NCBI GenBank assembly: GCA_935421135.1
Contig: OW285187.1
Span: 36,086,818 to 36,150,817, forward strand
Source: Bugulina stolonifera
Taxonomy: Eukaryota > Bryozoa > Gymnolaemata > Cheilostomatida > Bugulidae
Direction of reading: 5' to 3'
Length of the DNA stretch: 64,000 nt
Within the stretch, counting starts at the first letter, position 1; the number at the start of each line of letters is the position of its first letter. A program made the position numbers and the translations under genes. Positions 1-64,000 of this stretch are shown here, piece by piece. The notes below the pieces were generated by a model, which saw only the letters and a list, made by a program, of their open reading frames with translations, did no database searches and had not been told where the DNA came from.

Positions 1-400
1 GGTGAGTGTACTGATGACATCATATAGGTGAGTATACTGTTGACATCATACAGGTGAGTATACTGATGACATCATATTATGCAGTAGGTGAGTATACTGA
101 TGACATCATATTATGCAGTAGGTGAGTATACTGATGACATCATATGCAGTAGGTGAGTATACTGATGACATCATACAGGTGAGTATACTGATGACATCAT
201 ATGCAGTAGGTGAGTATACTGATGACATCATATGCAGTAGGTGAGTATACTGATGACATCATATGCAGTAGGTGAGTATACTGATGACATCATATAGGTG
301 AGTGTACTGATGACATCATATAGGTGAGTATACTGATGATATCATACAGGTGAGTGTACTGATGGTATCATACAGCTGAGTATACTGATGACACCATAGT
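1..400. repeat. Minisatellite in glucosylceramidase intron, units of about 26-34 bp
   Basis: About 13 head-to-tail units built on GGTGAGTATACTGATGAC followed by ATCATATGCAGTA or shorter variants. Each full unit has a donor-like AG|GTGAGT and an acceptor-like ATGCAG on the gene's strand. The array runs off the left edge of the window. Confidence 0.9.
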
Positions 401-1233
401 ATTACGTAGTATGCACTGTATATTATGATATATGTTAGTACTATTATGTAGTATACACTGTATATGATATATGTTAGTACTATGTAGTATAATTATACAC
501 TGTATATGATATAATATGTTAGTACTATGTAGTATATACACTGTAGTGAAACTATAACAGGTGCTCTTTGACGCAATGCGCCTGGCCATCTGGCTGAGTG
601 CAGTTGTACCGTTGCGCTCTTTGACCCTTGACTTTGCGCCGGGCGCGGCGCGATGTGCGGGCAGATTCGTCTGCTGGACAGTTTGTGTTTGACTCTTGGC
701 GTAGACAGTTGAGATTATTTTTGTATCTTGATCTAGTAAAACATGTATTTAAAGATTGAAAGGAAGCTAATAGTCTTGACTATAGTAAAACTGTGTATTC
801 TTGGGTTTAGCGTGAATCTTCACTGGTATCTTTATTTACTAAGTTTTATTATTCTTATTGGCAAAATGACACCTTCAAGACTATTAGCTTCCTTTCAATC
901 TTTAAATACATGTTTTACTAGATCAAGATACAAAAATAAACTCAACTGTCTGCGCCAAGAGTCAAACACAAACTGTGCAGCAGACGAATCTGCCCACACA
1001 TCACGCCGCGCCCGGCGCAAAGTCAAGGGTCAAAGAGCGCAACGGTACAACTGCACTCAGCCAGATGGCCAGGCGCATTGTGTCAAAGAGCACCTGTTAT
1101 AGTTTCACTACATACACTGTATATGATATATGTTAGTACTATATAGTATACACTGTATATGATATATGTTAGTACTATGTAGTATGACTGTATATGATAC
1201 ATTAGTATTGTATAGTATACACTGTATATGATA
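400..1233. repeat. Short AT-rich tandem repeat flanking a foldback element
   Basis: Units of the type GATATATGTTAGTACTATGT with GTATACACTGTAT occur at 400-545 and again at 1110-1230. They are split by the inverted-repeat element at 546-1108. All of this lies in the intron before the first visible glucosylceramidase exon. Confidence 0.8.
546..1108. mobile_element. Foldback/MITE-type element with ~230-bp terminal inverted repeats
   Basis: The left arm begins GTGAAACTATAACAGGTGCT and the right end is its reverse complement, AGCACCTGTTATAGTTTCAC. The match continues, with few mismatches, for about 230 bp per arm (546-775 against 880-1108), around a spacer of roughly 100 bp. TA flanks both ends (544-545 and 1109-1110), consistent with a TA target duplication. 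The arms are GC-richer than the surroundings. No transposase is encoded; the open frame at 743-1102 is formed by the arm itself. Confidence 0.85.
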
Positions 1234-1234
1234 G

Positions 1235-1836
1235 GATCTGCAGAACTGGGTGACTGGTTGGACCGACTGGAACATTGCCTTAAATATGTCTGGTGGACCT
1301 AACTGGGTGAATAACAACGTGGACAGTCCGATCATAGTGGACTATACTAAGGATGTATTCTATAAACAACCAATGTACTACATTCTAGGCCACTTCAGGT
1401 AAGGACCACAGTGTTAGTATATCTATTGGGAGTAACAGTAGAATGTCAATACTATAATATGTTCATGCTCTTACTTATGTTTTTGACAGCAAGTTCCTGA
1501 CTCCTGGGTCTGTTAGACATGAAATGCATGTTAAAGGAGTTAAATCCACGGGTGTTGTGTTCTCTACTCCAGAGAAATACATGGTTATGGTGCTGTTTAA
1601 CAAGTAAGTGTATTACACATTACCCTTTATATACATTATGTACATGTATGTACTGTATCAAGTGGTGTGCTTAGTATATCCATATTGTAGGTGTTGACTG
1701 TACTTTACTATACATGTGCTATACTGTACATTGTAGAGGGAGCTCTGATGAAGACGTTGATATTACTGATGGTAGCAAGGTGTTTACTGTAGCTGTCAAG
1801 GCCAGATCTATTAACACTGTAATATGGAATCACTAA
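1235..1836 (+). CDS. Glucosylceramidase-like (GH30), C-terminal exons only
   Basis: Lysosomal glucosylceramidase hydrolyses glucosylceramide to glucose and ceramide. Three exons are visible: 1235-1398, 1490-1603 and 1737-1836, with GT-AG boundaries and compatible phases, giving 125 residues ending IWNH and a TAA stop. The first exon carries [28 protein letters not shown] and [13 protein letters not shown], which are hallmark segments of the GBA1 family C-terminal half. The later exons give SKFLTPGS and the C-terminal beta domain. The catalytic glutamates belong to exons left of the window and cannot be assessed. The intron before 1235 is unusually repeat-filled. The gene converges on the minus-strand gene ending at 2415. 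The family is very clear; the exact member is not. Confidence 0.93.
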
Positions 1837-2414
1837 CTTTAGCTTCTGAAGACTGTTTATATTTATATCATTCATGTATACATCTATATAATATTATTAT
1901 ATATTTACAATGTATGCTTCAGTATTGTAATTCCAAGCCAAAACTCCAGAGTGATTATATTTTTATAAAAGATGCAGTTATAAATCTATTTAAATTGGTT
2001 TTATTTTCTATTATCAGTTATCCAGTTATGCATTGCAGTGGATACACTATTAGTTGTCTTCTCTTGGAATATGTTCTATTCATTACAGATTTGTGTTGTT
2101 CACATACACATAGATATGATTATGTTAGTTTAGGTAATTGTCAATGTTGATATACTCTATAATACTGTTACAATGATAATCATGTGTATAACTACATGTA
2201 CTTCTCTGTGAAAGGAATAATATATGATTGTGCAAGTAGGACAATTATAATATAATATTTATTTGATTGTGAGAGATGGACAAAACTAGACAGTGTACTG
2301 TTACAACCATAACACATGTAATATACTGTACACACACCATATTTACATATTTACACTATATAATAATACACAGATATGACATAAAATATACACGATTGTA
2401 TTACGAACATGGAG
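1837..2414. other. Convergent 3' intergenic region
   Basis: AT-rich sequence between the glucosylceramidase stop and the L3MBTL copy 1 stop. It probably holds both 3' UTRs. TTTATT at 2258-2263 reads AATAAA on the minus strand and could be the L3MBTL copy 1 polyadenylation signal. The open frame at 1824-2150 overlaps the last exon in another frame and looks spurious. Confidence 0.5.
2258..2263 (-). promoter_or_regulatory. Candidate polyadenylation signal for L3MBTL copy 1
   Basis: AATAAA on the minus strand, about 150 bp beyond the stop codon at 2415. This is a motif match only, in AT-rich DNA. Confidence 0.4.
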
Positions 2415-5400
2415 CTAGTCCAGGTTCAGTTTATATCTGAAGATCTCAATGCCTGCGTTTATGATTATAGCAGCACCTAGTATAATGTTTAACCTGCGGG
2501 TCAAATCCCTGGTCTGCATTAGCAAGAAAGCTTTACCATCTACTTCCTGCAAGCAAATAATATTTAATGTACATGACTGTATATGTATATACATACAATT
2601 GAGTATAATAATACACTTTACATACATATAATAGACAGTATACAAAATGTAGGAAGGAGTGTAAGACAATACCTGTTCATTAAAGACATTAGACATGTGC
2701 TCAGTCCATAACTCCGCCCGTATTATCTTTGAAACAAAGTCAGTAACTTGCTGACTCGTCCACAGAGGTACTTGAGCTGCGTCTACTTCAGCCGCTCCTC
2801 GCACCACATTCTCCTTGAGTGACATCTCAAACTCCTTCTGCTCCCTTGTCTTACGGTTACCATATGGAGAACATACTGCACTGTGGATAGCATCCTGCAG
2901 TGCATTGTGGGCTCGTTCTATAATAGACAGATGGACCAATAGAATTGGTCACAACTTTCATAGTTTTTCCCCTTTTCTATTAGTGTTTAGGTACATGGAG
3001 AACAAACAGAGATGCTATTAAATTATAAATAAACATGCATATAATATATTATAGATTGATATGCATTTAACCCGTACATATATTTACATATTACACATAA
3101 CTCGCGTATATACATGTACGTATATACGTGTACGTATATACATGTACGTATATACATGTACGTATATACATGTACGTATATACATGTACGTATATATTAC
3201 TAATAACTCGTGTATATATTTATTGCTACATGACAGTATAACTCACGTTTAACTTCTTCCCTTGATGGGGGATGAGTTGCTCTTTCATCTGCTACCAGAT
3301 GAGGAGGAGGAAGCCCTTCAGCAGAGGGCGCTCCAGTAACCACTAATACTGGCTCAGCTACTGTAGCAGTGACACTGATAGGCTCTGCAATACCCGACTC
3401 TGATGAGGTCACTCGTGGTCTCACAGTAGTTTTCCTACTCCTTGCTCGACTATTTCTTGATGCCGCACCTGCTCTACTGGTTCTAGCTCCGCCTACCTTC
3501 GCACCAGCCACTTGGTCTCCCAGATATCGCATTACTCGCTCCTGATTGGTTGGAGCTAGTGGACACCCGGATATTGTATAGTGCACTGGGTACTTTCCCG
3601 TTATATGGCCAGAGCCATCACAGCCTGCTGTTGGACAGCCTCCCACACTACTGAAACATACGATACCACAGGCTACAGTTTACACCTCTACACAGGTTAC
3701 AGTTTACACCTCTACACAAGCTACAGTTTACACCTCCACACGAATAGTACACTCAGTAAAACACAGCGTAATTCTACTGCACATACACACAGATGAAGTT
3801 CACTTACAGCATTTGAAGAAGCCAAATGCAAACTAACACAATTTTCTGCAAACACATATTGATGAAGTAAAATGTTTTCTTTAAAGAAGTCATCATAACT
3901 CAAGTAAAATGCAAACTAAAACAGCCAGCTGAAAGTGGAAGGTGGAATGACTTCTCTATCCAAACCCCTAATTTATGTCACAGTAGGTCAGCAAGCTATG
4001 TATTAGATAGCTTCCTGTTAGCCAGCTAGCTGTTAGCTATATTACAGGTATATAGAGTATAACACCTTGAAGAGGGTGTCATAACTGACACTAGTAAGAG
4101 AGTAGTACATACCTGGCATCTATTGCAGGTGGTTGAGGAGTACCACCAATAGCTGTGCTGCTGCTGCCTTCCTGCTCCAGAAGTTGCTGACCCAGCAGTC
4201 TGTCAGGAAGTATACTCTCCTTACGAAGATTCAGGTCGGAATAAGGGCATCCTAACAAACTACAATAATATATACAGTATATATCCTAACAAACTACAAT
4301 AATATATACAGTATATATCCTAACAAACTACAATAATATATACAGTATATATCCTAACAAACTACAATAATACATACAGTATATTATATCCTAACAAACT
4401 ACAATAATATATACAGTATATATCCTAATAAACTACAATAATATATACAGTATATATCCTAACAAACTACAATAATATATACAGTATATATCCTAACAAA
4501 CTACAATAATATATACAGTATATATCCTAACAAACTACAATAATACATACAGTATATATCCTAACAAACTACAATACTATATACAGTATATATCCTAACA
4601 AACTACAATAATATATACAGTATATATCCTAACAAACTACAATAATATATACAGTATATATCCTAACAAACTACAATAATACATACAGTATATATCCTAA
4701 CAAACTACAATAATATATACAGTATATATCCTAACAAACTACAATAATATATACAGTATATATCCTAACAAACTACAATAATACATACAGTATATATCCT
4801 AACAAACTACAATAATACATACAGTATATATCCTAACAAACTACAATAATATATACAGTATATATCCTAACAAACTACAATAATATATACAGTATATATC
4901 CTAACAAACTACAATAATATATACAGTATATATCCTAACAAACTACAATAATATATGCAGTATATATCCTAACAAACTACAATAATATATACAGTATATA
5001 TCCTAACAAACTACAATAATATATACAGTATATATCCTAACAAACTACAATAATATATACAGTATATATCCTAACAAACTACAATAATACATACAGTATA
5101 TATCCTAATAAACTACAATAATATATACAGTATATATCCTAACAAACTACAATAATATATACAGTATATATCCTAACAAACTACAATAATATATACAGTA
5201 TATATCCTAACAAACGACAATAATAGATACAGTATATATCCTAACAAACTACAATAATATATACAGTATATATCCTAACAAACTACAATAATATATACAG
5301 TATATATCCTAACAAACTACAATAATATATACAGTATATATCCTAACAAACTACAATAATATATACAGTATATATCCTAACAAACTACAATAATATATAC

Positions 5401-8400
5401 AGTATATATCCTAACAAACTACAATAATATATACAGTATATATCCTAACAAACTACAATACATATATACAGTATATATCCTAACAAACTACAATAATATA
5501 TACAGTATATATCCTAACAAACTACAATACATATATACAGTATATATCCTAACAAACTACAATAATATATACAGTATATATCCTAACAAACTACAATAAT
5601 ATATACAGTATATATCCTAACAAACTACAATAATACATACAGTATATATCCTAACAAACTACAATAATATATACAGTATATATCCTAACAAACTACAATA
5701 ATATATACAGTATATATCCTAACAAACTACAATACATATATACAGTATATATCCTAACAAACTACAATAATATATACAGTATATATCCTAACAAACTACA
5801 ATAATATATACAGTATATATCCTAACAAACTACAATAATATATACAGTATATATCCTAACAAACTACAATAATATATACAGTATATATCCTAACAAACTA
5901 CAATAATACATACAGTATATATCCTAACAAACTACAATAATATATACAGTATATATCCTAACAAACTACAATAATATATACAGTATATATCCTAACAAAC
6001 TACAATAATATATACAGTATATATCCTAACAAACTACAATAATATATACAGTATATATCCTAACAAACTACAATACATACATACATATACATAGATATAC
6101 ATGTGCTGTATACTCGTACAATATACAATATACATGTATAACCTATACACTGACATCTTCTATTACTATATACACATGTACAATACATGGTATATTACCA
6201 CACTGATCTCTTATATTACTATGGTACATAGTAAACTCATATCCTATACACATACCTGTGATGTGCTGAGTATTTAGCTCCTTTCACATGCCCGTAACCA
6301 TAGCAACCAGGAGTAGGACAGCAGCCGTTATAGTTTACAATGTGTAGAGGTGTGAGCGGTGGCTGTAGAGGATGTCCAGTTCTCTGGCACCTGGAGATAC
6401 ATAGAGGAGTTGGTCATATTATAGCCTGCTAACTTATAATTATTATATTATAACACTGAGTGATGTCATCAACTCTATAATGTATATATAGCCTTAGCTA
6501 CCCACCAGCCTACTGGGTGAAGGTCGGGGCTGTCTGCATCCTCCCAGTAATCATACTTATTGTCCCAACCACTGAAGTGTATGAGTATTCTGTTATCTAC
6601 AACTTGTAGAACCTGGGCTACCCGCACCAGAAGAGGGTTTCTTTTATCTACGGATTCCAGAACCATGCCGACTTGGAACATGAGCAGATCTCTCTAAAGC
6701 AGGTAATATACAACTGGAGAATACACATGTACATACCACATATACAACTGGAGAACACACATGTACATACCATATGCATGCACTTGTTCACATAGCTATA
6801 GATACCACAGATAAACAACAAGCTGGGATTTCAGGCTCTCAGTTTTAAGCACATTGAGAGGATAACGACATGTACGTACACGCATTACTTCGTGACTTAC
6901 AGGTTTGAAGGTGACTTACAGGTTTAAAGGCGTGGGGAGGAGCAGCCCTAGACTTGGTCTCTTCTGTATAACTGTCCCAAGTAAACCTATCAGGTTGTGG
7001 GTATCCATTGGGAGCTGATAGAATTCTACCGTTCTCCTGACACCAGCCCACATTGTGAATATAGAGGGAGTTGTTGTAGCACCAGTAGTCATACGTATCT
7101 TCCCACCCGTCAAAGTGTATGAGAAGTTTGTCCCCGTACGTATCGGACACCGTAGCTACACAAACCAGAGCATGGTCCTTCACATCCACTGCCTCCAGCT
7201 TGTCACCCACTTGGAACACAGGAGTCAGTGACTGGTACTGTTCAATATAAGTTATAGTAAATGAGTCAGTGACTGGTACTGTTCAACATAAGTCATAGTA
7301 AATGAGTCAGTGACTGGTACTGTTCAATATAAGTTATAGTAAATGAGTCAGTGACTGGTACTGTTCAATATAAGTCATAGTAAATGAGTCAGTAACTGGT
7401 ACTGTTCAACATAAGTTATAGTAAATGAGTCAGTGACTGGTACTGTTCAATATAAGTTATAGTAAATGAGTCAGTGACTGGTACTGTTCAATATAACTTA
7501 TAGTGAATGAGTCAGTGACTGTTACTGTTCAATATAAGTTATAGTAAATGAGTCAGTGACTGGTACTGTTCAATATACGTTATAGTAAATGAGTCAGTGA
7601 CTGGTACTGTTCAATATAAGTTATAGTAAATGAGTCAGTGACTGGTACTGTATGTTATAGCATAAAAACTTGGAACATTTCAGAATAGTTATTGGGTGCA
7701 AAATCACCATTCCGTAGCCATACTGAAGAAAACCAACACCATAATATGATGTATTTGTACAATCATATACATCAAGCTAATTGGTAGATTTATAACTAGT
7801 ACTCGACTGGAATTGGTTGGTTTACAACTAGCACTCACCTGTGGACTGCTGACGGTAAAGATATTGGATGGAGCCGCTTCCGATTTGGACAACTGTAAAT
7901 ACTTGTCCCAAGAGAATGACTCCTTATATACACCTGAATCAGTATAATAGACTAGATGCTCATAGTAAAAAAAATGGTTTCCTCCAATCACAATAATATT
8001 CCACATGCCTCTGACTATTATTCTATTGCTACAGCATCATCTACTAGTGAATCTAACAGAGCACAAGTATGAAGAGAGAGGGAGTTGTCTTACCTTTGGG
8101 TGGCTGAAGAACTTTACCATTCTTAGCACACCATCCAGCAGGGAATATTTCATCAGAGTTGGCATTAGTCCAAAAGTCATAACAGTCCATGTAACCATCA
8201 AAGTGCAGTCTTACCCGATGACCTTTGACCTCTTTGACTGTTACTACACAGAATGCTGTTGGATGTAGTGGATCAATAGCTTCTAACTTCATACCGAGAG
8301 TGAAGAGGTTGACGAATGAGGCTGGGGGCTGTATGTATACAATATAGCAATACAGTACTTTCAGGTCTACCTATGTCAAAGAGAGAGTAGATAACTACCA

Positions 8401-9920
8401 CTACTACTAGCTCTAACATAATGCTATCTAGCAGAGAGTAGATAACTACCACTACCACTAGCTTTAATATAATACTATCTACATGTAGTAGAGAGTAGAT
8501 AACTACCACTACTACTAGTAGGTGCGGTGCAATAGGGGAGTGTGATGGAGGGTGTGAAATATTTTTTGAATTATCCGAGGTTGAATTAAGCAAGTTCAAC
8601 GGTACTAGTATTACATAACATACACTTTGTATTGGATGTAATATACTAGTATTATATCTATAAGAAATGTCAGTATTTGCTGCTGATGGTGTCTCACCTC
8701 TCTAATAAACAGACTCTCTGGTGCAGCAGTTAAACCTTCAGAGCTGAAGAACTCTCCATACCTGAATGCCTTTGGTTTCTTCACTGTAAGACGTACATGA
8801 TACACTCAGCCATATGTAGTATTTTAGACTACTATATGTTAATTATAGTAGTATATTACTTAGTAGTACTTAGTACGGTGATGACCTACTAGAACTGTGC
8901 TGAGGTTTGCATTAGTACACTCATTACACATGTATATATGCATAGCCTGTGATCCATTAGAGCTGCACTACCCACCCTTACTGACTCTCCTGTTATCAAG
9001 GCAGTCCATCCTGAAGTTCTCCTCATAAGCACTCAGATAGGAAGCTTTCTTTTTCTTCCTTTTTCCAGGAGCTCGGGGAGAGCCTGTGTGCTCATTGGTT
9101 GATTTATTAGACGGTTTTGATTGATATTTAGTCTCAGGTTCTGCACAGTCTGGGGAACTGTTTGAGGGTGCACACAAAACGCCCCTGAATTCAAACCATG
9201 ACATAGAGATAGAATACAGCACTGAAACAAGTTTAACCAAAGTAGTCGAAATAGAAAGCAATTAACTTACCCGTGTTTGTCCGCACATGACTGGGAGCAG
9301 TACCTGTCTGGTTGAATGAACTCAGTGGACGGAGCCTCTTTACCACACACTATACACATGGATAGAGTATCTATTGGTATCATCTCTGTAATATTAACAC
9401 AGATATTGTGTATATTTACATAATATACGTCGAATGGAAGAGCAAACATTGTTGTAGGCCAGTAAGGTAAAACATGTATTTATATAGAAGGGAGTTGCTA
9501 GTCAAATCACAAACATATTACAATATGTAGATGTCTAAATACTATATGATATAGCAGAATATAATAATATAGTGTAACATTAACACATCTCAAGAGACCA
9601 TACCATCTTTATATGAGTTATCTCCCTTTACTTGAGTGACACCAGAGGTCGTGCTTGCTGCCTCAACTCCAACCTGGTCACTGCCGACTTCCTACAAATA
9701 CAATCATGTAGTGCATAATGTACACTCTGTATTAGATGTAATATACTAGTATTATATCTATAAGAAACCACCCCCTAGACTGAGGTCCACTATTCAGGTG
9801 ATGATTTACCTTTAGCTCTGCTCCATCTTCCTCATCACCGAGTGTGGTACGTCTGTCTGTTTGTCTTGGTGTTCCTCTGGTCTTTTTAGACTGTCTTCTC
9901 CTTTTAGACTTTGGGGGTAT
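2415..9920 (-). CDS. L(3)mbt-like MBT chromatin reader, copy 1 (5' end not located)
   Basis: L3MBTL proteins bind mono- and dimethyl-lysine on histones and repress or compact chromatin in the nucleus. Exons in coding order: 9810-9920, 9604-9691, 9271-9385, 8982-9184, 8698-8783, 8094-8328, 7839-7933, 6920-7231, 6502-6693, 6256-6383, 4113-4259, 3247-3650, 2673-2917, 2415-2546. All phases agree, giving 830 residues. Domain order: basic tract [13 protein letters not shown] finger (CIVCGKE...[11 protein letters not shown]); three MBT repeats; two CCHHC fingers ([12 protein letters not shown]...HHSLLGCP, then [12 protein letters not shown]...SGCPLA); SAM domain ending YKLNLD. The MBT2 cage residues are present (Asp in AVD; Phe, Trp, Tyr in [12 protein letters not shown]). 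The 9810-9920 exon opens at an acceptor with an in-frame stop just upstream, so at least one earlier exon is missing from this model. Intron 4260-6255 is filled by a 34-bp array. Confidence 0.92.
3100..3200. repeat. TACATGTACGTATA tandem repeat
   Basis: About seven copies of a 14-bp ATATACATGTACGT-type unit in the L3MBTL copy 1 intron between exons 2673-2917 and 3247-3650. The ORFs read through it are low-complexity. Confidence 0.85.
3666..3745. repeat. Short 24-bp repeat beside an exon boundary
   Basis: Three to four copies of TACAGTTTACACCTCTACAC start 16 bp past the exon end at 3650, in L3MBTL copy 1. Confidence 0.75.
4251..6075. repeat. 34-bp satellite made from a splice acceptor and exon start, ~53 copies
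   Basis: The unit is TCCTAACAAACTACAATAAT followed by ATATACAGTATATA (34 bp), repeated about 53 times with few changes. On the minus strand each unit reads TATATTATTGTAG|TTTGTTAGGA. That is the acceptor and first bases of the L3MBTL copy 1 exon 4113-4259, whose own boundary (4259/4260) forms the edge of the array. Confidence 0.95.
7205..7648. repeat. 41-bp array containing the MBT2 exon acceptor, ~10 copies
   Basis: The unit is GAGTCAGTGACTGGTACTGT followed by TCAATATAAGTTATAGTAAAT. On the minus strand it contains GTACCAG|TCACTGACTC, identical to the acceptor and first 10 bases of exon 6920-7231 of L3MBTL copy 1. The real junction is 7231/7232. Confidence 0.93.
8370..8520. repeat. ~48-bp repeat in the intron before MBT1, shared by both L3MBTL copies
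   Basis: Three units around GAGAGTAGATAACTACCACT with a CTA-rich tail. The same array, also about three units, is in the matching intron of copy 2 (49390-49550). Confidence 0.85.
8557..8600. mobile_element. Fragment of a pogo-like MITE end
   Basis: TTTTTGAATTATCCGAGGTT followed by GAATTAAGCAAGTTC matches the terminal repeat of the element at 11985-12341. Only one end is present. Confidence 0.6.
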
Positions 9921-10778
9921 CTAGAATGTATGAGATGATTACATGGGAATTCTAAGCCTGCCGAAGGAAGGGTGTATTACAGATTGAGTACAGAACTCGG
10001 TCCAATGAAGACTAACTGAGTTGAATGCTAGTGTATACTGTGGACTAGCTGAGTTGAAGGCTAGTGTATACTGTGGACTAACTGAGTTGAAGGCTAGTGT
10101 ATACTGTGGACTAGCTGAGTTGAAGGCTAGTGTATACTGTGTATTCCCTGCTCCTATTCATCATACTGAATTGAAGAAGTGAAACAGTAATTCCCCAACA
10201 TTGTTATTTATTACACAGCAAAGTCCCAACACGTTGGGTGCACAAGTGGAAAAATTTGAGGTAACCTTTGTTCATCGCCAAACCTGAAGCAGAAGAAGTT
10301 GTCTTCTTTATATATTGTTGTTGTCCACCCAAGCCCTAACCACACACAAGAAACTATCCAAGACTGCACCCAGCAGTTACTATTTTGTTTGTTGATGAGC
10401 AGATGGGGTGAATATAACTAGTACTAGTAACCACATTACTACAATGCATATAATAGAATACAATGCTGTTACATAATACATGTTGTTGAAGTTAGAGTGT
10501 TATATAATCACTAGAATTAAATAGTATTACATGTACATGTAGTTGTACTTACAGTGGGTCCTATTTAGTTATACAGTGATAGTTTACCAAGGTTATAGCT
10601 GATACCAGTTTATATCTACATTTCATGCACTGTTAGTGTGAGTATGAGTAAGACTGTAATACGGTGCATTACAAGTATAATGTAAGGATGTTGTGGGCGT
10701 CTTCCCTCCGCCTGCGCAAATTTGTTCACATATTTTTTCATATTTCCCAAATTTTGGGGAATGTTTAAGACAGGATTA
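9921..10778. other. Region upstream of the first mapped L3MBTL copy 1 exon
   Basis: Contains a four-copy 33-bp array at 10020-10145 (GTGGACTAGCTGAGTTGAAG type). The missing first coding exon of L3MBTL copy 1 may lie here or further right; no convincing minus-strand ATG exon was recognised. Confidence 0.5.
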
Positions 10779-11353
10779 AAGTGCGTTTACACTACACCAA
10801 CTCCGACACCAACTCCGTCTTTTCTGCCCAACTCCGGCAAAGTTGGTGTAGTGTAAACACAAAAGTCGGTGTCGGAGATCCCTATTGTCGGAGACGGAGT
10901 TGGAGCAACCCAACAGTGCTGGGTTACTCCGACAAGTCAGAGGGTATTGACCAATCATAAATCAGTATTTTAATTATAGCTAGCATCTGTTTTGCAAATC
11001 TAGGATTGGCTCTGGATTTTTGATGATAAGCCTAAAGCTTTATTATGGGAAAAACCTTCCATAGCACTAGCTATTCAAAGCGATACTTACAAAACTTTAA
11101 TTTGAAGTACATGTTGTATAGTTTTCAAGAGCCCACCAGCTAACTACCAGCCAGTTTACAAATCTAGGATTAGCTGTTGATCATAGATGATGAATCCAAA
11201 GCTTTTTAAGCCTATTTACTATAATCACAGTACATGTACACTTGTACAAGCATGCTTGCTGATGTGGGCACTGGCAATTAATTGATTTGTGGTCAACAAC
11301 TAGTAGTTGGGAGTCGGAGTTGGTGTTGGAGTTGGTGTAGTGTAAACGAACCT
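10779..11353. mobile_element. PIF/Harbinger-like MITE
   Basis: Ends are AAGTGCGTTTACACTACACC at the left and its inverted counterpart GGTGTAGTGTAAACGAACCT at the right. TTA on both sides (10776-10778 and 11354-11356) would be the 3-bp target duplication typical of PIF/Harbinger. Sub-terminal AACTCCGACACCAACTCCG-like repeats occur at both ends. No transposase is seen in the 575 bp. Confidence 0.75.
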
Positions 11354-11444
11354 TTAGACTACCACATACTACTACTAATTATAGCACAGCTGTATGTAGA
11401 TCATACAAAACATGGCTGCATAAAAGTTGGTGTTTAGTTGGTGA

Positions 11445-11655
11445 GCCAAGGGCAGGTATGGTTGCACATACTACATACCTTGTTGGCAGGTATGGTTGAA
11501 CATACCAAATACCCAGTTGGCAGGTATGGTTGAACATACCAGATACTCAGTTGGCAGGTATGGTTGAACATACCAGATACTCAGTTGGCAGGTATGGTTG
11601 AACATACCAGATACTCAGTTGGCAGGTATGGTTGAACATACTACATACACAGTTC
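11445..11655. repeat. 34-bp tandem repeat
   Basis: About six copies of GGCAGGTATGGTTGAACATA followed by CCAGATACTCAGTT; the unit is itself partly palindromic (GGTATGGTTGAACATACC). Confidence 0.88.
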
Positions 11656-11777
11656 AGTATCATCAGCCTGACTATTAGCACAATGTCACACTCATCATTA
11701 AACCAGATACTGTTTGCCAATAATTTCCATCACTATCAGATTCTTCTACATAACTATTTATTTGAAGAGAACATACA

Positions 11778-11975
11778 TGTAATCATGTAGTTATTTAGCT
11801 ACATGTGTATGTACAATCATGTAGTTATTTAGCTACATGTGTATGTACAATCATGTAGTTATTTAGCTACATGTGTATGTACAATCATGTAGTTATTTAG
11901 CTACACGTGTATGTACAATCATGTAGTTATTTAGCTACATGTGTATGTACAATCATGTAGTTATCTAGCTATGTG
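11778..11975. repeat. 34-bp tandem repeat with internal dyad
   Basis: About six copies of ACAATCATGTAGTTATTTAG followed by CTACATGTGTATGT. Each unit can pair CATGTAG with CTACATG. Confidence 0.88.
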
Positions 11976-11984
11976 GTACATATA

Positions 11985-12341
11985 CAGTGGAACTTGCTTA
12001 ATTCAACCTTGGATAATTCAAAAACTTGGTTAGTTCAAACTATTAGCCTTGGTTCCTGCTGAGCACTATATACGTGAAACTTGCTTAATACAAACTCCAA
12101 GGGACCACCATAATTGGTTTGAATTGTAAGATCACTTCACTTATATGAAACCATTTATATAGTGCTCACCAGGGACCAAAGCTAATAGTTTGAACTAACC
12201 AAGTTTTTGAATTATCCAAGGTTGAATTAAGCAAGTTCCCCTGTAAATGGTTTCATATAAGTGATCTTACAATTCAAACTCAGGCCTAAGTCAAACCAAT
12301 TATGGCGGTCTCTTGGAGTTTGAATTAAGCAAGTTTCACTG
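11985..12341. mobile_element. pogo/Tigger-like MITE, internally duplicated
   Basis: Starts CAGTGGAACTTGCTTAATTC and ends with the inverted form AATTAAGCAAGTTTCACTG, flanked by TA. It contains a second inverted pair, with internal ends near 12066 and 12238, so it looks like one MITE nested in or fused to another. It has no coding capacity. Confidence 0.75.
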
Positions 12342-15093
12342 TAGTTGTATACCAGTATTTGCTGTAATATACTTGGTAAGGTACAAGGAGTAGGAGCTAA
12401 ATCAGTGGATTTGTGAACAATTACATAAATTATGTAATTATTGTACCAGTAGGTAGGAGCCAGTACCAGTTTTATACTCTATGCAAATGTGGTTTAAATC
12501 TGAATACAGCTTAGCTAAGTTTACTTCTAACAGGCAGGTGAATTTTGACACAAATATGCTCCAGTATTAATAGAATGGCAGATTCAAATCCTGATCAGAT
12601 TTTAATCAAATTTGTGATAATCTCGAAACTGTAACTTACTGATTAAATTCTCTCAGGTTACGGTTTAAAGCATTGAACATGAACTTGTACTGTTTAATTG
12701 GTACAATGTAATCAGTGGCTAGTGAATTGAGAAAATTGAATATTACATTTTACATTATCAATATTGTTTTTTAAAGTGTATTTTCACAATCATCTCATTC
12801 ACATAGAGAGATCCAAGGCTATATGAGATTATATTGATATTATTTAGTACCATTTAGGTCTACATAATATGCAAATGCAAGGTTTACCTATATTAATAGA
12901 CCTAAATGCACATGTAAAACTATATACAAAAACAATAAATCAAATTATTGGTATCGATTCTCTCTTCAACAACTTACCATCAATGTAATCACACAGCACA
13001 CAGGTCATAGTAATCCTTCATCCTATCAGCATATTATATCTAAACTCACTTATTTTATTCAGCCCATACAATAACATATGCATACATTTAGATATCACAA
13101 TCAAATACAAATTCATAATCACCTGATTCGGTGAGAATTACGTAAGACCAGTATGTTATTAGTAACTTCTAAGTGCCATACTACTCCAATTCAGAGAGTT
13201 GCAGAAGAACTGCCAGTATAATATAAGAAGTCTACATAATTATTTATGTGTATAATATTACTATAGCAGCTAAAATACATAATAAACTCCCTTCCCATGG
13301 TTTTCATCGTTCTTGCATTGATATGCTGGATGTAAAGCTGCATACTGTATATGAACTGATTCTATGACATAATAAACTGGGCTAATAAGAACACAGCAGA
13401 AAATTAGGGATGATATACAATCCCTGGTGTAAAGGTAGTCAATCCAGCGCCAGCCGATCATGAGACAGTAATAGTCTTACTAATACTATTTAATAGCAAC
13501 ATAACGCAAACAGCTATTAAACATAATATAATATATAACCTGACACCAAGATACCTCTTACTCCTTGCTGATACTTATGCCAAATATAAAATAAAAGACG
13601 GACTTGCTTTTACTCAGATTCGTGAATTATCAGTTATAAGCAGTTTGATTGTTGATAAAATTGATTAGTCTGTCTCTATCATTATTTTTGGCTTATTGCC
13701 ATTTATTTTCAGATTTGAATTTCTCAATTTTTCCACTTTCACTTTTTAAAGTCACCTTGTGATTGCAAACTGTTAGTGGTCTGAAAACAAAAATTGCCAA
13801 ACGTTAAAGCCTACATTGTTGTTGCTCTGTAAAAAAACAAGAAAAATGATAAAGATTGATGAAATTATTTCAATTCCTCTGTTGACGAGGAAGCCAAATA
13901 TGATGCTTGTGTTGTTTTTCTTACCAAGGAACTCTTTTGAGCGTCAGCCATTTTTACTTGTTGTTGCAAAAAGAAAGTCCAAATCACGTGGTCATAACAA
14001 TATCTTTGTATCGAAATAAGTTGTTTGTATTGCCCAAGGCCACTACTTCTTGGCTAAACATAATACTGGGCGTCTGTTATTACTCCTCGAATAATCCCGT
14101 CTTTTATTTCTTAAGACCTTACGCTAGCAAACCCCTCGTGTTCTGTTTTGAAGATTGCTAACATTATTACACATACAAGTTTGACCGGCTTTAGTAAGTA
14201 ATCCAAAACGCTTAACGGGGATGTTGACTTTAATGATATATAATCTTGGTAATAAGGCTAAGAACTAGAGATTTTGAGGGACTACTAGATCAAGCCATCC
14301 CATGTACTTTTGCTCATAGTGGTACAATAACACTGTCATTGTGATTGTACCACTTTGCTTTTGCTATACTAAAAAATATTCATATTGGGTATGTATAACT
14401 ATCCTTGCCGCTGCCCCTAATAAGCGACTAGGGTATATTCTTGGTCCCAGGTATATTTAGGTAAGAGGGAAGACACATGAAACTCAAACTCGAGATTAGC
14501 TGTCTTAGAGTTAGTGTCTAGACTAGCTCAATCGAGGTAATCGCCAATGACTCACTGACTCTCACGCTGATCGTTCAGTTTGGAAATCAGAAATGAAATG
14601 ACAGTCATTGTACTGAATCATCAGTCCAGCGAGCAATGACAACATATAGGTGTTTTTAGCCCAATTCTAATTTTAATAGCTATCTACTAATTTCTAACCT
14701 TAGACCTAGATAAATTTTGCGCAGATAGATTATTTATAGATAGAGCATAACTCATCATAGCGAGTCATGGTGGCTAAAATCAGAAGTTCTAAACTGTTTT
14801 TATTTCTTCTGTCACTTCAATAGTAAAACAAGGTATAAGCAAATTAGACGCGCAGTTTGGTCAAAATTACATTGAAAGAGTTTGATTTTCAAATTTAATT
14901 TAGCAGTATTGTAGTTGTTGTGTCCGGATGGGTGGCGAATGCGCAGATACGCAGGTGCACTTACTAGCACCATGAGGCCTTAGGACATAGCAGTATTTAT
15001 AAGTATTTACATTAATATGAATATAGAAATAGCTAGGCGGTTATTCTTATTGTTGTCAAACAGTATGTTTCTGGAATCTGCACATAAATATAT
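12342..15093. other. AT-rich intergenic DNA, no gene recognised
   Basis: No splice-supported coding exon, array or complete transposon was recognised. Short open frames (for example 13816-14161) have no familiar motif. Confidence 0.5.
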
Positions 15094-15995
15094 CAGAGCT
15101 GGGTCCAAGTCCTAGATTTGACTTGACTTGCCAAGTCAAGTCACAAGTCGACTTGACTTGGACTTGCCAACATGTTGACTTGACTTGACTTTGACTTGCA
15201 CATCAATGTGACTTGACTTGACTTGGACACATGAATGACTTGTGACTTTGACTTGGGTTCTGCCATGTCAATGTGGAGGATAAAAATTTTGTACAGTGTA
15301 TAGCCAACATGGAACAAAGGTCTCAATTGTCTACCTATTTATCATTTTTACTTCATCAGTGCTGCTAGCAGCATTTAGAGTATATCAAGGTTAGCTAATG
15401 TAACATCTAGGCTGAGTGTACATGAGACTACACAGTGCACAGTCACAAGTACATGCAGTGTAAGTAGTGTAAGTGTGGTGTAAGTAGTGAATACAATGTA
15501 CAGTGCAATAATTAGTTAATTACTACCATAATGTAGATTGGAATTACAGGACTTGCCAGTGGACACTCTGTGCTGTACCATGTGCTGTTTATATGCTATG
15601 TAACACTGTATCACCGTTACTAATATATACTACTACATGACCAGTCTCAACTGTTGTGCCAATATTACTAAATATATAGACTAGTTGCCTTAATTGTATA
15701 ACATACATGTTACATGCCCATCTACACCCTGGCATGGTTTTTCATGCATTGGAATGTCTACTAAAAGAAAAAAAGTGATGTTTTGGAAAATGTAAACTTT
15801 TTGAAGTTGTCTCCCACTTGACTTGCATTTCGACTTGCAAGTAGACAAGTCGACTTCGACTTGACTTGACTTGTGACTTGCATGACGGCTGACTTGACTT
15901 GAGGCAGCACTGACTTGACTTGGACTTGACTTGCCTCCAAAATTTTAGAAATGACTTGACTTGTTGACTTGAAGTCCAACTTGGACCCAACTCTG
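15094..15995. mobile_element. Non-autonomous hAT-like element with GACTTG sub-terminal repeats
   Basis: Terminal inverted repeats CAGAGCTGGGTCCAAGTC and ACTTGGACCCAACTCTG. Dense GACTTGACTTG repeats sit inside both ends (15113-15260 and 15808-15980), in the place where hAT transposase binding repeats usually lie. The flanking 8-mers AAATATAT and GAACATAT agree at 6 of 8 positions, a decayed target duplication. No transposase open frame. Confidence 0.75.
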
Positions 15996-16359
15996 GAACA
16001 TATTATTTTTAAGTAAAATGGTGAAGAAAATAAATCTTTATTTATTAAGGTTTTTATCACTTTTTCTAACATTTTGCCACACCTACATGTATTTCCAATT
16101 GGTCAATGAGGCTACCACTTAACTCGGGCTACATGGAGGCTGCTTGCTGGGCCAATAAATTCTGTTGACTTCTGATTGATATAGAGATATTAGGGTCACA
16201 TTTCTTATACATGTAAATTTTGCACAGTTTTACGTCACGCCATGCCTTGTGTTCAAAGTGCCTACACTACATGATAAAGGCCTAAATAAATAAATGTAGT
16301 GCTTGGTCATTCAACGAGAAATTACTGGATCTGAATCACTAGTTGTATGACTACTCTGC

Positions 16360-16850
16360 AACAGTGCGCCAGGTGATGACTAATAGGGTTATAGGTGTCT
16401 TCGCTACCTAAACTCCAGACCCAGGCCGATTTACGAAAATATTTTCCGGCACACATCCGTCACAGGGTCGCGAACACACCGGCCTGGGCCAAAAGCAAAA
16501 TCCTCATTTTCGCGCGAAGAAATCAGGTGTGCCGATGAGCTAGGGATGGTTTTGTCCGGCCAAGCAAAATCCCAGGCCAATAGCCCTTCTGACCTGGGTC
16601 GGATGGCCATCTTGTGATTTTTATTTGCGACACGGGTCCGTACAAGAGGTCGCGAAGACACCTAATAACACATGTGTTACAGTGCGCCAGGTGATGAGTA
16701 ATAGGGTTATAACACATGTGTTACAGTGCGCCAGGTGATGAGTAATAGGGTTATCACACATGTGTTACAGTGCGCCAGGTGATGAGTAATAGGGTTATCA
16801 CACATGTGTTGCAGTGCGCCAGGTGATGAGTAATAGGGTTATAACACATG
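16360..16850. repeat. 41-bp tandem repeat, interrupted by a transposon
   Basis: Units of CAGTGCGCCAGGTGATGAGT followed by AATAGGGTTATAACACATGTG, about five copies. The first copy is split from the rest by the element at 16393-16663. Confidence 0.85.
16393..16663. mobile_element. Small inverted-repeat element inserted in a minisatellite
   Basis: A 271-bp GC-richer insert with ends AGGTGTCTTCGC and GCGAAGACACCT, interrupting the 41-bp array at GGGTTAT. The open frames at 16431-16717 are inside it and show no protein motif. Confidence 0.75.
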
Positions 16851-16867
16851 ATTTTGTTTTAGAGAGA

Positions 16868-16912
16868 ATGGTACGTCGTCACTTCCTCAATAGCCAGCAG
16901 GGAAGACACTAG
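16868..16912 (+). other. Upstream ORF (14 codons) before the GT31 start
   Basis: ATG at 16868 opens a 14-residue frame (MVRRHFLNSQQGRH, then stop) 17 bp before the ATG at 16929. An acceptor-like TTTTGTTTTAG at about 16861 suggests this is spliced leader sequence. The 16929 frame is itself open back to that acceptor, so the true coding start could be upstream. Confidence 0.4.
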
Positions 16913-16928
16913 CTTTGTCAAGGTGCAG

Positions 16929-18114
16929 ATGTTTATTCACTTGTTATACTCTCTTCTCTGTGTGGCAGGTAATATAATATAATAGAGATTTACACTGCGT
17001 TTATATAATTTGTGTGTCTGATTGTAACTCAATTCAGAAGTTGTCTACTTTCTGTGTAAATGTATGGGGGGTAGACGATTCCAATTATGCACTCTTATTT
17101 TACATGTACACTTAAATAACAGATGATACCGGTGTTGAGCAAGGACACGCCCAACCCAACTGACCCATTAGTTCCCCGATTTTCACTCAAATTGGCAATG
17201 CCTACATTCCGATATTGCAAATGGTTGAGTGAGATAAGTTTTGATATCAAACCCCAATAATAGCCTCTGAGATCTCAGTGGGGCACCGGGAATAAGTATA
17301 AACTTATAAACGAGCCTTTAGTAGTTTAGTTGACCCATAATTCCTAGCCAGTGTGTATTTGCTTACAGGAAGTAGAGGAGTGAATAGATATCCTCCGGTA
17401 GTTCGGCCTCTAAACTCTGTGGTGCCTACTAGATTCTACCAGTCTTCTGTAAACATCAACTCTCTGAATATAGACATCATTGCAGAGCCTGATCTCCCAC
17501 CTGACTTTGATTTACTAGTTATAGTTAGAAGTGCTTGTGAACACTTTCAGCGTAGAGATTCTATTAGGTTGACCTGGGGTAAGTAATCGTATACCTTTAT
17601 ATCTCTATAATACAGCAGGTTTAGCCTACCTGTTGATGAAGTAATTACAGACTACAGTATGATGTGAATGCTGCATGTATTAGTAGTATTATACACACTG
17701 TCACAAGTAGTAGTTTTCATATGATATACAGATATACTAGATTGTCTTACTGCATTCAGTCAAATATTCCATTATATGTCTAAAAAGAGTTGGATATGTA
17801 CATGTACTTGTATAATAAGTGGTAATACGTTACCAGCATAGTGTGTGTTATAATGACGTAAGTGCATACACACTGTATAATATTATGTCTACTACAGGTA
17901 ATGTAAGTGAGTATAGACAAGGAGATGGAGGCTACAGGGTGTCTGTTATATATCTGGTAGGGAAGTCAACTGATGCTACTGTCAACAATATGATACTAGC
18001 CGAATCAGCTGCCAATTCCGATCTTCTGTATGCCGACTATATGGTTAGTGGTACTCCTACTACTTCTGCTACTACTACTACTACTGCCACTACTACTACT
18101 ACATGTACTTACTG

Positions 18115-18163
<49 letters not shown>

Positions 18164-21100
18164 CACTACTACTACTACTACATGTACTTACTACTACTAC
18201 TACTACCACTACTAACTACTACTACTACCACTACTAACTACTACTACCACTGCTACTGCTTCTTTAATTATTTGACAGGATTCCTATGCTAACCTGACTA
18301 TCAAAGATATCCTAGCGTTTCAATATGCCTCCAAGTACACTTCATCTACAAACTACATGGCTATAGCTGGAGATGAGATAGTCCTAGATATTGCAGGTAT
18401 GATAGGAACCTGTAGTTATCTACCCTTGCTTATATACCTGTAGTAGTTATCCCCCTTACTCATATACCTGTAGTAGTTATCCCCCTTACTCATATACCTG
18501 TAGTAGTTATCCCCCTTACTCATATACAATGTATGTGTAGTAGTTATCTACCCTTACTCATATACAATGTATGTGTAGTAGTTGCCCAGTCTTACCTATA
18601 ACTATAGCAATGATATTATATTTTATATTAATTATTCTCAGTTTCTGTTGTTCAGTTGCAGCTTTTCCTAAACTATTCCTATTTAGAGTTACCTGCTCTC
18701 TCATGTCAAATTGATATACTATACAGGCCCTATTATAGTAATGTTTTATTGTACATGTAATTACAGAGCACAATTTACATGTTCAATTAAGGATATATAA
18801 TATATAACTCTAGTCATGTAATCAGCCAGCTAATAGTTCATAGTAAATACTGCACTAGACTCCATTGTGCCTATTGGGTGACTGACTGCTGGTTGTATTA
18901 AATCAGTGTGATGCTGGTGACTAAGCGGACCGGCACTATCTGACATGTTTACCCAACGTAGACGAGATTAACCACGGAATATGGGAATATGGGTGCGGCT
19001 TCTCAGTACAATTGCACAGTTTATATTAAAATTTGATTTGAAATACTGTTTATCTGGAATATATACATTCTTGGGTGTCCCATTGCTCATTAGTATGCAC
19101 CAATTATACACATGTACATTGTCTGCTCCGCATGACTTGCATTATAATTTATAATGTTCATGCTACACAGTGCTGTGGTGGAGGCACGTGTCAATGTAAT
19201 TCACTCAAATAATATACTTAGTGGTCGACTCTTTCTACTTCTAGTCTTCACCAACTGAGTGGCCCTTGGGCCAACTGTCTCACGGCCCCAGCTGTCTCAC
19301 CAGTCAACTGTCTCACGGGTCAACTGTCCCACTGGTCAACTGTCTCACGGGCCAACTGTCTCACGGGCCAACTGTCTCACGGGCCAACTGTCTCACGGGC
19401 CAACTGTCTCATGGGCCAACTGTCTCACGGACCAACTGTCCCACTGGTCAACTGTCTCATGGGCCAACTGATTTTCTGGCCTAACAGTACAGTGTATATC
19501 CTGCATCACCGTAGCCTAGTGCTGGGCGGTTTTGATTTGCATTCAGTTTTTTGCAGATTTTTCTAAAAAACTGAATGAATCCGAAGTTGTCTTCTCACCC
19601 TCGGTTTAATTCAGTTTTTTTAATTCATGAAAAAACACCGAACCGGAAGTTGAATACTCAATATTGGAGTTGTTACACCCTGCTTTTAAGCTGTAATGGC
19701 GGCCATTTTTAATTTTCTCTAATAAATTGCAATTATTAAATGCCAATCATCTATAATAATATGGAAGTATAACAACTGGAATTCAGTGAAACTAAAGTAA
19801 ATCATCCCTGGGTGACAATGATGGCTGTAGCTAAGTATTTATTTAAAGGATGACATCGAATTATAAAGATTGAAAGATGCATAACATAAATTCACGTGTT
19901 CGGAGTTTCAGCCATTACCGGAAATGGCCGCCATTTTTATTTTGTTCAATAATTTGCAATAATTAAATGTTAATTATTTATAGCAATATGCAAGTTGGAC
20001 TACTAGAATCAAATGAAAACTACAGCAAACCCTTACTGGGTGACATTGATGGCTGCAGCTAAGTCTAAATTCCAAGGATGGCATCGATTTATAAGGATTG
20101 AAAGAAGCATAACATGAATTCACGTGTTTTCAACGCCAGCCATTATTGAAAGTGGGTGTGCTAAAAGGCCAGGCGCAGTTTGACTTTTAAAACCAAATAA
20201 AACCGCACCACCACATTTGGTGTCGGTTCACATTTTAAATTTTGGCGGTTTTTGAACCGTATGAAAAAAAACTGAATGACACCGAAACACCGCCCAGCAC
20301 TACCGTAGCCTCAGCAGTGTGACATACTGACTCTAACTGTAGGTGTACTCAATCAGGTCACCTCTAGGGATTTAAAGGGAAAAGAAGAGAGAGAGGTTAC
20401 GTTCTGTTATGAGTTTCCCTGCTGTACTCGTGTTGTGAGGGATTCGTATTCTAAGTAAGTGAATATGACTGCATGTACAGTTGGTATGTGAGTACACTAT
20501 ACATCCTATACTACCTGTATTGATATGAGTACACTATACATCCTATACTACCTGTATTGATATGAGTATACTATACATCCTATACTACCCGTATTGATAT
20601 GAGTACACTATACATCCTATACTACCTGTATTGATATGAGTATACTATACATCCTATACTACCTGTATTGATATGAGTATACTATACATCCTATACTACC
20701 TGTATTGATATGAGTATACTATACATCCTATACTACCTGTATTGATGTGAGTATACTATACATCCTATACTACCTGTATTGATATGAGTACACTATACAT
20801 CCTATACTACCTGTATTGATATGAGTACACTATACATCCTATACTACCTGTATTGATATGAGTACACTATACATCCTATACTACCTGTATTGATGTGAGT
20901 ATACTATACATCCTATACTACCTGTATTGATATGAGTATACTATACATCCTATACTACCTGTATTGATATGAGTATACTATACATCCTATACTACCTGTA
21001 TTGATATGAGTATACTATACATCCTATACTACCTGTATTGATATGAGTACACTATACATCCTATACTACCTGTATTGATATGAGTATACTATACATCCTA

Positions 21101-23715
21101 TACTACCTGTATTGATATGAGTATACTATACATCCTATACTACCTGTATTGATATGAGTATACTATACATCCTATACTACCTGTATTGATATGAGTATAC
21201 TATACATCCTATACTACCTGTATTGATATGAGTACACTATACATCCTATACTACCTGTATTGATATGAGTATACTATACATCCTATACTACCTGTATTGA
21301 TATGAGTACACTATACATCCTATACTACCTGTATTGATATGAGTATACTATACATCCTATACTACCTGTATTGATATGAGTATACTATACATCCTATACT
21401 ACCTGTATTGATATGAGTATACTATACATCCTATACTACCTGTATTGATATGAGTATACTATACATCCTATACTACCTGTATTGATATGAGTATACTATA
21501 CATCCTATACTACCTGTATTGATATGAGTATACTATACATCCTATACTACCTGTATTGATATGAGTATACTATACATCCTATACTACCTGTATTGATATG
21601 AGTACACTATACATCCTATACTCAGTGCTCAAAGTGTACCGGCTCGCTCAGGCTCGGCGAGCCTGTAAGAAATCGTCATGGCTTTCTTCTAGGCTCGCCG
21701 AGCCCTAACAATATAATGCGCCAAAGTTGGGTTTCCCATACGCAGATACTGGGAAAGATGAAAACAATCAAGAGTCTGGCACGTTGCTCATATGAAATCG
21801 CGTGATAGTATTAGTTTAACGACAAAGCTAAGGGCGCAGCAATGTTGAGTAAATCCCCTTTTGGTCATCGTGATAAGCAATTGTAAATAGCTAGACCTTT
21901 CAGTGCAGGGAACAGCTTATGCTTTATTTCCGGAACAAGTTGAACTTGTTTTCTTTCCATACTCCTGAGTTTCAATCAGTAAATTACTAATTATTTTTCA
22001 CCGAAAACTATTGTAGCAGCTGCTCTTTATGCAGTCAAGTTTGCAAAGCTGGTTAACTAAGTGAGTCAGTCGTTTTTAAAGTTCCAAAATGTTCTATGTG
22101 GCCATGTGTACTATCTAATTTTCTTTTGTGATTTTTTTGGTAGTCATCATGATCATCCTTATGATGAGATGAGCAAATTGGATAATCAATCATAATGATG
22201 ATGATCATCATCATATGATGTATAAATATTAATATAATTATGATAATAATAATAAAATTATCGTTGTTAGAATAATGATGATAATAGTAATTATTATTAT
22301 TGCTAATAATAAAAATAGTAATAGTATAGTGGTTGTAGTAATGTAGGCCTACTGTAGTGGTAGAAGTCAACGGCAATTTGTAAGGCTGCTGGCAGATGAG
22401 CTAGCAATATTTGTTTGGTGGCTGTCCTGAGTTTTTGTCACTTTCTGTATTTTTTATTAATAATAAAAAATGCCCTTTTTGATAAACTATTATTATTATT
22501 AATGATTTATTATATGATGGTTATTATTATGAAAATTTTAATATTGATATTAAATATTAATTCATCTCCCAAATAAGTCATATCTTGCCCCTAAAATATA
22601 CCTCAGCTTGCTTGTAAGATGTTGAATTTTTGAAATTCTCCGCTGCGCGGGCTAGGCGGGGGGTGCCCGCACCCCACCCCCCGCACCCCCCCTCCCACCC
22701 TATATCAGAGCCTGTAAGAACTCCCATACACTTTGAGCACTGCGGCTATACTACCTGTATTGATATGAGTACACTATACATCCTATACTACCTGTATTGA
22801 TATGATACTCAGTGTACTACAGTTGTAGGTGAACTATTAGGTGAGCTTACTTGGAGTCATCACACCTTACTCTGAGCTGGAGTGCACTTATTCTGTTACA
22901 TCTCTGGGCTGCTACTGCTATGACTATGCTATGCTATGCAGTGTATGACTAGATTCTGTAGTCTCAAGCAATATCTTTTTTGCAATGTTTATTTTACCGT
23001 TTTGAAGTATTAATGACGACTTGTTTTTCACGTTTTTTCACATCATAGTCATGAGGTGAACTATAGATAGAAGACATTACGTTACTTTACATGAGGATTG
23101 GTATTGCATTGCGTTACTTAGACTTGGTTCTCATAGACTGTGTTCTGTTACAGGTACCTGGTACATAATGGTGTGTATGAGGGCTCACTGTACCCCCCTT
23201 ACTGCTCTGGTACATTCTTTATGCTTCCAATGGCTTTAGTGCATCAAATTCACCATATGATGCTGGATACACCACTGTTCATGCCCGACGACGCCTGGCT
23301 GGGTATTGTCTACGAGAAGCTAAACATATCACTGTATGACGCTCACTCACATTATGCCGGTATTTCCTCCTATAGAAAGGAGTTGAGACTGCTACAGCAT
23401 ATAGAGTCTGGTCTATACTATAGGAACCGTATATTTGTTATCGTATTAGACTATGCTTACTCTAATGAACATGTTCACACTAAAATCATAGAGCTGTGGT
23501 CAGCATATAAATCTCAGCAAAACTTTCACAGTTTTACTGCACATCAGAGTAGGTTATATTTTATGTATAATATTTATTCATTTCTTATTATTATTTTAGT
23601 CATGGTATGTTCATTAAATACCACTCTTAGGCGATTTATTGTAACATTCTGGAAATTTTTGTTCACTTTTCTAGCAGTAATTCTAATGTATGGTATGTGT
23701 GTGCTAACTACATAA
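16929..23715 (+). CDS. Beta-1,3-galactosyltransferase-like protein (GT31)
   Basis: GT31 enzymes add galactose or N-acetylglucosamine in beta-1,3 linkage to glycans in the Golgi lumen. Exons: 16929-16968, 17369-17578, 17898-18043, 18279-18396, 20343-20454, 23154-23715; all phases close, giving 395 residues. Family motifs: LLVIVRSACEHFQRRDSIRLTWG region (residues about 60-83), SVIYLVG, DSYANLTIKD (133-142), YPPYCSGT (222-229) and MPDDAWLG (252-259, matching the usual E-D-V-x-x-G). The usual DxD metal site appears as AGDEIVLD, so donor binding may be altered. The N-terminus MFIHLLYSLLCVAG could be a short signal anchor, or the frame may continue upstream. The last ~60 residues are very hydrophobic, odd for a Golgi type II enzyme and possibly read-through past an unseen donor (AGA|GTAGGT near 23548). 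Introns carry CTA repeats, a 16-bp array, a 37-bp array and two hAT-like insertions. Confidence 0.88.
18055..18250 (+). repeat. (CTA)n microsatellite
   Basis: Long runs of CTA with CCA and ACATGTACTTA interruptions, starting 12 bp past the donor of the exon ending at 18043. The Tyr, Thr or Leu-rich ORFs across it are artefacts. Confidence 0.95.
18410..18585. repeat. ~30-bp repeat next to the donor at 18397
   Basis: About five copies of TACCTGTAGTAGTTATCCCC followed by CTTACTCATA, immediately inside the GT31 intron. Confidence 0.85.
19255..19480. repeat. 16-bp tandem repeat (GGGCCAACTGTCTCAC)
   Basis: About 13 copies of a 16-bp unit. Open frames across it are repeat artefacts. Confidence 0.9.
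19517..20302. mobile_element. Non-autonomous hAT-like element with internal duplication
   Basis: Ends TAGTGCTGGGCGGT and ACCGCCCAGCACTA are flanked by a perfect 8-bp direct repeat CCGTAGCC (19509-19516 and 20303-20310), the hAT target-site size. Inside, a block of about 225 bp beginning near TGGCGGCCATTTTTA (19692) is repeated in tandem, with divergence, from about 19918. No transposase is encoded. It lies in the GT31 intron 18397-20342. Confidence 0.85.
20484..22805. repeat. 37-bp array, ~30 copies, split by a hAT-like insertion
   Basis: The unit is GTATACTATACATCCTATAC followed by TACCTGTATTGATATGA. It starts about 30 bp after the GT31 donor at 20455 and runs to 21622, then resumes for almost two units at 22743-22805 after the inserted element. 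Confidence 0.95.
21623..22742. mobile_element. hAT-like non-autonomous element inserted in the 37-bp array
   Basis: Terminal inverted repeats CAGTGCTCAAAGTGTA and TACACTTTGAGCACTG. The left flank CCTATACT and a right-flank GCTATACT match at 7 of 8 bases, close to an 8-bp duplication. A hairpin AGGCTCGGCGAGCCT follows the left end, and the right end has a C-rich tract. The interior is simple-sequence AT-rich DNA with no transposase. Confidence 0.75.
22806..23153. other. End of the last GT31 intron
   Basis: Unique sequence leading to the acceptor TTCTGTTACAG at 23153. Nothing else recognised. Confidence 0.5.
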
Positions 23716-23917
23716 ACTACAACATGATACTTCCACTCCCTTAGTAGATACTGTCTATGTCTGCATACAATAAGACATAAACATCTGCAGGTTTCATTGT
23801 CAATGCATTAATATAATTTATACATATAATTTAACGCAAAAATATATTTGCAAGTGACCAGTTAGTCCATCTAATCATTTGGTGTTGCAATTGGCTAAGA
23901 ATGCTATTACTATGGCG

Positions 23918-24310
23918 TAATGCAGAATTACGATATTTCGTAGAAATTTCAACAGTTACCAAAACAACTGGTTTCATCCAATCTAATTTTAGGATTAGAT
24001 ATGGAAGTTATCTCCTCCTTTAAAATCAAGGATGCTACATTGATAGTTTGAAGTAATAGATATTGTAGTAATATAGGCTACATATGTTTTCATGCCTTCA
24101 GAAATTTTGTTTTGTAATGCAGAATCACGATATTACGTAGAAATTTCAACAATTTACCAAAAGAACTGATTTCATCCAATCTAGTTTGAGCATTAGATAT
24201 GGAAGTTATCTCCTCCTTCAAAATCAAAGACTGCATTGATGGTTCGAAATAATAGGGACTATAATATACCCATGTTTTCATGTCTTCAGAAGTTGTGTTT
24301 TGCACGGCAT
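23918..24310. repeat. Tandem duplication of ~196 bp
   Basis: The block starting TAATGCAGAATTACGATATT (about 23918) is repeated, with substitutions, from about 24114 (TAATGCAGAATCACGATATT). Both copies contain TTTCATCCAATCTA and GGAAGTTATCTCCTCCTT. It lies downstream of the GT31 stop; function unknown. Confidence 0.8.
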
Positions 24311-26650
24311 GTGATTTAGAAAGATTATATAATGATATAATCAGCCCCCAATTGTTAGTAAGATCCAAGTGTTCTTTTCCAGAAGGTGGTGAGGAACACA
24401 TTCCCCTGTGCTTCATCTCAAAGGACTTTACAGTAATTTAGGAACTAATATATCTTATTTACATGTATATTATAATGTAGGCTACACGTAGCTTCTACTT
24501 TTCAATACCATTATATTAAATGCTTTAGCGTCAACACAGTTTAGTTTCAATGCACAAAACAAACACAAATAGAAAAGAAACAAACAAGAAGAGATCTGTT
24601 CTTTTTCTCTTTTTGAATGTTTTGTCGCAGATTTTGATTCAGTGACTCAATTGGAATAGGTTACATACAAATCACTGTTCATAGGTGAGTTTATACTCCT
24701 GTAGCTCTAGCCTGAGTTATGCTTCTGTAGCCCTAGCCTGAGTTATGCTTCTGTAGCCCTAGCCTGAGTTATGCTTCTGTAGCCATCTCGTTGTAGTGAC
24801 ATCATTTATAATTTTGTCAACATGTGTGTGACTGGTGCCGCATTCCAAAATCCTCAAATAATTATATATGCAAATATATTACACAGAAACATCAGCCAAA
24901 TAGACTTTCAGTTGAGGAACTAAATTGTAATTTACTCTACGAACCAGAATGATCAAACTTTATAATAATATGTTTTTAATTTTATGCAGCATTTGCCTTA
25001 TTTCTAAAAAAAATTGGGCGTTCACTGTTTATGGTTATGAATTTAAGTGTGTCAAATGATGATAATAATACTTATATCTACCAGAGTGGTAAGGAGTACC
25101 TGACAGTAGAGGCATCACTCTGACATCCACATTAATTTGGTACATGATAAATTGCTCTAGAGACTGCAGTGTGCAAGCCAGTGTAAGTATCAAACACCAA
25201 AGATGTAAATGAAAACCATAATCAGTGGAGTACCTCATATTGTAAGATAAATGGATATGTTTGGAAACAATTATAATACAGGTGTAGAAATCTGGAAAAT
25301 ATAACGTCAAAATAACCCACAAGCCTGCGAGTATGTTTGAGCGCATATTATCCCGATATTGTCTGGAAAGTTGTGTTCTCTACAAGCCTGATGGAGAGAG
25401 AACATTGGACTACTCTACCTAGTATTCTAGTTACACAGTAGATTACTGGGCTACTCTGCCTAGTATTCTAGTTACACAGTAGATTGATGTTCTGAAAGCT
25501 GAGACTCTGGTTGACAATTGCAAGCCAACTCCACCTTCAGTGAACCTGAAACCAGTGAAGTGAGATGCTGTGAGAGTGATGCTGGCACTTCCCAAGACTT
25601 TTATATGATTGTGAAATATTTGTAATGTGTGTCAGCATTGTATTGACTTGGTAAATAAATATGTGCTAGGCTTGGTGTGTCTGGTTTACAGCTGTAAACC
25701 ATATATTTACAAATAAAATAGATACCAACAAAAAGTGGAGATTATGTACAATTTTGTATACCATCTGTAACAACAAGTATAAATAAGACATCTCAAGTAG
25801 TAACTGGTGTTACAAATAGATGTGCTAACTAGGGGGTATGTTATGCAATATACAACTAGTCCTGTCAGAATATGTTATATAATAGGTAAACTTATTTGCA
25901 CTTTGCTTGTCTGTAGATAGAATAGACAGGACTGTGTACAGTGCAACCAGTCTACAATAGTACATTGTACTACAATGTAGTACATTATAGTACAATGTAG
26001 TACAATGTAGTACAATGTAGTACAATGTAGTATTGTTTGTCTGTTTACAGGTGTTAGTGCAGTAACCGCACACTTCTCTTTACCACAGTGCTACCATATT
26101 TAATAGCTGGTCATTATTTAGCAGTGTATTCAAAGTGACACTAGGAAACAGGGCTTATTATAGCATAATATATAATTATACACACCCTATGTACACGTAG
26201 ATAACCATCAGGGTATGCTATTAACTCTTGCTCTCTCTTCTTGACTGAGAAGTGCCCCCTAGTGGTCAGTAGTCTGCCCTGTCTGTACCAACCCAGAGGT
26301 CATTTACCAGATCAACCAGACCTTGGCACCTTAGAACTAGCAGCTGTCCCATACACTGTCTTATTTCCAGATTAAACTGGACAGGGGTGTGAACAAGATA
26401 AGCTATATAATTTTAGGCTGTATTACTGAGTATTATCTTCAGCTTCAATTGGCAATACAACCAATGACAATGAACAACTTTATCCCTCATCATTACCTTA
26501 CTATACTAGCCTAATTATCCCCCCCCCCTTCATGGGGAGGGGGGAGCTAATGCTACTTGTACAGTAACCTATCACGCTTTTTATCACCCAGCTCACACGA
26601 GCAATTCATGAGCAATTCATGAGCATGCACTAGGCACTATATGATATATA
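24311..26650. other. Intergenic DNA with small repeats
   Basis: Holds a 26-bp array at 24695-24790 (TAGCCCTAGCCTGAGTTATG type), a duplicated 35-bp block near 25410-25490 and a TAGTACAATG array at 25970-26035. No exon with convincing coding content was seen. Confidence 0.5.
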
Positions 26651-26651
26651 T

Positions 26652-27031
26652 ACAAAGAGAATAAAAGGAAAGAGGTTTCACTCCGGCCAAAAACTGTCTC
26701 CCTCCCGCCTCCGAACGCGGTACGGATTAAGCAAGGAGTTGTCATACCTTGTATGCAAATTCGTAATTATGATTGGCGTTCCGCGGACTAATAAGAAGCG
26801 CTTCTTTACAACGTGCTCGTATAAACTCTCTATTTCCACTAACGAGATTTCAATACGTGGTCTTAAATATAACAATCGTTAAGCTTCGATTACAGTCGAT
26901 CAGCTATCCAAAATATCAGTAAGCAAATGGCGGGAAAGCTGATCGCGGAACGTCGGTACCGCCAAATTGGGCGTATTTCGTGAGACAGGGTATTATCATT
27001 GAGTGATCCCTCTTTCCTTTTACGCTCTTTG
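26652..27031. mobile_element. MITE with ~30-bp inverted ends (CAAAGAG...)
   Basis: The left end CAAAGAGAATAAAAGGAAAG pairs with the right end CTTTCCTTTTACGCTCTTTG, and the match extends inwards to TCACTC and GAGTGA. TATATA-type sequence flanks both sides. The interior is GC-richer, with no recognisable protein. Confidence 0.7.
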
Positions 27032-27034
27032 ATA

Positions 27035-27115
27035 TATACACTGTATGATATACACTGCATGATATACACTGTATGATATACACTGTATGATATACACTGT
27101 ATGATATATATTGTA
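27035..27115. repeat. 14-bp repeat (TATACACTGTATGA)
   Basis: Five to six copies directly after the MITE at 26652-27031. Confidence 0.8.
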
Positions 27116-27214
27116 GGTTACCTGTCAAATAAATAGAAATAAACTGACAGGAGATTTTGATCAACAAACTTCAAAGATTCATCAAGTTGGAAATTCAAAA
27201 TGTTACCATGATCT

Positions 27215-27405
27215 GAACATCGGTTATATTACAGTTATATTACAGTTATATTACAGTGATATTACAGGTATATTACAGGTATATTACAGTTATATTACAG
27301 TTATATTACAGTTATATTACAGTTATATTACAGGTATATTACAGTTATATTACAGGTATATTACAGTTATATTACAGGTATATTACAGGTATATTACAGT
27401 TATAA
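27215..27405. repeat. 11-bp repeat TTATATTACAG / GTATATTACAG
   Basis: About 17 copies. Each junction reads TTACAG|TT or TTACAG|GT, so the array is a chain of acceptor-like sites. No gene is known on either side here. Confidence 0.85.
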
Positions 27406-27762
27406 CAGTGTTTCCCTTTCAAACAACACTTCTGTACAAAGCACAATTACTATAACAACTTGGCAAGCTGCAGCAATACAACAAGTACAATCATGGATAT
27501 ATAGACCGATATATAGACCTCTAGTGTGATTAGGGATTGGGGGGTTTATCAAAACGTTGTTGAAAACCCGAAGAGTAAAAAGGAAACTGAGAGATTGAAA
27601 AGTTCCCTGGAAGTCTTGGGTGGTATGCTGTCCATGTGTTCATACATGCACATACACCTAGACACATACGCACATCTGCATGTATATACTTATGTACATG
27701 TATATACTACACATACGTACATGTAATACACTACACACCTATTAATAATACACTTGTGTAGA

Positions 27763-28022
27763 TGTTCGAAAATGTCAGTTCGAAACAGGACATTCTAAAA
27801 ACGATCATTTAGAAAACAACCACTTCAAAACTCTAACTAAACCCCAACCCCCAGAATTCAACTAATTTTTTTGTTTTTACTACTACTAACTTGTAGAAGA
27901 CTAAAAATAATTAATTATCTGTGAGTTATGATCTTCTAAATGCAATCTACACAATTTCGAAATGGTTGTTTTCCAAACGACCGTTTTCAAGACGCTTTGT
28001 TTCCAACTGACATTTTCTAAAT
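27763..28022. mobile_element. Small foldback element with ~65-bp arms
   Basis: The left arm CGAAAATGTCAGTTCGAAAC is the inverted, partly diverged partner of the right arm GTTTCCAACTGACATTTTCT. The arms pair over about 65 bp around an AT-rich centre. Confidence 0.65.
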
Positions 28023-29208
28023 GTCCCTTTAGTCCCTTACAGTTCGGCATACACTATAAATACACATAGTATTTGATCACCACCTACGAACTTGCAGTGT
28101 AGGAACATATATAACAAATTGGTAATTCTACTGAATTAGAAACTGTATGCCCACAGTGTAGACTCCAACAGTTCAATTATCCTGGCAGTTTTGGATTCTG
28201 TTCTCATTATAATATGACTGTCATACAAAAGCAAATACAATTCCTCATACTTGGCAGCCTAAAAACTGTCGTCTATATGAACGGATTAGTTGTAGCTGAG
28301 CTGCCAACTATGCAGCTTGGCAGCAGGTGCTCGTAGTTGTACAACAGGTGTTAGTATATGACTGTACAACAGCAGGTGCTAGTAGAACGTTGATTGGCTC
28401 TGACTAGTTGGGAATGTAGTTCCTCATATTTGGCAGCATCATGTCCTAATTTGGGCTATCTGTATGTTATCAAGGAGGTCAATCCCAATAGAATGCATGA
28501 CCTCTGGGGACCCTGGACTGCCCTATGACCACATACTTCCTCATACCAGTTGTTGGTGTTATGGTCGCTGCCAGCAAGCTGTGCAAGCCAAGCCGGGACA
28601 CAATTCTATGGTGAAAACATTTGTCTGGCTCACATTAGCTATTTCTTACCAGCAATTGTCTCATCAGCTAAGAGTAACATACTACTGCTGTGATAAAACA
28701 GGGTAGACCAAGGAAGTGGCACCAGTCTGCACCATCTACTGTGTGTATTTGGTGATGTATGATACACAAACAACAGTGTTATAATGTGTAGGGATGCCAT
28801 GTAGCTAGCTGTACTCTGCTGTACTACTCCTACATGCTAACCTGGGGCTTGGGGCCTGGGGCGTGTACTAATTGTTACTAAACTGAAAGTCACCTTCATA
28901 AATAGCAGTAGAACTTGTACATGTAGGTTACCATACCAATATCCTTGTATGATAGGTAGCCTAACATGTATGTATATACTCAGCCTACATATTATGTTAC
29001 AGGGCTATATATACATGTACATGTATATAACTGGTCTCTAAAGTAGATATTTATCCAAACACAATTTGGAATACAATCTAGCTTCTAGAACATTATCCTC
29101 TTGATTGAATGAAGTCTGTATGAAACTATAGATAGTCTGATAATTAAGATCTTGTGGAAATGACCTAGACCTACATCTATGTGCTCTTGTAGGTCATAGG
29201 AGATTGAG
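28023..29208. other. Intergenic DNA, no gene recognised
   Basis: One open frame at 28464-28706 has no recognisable motif or splice context. Nothing else was seen beyond short AT-rich repeats. Confidence 0.5.
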
Positions 29209-29263
29209 TATACAATCTATCTACTTTCTACGTGTTGGCTACTGTTTAATCTACATGTATCTA

Positions 29264-30634
29264 CAGTGGTGTCAGAAAGTTTGGAAACGCCTACTTTATT
29301 TTAGTAATTTTTAAGTTGGCATTATTTTTCACTTTTGCATCATTCCTACACCAACAAATTATATATCAGTGGATTCAGAAAAGTGTGAAGAATATTTTAA
29401 ACCTATAATTGTCTCCATTAGCAGTAGCAGCTAAGTTTTACAGAATTTTTTTGTATAGGCTATCACCATTTACATCATATCATTAATCACAACGAGTTGC
29501 ACAAAGACAGTAGTACTTACAGGACGTGATGTCACAAAAATTACTAATTGTTGAGTTTTTTAATGACAATGGTAAACAATGACAGTTTATTAGTAAATTG
29601 AACTGCAGTATGTTGTCAGTATTTAATATGGCATCTTTTACTCTCAATAACCAGTCGGCAGCGGTGTGGCATACTTTTTACACGTTTGCTGAGCTCCTCG
29701 TGGCTGATTATGTGGTGCCATGCTCCAATTATTTTGTCTATCAACTGTCTCTTATTCATTGGTTGCTGTTTTCTGACTAGGTTTCCCATGTGTTGCCACA
29801 GATTTGCTATGTGGTTAAGGTCGGGGCTTTGTGCCGACTATGGTATGGTTCGCACGTCTTTAGCGGTTATCCATTCCTTCACAATCTTGGCATGGTGCAT
29901 TGTCATCTTGGAAGCACCAAGTTTGATTATCAGGAAAAAGAGTTGCAGAGCTTGGCAGCATTTTCTGCTCTAAAATTCATACTTCCAAGATGCCCATGTC
30001 ATTGCACCAAAATTGTGAAGAAATGAATGACGGCTAAAGACGTTCGAACCATACCATGGTCGGCACAAAGCCCTGACCTTAACCACATAGAAAATCTGTG
30101 GCAACACAACATGGGAAACCTAGTCAGAAAAGAACAACCAATGAATAAGAGACAGTTAATAGAGAAAATAACTGGAGCATGGCACCACACCATCAGCCAT
30201 GAGGAGCTCAGCAAACGTGTAAAAAGCATGCTACACCACTGCCGACAGGTTATTAAAAGTAAAGGATACCCCACTAAGTGCTGACAATATACTGCAGTTC
30301 AATCAATATTGAACTGCCATTGTTCACCATTATCATTAAAAAATTCACCAATTTGTAATTGTTGTGACATCACCTCTAAGTACTACTATTTTTATGAAAC
30401 TCGTTGTGATTATAATAAGATGTAAATGGTGACAGCCTACAAAAAAATTTGCTGTAAAACTTAGCTGCTACTGCTAATAAAGACAATTAATAGCTCAAAC
30501 ATACTCTACACACTTTTCTGAATCCACTGATATATAATTTGTTGGGGTAGGAATGATGCAAAAATGAAAAACAAGATGTCAACTAAAAAGTTACTAAAAT
30601 AAAGTAGGTGTTTCCAAACTTTCTGACATCACTG
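29264..30634. mobile_element. Palindromic Tc1/mariner remnant with ~649-bp arms
   Basis: Ends CAGTGGTGTCAGAAAGTTTG and CAAACTTTCTGACATCACTG, flanked by TA (29262-29263 and 30635-30636). The left arm 29264-29912 is the diverged reverse complement of the right arm 29986-30634, around a spacer of about 73 bp. Both arms hold the same 3' part of a Tc1 transposase: the right arm reads WSAQSPDLNHIENLW on the plus strand, with the last DDE-type Glu, and the left arm reads the matching portion on the minus strand, with frameshifts. No arm has the N-terminal DNA-binding region or the first catalytic Asp residues, so the element is non-autonomous. Confidence 0.9.
30027..30284 (+). pseudogene. Tc1-like transposase C-terminal fragment
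   Basis: An 85-residue frame with SAQSPDLNHIENLWQ, the third catalytic motif of Tc1/mariner DDE transposases, and a typical Tc1 C-terminal tail ending in TAA-free sequence up to a TGA stop. Upstream domains are absent and stops interrupt the frame just before 30027. A mirror copy lies in the left arm on the minus strand (about 29600-29990). Confidence 0.85.
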
Positions 30635-31149
30635 TACATATTCTATCTACTTTCTACGTGTTGGCTACTGTTTAATCTACATGTATCTACATATTCTATC
30701 TACTTTCTACGTGTTGGCTACTGTTTAATCTACATGTATCTACATATTCTATCTACTTTCTACGTGTTGGCTACTGTTTAATCTATATGAATCTATATTC
30801 TATGTACATCAAGTAAGCAATGTGTAGATATAATAAGTACAATATTGTGATGATACATGTTGGGCAGGCCATATATACAAATCTACATATTATATTCTGT
30901 ATTATACATATCCATAACCTACCGCTAGGCTATAAAGGACATACAAGTACACAGTTGTTAGTTATCTTCTCTTGCTAAATGTAAAGTAATACGCTAATAG
31001 TACACAATCTATCAGTACCATATTCTATATAGACCAAGAGACTGATAGTGTGTTAACGTGTTACGTGTAACAGTAATGTCTTTCTGTCAACAATATTATC
31101 ATTCCTTTACGTAGCAAAGTAAGTCATTGTTGTAAAATGTGGCTCTGGA

Positions 31150-31157
31150 TATAAAAG
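31150..31157 (+). promoter_or_regulatory. Candidate TATA box for SLC34
   Basis: TATAAAAG, about 70 bp before a donor-like CTCCG|GTGAGTAC at 31225/31226. This would fit transcription starting near 31180 with a short non-coding first exon. Motif evidence only. Confidence 0.4.
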
Positions 31158-31556
31158 GTAGAGCTGTAAAAGATAAATATGGATATAATTATTACGTGTA
31201 CACCATCCATTCTACTATCTCTCCGGTGAGTACACTGTACTATATCCTTCATGTAAGACACCCACAATCCATAGTCTATACTGTATATCTATTATATCAC
31301 TATGACATAATACACTGACTATGTAGACTTACTATAAGCATGAATTCATCCATGCTTATGAAATATAAGTATAACCAGATGAGAAGGTTGTGCTATATTA
31401 TCATGCAGCTCCCTCCATGTTCCTGTGTGGTGAGTATCATGACAAGGTCGTGATCACATTCATATCTCAAGCATGGCTATTTCAACATAATAATAATTTA
31501 TGGTGATGATGATGATAGAGCATTGATAGTTTAATCAACATTGTTTCCTTCTATAG

Positions 31557-31707
31557 CCGCCAATCAGATGCGAGCATTTGAGCTGATATAACAGTAGCAC
31601 GTGCACTTCTCTCAGCAGTTGCTAAAATCTGTGTATGCGGACTGCTTTTCTTGCATTGCTGAGAGCACCTGCTGAATAAGTTGATCTGTCTAGAGGTCTA
31701 GAGGAGC
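31557..31707 (+). other. SLC34 5' UTR exon with two uORFs
   Basis: Preceded by TTTCCTTCTATAG, a good acceptor, at 31556. Two upstream ORFs sit before the coding ATG: a 7-codon one at about 31571 (MRAFELI) and a 14-codon one at 31635-31679 (MRTAFLALLRAPAE). They could reduce translation of the main frame. Confidence 0.4.
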
Positions 31708-34700
31708 ATGTCTGACAATGCCTATCAGGTGAGTGTTTTCCTCTTTTATAAGCCTAATTTTTATATAATTATTTTCAGCATCTTATCTGGTGCAAGACTT
31801 TCCCAAAAACTGGTTTACTATTTCATTGTCTGGCTATGCTGGGATACACTATAAACTATTACTAAGTATACAAGTTAGCCTACATGCATAACATTTCAAT
31901 TGCACTTACTGTATAAATAATACATCTTACTATTTTTATAATATATGAGATTTGATATGGATTTTAATTTATACTCTATAAGCTTGCTGTAACCGAATGT
32001 ACAATATTTAATTATTACTATTTCTAAGCCACTGTTTTTATAGGTTGATGGCAAATTGTGATCTCTATTGCTTGTTACTTGTTGTACACCTTAGTCTAGC
32101 ATATATATACATGTACCTCTCACTGATAGGGACTACTACTGTATATATATATATACCTCTCACTGATAGGGACTACTACTGTATGTATATATATACCTCT
32201 CACTGATAGGGACTACTACTGTATGTATATATACCTCTCACTGATAGAGACTACTACTGTATGTACATACACCTCTCACTGATAGGGACTACTACTGTAT
32301 GTATATATACCTCTCACTGATAGGGACTACTACTGTATGTATATATAGGCTACTGTATATTATTATTTAGTATAAACCTGCAAATTCAGTGAAATAAATC
32401 TAATAATGAATGTATTGCAGCTGCAGTGTAATACTCATGTATTATAGGTAAAGTTTATTGTACCTACTGCATGTACATGTATACCTCACGTCATACACAA
32501 AAGGTGGTAGATATAACAAGAATTATAATTATTTTTCTAGTAGCAGATAGCCTACTGGTTAGTAGTGTAGGCTATATACAGTATTACATGTATGTAGGAT
32601 ATATACAGTAATACAGTAATACAGTATTACATGTATGTAGGATATACAGTATTACATGTATGTAGGATATACAGTATTACATGTATGTAGGATATACAGT
32701 ATTACATGTATGTAGGATATATACAGTAATACAGTAATACAGTATTACATGTATGTAGGATATATACAGTAATACAGTAATACAGTATTACATGTATGTA
32801 GGATATACAGTATTACATGTATGTAGGATATACAGTATTACATGTATGTAGGATATACAGTATTACATGTATGTAGGATATATACAGTAATACAGTAATA
32901 CAGTATTACATGTATGTAGGATATATACAGTAATACAGTAATACAGTATTACATGTATGTAGGATATATACAGTAATACAGTAATACAGTATTACATGTA
33001 TGTAGGATATACAGTATTACATGTATGTAGGATATGCAGTATTACATGTATGTAGGATATATACAGTATTACATGTATGTAGGATTTACAGTATTACATG
33101 TATGTAGGCTATACAGTATTACATGTATGTAGGCTATATACAGTATTACATGTATGTAGGATATACAGTATTACATGTATGTAGGCTATATACAGTATTA
33201 CATGTATGTATGTGCAGCAGAAACACTGCTAATTATTTTGCAAAAATAATTAAATGTTAAATCATCAAGTAATTACTTCCACCATGTGCAATCTCCGTTC
33301 TGTGTTACTTCTAGCTTGTGTAACTTCCACATTATATCTATGTAACCTACACCTGTACATACTTACTGTGTAACCTACACCTGTACGTACTTACTGTGCA
33401 TTTACACCGGAGTATATAGGACTTACACTTATATAAGGCTTGCACTGATATCGGACAGGGTAGTCTATATACAAGTGACCTACTTGTATAATACAAAAAT
33501 TATAATGTACACATGCAACCAAATACAAAATATCTATTTTTTTAAAAAGCTAAATGATTATGCAAGCAAATAGTACATAGTATATTAAATGTCCATCTAA
33601 AAGACTCCCCCATGCTATTGTTGTCTGATGATTGGTAAATGTACTCATTACCATGAAACAATGTTGTAACAGCTATAATATATTTTACCCATCAACATAT
33701 TTTATAAGTTTTGTATCTCAAATACATATTATATGATTATCTAATAGTGTCAAATAGTAATATGTGTATGTGTATCAGTGTGTACTACATAGTACTCTGT
33801 TACTATAATAATATAGCAAATCAATAACACAGTACTACATACGGACCAAGTACTAGAGTATTATATTATTGTATTGTAGCTGTTTGTGCTCTTGTTATTG
33901 TAACCTATAGTAACATTATATGGCACCACTAACACTACCTACACTAGCTATTATTGAAGTCCACTCTAGTCCACATGCAGCACACTAATTATTTGTACTG
34001 TTGACTAACTCTATTATATACTCTTCCATCACTAAGAGGGAAGTCTGACTCTCCATTAGCTCTCTATTACCACTTAATTATCACTAATTATACTTATTAA
34101 GGATGGTGATTTACTTCCTAAATTTATTATAATTATTATTCCTCTGAGTTAGGAGGGGCTGTATGTGTGCTGGTCTACTAGATATATTATTATGTACTGT
34201 ACTGTCCAGTACACATACACATGTAGTATACAGTACACATGTAGTATACAGTACACCTGTAGTACTGTAGCCATACTCATACTCAGTGTATATTAGTAGA
34301 GTAGAAGTAGTAGAATACAACACATATCCATAGTCATCTACCCGCACTCTACTCTAATTACTAGATAAATTGTTCAAGGAATTTACTGGCAGTTAAAGAG
34401 AAGACCAATAACTATTAGTTAAACACATAATTATATAATACTGTGCCTACCAATAATATAATGATGTATTATACTATATAGTATTATAAGTGTATATGTT
34501 GGGTACAATGCACTATAGTATGTTAATGTTATATTCACTGTCTATGTCTATAATTATACAGCTGAGGAATGGAGATGTGGCAACAGACAAGGAACTGGAG
34601 GCAAACCCTCCACCTTATGATGACATCATAGTTGAGGTATGTACACACTTACAGTACGTACACACTTACAGTACTTGCACACTTACAGTGCGTACACACA

Positions 34701-37700
34701 GTGCGTACACACTTACAGTGCGTACACACTTGCAGTACATACACACTTACCGTACGTACACACTTATAGTATATACAGAATATGGCTAATGTTTGGTACA
34801 TTCGGATTACACATATTGTTTGTTTTACAAAATTACCCACTACTAAACTATAATAGCAAATAAACTAGAGGTCTGTGGGAAACAGAAGTGTGTCCTTATT
34901 CATGACCTCTGCGATGTGTTGTAATAATTTGCAAGTCATGCCTCCGCAGAATCCTCTAGAGATTAACATGTTTACGTAGAGATGTTGGATGTAGGTGGGG
35001 GATAACTCTATCCATACTCAATTTACATAGTGTAATATACTATACTACGCTGTATGATATACTGTACTACGCTGTATGATATACTGTACTACTCTGTATG
35101 ATATACTGTACTACCGTATGATATACAGAACGAGGGAGAAGATGCAGAGTACGATCCATGGACTGTGACTGACTTGGTAGACAAGAGTGTTCCTTGGGCG
35201 GGTAAGCTGACCGTATTGTACTACCCTGTCTACGTGTACATACTGTATATATACATGTACATACAATGTATGCATGTGCTCTGTATATACATAGTATTAT
35301 TCCAACATTTGCTTCCTGTTGCAGAACTGTCAACAAAGGGGCGTGTACACAGGGTATTGTGGGACTACATATTTAGGCAGGTGGCCCTTCTAGCTCTTCT
35401 GTACTTGTTCATCTGCTCCCTCGACTTCCTCAGCTCGGCATTCCGACTGCTCGGAGGTGAGTAGGTGCCTCCTGCATCACTTGACATTGCGTAACAGTAG
35501 AGTGTATTATGCATCAAAGCAACACTTTTAGGAAAGACAAGTTTTGATTAGCATGTATATAGGCTGTCGATTACTCATCTGCCCTTTGATATCTCCCATT
35601 GTCAAACAGGAAATAGTGTTAATGTAAATGTAGTCTATAATATTATTATAATATATTCAGTGGATGTGGTATATCTACTCCCCATGTCCAGATCCTGTGC
35701 CATGTGGTATAAGGTAGAATATACAGCACATACAATGGATGCAGCCAAAAATGCTATTTTTTATAATTAAATTCAATTGATTAGTGTAGCATTCCGTAAC
35801 ATTTAAATGAGGATCAGCTTAATGTTTTTATTTGACACAATCGATGCAGATGATATTATACAAACTACTTCCACATTATAATATATAATTACAATAATGT
35901 TCCTGTGTGCATGATGCGGGCAAGAGGTCATGTGACCATCTCGAGTGTCTTCTGCTTACAGGGAAGGCAGCTGGGAAAGTATTCAGTGACAGTAAGATAT
36001 TTAACAACCCCATTGCTGGACTGATGATTGGAGTGCTGGCTACTGTGCTGGTGCAGAGTTCCTCAACCTCTACATCTATTGTTGTCTCTATGGTCGGGTC
36101 TGATTGTAAGTGTCCCACTGTCCTACGTGTAGCCTTTGATTTGGTCCTCAGGCTACTATTTGTTGTTGTTTATTGATAGCACAGTTCAACACTGAATATC
36201 TCGTCAAGGAAATGTTGTCTACAGTGAATACACCAGTTCAACTACAGCAGCAACAGCATTCATATAATGTCATTCAATACTGCTGTGGAGATGAGTCCAC
36301 CACACACATACATGTACATCCATCAAACTAACACAAGAATTGCTAGTTTTCAATAAAATCATGCACATTGTTTGTTAGAATCACTCTCTGAGCACGCTTT
36401 GAGCACGAGGTATAGGATGGCGTGATTTCCTCCCGGCTTTATGTTTACAATGCACCAAGTAATCAATAACACATAATTAGTTATTCAATAATCTGTTTGT
36501 ATAACCTCTCCCATTCACTGCTGCCGTGCTGTGTTAGCATCATTACATGTTGTATATATTACTACATCATCAGCCCATTACTATTACTACAATACTCTAG
36601 TTTATTCACTGATCAGGCTTTACTATAACTATAATTATTATTATGTGTATAAAGACATTATTGGTGTGTGTGTGGTGTATAATTCAGTGAGAGGATAAAT
36701 CCTAATGTGTATCTTATCTGATGATGTAAACTCTATTACTTTAGGATTTATAGAATGATATTTGGTATTTACGCAAGAATTATAATTCTGAGTGGTTAGA
36801 CACAAGTACAATAAACCCCCAAATAACACGCTGATAATAAGATATTACACTGTATTCCGTTTCCTAGTGGTGAATAATATTTATTAGCATTTCATTTCCT
36901 AAATAGTTGTGAAACCTCCAGGGGTGGACTCCCTTCATTGGCACGTCCTGGCAACTCATCATAAAGCAAAAAATATGTCATCAAATATTAAATTGTTTTG
37001 TCAATTTGTACCATATTCAGTGTAATCTTTGTCATATCCACCAGCTATTGTGGATTAATTTCTTTTTATATGGAATTATAATTGTTTTTTTTTGTCTTGC
37101 AATGTTGTTGTTTAGTTGTGACCATTGTTTGCTAGTGAAATGTGTCTGGTCACTGGGCACTCTACCATGTCCTAAATATTGTAGTGTTGAAGGTAAAAAC
37201 AGCCATCCCCATCATCATGGGTGCCAACATAGGCACCTCCGTCACCAACACCATCGTCTCTATTGGCCAATCTGGAGACAAGAATCAGTTCCGTCGAGCG
37301 TTTGGGGGAGCCACTGTGCACGATATGTTCAACTGGCTGTGTGTAGTCTGCCTTCTCCCTCTGGAGCTGGCTACGGGTAAGTCTTGTTCAGTTCTTTATG
37401 AAATGGAATCACAATAAACTGTACTTCCAACTGAACTAGGCACCTAACAGGCACCTGGTTTGTGCATTGAAAGATATATAATCTATTTGAATTGGTTTGT
37501 TCATGGCCTATTGTAGCATCAGCTGGTTTGTACATAATGATATTATACTCTCCTATCATACAATGACATCAATGGCATAGACATCTGAAATATTATATTA
37601 GTTACATAATGTGATTATATAACTGAATACAGGTTATCTGTACAGACTGTCTTCAGCCATTATTGACTCTTTCAACATTCAAACATATGAAGAGGGCAAT

Positions 37701-40083
37701 GTCAAGCTCCTTAAGGCTATCACAGGACCTTTCACCAAGTATGTGATTAAGGTAGGTGCTGTGTATACTGTATGTCGTGTATACAGTATAGTATGTCGTG
37801 TGAAAGTATACTTTATTTTGCTCTTAAGAAGGTAGAAGTGGCATCAGAGGGAAGGGAGAGCAATGTCTAACAACATATTTCTCCCTCCCTGCACCCAGCC
37901 CTGTTATCATGACTGTATACCTGGAGTACATGTATATATGTACCTGCAGCACATGTACATGTATATATGTACCCGCAGAACATGTATATATGTACCCGCA
38001 GAACATGTATACGTGTACCCGCAGAACATGTATACGTGTACCCGCAGTACATGCATATGTGTACCTGCAGTACATGTACATGTAGCTATTCTATCCTTCA
38101 GGTAGACACGTCGGTTATCACAAAGATAGCTCTGAACCAGACCTCCCCCGACACTTCTCTGATTAAAGTCAACTGCAAGAGGACTGTTGGAAACGAAACT
38201 GAGAAATATCCATGTAGGTCCACAAATCTACCTCTTACATTCTTATAGAGAGCAATGCGTTGGCTATTTAGAACTTGTCATAAATATATTATGTCACTGT
38301 TATATTACAGGTCCATTCATGTTTATGATTGGCTAACTGTTATATTACAGGTCCATTAATATTTATGATTGGCTAACTGTTTTATTACAAGTCCATTCAT
38401 GTTTATGATTGGCCGACTGTTATATTACAAGTTCATTCATGGTTATGATTGGCCGACTGTTATATTCCAAGTCCATTCATGTTTATGATTGGCTAACTGT
38501 TATATTACAGGTTCATTCATGTTTATGATTGACTAACTGTTTTATTACAGGTCCATTCATGTTTATGAACGTGGCAGGAGAATGGGACGACTGGGTTATT
38601 GGTCTCATTCTGCTTTTCCTCGCCCTCTTTATTCTCTGCACCTGCCTCGTTCTCATCGTCAAAATACTCAACAACATATTCAAAGGTCATATCGCTGTCG
38701 TGCTCAAGAAGTTTATAAATGCTGATTTCCCAGGTATAAATTCATACATAAATAAAGTAACATCATAGACTCAATATTGTATTTAGAGACTATCTCAAGG
38801 TTGTTGTGTTTGCTGAGTTGTTTGTTTATCCCTGGCGTCATAAAGGAGAGACTCCTCCTATTGTGACTGTCTGTCTGTTATCAGGATTACAACATCACAC
38901 TTCACAAACAAATAATATTTTTGTTGCTTTTCATCAAAGGAAATAAAACTTGTTTGTAAATATGTTTATAGTGTGTAACTGTATACATACTACATCATTG
39001 ATCATTATCTAACAATGTGCAGGAGAGACAATTCATACTGTGTTGGAGATGACTTGTGTGATATGATACATGTATAATATGATGCCATTGCCAACAATGT
39101 TACTTGTAATTCCATATTATCTTACAGTAATCTGATGAACATCTGCACCTTATAATCCTATTGTATTCAAATGTGTGATATCTGAGAGCTTTGGTACTGG
39201 CAGATCTTTTGATGTCCAAACACTCATTCTGATAGGCTCATTTCTACTCTTCATTCAAAACACTACATATTGTACCTGCCATATGTGCTCTTATTAGTGC
39301 TACAGACCTGCCATACTATTGTTTACATGATTGTTTCTATTACTGTTCACAGGTAAGTGCGGTAAATACGGGACTGGTTACCTGGCGATAGTGTTGGGAG
39401 CCCTCATGACCATCCTTGTTCAGTCGTCTAGCATATTCACTTCAGCCTTGACCCCTCTCGTCGGCATCGGAGTCATCACTTTAGAAAGAGTGTACCCTCT
39501 TACTCTCGGCTCTAATATCGGCACAACATTCACTGCGATCCTGGCCTCATTGGCTCAGGAGGGAGACAGACTGTCTGACGCCATGCAGGTGTCCATGTGC
39601 CACCTCTTCTTCAACATATCGGGAATTCTGCTTTGGTACCCGGTTCCCTACATGAGGAAGGTACCCATATACCTGGCTAAGAGGCTGGGCAACACTACTG
39701 CCAAGTATAGATGGTTTGCTGCCCTCTACCTTATCCTTGCTTTCTTTGTCCTTCCTGCCTGCGTGTTTGGTTTGAGCGTAGCCGGCTGGCAGGTGCTGTT
39801 AGGGGTGGGTGCACCGTTCCTCCTACTCGTCATAGTTATAATCATCATCAACGTTATACAGAAGAAGAGACCAATGTGTCTACCAGCTCGTCTCAGAAAC
39901 TGGGAGTTTCTTCCCCTCTGCTGTCACTCGTTCAAACCATTTGACAGAGTTCTGACTAAAGTGCTGCGCAAATGTGCCTGCTGTCGTAAGTGTGTAGCCA
40001 ATGACGATGAAGAATCCAATGCGGACGTATCAAACTCGTCCTCCGGTGCTGATAATTACGCAATAGAATCATCCAAGTTCTAG
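31708..40083 (+). CDS. SLC34-type sodium-dependent phosphate cotransporter
   Basis: SLC34 proteins import inorganic phosphate with sodium across the apical plasma membrane. Coding exons: 31708-31728, 34562-34636, 35129-35201, 35325-35456, 35962-36105, 37185-37376, 37633-37751, 38102-38213, 38551-38733, 39353-40083; phases close, giving 593 residues from MSDNAYQ to IESSKF. The N-tail has NPPPYDDI, a PPxY motif that could bind WW-domain ligases. Both inverted QSSS repeats are present: [15 protein letters not shown] (about 132) and [15 protein letters not shown] (about 374). Also seen are [15 protein letters not shown] and [10 protein letters not shown] large extracellular loop (about 254-300) holds NQTS and NETE sequons and cysteines. 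GGATVHD keeps the Asp linked to electrogenic transport, but Gly replaces the first Ala of the vertebrate AxAxxxD pattern. Length is close to vertebrate family members (about 600-690). Start choice: the short first exon joins in phase and has a UTR acceptor upstream. Confidence 0.93.
32100..32350. repeat. ~38-bp tandem repeat in SLC34 intron 1
   Basis: About seven units of ACCTCTCACTGATAGGGACT followed by ACTACTGTATGTATATAT. Confidence 0.88.
32570..33215. repeat. Composite 23/41-bp repeat (CAGTATTACATGTATGTAGG)
   Basis: About 20 units of TACAGTATTACATGTATGTA followed by GGATA, some carrying an extra TACAGTAATACAGTAA block. It lies in SLC34 intron 1. Confidence 0.9.
33216..34561. other. Rest of SLC34 intron 1
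   Basis: AT-rich, with a small TACACCTGTACATACTTACTGTG-type duplication near 33340-33400 and a CAGTACACATGTAGTATA repeat near 34200-34260. No exon recognised. Confidence 0.5.
34637..34780. repeat. ~20-bp repeat starting at the SLC34 donor 34637
   Basis: The intron begins GTATGTACACACTTACAG, and TACGTACACACTTACAGT-type units follow directly, about seven copies. The donor hexamer is part of the repeated unit in diverged form, and CTTACAG gives an acceptor-like end to each unit. Confidence 0.8.
35038..35128. repeat. ~21-bp repeat running into the SLC34 acceptor at 35128
   Basis: Units of CTGTATGATATACTGTACTA, about four, the last ending GATATACAG|AACGAGG at the real exon 35129-35201. Confidence 0.75.
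36106..37184. other. SLC34 intron without recognised features
   Basis: Unique AT-rich sequence between the exons ending at 36105 and starting at 37185. No array or transposon end was seen. Confidence 0.5.
37915..38090. repeat. ~24-bp repeat before the SLC34 exon at 38102
   Basis: About seven units of the type GTACCCGCAGAACATGTATA, each holding CCGCAG or CTGCAG acceptor-like ends, stopping about 15 bp before the true acceptor TATCCTTCAG. Confidence 0.85.
38291..38570. repeat. 40-bp array made from the SLC34 exon acceptor, six decoys plus the real site
   Basis: Units of CTGTTATATTACAGGTCCAT followed by TCATGTTTATGATTGGCTAA. The seventh unit is the genuine acceptor and start of exon 38551-38733 (TTATTACAG|GTCCATTCATG). 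Candidate AG positions fall every 40 bp: 38310, 38350, 38390, 38430, 38470, 38510 and 38550. Copies 3-5 have CAA instead of CAG. Confidence 0.95.
38734..39352. other. Last SLC34 intron
   Basis: Unique sequence, no array. It ends TACTGTTCACAG at 39352. Confidence 0.5.
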
Positions 40084-41430
40084 TGCTGGCCTTGCATATG
40101 CACTGGCTTCGTCAATGACATTGACTGTGTATATAAGAATATATATCCTGTAAGCATTGAATCTTCACTTTGGGTTCACTAAATATTTCATATAGAGTTC
40201 ATAGTCAAGATCGAATTATTTTTTTATCAAGTTGTATTTATGAACTTTCTTCTTTTATATTGTATAATAATAGTAAGTTGTTACCCAGTTTGAGATTGAG
40301 GGAACAACTCCTACTCATATGGTGACATTCTTTAGTTGATAACGAACCCAAGTGATATTATATTCTTCAAATAACATTTACAAGGTGGCAAGCAAAGCTA
40401 ATCTACTGCATGTATATTATCTTTACCTCACGCTGTTGCTATGTACATAGTCACACTAAATACTGAAATATAAACTGCACTGCCACAGCTGTTATCTATT
40501 TTTATATAATCAATTTTTTAGTATGTTTCATCGTATGCATGTATGACATGGGCAACAGGCGACATATCTTTCTTCTTTTTAGGTGAAATCCTTTTTTGTT
40601 CTTAGTGCCATAGTAATGTTTTCTTACATTCCATAATATGGGTTCTTTTACAACCAACTTCTTGTTCAGTTATGACCGCAAGTGACTTTTTCATGGCAAG
40701 TTTATAGTTTGACATATTCGAGAATTCTTTACAATAGTATTATTTTGAAGGTGCTGCTTTCCTACACAGCGTTGAATTTGCAGCAGTTTTATTAGTGAGT
40801 TGTCTTCCCATGTATACTTAACCAATAAAAGAGTTATTCCCTCTTCGTCAAATAGTAATTGAATGAGCTACCATTCCACCACTGTGTACTTGGTACTACT
40901 TAGTGGTTTTATATACTCTTGTACTTGTTTTACACACAGCCATATTAGAATCTTTGGTCTGGCCCTGAAGGGTGACTCAAAGTCAGACCCCATTAACCAA
41001 TAGTTGTTATAATGGCATTATATATTAATATCTTATTAATTATTACTGCATTACCAGACAATGTTATATTGAGTGTGAGATTTTTCACTAATTAATTAGT
41101 AACAGGGGCAGTGGTTTAATTATTTTTGTATAAGTTCAGTATAGTTTTGGACTACGATAAAGACACATCTACTTTTGTCCCGTTATTAATTCCAGGCAAG
41201 AAAGTTAGGATTTGAAGAGGTTTATATGTATTTATTCCAATATAGGGTAAAGTAACTAAAGTTATGAATATGAAGGATTATATTATGATCTCCTGTATGT
41301 GTTGGCTATGTGCTACCCAAAGTAGGACATTAGTGTATCAATTAATCTTACCAGTAATAGCACCCCGTGTCACTGCAAGTTAGCGTCACGTGGATAGTAT
41401 GTTTTAGACCAACCACTCTACTTATAATTC
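40084..41430. other. SLC34 3' UTR and intergenic DNA
   Basis: AT-rich, no further exon seen. AATAAA at 40824-40829 (in ACCAATAAAAGAG) is the best candidate polyadenylation signal, giving a 3' UTR of about 750 bp. Confidence 0.55.
40824..40829 (+). promoter_or_regulatory. Candidate SLC34 polyadenylation signal
   Basis: AATAAA in a unique context about 740 bp after the stop codon. Confidence 0.45.
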
Positions 41431-41434
41431 ACAT

Positions 41435-41635
41435 TGTACAATACATACACGTACATGTAGTTGTACAATACATATACGTACATGTAGTTGTACAATACAT
41501 ACACGTACATGTAGTTGTACAATACATACACGTACATGTAGTTGTACAATACATACATGTACATGTAGTTGTTCAATACATACATGTATAGATGTAGTTG
41601 TACAGTACATACACGTACATGTAGTTGCTTCACAA
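41435..41635. repeat. 27-bp tandem repeat
   Basis: About eight units of TGTACAATACATACACGTAC followed by ATGTAGT. Open frames on both strands here are repeat artefacts. Confidence 0.92.
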
Positions 41636-42135
41636 TATATTACATCTGTATGATTGCCGAGTTCCAGACTGCACTCTGCGTTGGATGGAGTGGATCAGGT
41701 ATTTATTAGAGGTGTTAATACAGAGAGGGCCACAGTCTACAAACATATATAATACACCAACCCAAAAACAGATACATGTGCAGGCCATAAGCTTAGTCAG
41801 CTAATAGGAAAAATATCTCTAAAATATAAATTCTTTGCATTGCAGTTTTTGTACAGCATATGCGGTACATGTATAGCTGACTCTCTAATGTCACTGTCTC
41901 AGGCTTACATGTATGTACGTAATTTATATTGCATGCCCTCAGTTGTAGACTCACTGCGCTGTCCACACTCCCACAGACATAGACATGGACATGGACATAG
42001 ACATGTGTGTTATTCTGTCAACTTTAATTACAGTTTATTCTGGTGTAGTCGACTCGGCCATCAAGAATAATTTGATTGTACGCACTTATATATTGGATTT
42101 GTGGGAGCAGCTTATACCATCTCGTTTCACAGCGG

Positions 42136-44363
42136 CTATACTGCATCTACCGATGAGTGACGACTACCTCCGTCTAATGTCTGCAGGTCAAGTGAGTAGC
42201 GAGAGGAAGCAAGGTGCCATTTGCTACAGCTGCAGTCGAGTCTGAGGGAGGCTGCGGAGTTTCTACTCTGGTCTCCGACCTTCACCTCTCTCATTGGCCT
42301 AAGAGCCATCTGCTCATTCTCCAATGAATGTACCGACTTAATAGAGTGGATGTTAAGTGATAGACTTGAGGAACTGCAGGTCAGTAGCAAATTTTCTTCT
42401 CGCAGCTCACATTTGTGTTGTCTGTCTTTGTATCTGTGGGAATTTCCTATTAGATGAGATGCAGAACATTCTGTACTTTCTCTCTCGTCTCTGCCGGTGT
42501 GGCCAGTACTCCCATGTTCCAAATCTTCACCTTCTGGTAGCACTACATCCGCATCTGTATCTGTGTTAAATCCTTCTGGCAGATTTACATCCGTATCTGT
42601 ATCTGTGTTAAGTCCTTCTGCAAATTAAAATTTAGGGTCATAAATCCTCAGAACTTAGTAGAGATAAGCAGGGCTATTGCTCACCAAGTGTTTCTGTTCA
42701 TATCACACAGTGGCTGAGACTAGCTTATAGGAACTGCTTGTGGTAGTACAAGAACTATTTCATGTCCAAATAGCACCAGTGGTAGTGTATACCATAGAGG
42801 TATAGGGGAGATAACTCTATGGTGTATACGGTGCAGCTCAATGCAAACAAACTCATCTTGATGGAGGCCGTCAGTCTATAACCAATGACTTCAGTTTTTA
42901 CAAATATGACTCAAATTAAACTACTAGTAGATGGTGACTAAAGGTAGAAACAGAGTAGCGAATTTTGCACTGTTATTCACCCCGAAATGACGGTGGAGCG
43001 ACAGGGCGTCACAAAATTGAGCGAAAACATCATGTTTGCCCAATATCAAGCATCTTTAATATGTTGTGTTTTGGTCTCAACAACGCTGACTTCTGATTAG
43101 GCAACAAAGTTTTACCAACTCCATTCCGCACTTTTGTTAGTAAACAAAAATTCTAAATTGAGTCGCTGTTATAATGTGATGTGCACGTAGGAGACATATA
43201 TGAAAATAATTGGAAACGCAGTGAAAATATTCAGTAGTCTGATTCAACCTTAATACATATCCTGATTCACAAGTTTGGAACTACTGACCCCCATGGCATT
43301 GTATAACAGACTACTGACCCTCATGGCATTGTATGACAGACTACTGACCCTCATGGCATTGTATGACAGACTACTGACCCTCATGGCATTGTATAACTGA
43401 CTACTGACCCTCATGGCATTGTATGACAGACTACTAACCCTCATGGCATTGTATAACTGACTACTGACCCCCATGGCATTGTATAACTGCTGTATTACCT
43501 GGAGGAGATGTAGCTGTAAGCGCATTCCTTATGGCGGATGATCTACTCTTGTAGTGCAAGTAGCAGAATAACATTATGAGTAGGCCTATAGCAAGAATTA
43601 GCAAGAGTATGATAACTCCAGATAATCCCAGCAACGTCCTGTATTGTGCAATGTCTGTCTCTATTGTCAGTGGTAGGGATCGAGGTGGTGGTAGGTCAGT
43701 GTTGAATTCCTCCAAGGCCACAGAGCAGCGTCCTGCAGACACAGGGACTGTAGAATTATTAAAGAGCAGATCAGTATATCTCTCCCATATGTTTTACACT
43801 CTCAGTTTCCTGCTAGTGCCTGTATGAGTACTACCCATATAGACTATGGAGGGTTACAATGGTGCAAGTTACTCACTGACAATATCCTCAGTATGGCAAG
43901 ATCTTTACAAATAAGCTTATACTCTCGCATAGTGATGGGTACCCCAGAGTTAAATGTTAGTACACAGCTCACCTGCATATGATGTGCTAGTAATGGGTAC
44001 TTCAGCTCACCTGCACCTGCATATAATGTGCTAGTACTGGGTACCTCAGCTCACCTGCACCTGCATATGATGTGCTAGTACTGGGTACCTCAGCTCACCT
44101 GCATATAATGTGTTATCTTGGTCCGGTCTCACTCCACAGTTCATACCCATATAAGCCCCATAATCAGAGATTGTGCCAAGTGTACAGAAACCCTTTGAAG
44201 GGTGTTGCAAGTTTTCACACGAAATATTTCGAATGACTGACGACTTGAGCTGCAGTTCCTGATTGCAGCAAGTCCATTCCTCATCTCCTTCCCACACTGA
44301 TATCCCAAGGCTATGAGAGACTATTGGTAGAGCTAGACATATCACCCACACGACATTCCCCAT
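42136..44363 (-). CDS. Putative type I membrane protein, family not recognised
   Basis: Three exons, 44099-44363, 43499-43747 and 42136-42617, join in phase (1, then 1) to give 331 residues. The start at 44363 is chosen because MGNVVWVICLALPIVSHSLG is a good signal peptide; upstream ATGs at 44411 and 44381 are in frame. The ectodomain (about 21-125) is Cys-rich, with WTCCNQELQ, ISCENLQ, GFCTLG and MNCGVRPD. A single membrane span (LLGLSGVIILLLILAIGLLI, about 127-150) is followed by basic HYKSRSS, as expected for type I topology. The cytoplasmic tail opens with two Asp/Thr-rich 16-18-residue repeats (NTDTDTDVNLPEG, then NTDTDADVVLPEG) and is Ser/His/Glu-rich. Function is unknown; the topology would suit a receptor or adhesion molecule. 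Donors of exons 1 and 2 are both followed by minisatellites. Confidence 0.7.
43265..43492. repeat. 35-bp repeat next to the exon 2 donor of the membrane protein gene
   Basis: About seven units of GACTACTGACCCTCATGGCA followed by TTGTATAACA, beginning 6 bp inside the intron from the donor (minus strand) at 43498. Confidence 0.88.
43965..44120. repeat. ~40-bp array containing the exon 1 donor of the membrane protein gene
   Basis: Units of TCAGCTCACCTGCATATGAT followed by GTGCTAGTACTGGGTACC, three to four copies. On the minus strand each has ATATGCAG|GTGAGCTGA, the exon 1 end and donor; the real junction is 44099/44098. Confidence 0.85.
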
Positions 44364-44699
44364 ACTTCTGCAAACATTCATGTATTCAGATGATGTGCTC
44401 CTGACCTGCATTCTTAGTCCTACTTTAAGCTGTACTGTACTCCATCATTTATAGGGAATTGAGCCAAGTACAAGCACAGTACCAAGTCATACACTAACAA
44501 GTAAGTACAACACAGTAAGACAAGTCAGTAGCAGTGTAGGCAAGTACATGTAGGTGCTAAGGACTTTCAAAGTCTACTTGTACATGTATGTGTACTCCCA
44601 CTCCCATATATTTGAGTACAAGAGCTCTATCACGCAGTATAGTCTAGTTTAGTAGTAGTAGTAGCCAAGGGTAGAATATTTAGTCATACACTGCTACAC

Positions 44700-44885
44700 T
44701 TTGCTATGTGTACGGTGAAGTTTGGATGTTACTTACCTCTATGTACAGTGAAGGTCTAATGCTACTTACCTCTGTGTACAGCGAAGGTATAATGTTACTT
44801 ACCTCTGTGTACAGTGAAGGTCCAGTTCTATCTACAAGTATGTATTTGGTATCTCCCTATCTAACTGGCACTCCATGCACAGTGA
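44700..44885. repeat. ~33-bp repeat with minus-strand donor consensus
   Basis: Four units of GTGTACAGTGAAGGTCTAAT followed by GTTACTTACCTCT. On the minus strand each reads ACAGAG|GTAAGTA. This could be a multiplied 5' UTR exon end of the membrane protein gene, but no transcript evidence is available. Confidence 0.7.
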
Positions 44886-45770
44886 AATGACCTGTGAAGG
44901 ATCTGCTGGAGTATTACCACTTCCTTGTTTGGTCACAGCCACTATATTGTAGTCAACACCATTAATATAATATAATATACACACCTGTCAAGCCTGTCGA
45001 GTTCTATGTGTATAAATTCACATAATAATGTTTATATCCAAATGAACTAGCTGGATCAATAGTTATAGGCCTACCATAAATTTATTTTTGACAGGCTGAA
45101 CCATAGACCTATATATCACTATGCATTATATGCTATATACATTGTAGTACTATATAGAAGTATGTCTATGATGACTATGATTGAACTTATCATACTGGTA
45201 AAACAATATGCATAGAAAATGTACACTTACCTTGTACATGTGCATTGCACAAATATGTATAATATACTGTTACATGTAATAGCTACATACAGTAGACTAT
45301 TATATTATATAGTGTAGCCTGATTATATAACCAATGCAGGTACTAATAAGCACATAGTACAGTAGATGTAGTTTAGATATATAGAGACAATACCAGTCCT
45401 AAGCTATTGTATTAAACATATTAAGGAGTTGTTCTCCCCCAATTTCTGTTTCTCACAGAATTGTTCAGATTGTTGTGCCATGCTATGACTATCAATCTAT
45501 TAGCTTACTGGTGATAGAGGTATACTTTACTAAATACAACCAATAACACAGCCAGGTGTAGATGTAAAGTAAAGTAATCATGTATTTCGTTAACAATATA
45601 TTATTATATAACTTAGAATTATATACAGTGCAAAAGCTGAATTCATTATTATACAGTATACAAAGCTAATAATGAAAGCCATAAGCTATGTAGTTACCTA
45701 CCCAGCTATGTTCAATATAACAGATAAATTGACTAGATAATTTAGAATAAGTCATTCATTAAAGGAAGGT
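44886..45770. other. Intergenic, 3' side of L3MBTL copy 2
   Basis: AT-rich; no exon or transposon recognised. Confidence 0.5.
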
Positions 45771-48700
45771 TTAAGATGTAGGTCTACCCAGCACTCTATT
45801 TATAACTCTAATGCTATTATATATAATAACAGCTGGGCCCAGTTTGATGCCTAGCCTGAGGGTAATGTCCTTCTGCTGCAGCTGTAGGTAGGCTGCTCCA
45901 TCTATTCCCTGTAAATAACAAGTCATAACATTACATGATACTTCACCAGTCTACTACCAGTATATCACCAGTCTACTACCAGTATATCACCAGTATACTA
46001 CCAGTACATCACCAGTGTACTAACAGTACATCACCAGTGTACTACCAGTACATTACCAGTGTACTAACAGTACATCACCAGTGTACTACCAGTACTTCAC
46101 CAGTGTACTACCAGTGCATCACCAGTGTACTACCAGTACATCACCAGTGTACTACCAGTGGTACTACCACATCACTCTCCCACTCACCTGGTCAATGAAC
46201 TTGCGGACAGCCTCGTCTGGAAGCTGTGGTGTTATTGATTTGATGTACTCCGCTACTTGTTGGCAAGTCCAGGAGGAAACCTGCGAGTAGGGTATGTTGT
46301 TACACCTTGGTAGTAGGTGGATATTCCTTTCCCAGCTAACTGGTAGGTCTTTAGTCTTGTTTCTCACGGGTACAGCAGGTAGATACACAGCATCGTATAT
46401 AGCGTCCTGGAGTACCTCATGGGCAGCTAGAAATAGAGTAGTCACAGTGTGTTGTTATACCAATCAGCTGACCAAAGAGAGGGACACTTTGGCACAATGT
46501 ATACATGCTCTAGCATATGTGATTGTATAGTATAAATTACCACTACTTGCTAACTTACTTCGCTTGGCTGGAGGAGGCGGCATTGCTTGTGATGCAGAAG
46601 GACTCCTCTTGGGTGGCCTCACAGCAGCAGAGATGTTTGCTGTAGTTGGACCCTTACCAGCCAATGGGAAATGGGAAGTTTTACGGGGTGCTTCAGCAGT
46701 AGTCACTGAGACGTCAGTCGTATGTCTACGTGATCTTTTGTTCCTACGACCTTGACCTGATGTTGTGCGACCCCGCTCTCTTTTGATCCCAGCCCCACTA
46801 GTATCAACACTGACTGTTTTAATCAGCTTATTCTGGTTGACCTCTGCCAGCGGACACCCGGAGATGGTAAAGTGTGTGGGGAATTTTCCCGTGACGTGCC
46901 CAGTGCCATCACAGCCTTCCGTTGCACACGGACTGAATAACATAACAATTGATATCAACTGCAATGAATGCAGAGTTGTGTAGAATTATGGAGAGCATAT
47001 AAATATGGATTGTAATGTGGTAGAACATCAACACACCTGTATGTGCTGTCAACTGAGGCAGAACCGTTTGACTTCCTCTCAGTCTTGTTTGTTTGCAGTC
47101 GATCGATTGGTTTATAGTCTTTATTCATATTCATATCGGAGTAGGGGCACCCAAACAGACTACAAACACACGGTACTAGATATAATTACAACACAAAACA
47201 GTCTACTGAGCCGAGCATCACAATATGAGTATGTTGGTGTTCAACATGGAGTCCTATACACATACCTGTGATGTGCTGAGTATTTAGCTCCTTTCACATG
47301 CCCGTAACCATAGCAACCAGGAGTAGGACAGCAGCCGTTATAGTTTACAATGTGTAGAGGGGTGAGAGGTGGCTGTAGGGGATGTCCAGTTCTCTGGCAC
47401 CTGGAGATACATAGAGGGGTTGGTTATATTATACCCTGCTAACTCATATTATAACCTGTATACCACTAAATGATGTCATCAACTCTATAATGTATATATT
47501 ATAGCCTTAGCTACCCACCAGCCTACTGGGTGAAGGTCGGGGCTGTCTGCATCCTCCCAGTAATCATACTTATTGTCCCAACCACTGAAGTGTATGAGTA
47601 TTCTGTTATCTACAACTTGTAGAACCTGGGCTACTCGCACCAGAAGAGGGTTTCTTTTATCAACGGATTCCAGAACCATGCCGACATCAAACTGTAGAAT
47701 TGTTGCCTACAATTAGGTAGTAATAATATATCACCTCTGAGGTTGCGGTCCTATTGGTTGACACCAGTCTTTAGAGTCTTTAGAGAGAAGACAACTTTAA
47801 TGACATGTACTGTTAGCAGAAAGAATGGAATAATAACTGTAATAGCTATTACTGTAATACGTTGTTTATATTTGAGGAATGTCTATGGAGTGAGCTATGG
47901 AGGTCTCAGTCGCCCACCAAGACCTAAGTAACCCAGCTCATGCATCACTGTTAGATATACATGCAAGCCAAAATAGTACATTATACAATGATTGGATAAC
48001 CTGCTAGGTTTAAAGGTGACTTAGAGCTTTAAAGGTGAGTTACAGGTTTAAAGGTGAGTTACAGGTTTAAAGGTGAGTTACAGGTTTAAAAGTGACTTAC
48101 AGGTCTAGAGGTGACTCAGAGGTTTAAAGGTGACTTACAGGTATAAAGGTGACTTACAGGTTTAAAGGCGTGGGGAGGAGCAGCCCTAGACTTGGTCTCT
48201 TCTGTATAACTGTCCCAAGTAAACCTATCAGGTTGTGGGTATCCATTGGGAGCTGATAGAATTCTACCGTTTTCCTGACACCAGCCCACATGGTGAATAT
48301 AGAGGGAGTTGTTGTAGCACCAGTAGTCATACGTATCTTCCCATCCGTCAAAGTGTATGAGAAGTTTGTCCCCATACGTATCGGACACCGTAGCTACACA
48401 AACCAGAGCGTGGTCCTTCACATCTACAGCCTCCAGCTTGTCACCCACTTGGAACACAGGAGTCAGTGACTGGTACTGTTCAACAGAAGTTATAGTGGAT
48501 GAGTCAGTGACTGGTACAGTTCAATATAAGTTATAGTAAATGAGTCAGTGACTGATACAGTTCAATATAAGTTATAGTAAATGAGTCAGTGACTGGTACA
48601 GCTCAACATAAGTTATAGTAAATGAGTCAGTGACTGGTACAGTTCAATACAAGTTATAGTAAAGTAATCAGATGAGTAAAACCCACCTCACTAGTACAAA

Positions 48701-51700
48701 CAGCAAATATTTCCTCAGGAGCAGCAGTAGACTTGGATACCTGTAGATATTTCTCCCAGTTGAACGAGTCTTTAGTCATACCTGTAAAATATATATACAC
48801 ATGAGGTGACTGTGCTGCTGCTGCCACCTGCTCCAAGGATACTGTGGAAGGGGAGGACAACCCACTAAAACCATTTCTCTGTTAATTATGTGCTCTCATC
48901 ACCTTATTTGTATTATATGGGAAAATATCATTTTATTTAAAATAAAATTGGGCATAAAAATATGCAGTAACTTATTGCTATAACAATATACATGCAGAAA
49001 TTCACTACTATAATAATGTCTCTATATTACATGTACACTGACCCTTCGACTGCTCAGAGCTATAAGGCTATATAACTATAACTCAAGTATGAAGAGAAAG
49101 AGATGTCTTACCTTTGGGTGGCTGAAGAAGTTTACCATTCTTAGCACACCATCCAGCAGGGAATATTTCATCAGAGTTGGCATTAGTCCAAAAGTCATAA
49201 CAGTCCATGTAACCATCAAAGTGCAGTCTTACCCGATGACCTTTGACCTCTTTGACTGTTACTACGCAGAATGCTGTTGGATGTAGTGGATCAATAGCTT
49301 CTAACTTCATACCAAGAGTGAATAGGTTGACGAATGAGGCTGGGGGCTGTATGTATACAATATAGCAATACAGTACTTTCAGGTCTACCTATGTAGAAGA
49401 GAGAGTAGATAACTACCACTACTACTAGCTCTAATATAACACTATCTAGTAGAGAGTAGATAACTACCACTACTACTAACTCTAATATAACACTATCTAG
49501 TAGAGAGTAGATAACTACCACTACTACTAACTCTAATGTAGTACTATCTACAGTGTAAAGAGGGCAGGGTAGAGAGGGTAAATAACCAAACAACTATATT
49601 ATTATTTTACTAACTCAACTATGCTGACACCCACCTCTCTAATAAAGAGTTCTTCAGGAGCAGCCTCTAGTCCCTCCTCAGCGAAGAAAGGTCCATATTT
49701 AAACATCTTTCCTTTTTTCTCTACAGTATGTTATGACACATGTGTAGTCGGTATACAGTACTATAACTACTAAATCTATCTATCTCTCTACCACGTTATA
49801 AACTCCGGTTATAAACTGACACTCACTGTTTATTTTCCAGTCGTCCAATCCACTCATGCGTAGATTCTCTTCGTATGCACTGAGATAGGAAGCCTTCTTT
49901 TTCTTCCTCTTTCCAGGAGCTCTGTGAGAGCCTGTGTGCTCATTGGCCGATTTGTTAGACGGTTTAGATTTCTTTGACTTGGAAGAATCACCAAATTCTG
50001 AGGAACTGTTGGATGTTGTGCACAAGACCTCTCTAAAGTATGGAAACAGAGTATATCTCTAAAGTATGGAAACAGAGTATATCTCTAAAGTATGGAAACA
50101 GAGTATATCTCTAAAGTATGGAAACAGAGTATATCTCTAAAGTATGGAAACAGAGTATATCTCTAAAGTATGGAAACAGAGTATATCTCTAAAGTATGGA
50201 AACAGAGTATGTCTCTAAAGTATGGAAACAGAGTATATTTCTAAAGCATGGAAACAGAGTAAATTTCTAGAGTATGGAAACAGAGTATATCTCTAGAGTA
50301 TGAAAACAGAGTATGTCTCTAAAGTATGGAAACAGAGCATATCTGAACTGCAGCTGTATTTAGTGTATATTCTACAACATTGTATGATTTACAAATACTC
50401 TGCAAGCTTTACACTCTCACCCGTGTTTATCCGCACAAGAAAGCGAGCAATATTTGTCCGGAAATATGAATTCTACAGAGCGATCCTGTTTTCCACATAC
50501 TAGACATGTTGACAATGTTGAACCTAAAATAATTCAAATGAAGTTATAGTTGGTAGGGCAGCCTGACATATATAACTGTCACGTAGGCCTACACACAATG
50601 TGGTAGGCCTGTATGTAGTATAATAGTATGGCATAAAATATATATTACAATGCAGGAAATTGTATGTATGTAGATATGATTTACCAGGAGTATGTTCCAA
50701 TGCAGCTACTGCTACATCTACGGCAGCAGCAGTAGCAGTAGAGTCATCAGCTACGTCATTCTCTGCAATGTGAGTAAATTGGGTCGTATTATCAGTATCC
50801 ATCTTGTCTTCACTGTATGTACAATCTCCCTGTAGCATATCAATTGCCTATATACATATCTACATGTATTTGTACACCATAATGTAATATAAATGTATAT
50901 ATGTGTAATGAATAGGCCGTCATGTCAGTGACATAAGCACTTACGGCTCCAAGGGACATTAGTATCACTGTATGCTCATGTGTTGGAGTTTCAAAAATGA
51001 CATGCTCACAATTTCATAAATAGTAGGCTATAAGTTGTGATATTTTATATTCAAGTCAGCACAAGTCTACAAGACTTATATTCAAGTCAGCACATGTCTA
51101 CAAGATTTATGTTCAAGTCAGCACATGTCTACAAGACTTATATTCAAGTCAGCACAAGTGTACAAGACTTATATTCAAGTCAGCACAAGTCTACAAGACT
51201 TATATTCAAGTCAGCACAAGTGTACAAGACTTGGCAAATCCTTTAAGGTAATAATATTCTTCTCAGTCTCTCCTGTAACTGTATGTATGCCATAGTTAGT
51301 CAACAGCATATGAATACTGTATGTACATGTATATGTGGAGCTGGTGATGAGCAGTCGTAACACTGTAGATACTAGATACATGCACATATATATAGGCTAT
51401 AGCCTATAGCCTATATTACTTAGAATTAGCATACAAATGACTCAACACTACACTGTATAAAGGAGGAAGAACTAGATGTGCATGTGTACTAAAAATGGTT
51501 AAAACCACATTTGTACATGTAGTACAACAATAAAACTGAAACAGCATAAAGGTCGGTGTTGTAGGGGTGGATAAAGGCTTGTGTTGTAGGGGTGGATAAA
51601 GGTCGGTGTTGTAGGGGTGAATAAAGGTTGATGAATAAGCTACTGAGGCCTACCTGCCCACTGTGCAGAAGAGTTTGCTGGCTGGGTGAACTCTTGTTCT

Positions 51701-51740
51701 CAAGGTTAGCCTCAGTATCACCCCCTCCACCACTTATCAT
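45771..51740 (-). CDS. L(3)mbt-like MBT chromatin reader, copy 2 (complete, 815 residues)
   Basis: Predicted nuclear histone methyl-lysine reader and repressor. Exons in coding order: 51654-51740, 50685-50829, 50421-50523, 49827-50032, 49635-49720, 49112-49346, 48687-48781, 48158-48469, 47515-47691, 47266-47393, 47037-47159, 46559-46932, 46188-46426, 45771-45908, totalling 2448 bp in frame. The ATG at 51740 directly follows an acceptor (CTGCAG|ATG), so a 5' UTR exon must lie upstream. Domains: FCS finger (CLVCGKQ...[11 protein letters not shown], about 80-110); MBT1-3 (about 181-500), with MBT2 cage residues Asp (AVD), Phe, Trp, Tyr intact; two CCHHC fingers (about 504-532 and 566-593); basic [20 protein letters not shown] tract; SAM domain (about 735-805) ending VLGRPTS. 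The tandem fingers resemble vertebrate L3MBTL3/4. The MBT core is almost identical to copy 1, while the N- and C-terminal parts are clearly diverged. Confidence 0.94.
45935..46175. repeat. ~22-bp array filling the last intron of L3MBTL copy 2
   Basis: About ten units of ACCAGTGTACTACCAGTACA. It occupies nearly all of the 279-bp intron 45909-46187. Confidence 0.9.
48010..48180. repeat. 19-20-bp array containing an L3MBTL copy 2 donor, ~8 copies
   Basis: The unit GTGACTTACAGGTTTAAAG on the minus strand is CTTTAAACCT|GTAAGTCAC, the end and donor of exon 48158-48469. Copy 1 has only two such units, at about 6890-6935. Confidence 0.92.
48461..48665. repeat. 41-bp array containing the MBT2 exon acceptor, ~5 copies
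   Basis: Same unit and position as the 7205-7648 array of copy 1, with about half as many copies. Confidence 0.92.
49390..49550. repeat. ~48-bp repeat shared with L3MBTL copy 1
   Basis: Three units of GAGAGTAGATAACTACCACT type, in the same intron as 8370-8520 of copy 1. Confidence 0.85.
50033..50335. repeat. 26-bp array containing an L3MBTL copy 2 acceptor, ~11 copies
   Basis: Unit CTAAAGTATGGAAACAGAGT followed by ATATCT. On the minus strand each has CCATACTTTAG|AGA, the same as the real acceptor of exon 49827-50032. Copy 1 has no such array at the matching exon. Confidence 0.92.
51045..51240. repeat. ~31-bp repeat in L3MBTL copy 2 intron 1
   Basis: Six units of TTATATTCAAGTCAGCACAA followed by GTCTACAAGAC. 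Confidence 0.88.
51540..51630. repeat. 30-bp repeat near the L3MBTL copy 2 first coding exon
   Basis: Three units of GGTCGGTGTTGTAGGGGTGG followed by ATAAA. Confidence 0.8.
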
Positions 51741-51924
51741 CTGCAGGATAGAATTATAGACTATTGAACAAGGCAGAGCTTACTTCCTGTATCCCTTATC
51801 CCATAAGGCCCCTGTACTTACCATTTATCCCCCATAATACCTTGCATTTACTGTCTACCTACACCAAACAATCATCTGTAAACCACATGAATCCTCTAGA
51901 AGTAAAGTGTTTCAGTTGGAATGT

Positions 51925-52312
51925 ACAGTAGGCCTATAAGTGCTGTAGGTACATGTAGGTAACAGAGTACAGTATAAGTGCTGTAGGTACATGTAGGTAA
52001 CAGAGTACAGTGTAAGTGCTGTAGATACATGTAGGTAACAGAGTACAGTGTAAGTGCTGTAGGTACATGTAACTAATAGAGTACAGTGTAAGTGCTGTAG
52101 GTACATGTAAGTAATAGAGTACAGTATAAGTGCTGTAGGTACATGTAGGTAACAGAGTACAGTATAAGTGCTGTAGGTACATGTAGGTAACAGAGTACAG
52201 TATAAGTGCTGTAGGTACATGTAGGTAACAGAGTACGGTGTAAGTGCTGTAGGTACATGTAGGTAACAGAGTACAGTATAAGTGCTGTAGATACATGTAG
52301 GTAGCAGAATAC
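51925..52312. repeat. 38-bp tandem repeat upstream of L3MBTL copy 2
   Basis: About ten units of AAGTGCTGTAGGTACATGTA followed by GGTAACAGAGTACAGTAT. The 96-126-residue open frames across it are artefacts. Confidence 0.93.
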
Positions 52313-53150
52313 ACTGTATTGTGTAGCCAGTGTTCTATGAGGACATAGAAAGTGGAACTCCACTAATTAAGATACTACCAGATATAGCAGGATAGGAGGA
52401 AGTAGCCCAGATGGAGATTAATTCAGAGATAAAGAAGGGAACCAGTAAAAGAGGTAGTGACTCCATAAAAGGGCTCCTAGTAATCAAACACAGAGCTAGG
52501 AATATAAAACTATTATTTCTACCAGAAACAACCCTGTAGCCTGTGGTCCATGGATGTATGAATATCTACAAAACGACTCTTTACACTAGTGTCTAATGTT
52601 TCGTGTCCCCCCTAGTTTATCTGAAGTGAGATAAAGTAGTATAACAGGTTTAACGAAGAAAACAATTTATAATAAGTTTAGTAAGAAGATAAGGCTATAT
52701 GAATATGATGTAGTCCAACACAAATACTTCACTAACGTTATTCACAATATCTGCTAATCTTATAGTTGCTGACCTGTACATACATTGTACATATATACAA
52801 AATATATATCCGAGTACTTGTATATTCTACGAATATTGTTTGTACCACAATAATAAAATTTGAAACCTGAAATTTTATTGGCTGATGGGCCACGGCGACA
52901 CCAATAAAGTGTCTTTACAACAGTTAGTTTGCTTCATTTACATGGCCTATGATAATTTTGCAAAAATACGAACATGGTGCAAGTACCAAATAGGGCATGT
53001 GTTACACTTATATAATATATCAATGTGTTTATCAACCTATTGGATTAGCAGAGAGATTCTGTCTGTTTTTTGCCAAAATCTTCTGCAGGACATAAACTTA
53101 CTTTGTTGCGCTGCTAGAGGGAGAGAGACAAATACAGCTTTAAAACCACA
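52313..53150. other. Unassigned DNA upstream of L3MBTL copy 2
   Basis: May contain its promoter and non-coding first exon, but nothing specific was recognised. The open frame at 52885-53154 has no known motif. Confidence 0.4.
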
Positions 53151-53151
53151 C

Positions 53152-53650
53152 TAGTCAACCCTCTACAGTATTAGTATATTTCATCAGTACTAGTTAACCC
53201 TCTACAGTATTAGTATATTTCATCAGTACTAGTCAACCCTCTACAGTATTAGTATATTTCATCAGTACTAGTCAACCCTCTACAGTATTAGTATATTTCA
53301 TCAGTACTAGTTAACCCTCTACAGTATTAGTATATTTCATCAGTACTAGTCAACCCTCTACAGTATTAGTATATTTCATCAGTACTAGTCAACCCTCTAC
53401 AGTATTAGTATATTTCATCAGTACTAGTCAACTCTCTACAGTATTAGTATATTTCATCAGTACTAGTCAACCCTCTACAGTATTAGTATATTTCATCAGT
53501 ACTAGTCAACCCTCTACAGTATTAGTATATTTCATCAGTACTAGTTAACCCTCTACAGTATTAGTATATTTCATCAGTACTAGTCAACTCTCTACAGTAT
53601 TAGTATATTTCATCAGTACTAGTCAGCCCTCTACAGTATTAGTATATTTT
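53152..53650. repeat. 39-40-bp tandem repeat, ~12 copies
   Basis: Unit CTAGTCAACCCTCTACAGTA followed by TTAGTATATTTCATCAGTA, very uniform (a few T/C changes). Confidence 0.95.
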
Positions 53651-56600
53651 ACTTGTTGTGACCTATTACTCATTCTATTAATTTTATTTTAAAATTTTTA
53701 CATAATATATTTGAAATAAAATTGTAATTAATATTGTTAAAGAAATACATGTATTTAAAATTTATCTTTAGGCGATATGGCCATGCTATGACACAGTAGC
53801 ACAGTAGATACAGTAGGCCATCTACATCATAGGCCATATTATATGTATACACACACATTAAAAGCTCTCTACATCATTATTTTTAGTAGACAAAAATAAT
53901 ATTTCATAATAAGCATCAAAATGCAATTATTTATCTTAATTAAAATTAAAACAAACAAACAAACAGACAAACAGAATTAACCCAGAGTTTTTACGACCCA
54001 ATATGTTGGCTTCACTGAATAGCCTGCGACACAGGTCACAACTAAAACTAGAGCTAATTTACTGGAAAGTAGAAATAGAAATATAAAGTAGCACATGAAA
54101 TGTATTCCTAAAATTAAGATACGTGTATTAGTGGTATGTTGTAGGCCTAATAACAACATAACGTAATTATACTCGTATTTGTAAATCAAGACAGTAAAAG
54201 AACAAAAATAATTTCAAAAAAATGATTCAGTTCATTATAGAGTTGAAAACAAACACTTTAGAGATGCTGTTTGTGAACAATTAATTTGTGGTAAAATGTA
54301 AATGGCAGTTGTGATGTAATGATATAGCAGTTGGGGATAGGACAAGCCCTAAAATGTGTTCACATAAAATTAGAACTGTTTCAGTTGAACTGCCGCAGAG
54401 AGCAGTTTGTTGTCCACAAAATTGATTGGAATTAATTTTGTAATCAGTAATACAAACAGAGTATGAAACTAGTTATTCTGTCTAGAGAACATTCTAGACT
54501 AGCAGAGTCTGACTATGACTGAGACTAATAAATGTTTTGGTTTAGTAGATGGACCACTTTTTATATTCAGAAGAACACTATTAAACTGACTAGTAATAGT
54601 TACACACATGTACATACAATGTAATTATAATATTATGTTGCCATGATATTTGACATTCCAATGGTAACAATGTTAGCCTACATCAAATCTACATGTATAG
54701 ACAGGCAGAATGTGAGGAGGCTGAAGAGAGCATGGGGAGGGGCTGAAGAGGAAAAGGGCAGAGAGAGAGGGAGAGTATCAGGCTGAAACTAGAAAACGTA
54801 ACACAGTATTAGCTCATTACAGAGCTGTACTATGTTATCACAGAGTGGAAGCATTTATTGATTATACATTGAATATACTATATGGGGCTACAGAGTCAGC
54901 AGTCAGCATATAATAGACATAGTTCACTATTTACATTCAAAGGGACACAACTTCTCAATCTCCAAAAAATATACTCTACGAGAAAACAATGTGAGGAACT
55001 ATGAAATGAAACTGTAGCTTGGCTGCATTACAAACATCTCTCCCTGGCCACAGGCTAAGAAAACATGTGTAAGCAAACAAGAGGCTAATCTTTGTCTAGC
55101 TACTGATAACCACTAGCCCATTGGTGAACCACTAGCACATTGGTGAACCACCATTACATTGGTGAACCACTAGTATTGATGAACCACTAGTATTGATGAA
55201 CCACTAGTATTGGTGAACCACTAGTATTGGTGAACCACTAGTATTGGTAAACCACTGTATTCAGCTGCCAGAAGACAAGAGTAAGCCTGTGGGACACTGT
55301 CTAAAATACATGCAGGCCAGGGTGAATATACAAAGATATATAAATTAATAATATGATGTTAAAAAGTGGAGCACAAAATGGCTAATAAGACAACCAGAAA
55401 TACATGTAGGCCTATTTACTACAACATTAGTAGTTGTTCTTGTTCTGGACTGCTATAGCACAGTTCTACTTCCTTTTAAGTGATGCAGGACAGTCCCCAC
55501 TATATCATCATTTTCGACTTCACAATTTTATCCAAGCTCTCATGTCAGTACTCTACCAACAATTCCATACCATTTATTAGTTACCTGTATCCAATTAAAA
55601 CTGAACCCACCCGCTAAGCCATTTCAAAACCGAGAAATTAAGTGAAAAGATAATTTCAAGGTGACATGATATTTGTAGTGACTAGTTTATGATATTTTCT
55701 TTCCTTCCCTCATCTACAGAAAAATGTTTTTATTAATTTTACCTTCAAAATGTAGCATTACAGTTTTTAGTGACCCTGGCCAATAATTCAGACTCAGGTC
55801 TGGCCTCACAGTAACTCAAATGGGTTTGCAAATGTTTTCTCTCTACAGACTTCACTCTACAGAATTATTATTTTAGCAAAATAGTTGTAAATACAATTTC
55901 TAAAACCCAATGCTGAAAAGATGATCTCTTGGAAAGCTAATATAATTGGCCTCACCTTGAACAACTAAAGTTGTAGCAAATACTTATTTTGAGTATAATA
56001 TTGTAAATCTAGCAGTGTTGTATGTCAGAGCAGAGGCAGTGCAGCGTTACAATGGGTCGCTATCTATAATGGTTCTAGAGCTACATAAATTATGTTATGC
56101 CATTGTAACAACATGTGTACTGCACTGGCTTACTGTGTGGCGTAGTGTATGCATAGGCTTGATGGACGCACTCAACTGAAACACTTTATATGCGTGGTTA
56201 GTTGTTTGTACTATAATATCTATCAATACATTGTGAATGCCTTCAATTTAGCCTGAGGTCTTATCCACAATATTACAATCTAATGATTGCCTCCTTTTAT
56301 TCCGTCATGTCTCCCCTTTCTCCGGAGGATTAGCTGGCGCAGAACCAAACCATTGAAAATCTAAATATAATAGCTCCCTTCTAGATTGTTTTACCTGTTC
56401 CTTTTGAAAATACCAAATCATATCAACTCCTCATATGACGTGTATGTTAGTATTGTAACATAACTGTATTTCCAGTTTCCATGGACATAAATATTTAAAT
56501 GAAATATACATTTATAATAGCTTCCCATGGAGAGAAAATTGATTTATCTATTCCTTGGAACAGACCACTCTCTGGGTTGTTAGATTTATATATCCCCATT

Positions 56601-58285
56601 TCTACAGAGTCAGTAGGTGGTATAGATACTTCAGAATTTGGAGACTGGCTCTGTTGTGAGCAGTTCAAATATACGATCACCTTCAGCATGTGTAGCATTT
56701 TATCTAAGTAAAGTGAAAACTTGAAAAGCAAGAAAACAGAACAAACTTTCTCCTAATACCTCAGGTTATGACCTGTTTCTACTATAACCAAAACAGTGTT
56801 GGTATCAATGTAGAATGTTTGGGTTGACTATGAACAAAGTGTTGGCTAACTAAGGCTATTCAGACGGCAGGTGAAGCTAAGGCTGTAGTACCAGGAAGCA
56901 TATCGCAGAACAGTCTCCTATCCTTCAATAAAATTTAGAGCTTATACACCCATCTCCGTTGTTTCTAGTCAAAGTTGGTCTCTATCGTCCATCATCAGCC
57001 AGTAAATTCTCAGATTTTAGTTTTTGAATTTTATATTTTTGTAGTAGTCTATTGATTTTATTACAAAATTTTGAATTAAATTTGAAATCAGATTGATAAA
57101 GAAATATTTCAAATTTGCCTTTTGGAGATATTTTCACGCTATGGCATGATTTTAACATCAGTTTGTGGTAATATTAGCCCAGAGTAAATACCAAACAACT
57201 CGAAAATCATGCTGAGCTGATTCTTACAACCCCTAATACATAGCTTATACCAATCACAACCCCTAATACATAGCTGACACCAATCACAAAAAATGTTTTG
57301 AATAGATATTTGTGAAAGATGAGGAATTGGCATAGAGGGAAGTGAAGCAAATATTGAGAGTGCTGGAGGTATATTTTCCAGTTTAGTATGTGCTCCCTAA
57401 AAGGTGTGCATTACTGCCATTAGTTACTAGTGAATGTACTGAGACCTTTTTATCAATTGCATTATTTAATGAACATAAGCTAGGCAGTCATTTTGTAATA
57501 ATATTTAACTGAAGGAAGGGTTTGACCTACTTTGCTATATTATGGGATATAAGTTATACAGCTGTATGCTAGTGGTATATATTATAGCAGCTATTATAGT
57601 GGTGCGTGCTTCAAGTGTAGCTAGTGCATAGATAACGTTATTAGTAACTTTTGTTCATGTCAACTATATAAGTCAGTAGAGTACGCAGTATACACTGTAA
57701 TTACACCAACCATGTACATGTATATGTATATGTATACGTAGCAGCGTAGTGTAATACACATAGACCTACTACTGCAAACAGCCAGGTTACATGCAGTGTT
57801 ACAGAGGTACAGCCAACGCAGGCATACTTTCTTAGCTAATAAAACAGTTACAAGTTTAGCCTGTGTGAAACTGTAGCGGTGCGGAGTGGTGTGCCATTAC
57901 CCTCCCTTCCTCATAAAAACTACTCCCTTTCCCCAAACCCCTAAACACCCTTCCCCATAAAACTACCCCCTCCTCCGCATATCACAGCTCCGCCCCCCCC
58001 CCCCCCCCCCCATGCAACACTTTACAAACTTATATTATCCATAACACAGAAAATGATTTATACGATTGTGTTCAGATGTGGAACACATAGAGATATTGGT
58101 CTCTTTGTTTGATACCCAGTCATGGGTCTGTTGGGGAGAGTCTAAACACTGAAAACAATTTCAGATAAATAAGCTAAAAGATGATCAAAATTTATTATAC
58201 GCTTTATTAACTAAGTTGTCAAACTTCTAAGAAAAGTTGTTCCTGAGATATTTATTTTAAAGCCTTTAGGGATGTGATTGACTAC
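53651..58285. other. Gene-poor AT-rich stretch
   Basis: No convincing exons. Contains an 18-bp array TGGTGAACCACTAGTAT at 55110-55250 and a poly-C run near 57992-58011. Two AT-rich segments, about 53680-53790 and 57020-57140, share a similar order of short motifs (AAAGAAATA, then TTT and CGCTATGGC or CATGCTATG) and may be decayed copies of one repeat family. Confidence 0.45.
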
Positions 58286-58289
58286 CAAC

Positions 58290-58665
58290 ATATGACATAC
58301 GTGTGAGTCTCTACAGCTAGTATGACATACGTGTGAGTCTCTACAGCTAGTATGACATACGTGTGAGACTCTACAGCTAGTATGACATACGTGTGAGTCT
58401 CTACAGCTAGTATGACATACGTGTGAGTCTCTACAGCTAGTATGACATACGTGCGAGTCTCTACAGCTAGTATGACATACGTGTGAGTCTCTACAGCTTG
58501 TATGACATACGTGTGAGTCTCTACAGCTAGTATGACATACGTGTGAGTCTCTACAGCTTGTATGACATACGTGTGAGTCTCTACAGCTAGTATGACATAC
58601 GTGTGAGTCTCTACAGCTTGTATGACAGATGACATACGTGTGAGTCTCTACAGCTAGTATGGCAG
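58290..58665. repeat. 30-bp tandem repeat, ~12 copies
   Basis: Unit TAGTATGACATACGTGTGAG followed by TCTCTACAGC, head to tail without spacers. ORFs of up to 187 residues cross it but consist of the repeat. Confidence 0.95.
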
Positions 58666-59457
58666 ATGCTTTATTGCTCTGATGCCATTTCAGATACATA
58701 AAACTGACAACAATGTCTTGCTCCAGCTGACCACATTCCCTGTGTGCTAGTTGTGGGAGAGCTACATTATTCATGTAATACTTTGCAGGCTGTACATGAT
58801 ATATAAAATATAAATGCTACCAAATACCACACAGTATTAATCTAATTATAGTACAACAGATAGCCTGTATCAGTAAAGTGTAGATTTGTCTAAATATGCA
58901 AGTTGTGCTGGATTATATAAATATCCAAATTGCCAAGATTGCCGTACCATCGATTTTCACTACGATAGGCCTATTAATTGGTAGAAATGGCCTTCAGAAG
59001 ACTTCACTCTCATTGGTACACTCTCGTATATCCTAAAAATCATCGGTTCATTTATTTTATTATTACAGCTTTCAGCTATCATCTAGTGTAAACTGACTAG
59101 GATGAAGCCTACTAACATCCAAGTCAGTTGGTCTCAGAATTCATCTAATCTTTTCGAAATTTTTTATTTATAAGCCAACATATGGCAATTGCTAGCAATC
59201 GATCATTAGAGTAATAATTTTATTCTAACCATTTTAATTTTATTTTAGCGATATTGTTTTCAAATCTGATCACAATTGCTAAGTGTTGGAACACTTGTGT
59301 GTTATAGACTGGAGGCTGGGGGTGGGGGACTCATGCAGTACAAATTTATTTATAATCAAGCAGGAAAAGCATATGGAAAGTGTTGACACAGTTGTTGTTA
59401 CAAACTCTACCAGTAAATTAAACTGCCAATGAATTAGGGGATAGTGAAACTTCCTCA

Positions 59458-59785
59458 ACTAAAGGTAAGTACTAACTCGTATTATAGTCAGAGATGTAAC
59501 TAAAGGTAAGTACTAACTCGTATTATAGTCAGAGATGTAACTAAAGGTAAGTACTAACTCGTATTATAGTCAGATATGCAACTAAAGGTAAGTACTAACT
59601 CGTATTATAGTCAGAGATGTAACTAAAGGTAAGTACTAACTCGTATTATAGTCAGATATATAACTAAAGGTAAGTACTAACTCGTATTATAGTCAGATAT
59701 GTAACTAAAGGTAAGTACTAACTCGTATTATAGTCAGAGATGTAACTAAAGGTAAGTACTAACTCGTATTACAGTCAGAGATGTG
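59458..59785 (+). repeat. 41-bp array whose unit looks like a complete minimal intron, 8 copies
   Basis: Unit AACTAAAGGTAAGTACTAAC followed by TCGTATTATAGTCAGAGATGT. Each has AAAG|GTAAGT (donor consensus), TACTAAC (consensus branch site, overlapping the donor) and TATTATAG (acceptor). Confidence 0.92.
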
Positions 59786-60107
59786 CGTTCCATCTGATAG
59801 AACTGGACTCTTAGCTTGTATGCAGTACTATGCTAAGTTTGGTGTAGCCCTAGAACAAGTGTTTACTTTTAGTTGCTATGACTGAAAAGTTTGTTTATTT
59901 ATACGAAAATAAAATAGTTACTTGTACTTTGTCTGAAGGAAATGAAAATATATTTAGCTAGAAGTAATGTACAAAGATGTTCATTTATATTTAGATTTAA
60001 GAATAAAAAGAATAGTATTCAGTTTCAGTTCAATGCTTTATATTGCTGTGGTTTTGTATGTTAATAAGTACTCTATAGGATGGGAGTGAAGAGATCAAAG
60101 TGGTTAC

Positions 60108-60475
60108 CATTACATATACATACAGTAGATATACATACAGTAGATATACATACAGTAGATATACATACAGTAGATATACATACAGTAGATATACATACAG
60201 TAGATATACATACAGTAGATATACATACAGTAGATATACATACAGTAGATATACATACAGTAGATATACATGCAGTAGATATACATACAGTAGATATACA
60301 TACAGTAGATATACATACAGTAGATATACATACAGTAGATATACATTGTAGATATATGTTGTAGATATACATTGTAGATATACATGTACATTGTAGATAT
60401 ACATTGTAGATATACATTGTAGATATACATTGTAGATATACATTGTAGATATACATGTACATTGTAGATATATGC
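60108..60475. repeat. 15-bp array TACATACAGTAGATA, grading into TACATTGTAGATA
   Basis: About 16 copies of the first form (60113-60343), then about nine of the second form. ORFs in all frames are repeat artefacts. Confidence 0.95.
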
Positions 60476-60724
60476 TGCATTTAGTTGTGTTGTGAGTAAA
60501 ATGAGGGAAATCTCAAGTTTGGGTTGATTGAAAGATAATCAACTGCAACTGGCAAGTATTCAAAACAAGGCTATATAATGTTGAGTAGATCGACAGGAAT
60601 AATACTGCAGTAAAGTGTATGGCACACATAATACTGGTATTCAACTAAACACCCTACTACTCTCTCTGTATCATTCTACTGAAGGGTGATAACTTCAAAC
60701 ATGTGTAAAGTACCAAACAAATGC

Positions 60725-60805
60725 TGTCATGGGGTTGTGTTATGGTGTTGTGTTATGGGGTTGTGTTACGGTGTTGTGTTACGGTGTTGTGTTATGGGGT
60801 TGTGT
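60725..60805. repeat. Short GTTGTGTTATGGG repeat
   Basis: About six units of 11-15 bp. Confidence 0.8.
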
Positions 60806-63727
60806 GTTGGGTTGGGCCTCCTTTATATTACAAGCAGAGAATAATGGCCATTCCCATGGTACATAATTCCAAAGTAGGGAATGGTAAGTCTACAGGTAGT
60901 GGAGTGCAGACATATCACTAGCAGCTAAAACATTGAGTATATCTCAAATTTGCTTTTAATGGACTCCATTGTTCTTCCAATGCTGAATGTAAAGTTGGTC
61001 TGATGTACACTAAAAGTTTATGTTGAAAAAGTATGATTGAATTTACTGTAATTGCACTGAAATTGGGGTTTTAATTACTCTGTGTCATAATTAGTTGTAG
61101 AAGACCACAAAGAGTTCAATATTTAGAGGAAACCTTACAAAACAAGCGTTTACATTTTTGGGGCAAAAAAGGTAGGATTATTAGTCTTAATTGCTGGAGA
61201 GAACGACATGCGTTTACAAACGTAGCCCATAGTAGGACCTACCAAAGTCTGTGGTGTATACCTAAACTAAACCAACCATTTTATGACATATTTCAGAAAT
61301 GAAATACGACTTGGACTTGAAGCTTACAACAAATGAATAATGATAATATAGAATATAAGTTTATAATCCGGTAGTAGAAGTATTGCAGTTAGTAATTATA
61401 ATCAATCAATAATGAATATTGAACATTTACATACATACAGGCAATGAACAGGGTAACAGTAATAGGAGACCACTACAAGGTGTATCTTGTTATTATAGAA
61501 CAATAAACACTTACCTAACTTTTATACAAATTTTGTGAATAATTTATAACAAGTCATTAACAATGCTGCCAATGTAACAACAGAAGGGTGTAAACTGATT
61601 AGTAACAATGGTATGCATGGCTTGTTATGGCCAACAATGCTATGCTAGCTGCAGACCAGAAATACTTTATTATTATTGTTATCATTATTGTATTTACAGC
61701 ATAATTTATCCACATGACGTTGAGTACTTATAAGCTCACAGTCTCAAGTAGGACTCACAGTCACAGTCACAGAAATGACTACCAGTATCACAGTTTCTCT
61801 GGCAGAATGACACATAGATTGTTTATATTACTAGTCTGTTTGTCTGTCTGTTACCTCTGTCTGTTACCTCTGTGATTGATCATGTCATATAACGATTGTG
61901 TTGAGGAATGAGTTCAACTGCAAAGGTTTTAGTTTTAAATTGTGTCCATTACGTACACCCTTGTTCATTTTACTCTCTGACTGGGTTACTTCTACTACCT
62001 AGAGTTAGATTTATTCTGTTATCGTCTGAAGCATTTTTTGATTTATAAATTTATGTTCTTATGCTGCTCAGTAAAATCAGTTTGAGTTAAAATCTAAACT
62101 TTACAAACTGGAATTGATGATTGCAATTTTTGACACTAGTCAGGCTAAATGAATTGCTATTATATGATGTCAACGCGTATAACACTGTCTTAAAATAACA
62201 TAACGCTTATAGCAAATTTAGTAAAAGCCGTTTGATTACTGTCACAGTATTATATACAGTTATTAGTGATGAAACTAGATTACTAATGAGATAACTCAAA
62301 GTAATAATACTCACAACTAAACTTTAATTTACGCTAAGAAATTTAGTGATTAGAATATGAAATGAGAATGGGTAGTGCTTGGTAGACACTGACAATGGTG
62401 TATTAGTCAACTTTGACAATACATTGTATTATAATTGGACAAAATATATTCACAAGCAAAAAGATAGTTGTATTATTTAGCTGTGGCATGTAGAGATTAT
62501 TATCATATGCTGTGCATGTGATTGGGCAACACAAGGACAGGAAGTGAGCTGGTCATAGATAGAGTTCTGTGATGGTAATAGATACATATCCTACATCAAC
62601 AGCTTCTCTATAATTACTCTACTTTATATACAAGTGTACCTGTAGTTCTGTTACCTACTTGTACCCTTCTGTCATGTATTATCTACTGTGGAAATGTTGG
62701 GGATGATAGTTTATGTATCATTGCAAACAGGTTTGTAATTATTGCCACCATTACTATGTGTGAATATTTTTTTTGATTTTATATCATTACATCTAGCAAT
62801 GATAGTAATACATATTCTGTTCTTATGTGTGAATACTGCAATTTATTATAGTATATCAAAACAACCAGGAATGAACTACAATTATAATATACAGGTCAGT
62901 AGGAGTAATATACTAGACCTGCTGTATTTCAAACTAACCTTATTATAGATTAGTTATAAAGCTGTCACCCCCGCCTGAGGTACTAATACATGCATATAGG
63001 CAATAAATAATGGTAGGCTATAGGTAGCTTATCACCAACTGTTGCCATAGCTCATGACATCAGTGAGGTATTTTGGGCTGTATTCCACAATTATTTTGCA
63101 CAAGTAAATTAGTTTAGTAAGTTGGTTTAATCAATACTGCACTTACTGCACTAGTTTTAGTTTCACAGTGCTCTTGATTATTTATATCAGCTAAGGATTG
63201 TATGCTTTATATAAGGGATACCTATACGTTGTTTGACCATTCCCCTCTTCGCTGGTCTCACTTGGGGAGTAAATTTAAATGTAATGCTATGCAATATACC
63301 TATTGATAAAATATATAAATACAATAGGCCTGTAAAATAAGTCTGCACAAATAATGAATATCAATATGTAAATAAAGCCATAATATGGTTTAAACATGGC
63401 AAAATTCCATATGTTTAATTCTGCAGTTACAGTATTTTATGTATAATTAAATGCTTTTGGTCTAAACTTGTTGAATCCTCGCTTGCATTCACCCAATAAT
63501 ACGCAAACTCACCGTGGGGAACAGAAAACTCAACTCAACTGAAAGGCTTTAGCCTACACCATTTTCCATAAACACTTTGATACTTGCTAATTAATAGAAA
63601 AACAACATTATACACACCATACTTTAAGTACATGGAAGAACATATGCCAATCTATCATTTAAGAAGTCTAAATATTCTGTAAAATTGCTCACGACTGAAA
63701 TATAATCGTTTAACTTGTTTCACTCAC
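60806..63727. other. AT-rich DNA, no gene recognised
   Basis: No coding exon, array or transposon end was recognised. It may be intron if the candidate exon at 63728-63754 is real. Confidence 0.45.
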
Positions 63728-63754
63728 CAAATGATTTCTGTTCAGATCGGCCAT
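63728..63754 (-). CDS. Possible first coding exon of a minus-strand gene
   Basis: On the minus strand ATGGCCGATC begins a 9-codon frame MADLNRNHL that ends at a strong donor, TTG|GTGAGTG. The ATG has a purine at -3 (CAAAATGG). No downstream exon could be matched to it, so this is a weak call based on the start and donor context only. Confidence 0.3.
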
Positions 63755-64000
63755 TTTGTCAATCATGAATGTTAGCCAGCGAGCTCCTTGCAAAGAGAGG
63801 TCATTAGGTCAACACGAGCAGGTTCATTGGTCCTTGCATACGCGGATTAAACGTCATATTAAAACCATAACAAATCTTATCCTCAACTGGATTCCGATTT
63901 GTAGACTTAGACTAGACCCTTTACAGCTAAATTTACTTGAATTTCAACATTGATGTTGGTCACAAACATTTAAGATAAATAGGATTACCAGGCCTACTTG

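Follow-up and report, generated by a model that had tools for sequence, protein, structure and literature searches.

Short tandem arrays recur at predicted splice junctions of Bugulina stolonifera genes and can mostly be explained by ordinary repeat growth within short introns

Short tandem arrays touch 15 of the 86 splice junctions, about one in six, of the 43 curated introns in a 64,000-nucleotide stretch of Bugulina stolonifera DNA (the window) and its flanks. Half of the curated intronic arrays with 10-100 bp units (15/30) touch a predicted junction, eight of the 43 introns have a touched donor, and exon sequence is present inside seven of the 30 arrays. This class of junction arrays is real and recurrent, while it exceeds chance by a modest margin that varies with the null model; ordinary growth of repeats within short introns can account for most of the pattern, and there are precedents in human and yeast genes. 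The junctions are predicted ones, taken from self-trained gene models and refined by frame, paralogue or homologue. All eight arrays that a first-pass annotation of the window had assigned to junctions were recovered by TRF at or near the positions given, and each touches a predicted junction.

Two paralogous MBT genes, A and B, both on the minus strand, carry several of these arrays. In gene A, a 34-bp unit present in 54 copies (4249..6089) spans the acceptor of the exon '(S)LLGCPYS'. The array claimed for an acceptor at 4251 is real, but the frame and paralogue B set the acceptor before 4259 (TTGTAG|TTTGTTAGGAT), and therefore 11 exon bases are copied in the unit; the AG of this acceptor is retained in 52 of the 53 other copies. 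The second MBT exon of gene A has a 19-bp unit in 2.1 copies spanning its donor (6892..6930; AAACCT|GTAAGT, intron start at 6919, 11 exon nt, the one decoy canonical) and a 41-bp unit in 10.5 copies spanning its acceptor (7222..7651; TTGAACAG|TACCAGTCACTG), the latter copying 16 exon nt, or 10 with the in-phase alternative ACCAG|TC, the gene finder's choice. Around the second MBT exon of gene B, the donor is spanned by 8.6 copies of a 19-bp unit (48006..48168), paralogous to 6892-6930 and with the GT intact in 5/8 walked decoys, and the acceptor by five copies of a 41-bp unit (48460..48663), the same as that of 7222-7651. In the latter array the first AG is lost in 4/4 decoys (AACTG or AGCTG) but is present, as AACAG, in the copy next to the exon. 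A 26-bp unit in 12 copies (50030..50344) adjoins another acceptor of gene B, TACTTTAG|AGAGGTCTTG, where the exon starts at 50032, judging by the frame relative to gene A; three exon nt are in common and AG is intact in 11/12 decoys.

The remaining arrays lie in other genes. A unit of 26-31 bp in about 14 copies (1..398, plus strand) spans a donor of a GBA/GH30-like gene; the end of its exon, ...GATGATATCATACAG|GTGAGTGTACT, falls in the left flank, window base 1 being the last exon base, and the array copies about 15 exon nt (DDIIQ). A 36-bp array of the same strand (1112..1233) stops 1 bp before the last base of a GBA-like intron, the next exon starting at 1235 (GATCTGCAG) and the acceptor AG lying outside the unit, which is related to that of 400-545, an inverted-repeat insertion (542-1112) separating the two. 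The left flank holds another GBA array at -5219..-4291, and at the GBA acceptor -710 none of 48 decoys is canonical in register, the AG being two bases further on. In the SLC34 gene (plus strand) a 17-bp array (34637..34771) begins exactly at the donor GT (GAG|GTATGTACAC), without clearly copied exon sequence and with GT in 8/8 decoys, though of low scores; 4.3 copies of a 22-bp unit (35035..35126) stop 2 bp before an intron end (next exon 35129), again with the acceptor AG outside the unit; and 6.8 copies of a 40-bp unit (38296..38568) span an acceptor, each unit consisting of 22 intron nt (with branch-point-like GGCTAAC and TTACAG) and 18 exon nt, GTCCATTCATGTTTATGA, with the AG gone in 3/6 decoys. 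Three copies of a 44-bp unit (43970..44103, minus strand) span the donor of a membrane-protein exon (TATATGCAG|GTGAGC; 2/2 decoys canonical). In the right flank, three donors of a PCMT-like gene have arrays beginning 2-3 nt before the GT (67494, 71145, and 71704), and two of these three introns are long.

Most of those eight arrays do copy the junction, as had been proposed, apart from 50030, which has three exon bases in common, and 34637. Unit lengths, given earlier as 19-41 bp, range from 17 to 44 bp. The units are unrelated between most loci, but not between 7222-7651 and 48460-48663 (41 bp) or between 48006-48168 and 6892-6930 (19 bp), owing to the paralogy of MBT genes A and B, whose tracts are about 95% identical there; since the two 41-bp arrays have one unit in common, the eight arrays go back to about seven founding events. 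Beyond those eight, the class includes 1-398, 1112-1233, and 35035-35126 within the window, five arrays of genes in the flanks, and a further one at a randomly chosen locus 3 Mb along another chromosome, which bears out the claim of a class recurring across genes.

These arrays are probably ordinary minisatellites that happened to start at or across splice junctions in a repeat-rich domain. A short tandem duplication (17-44 nt), arising presumably by slippage or by a microhomology-mediated process, would cross or adjoin an exon-intron junction, and it would be tolerated, since the exon edge keeps one intact junction and the extra copies go to the intron. The array would afterwards grow and be homogenised as any other minisatellite; the arrays seem to be young and neutral, and the exon-proximal site is likely to be the one used. 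Many junctions would be hit because minisatellites and short introns are both numerous in this part of chromosome C1. TRF finds 77 non-redundant arrays in the 90 kb of window and flanks (8.6 per 10 kb), and 16 random 10-kb loci have 0-8 each, two of the 16 exceeding the window and flanks by coverage. Such random loci are mostly of little use for a general junction count, having few good gene models.

Two MBT introns existed before their arrays grew. The array-bearing intron 4260-6255 of gene A is array-free in gene B (47160-47265, 106 nt), and intron 50033-50684 of gene B, with its array, is array-free in gene A (9158-9270, 113 nt). The idea that the array made the intron is thereby ruled out for these two, and the suggestion that new introns were born from the repeats is contradicted there. 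That these introns arose when an exon segment with AGGT was duplicated in tandem (a Rogers-type model) is accordingly most improbable; it would fit the GBA array at -5219..-4291, where, going by homology to human GBA, the 27-nt unit that comes first seems to code for protein (VRLLTSIKE), and it follows AAG|GTACGT, but no curated intron consists of a single array from donor to acceptor.

Contact with junctions was compared with two nulls, uniform placement in the present introns and founding in introns of 135 nt, an assumed length equal to the median of 23 array-free introns. An array touches a junction if it reaches into -30..+4 around it, and has an exact edge if its edge is at -3..+4. Curation was done with the arrays in view; the curated count excludes an uncertain GalT-like gene, 44707-44821 (a 29-nt low-score exon), the exonic array 42530-42620, and three gene B introns whose arrays (48006, 48460, and 49400) are paralogous to those of gene A, and it merges 400-545 with 1112-1233. 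Touching arrays in the curated introns (15/30) compare with 6.3 expected under uniform placement (2.4x, P=5e-5) and 10.4 under 135-nt founding (1.4x, P=0.06); in the window alone 10/17 touch, against 6.2 under the short-intron null (P 0.048), and in uncurated models 12/40, against 5.5 (P 0.003) or 8.9 (P 0.16). The uncurated count leaves out periods below 10, genes scoring below 15 and exons below 3, and loci L015, L016, L022, L023, L025, and L027, and does not include L028-L041. Among 14 proteasome-gene loci only three arrays were usable and none touched a junction; there L036, L039, and L040 were without a gene model, the donor of L040 being identified by eye, and a weak L032 array (score 43) was left out. 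Counts above expectation are seen for touching under uniform placement and, in this non-blind set, for exact edges, but not for the overlap of at least five exon bases originally proposed as the measure, which seven of the 30 arrays show, with 4.4 (P 0.12) or 7.2 (P 0.60) expected.

Exact edges, eight of 30 in this non-blind set of predicted junctions, exceed both nulls (1.7, P 1.6e-4, and 2.9, P 0.005), as they do in the flanks alone (4/13 against 0.38, P 3e-4, or 1.2, P 0.02) and in uncurated models (6/40 against 1.5, P 0.003, or 2.4, P 0.03). Microhomology may be a cause of this preference. Together with the three PCMT-like donors, it favours a junction-directed duplication, in which AG|GT or CAG|G would serve as a seed of microhomology, or transcription or R-loops would favour short duplications at junctions, so that arrays start preferentially at AG|GT. 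We consider this rather unlikely, as arrays with at least five exon nt are not in excess, the proteasome loci gave no contact, and the comparison is confounded, the arrays lying in genes.

Counts of splice words bear on the same question. Genome-wide, 9.8% of sites of the donor word AGGTRAGT are in tandem against 6.7% for the composition-matched GAGTRAGT, so that most of the excess vanishes against the matched word; the reverse of GAGTRAGT gave 1.7%, GGATGAGT 0.64%, and its reverse 2.2%. A reversed-word control, at first seemingly decisive (3051 versus 176 for AGGTRAGT, 17-fold; 1055 versus 125 for AGGTGAGT alone), was discarded, since local array units are poor in reversed AGGT words (TGGA, 0.38x) and rich in GTA/TAC words (2.06x versus 0.7x), a preference by which splice-like words are over-represented from composition alone. 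Word counts also take in non-donors, since one AGGTGAGT triple (48033-48078) is antisense within the gene B donor array. The acceptor word TTTRCAGG is in triples at just 207/18271 sites (1.1%, reversed word 0.4%), and the 25-bp period of many such triples among those listed suggests one dispersed family; TACAG has no strand bias in genic arrays (8 sense and 12 antisense of 41).

In the first 2.49 Mb of C1, triple arrays are found at 19 of ~289 AGGTRAGT loci and 1 of ~184 GAGTRAGT loci (P 6e-4), the locus numbers being extrapolated by hand from the first 100 matches listed and gene location uncontrolled; a plus-strand recount over 0-1.07 Mb gave 5/62 and 0/40 (P 0.08). Composition therefore does not explain the donor arrays of this region, though their location in genes may; the contrast counts in favour of junction-directed duplication. 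A difference in chromosome-end arrays among the matches listed (11/18 versus 1/18) was given no weight because the listed GAGTRAGT matches stop near the end of C1. The earlier view of a mechanism rather than a repeat family agrees with units that differ at most loci, the MBT pair excepted, but a junction-specific mechanism is not required, because overlap of at least five exon bases is not in excess and the donor-word excess is mostly gone against the matched word.

Other units of the arrays often carry canonical splice sites. In a decoy walk of 15 arrays, paralogue pairs included, at least 90% of decoys were canonical at GBA -5217, GBA 2, the three PCMT-like donors, and the acceptors MBT B 50032 and MBT A 7237, and none of four at MBT B 48475; the counts at five donors were 34/34, 12/13, 39/39, 12/12, and 16/17, and at two acceptors 10/10 and 11/12. 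Such numbers, with those at 4259, could mean that selection retains redundant splice sites for isoform regulation, poison exons or mutation buffering, as could the stop-free, in-frame 27-nt unit of the GBA flank and the splice-motif columns of PCMT-like 67496, whose conservation significantly exceeds that of the other columns of the unit (p 6e-4). Recent growth by itself would yield canonical decoys, however; this was the only one of nine arrays with significant motif conservation (the test for MBT A used the 4251 register, not 4259), GBA -5217 and the MBT B donor changed more within the motif than outside, decoys are broken at the gene B first AG and in SLC34, and unit lengths are mostly not multiples of 3. 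Selection of this kind is therefore very unlikely. As for the redundant splice sites proposed as an effect, the DNA does contain extra candidate donors and acceptors, but their motif columns mostly show no significant conservation beyond that of the remaining unit.

Introns derived from tandem arrays were reportedly described in humans by Zhuo et al. in 2007, going by the title. The first-pass annotation knew of no named system of this kind, but published precedents exist in a human gene, in human segmental duplicates, and in fission yeast. The human interferon-induced gene 6-16 (IFI6/G1P3) has a minisatellite that contains several splice donors (Turri et al. 1995, as cited in PMC4526556 and PMC3618361), whose downstream repeat units are described as being used as donors, giving rise to isoforms (PMC4526556). 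A tandem array at a junction, with canonical splice sites in other units, is common to both; the description there concerns one gene, while here many genes of one genome are involved, at donors and acceptors predicted from DNA. De Grassi and Ciccarelli (2009; PMC2812944) reported minisatellites at exon-intron boundaries of human segmental duplicates, with ~30-bp units, variable copy number between paralogues, altered splicing, and 27 intron modifications. Unit size, exon-intron position, and paralogue copy-number variation are alike; their cases are transcript-supported and partly read as intron formation, whereas ours are read from the genome as growth in old introns. Intron gain through tandem duplication of AGGT segments (Rogers 1989; ATP2A1; potato RdRp) is summarised in PMC4974935 along with 24-bp exonic arrays in fission yeast, where introns run across several 24-bp duplicates and so resemble the 27-bp GBA array. 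Short tandem duplications at AG|GT occur in both settings, but the introns in that account are new, and none is shown to be so here.

It is conceivable, though we hold it doubtful, that hundreds of loci have donor-seeded arrays, that AG|GT is a duplication seed in near-terminal chromosome domains, and that a sizeable share of the donors there are tandem donor arrays; arrays with at least three exact AGGTRAGT at 12-42 bp steps number 580 in the genome, as extrapolated from the matches listed. If donor-seeding is true, it would be an ongoing natural experiment in splice-site competition. Gene models are a matter for caution, as they misplace junctions inside arrays (the self-trained ones at 4259 and the MBT A donor 6919, the first-pass annotation at 4251). 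Near-identical tandem sites beside one junction, such as the 52 extra acceptor copies at 4259, are a test of how the spliceosome chooses among equals, and junction arrays are also a test of how short junction duplications are tolerated; a density of 15 in 86 curated junctions would allow such tests in a single animal.

The window (G000:C1:36086818-36150817) is part of a 36.8-Mb contig, ca. 0.66 Mb short of its end, in a genome of 235 Mb and 27 contigs. Tandem arrays were called by TRF in the window extended by 16 kb to the left and 10 kb to the right (flanks with negative coordinates and those above 64000, respectively), and genes were predicted by a small gene finder trained on 250 kb, the junctions being then adjusted by frame, paralogue or homologue. 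The region comprises gene A, with Pfam MBT on three exons and zf-C2HC on a fourth, its MBT-domain paralogue gene B, an SLC34 sodium-phosphate cotransporter gene (match to PDB 9z60, E 4e-100), a membrane-protein gene, also carrying a junction array, and two genes which, by homology, we take to be GBA/GH30-like and, in the right flank, PCMT-like. Nested inverted repeats occupy 29258-30640, and an ORF within them (30027-30281) is similar to the end of a Tc1-type transposase.

All eight arrays that the first-pass annotation had placed at splice junctions touch a predicted junction (8/8; TRF and refined gene models). The extent of copied exon sequence varies: 18 nt at the SLC34 acceptor (exon start 38551), 16 or 10 nt at the MBT second-repeat acceptors (7237 and 48475), 11 nt at the MBT donors (6919 and 48157) and at the gene A acceptor (exon start 4259, where the reading frame yields a peptide agreeing with the paralogue). 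The membrane-protein donor array (44098) also copies exon sequence, the array at 50030 has 3 exon nt in common, and that at 34637 begins at GT. The units, described as unrelated between loci, are so except in two paralogous pairs, each with an identical unit; the eight arrays thus represent about seven founding events. Further arrays, absent from that annotation, are a GBA-like donor array (1-398, ca. 15 exon nt copied), two acceptor-abutting arrays (1112-1233 and 35035-35126), two GBA arrays in the left flank (-5219 to -4291, with a 27-nt in-frame unit, and -2735 to -714, stopping 3 nt short of the intron end), and three PCMT-like ones (67494, 71145, and 71704), starting 2-3 nt ahead of the donor GT. 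An inverted-repeat insertion at 542-1112 (238-nt arms, 97%; 95-nt spacer) divides an array in the GBA-like intron. Elsewhere in the genome, a random locus on another chromosome (L018, 4128-4230) carries an acceptor array with copied exon sequence; at 14 proteasome-gene loci, picked regardless of arrays, none of the three usable arrays touches a junction, the closest beginning 10 nt within the intron. Another sampled locus, L022 (C2:10.00-10.01 Mb), looks like a single ca. 983-bp tandem repeat, judging from the spacing of predicted exons.

Chance expectation was calculated for 43 introns, 86 junctions and 30 arrays, the junctions being predicted and curated with the arrays known, with founding units placed uniformly either over the present introns, array removed, or in 135-nt introns, the median of array-free ones. 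Fifteen of the 30 arrays touch a junction (-30 to +4), with 6.3 (P 5e-5) or 10.4 (P 0.06) expected under the two models, respectively; the figures are 10/17 in the window alone (5.0, P 0.006, or 6.2, P 0.048), 5/13 in the flank genes alone (1.4, P 0.005, or 4.2, P 0.42), and 12/40 in uncurated models (5.5, P 0.003, or 8.9, P 0.16). An edge at -3 to +4 is found in 8/30 arrays (1.7, P 1.6e-4, or 2.9, P 0.005; curation not blind to arrays), in 4/13 in the flank genes (0.38 or 1.2), and in 6/40 in uncurated models (1.5, P 0.003, or 2.4, P 0.03). The copying of junctions themselves is not in excess: at least 5 exon nt are included in 7/30 curated arrays, where the two models predict 4.4 (P 0.12) and 7.2 (P 0.60), and in 5/40 uncurated ones (3.8 or 6.1).

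Genome-wide, the donor word AGGTRAGT occurs at 31109 sites, of which 3051 (9.8%) begin triples, i.e., three tandem words with gaps of 4-34 nt. The triple rate is 0.95% for the reversed word, 0.64% for GGATGAGT and 2.2% for its reverse, and 6.7% for the composition-matched GAGTRAGT (1.7% for its reverse), which has the identical GTRAGT core and, by general donor statistics, is rarely a donor. Since local array units are enriched in GTA/TAC words (2.06x vs 0.7x for others), composition accounts for much of the donor signal. Counted per distinct array and extrapolated from the matches listed, the values are 2.2% of non-array sites for AGGTRAGT vs 1.3% for GAGTRAGT, or ca. 2.4-fold per true donor, near the local value, if the surplus in AGGTRAGT site number relative to GAGTRAGT (ca. 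43%) represents true donors. At 0-2.49 Mb of C1, the contig of the window, 19/~289 AGGTRAGT vs 1/~184 GAGTRAGT loci carry arrays (P 6e-4, likewise extrapolated from the matches listed), and when the plus strand was counted again at 0-1.07 Mb, 5/62 vs 0/40 (P 0.08). Gene location may account for the remainder, because donors sit in genes and GAGTRAGT is often outside them. Among the matches listed there are 18 AGGTGAGT triple arrays on C1, one of them antisense within the gene B donor array; they cluster toward both contig ends (0.34-1.39 and 36.09-36.71 Mb), with 11 of the 18 in the outer 1.5 Mb.

Decoys, the extra splice-site copies inside an array, are mostly canonical at five donors (34/34, 12/13, 39/39, 12/12, and 16/17) and at three acceptors (10/10, 11/12, and, at 4259, 52/53), and less intact at the gene B donor (5/8) and in SLC34 (3/6). 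In the gene B acceptor array (48460-48663) none of four upstream copies keeps the first AG and the exon-proximal copy does; all ten matching gene A decoys keep it. At GBA -710, 0/48 are canonical in register, AG coming two bases later. In only 1/9 arrays do the splice-motif columns show significantly higher conservation than the remainder of the unit, so there is little indication that selection favours the copies. As the unit of the GBA array at -5219 to -4291 keeps the frame and, as displayed, reads without a stop (VRLLTSIKE), distal donor use would add 9-residue repeats to the GBA-like protein. At the PCMT-like donors, steps of 20 or 40 nt to distal sites would shift the frame. A 41-bp array at 59457-59784, a site with no gene model, combines donor-, branch-point- and acceptor-like words in its unit (AGGTAAGTACTAAC...TTATAG).

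Precedents exist: a minisatellite reportedly provides several splice donors in the human 6-16 gene (PMC4526556; the original work is cited there and in PMC3618361), De Grassi and Ciccarelli described human duplicates that carry minisatellite repeats at their exon-intron boundaries and counted 27 intron modifications (PMC2812944), and a review of intron gain through tandem duplication of AGGT segments covers, among other cases, 24-bp exonic arrays of fission yeast (PMC4974935). An incomplete search, with subscription papers mostly outside it, gave no further paper treating arrays of this kind as a class, judged by titles and abstract openings.

The birth of new introns from repeats, proposed earlier, does not hold for two MBT introns: the counterparts of the array-bearing gene A intron 4260-6255 and gene B intron 50033-50684 (47160-47265 in B and 9158-9270 in A, respectively) are short and array-free, so both arrays expanded within introns already present. 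Three tracts near MBT exons (6242-6672, 6892-7433, and 8064-8517 vs 47252-47685, 48130-48671, and 49084-49529) are ca. 95% identical, the remaining aligned exons being 71-80% identical, and two of the tracts start or stop inside arrays (6892, 7433, 8517), as if minisatellites bordered gene-conversion tracts.

Neutral growth is the simplest account of the junction arrays, the surplus of edges exactly at junctions being the one part that it does not cover well. After a short duplication across a junction, the exon would still be bordered by one intact junction, the extra copies would end up in the intron, and the array would then expand as other minisatellites do in this repeat-rich domain.
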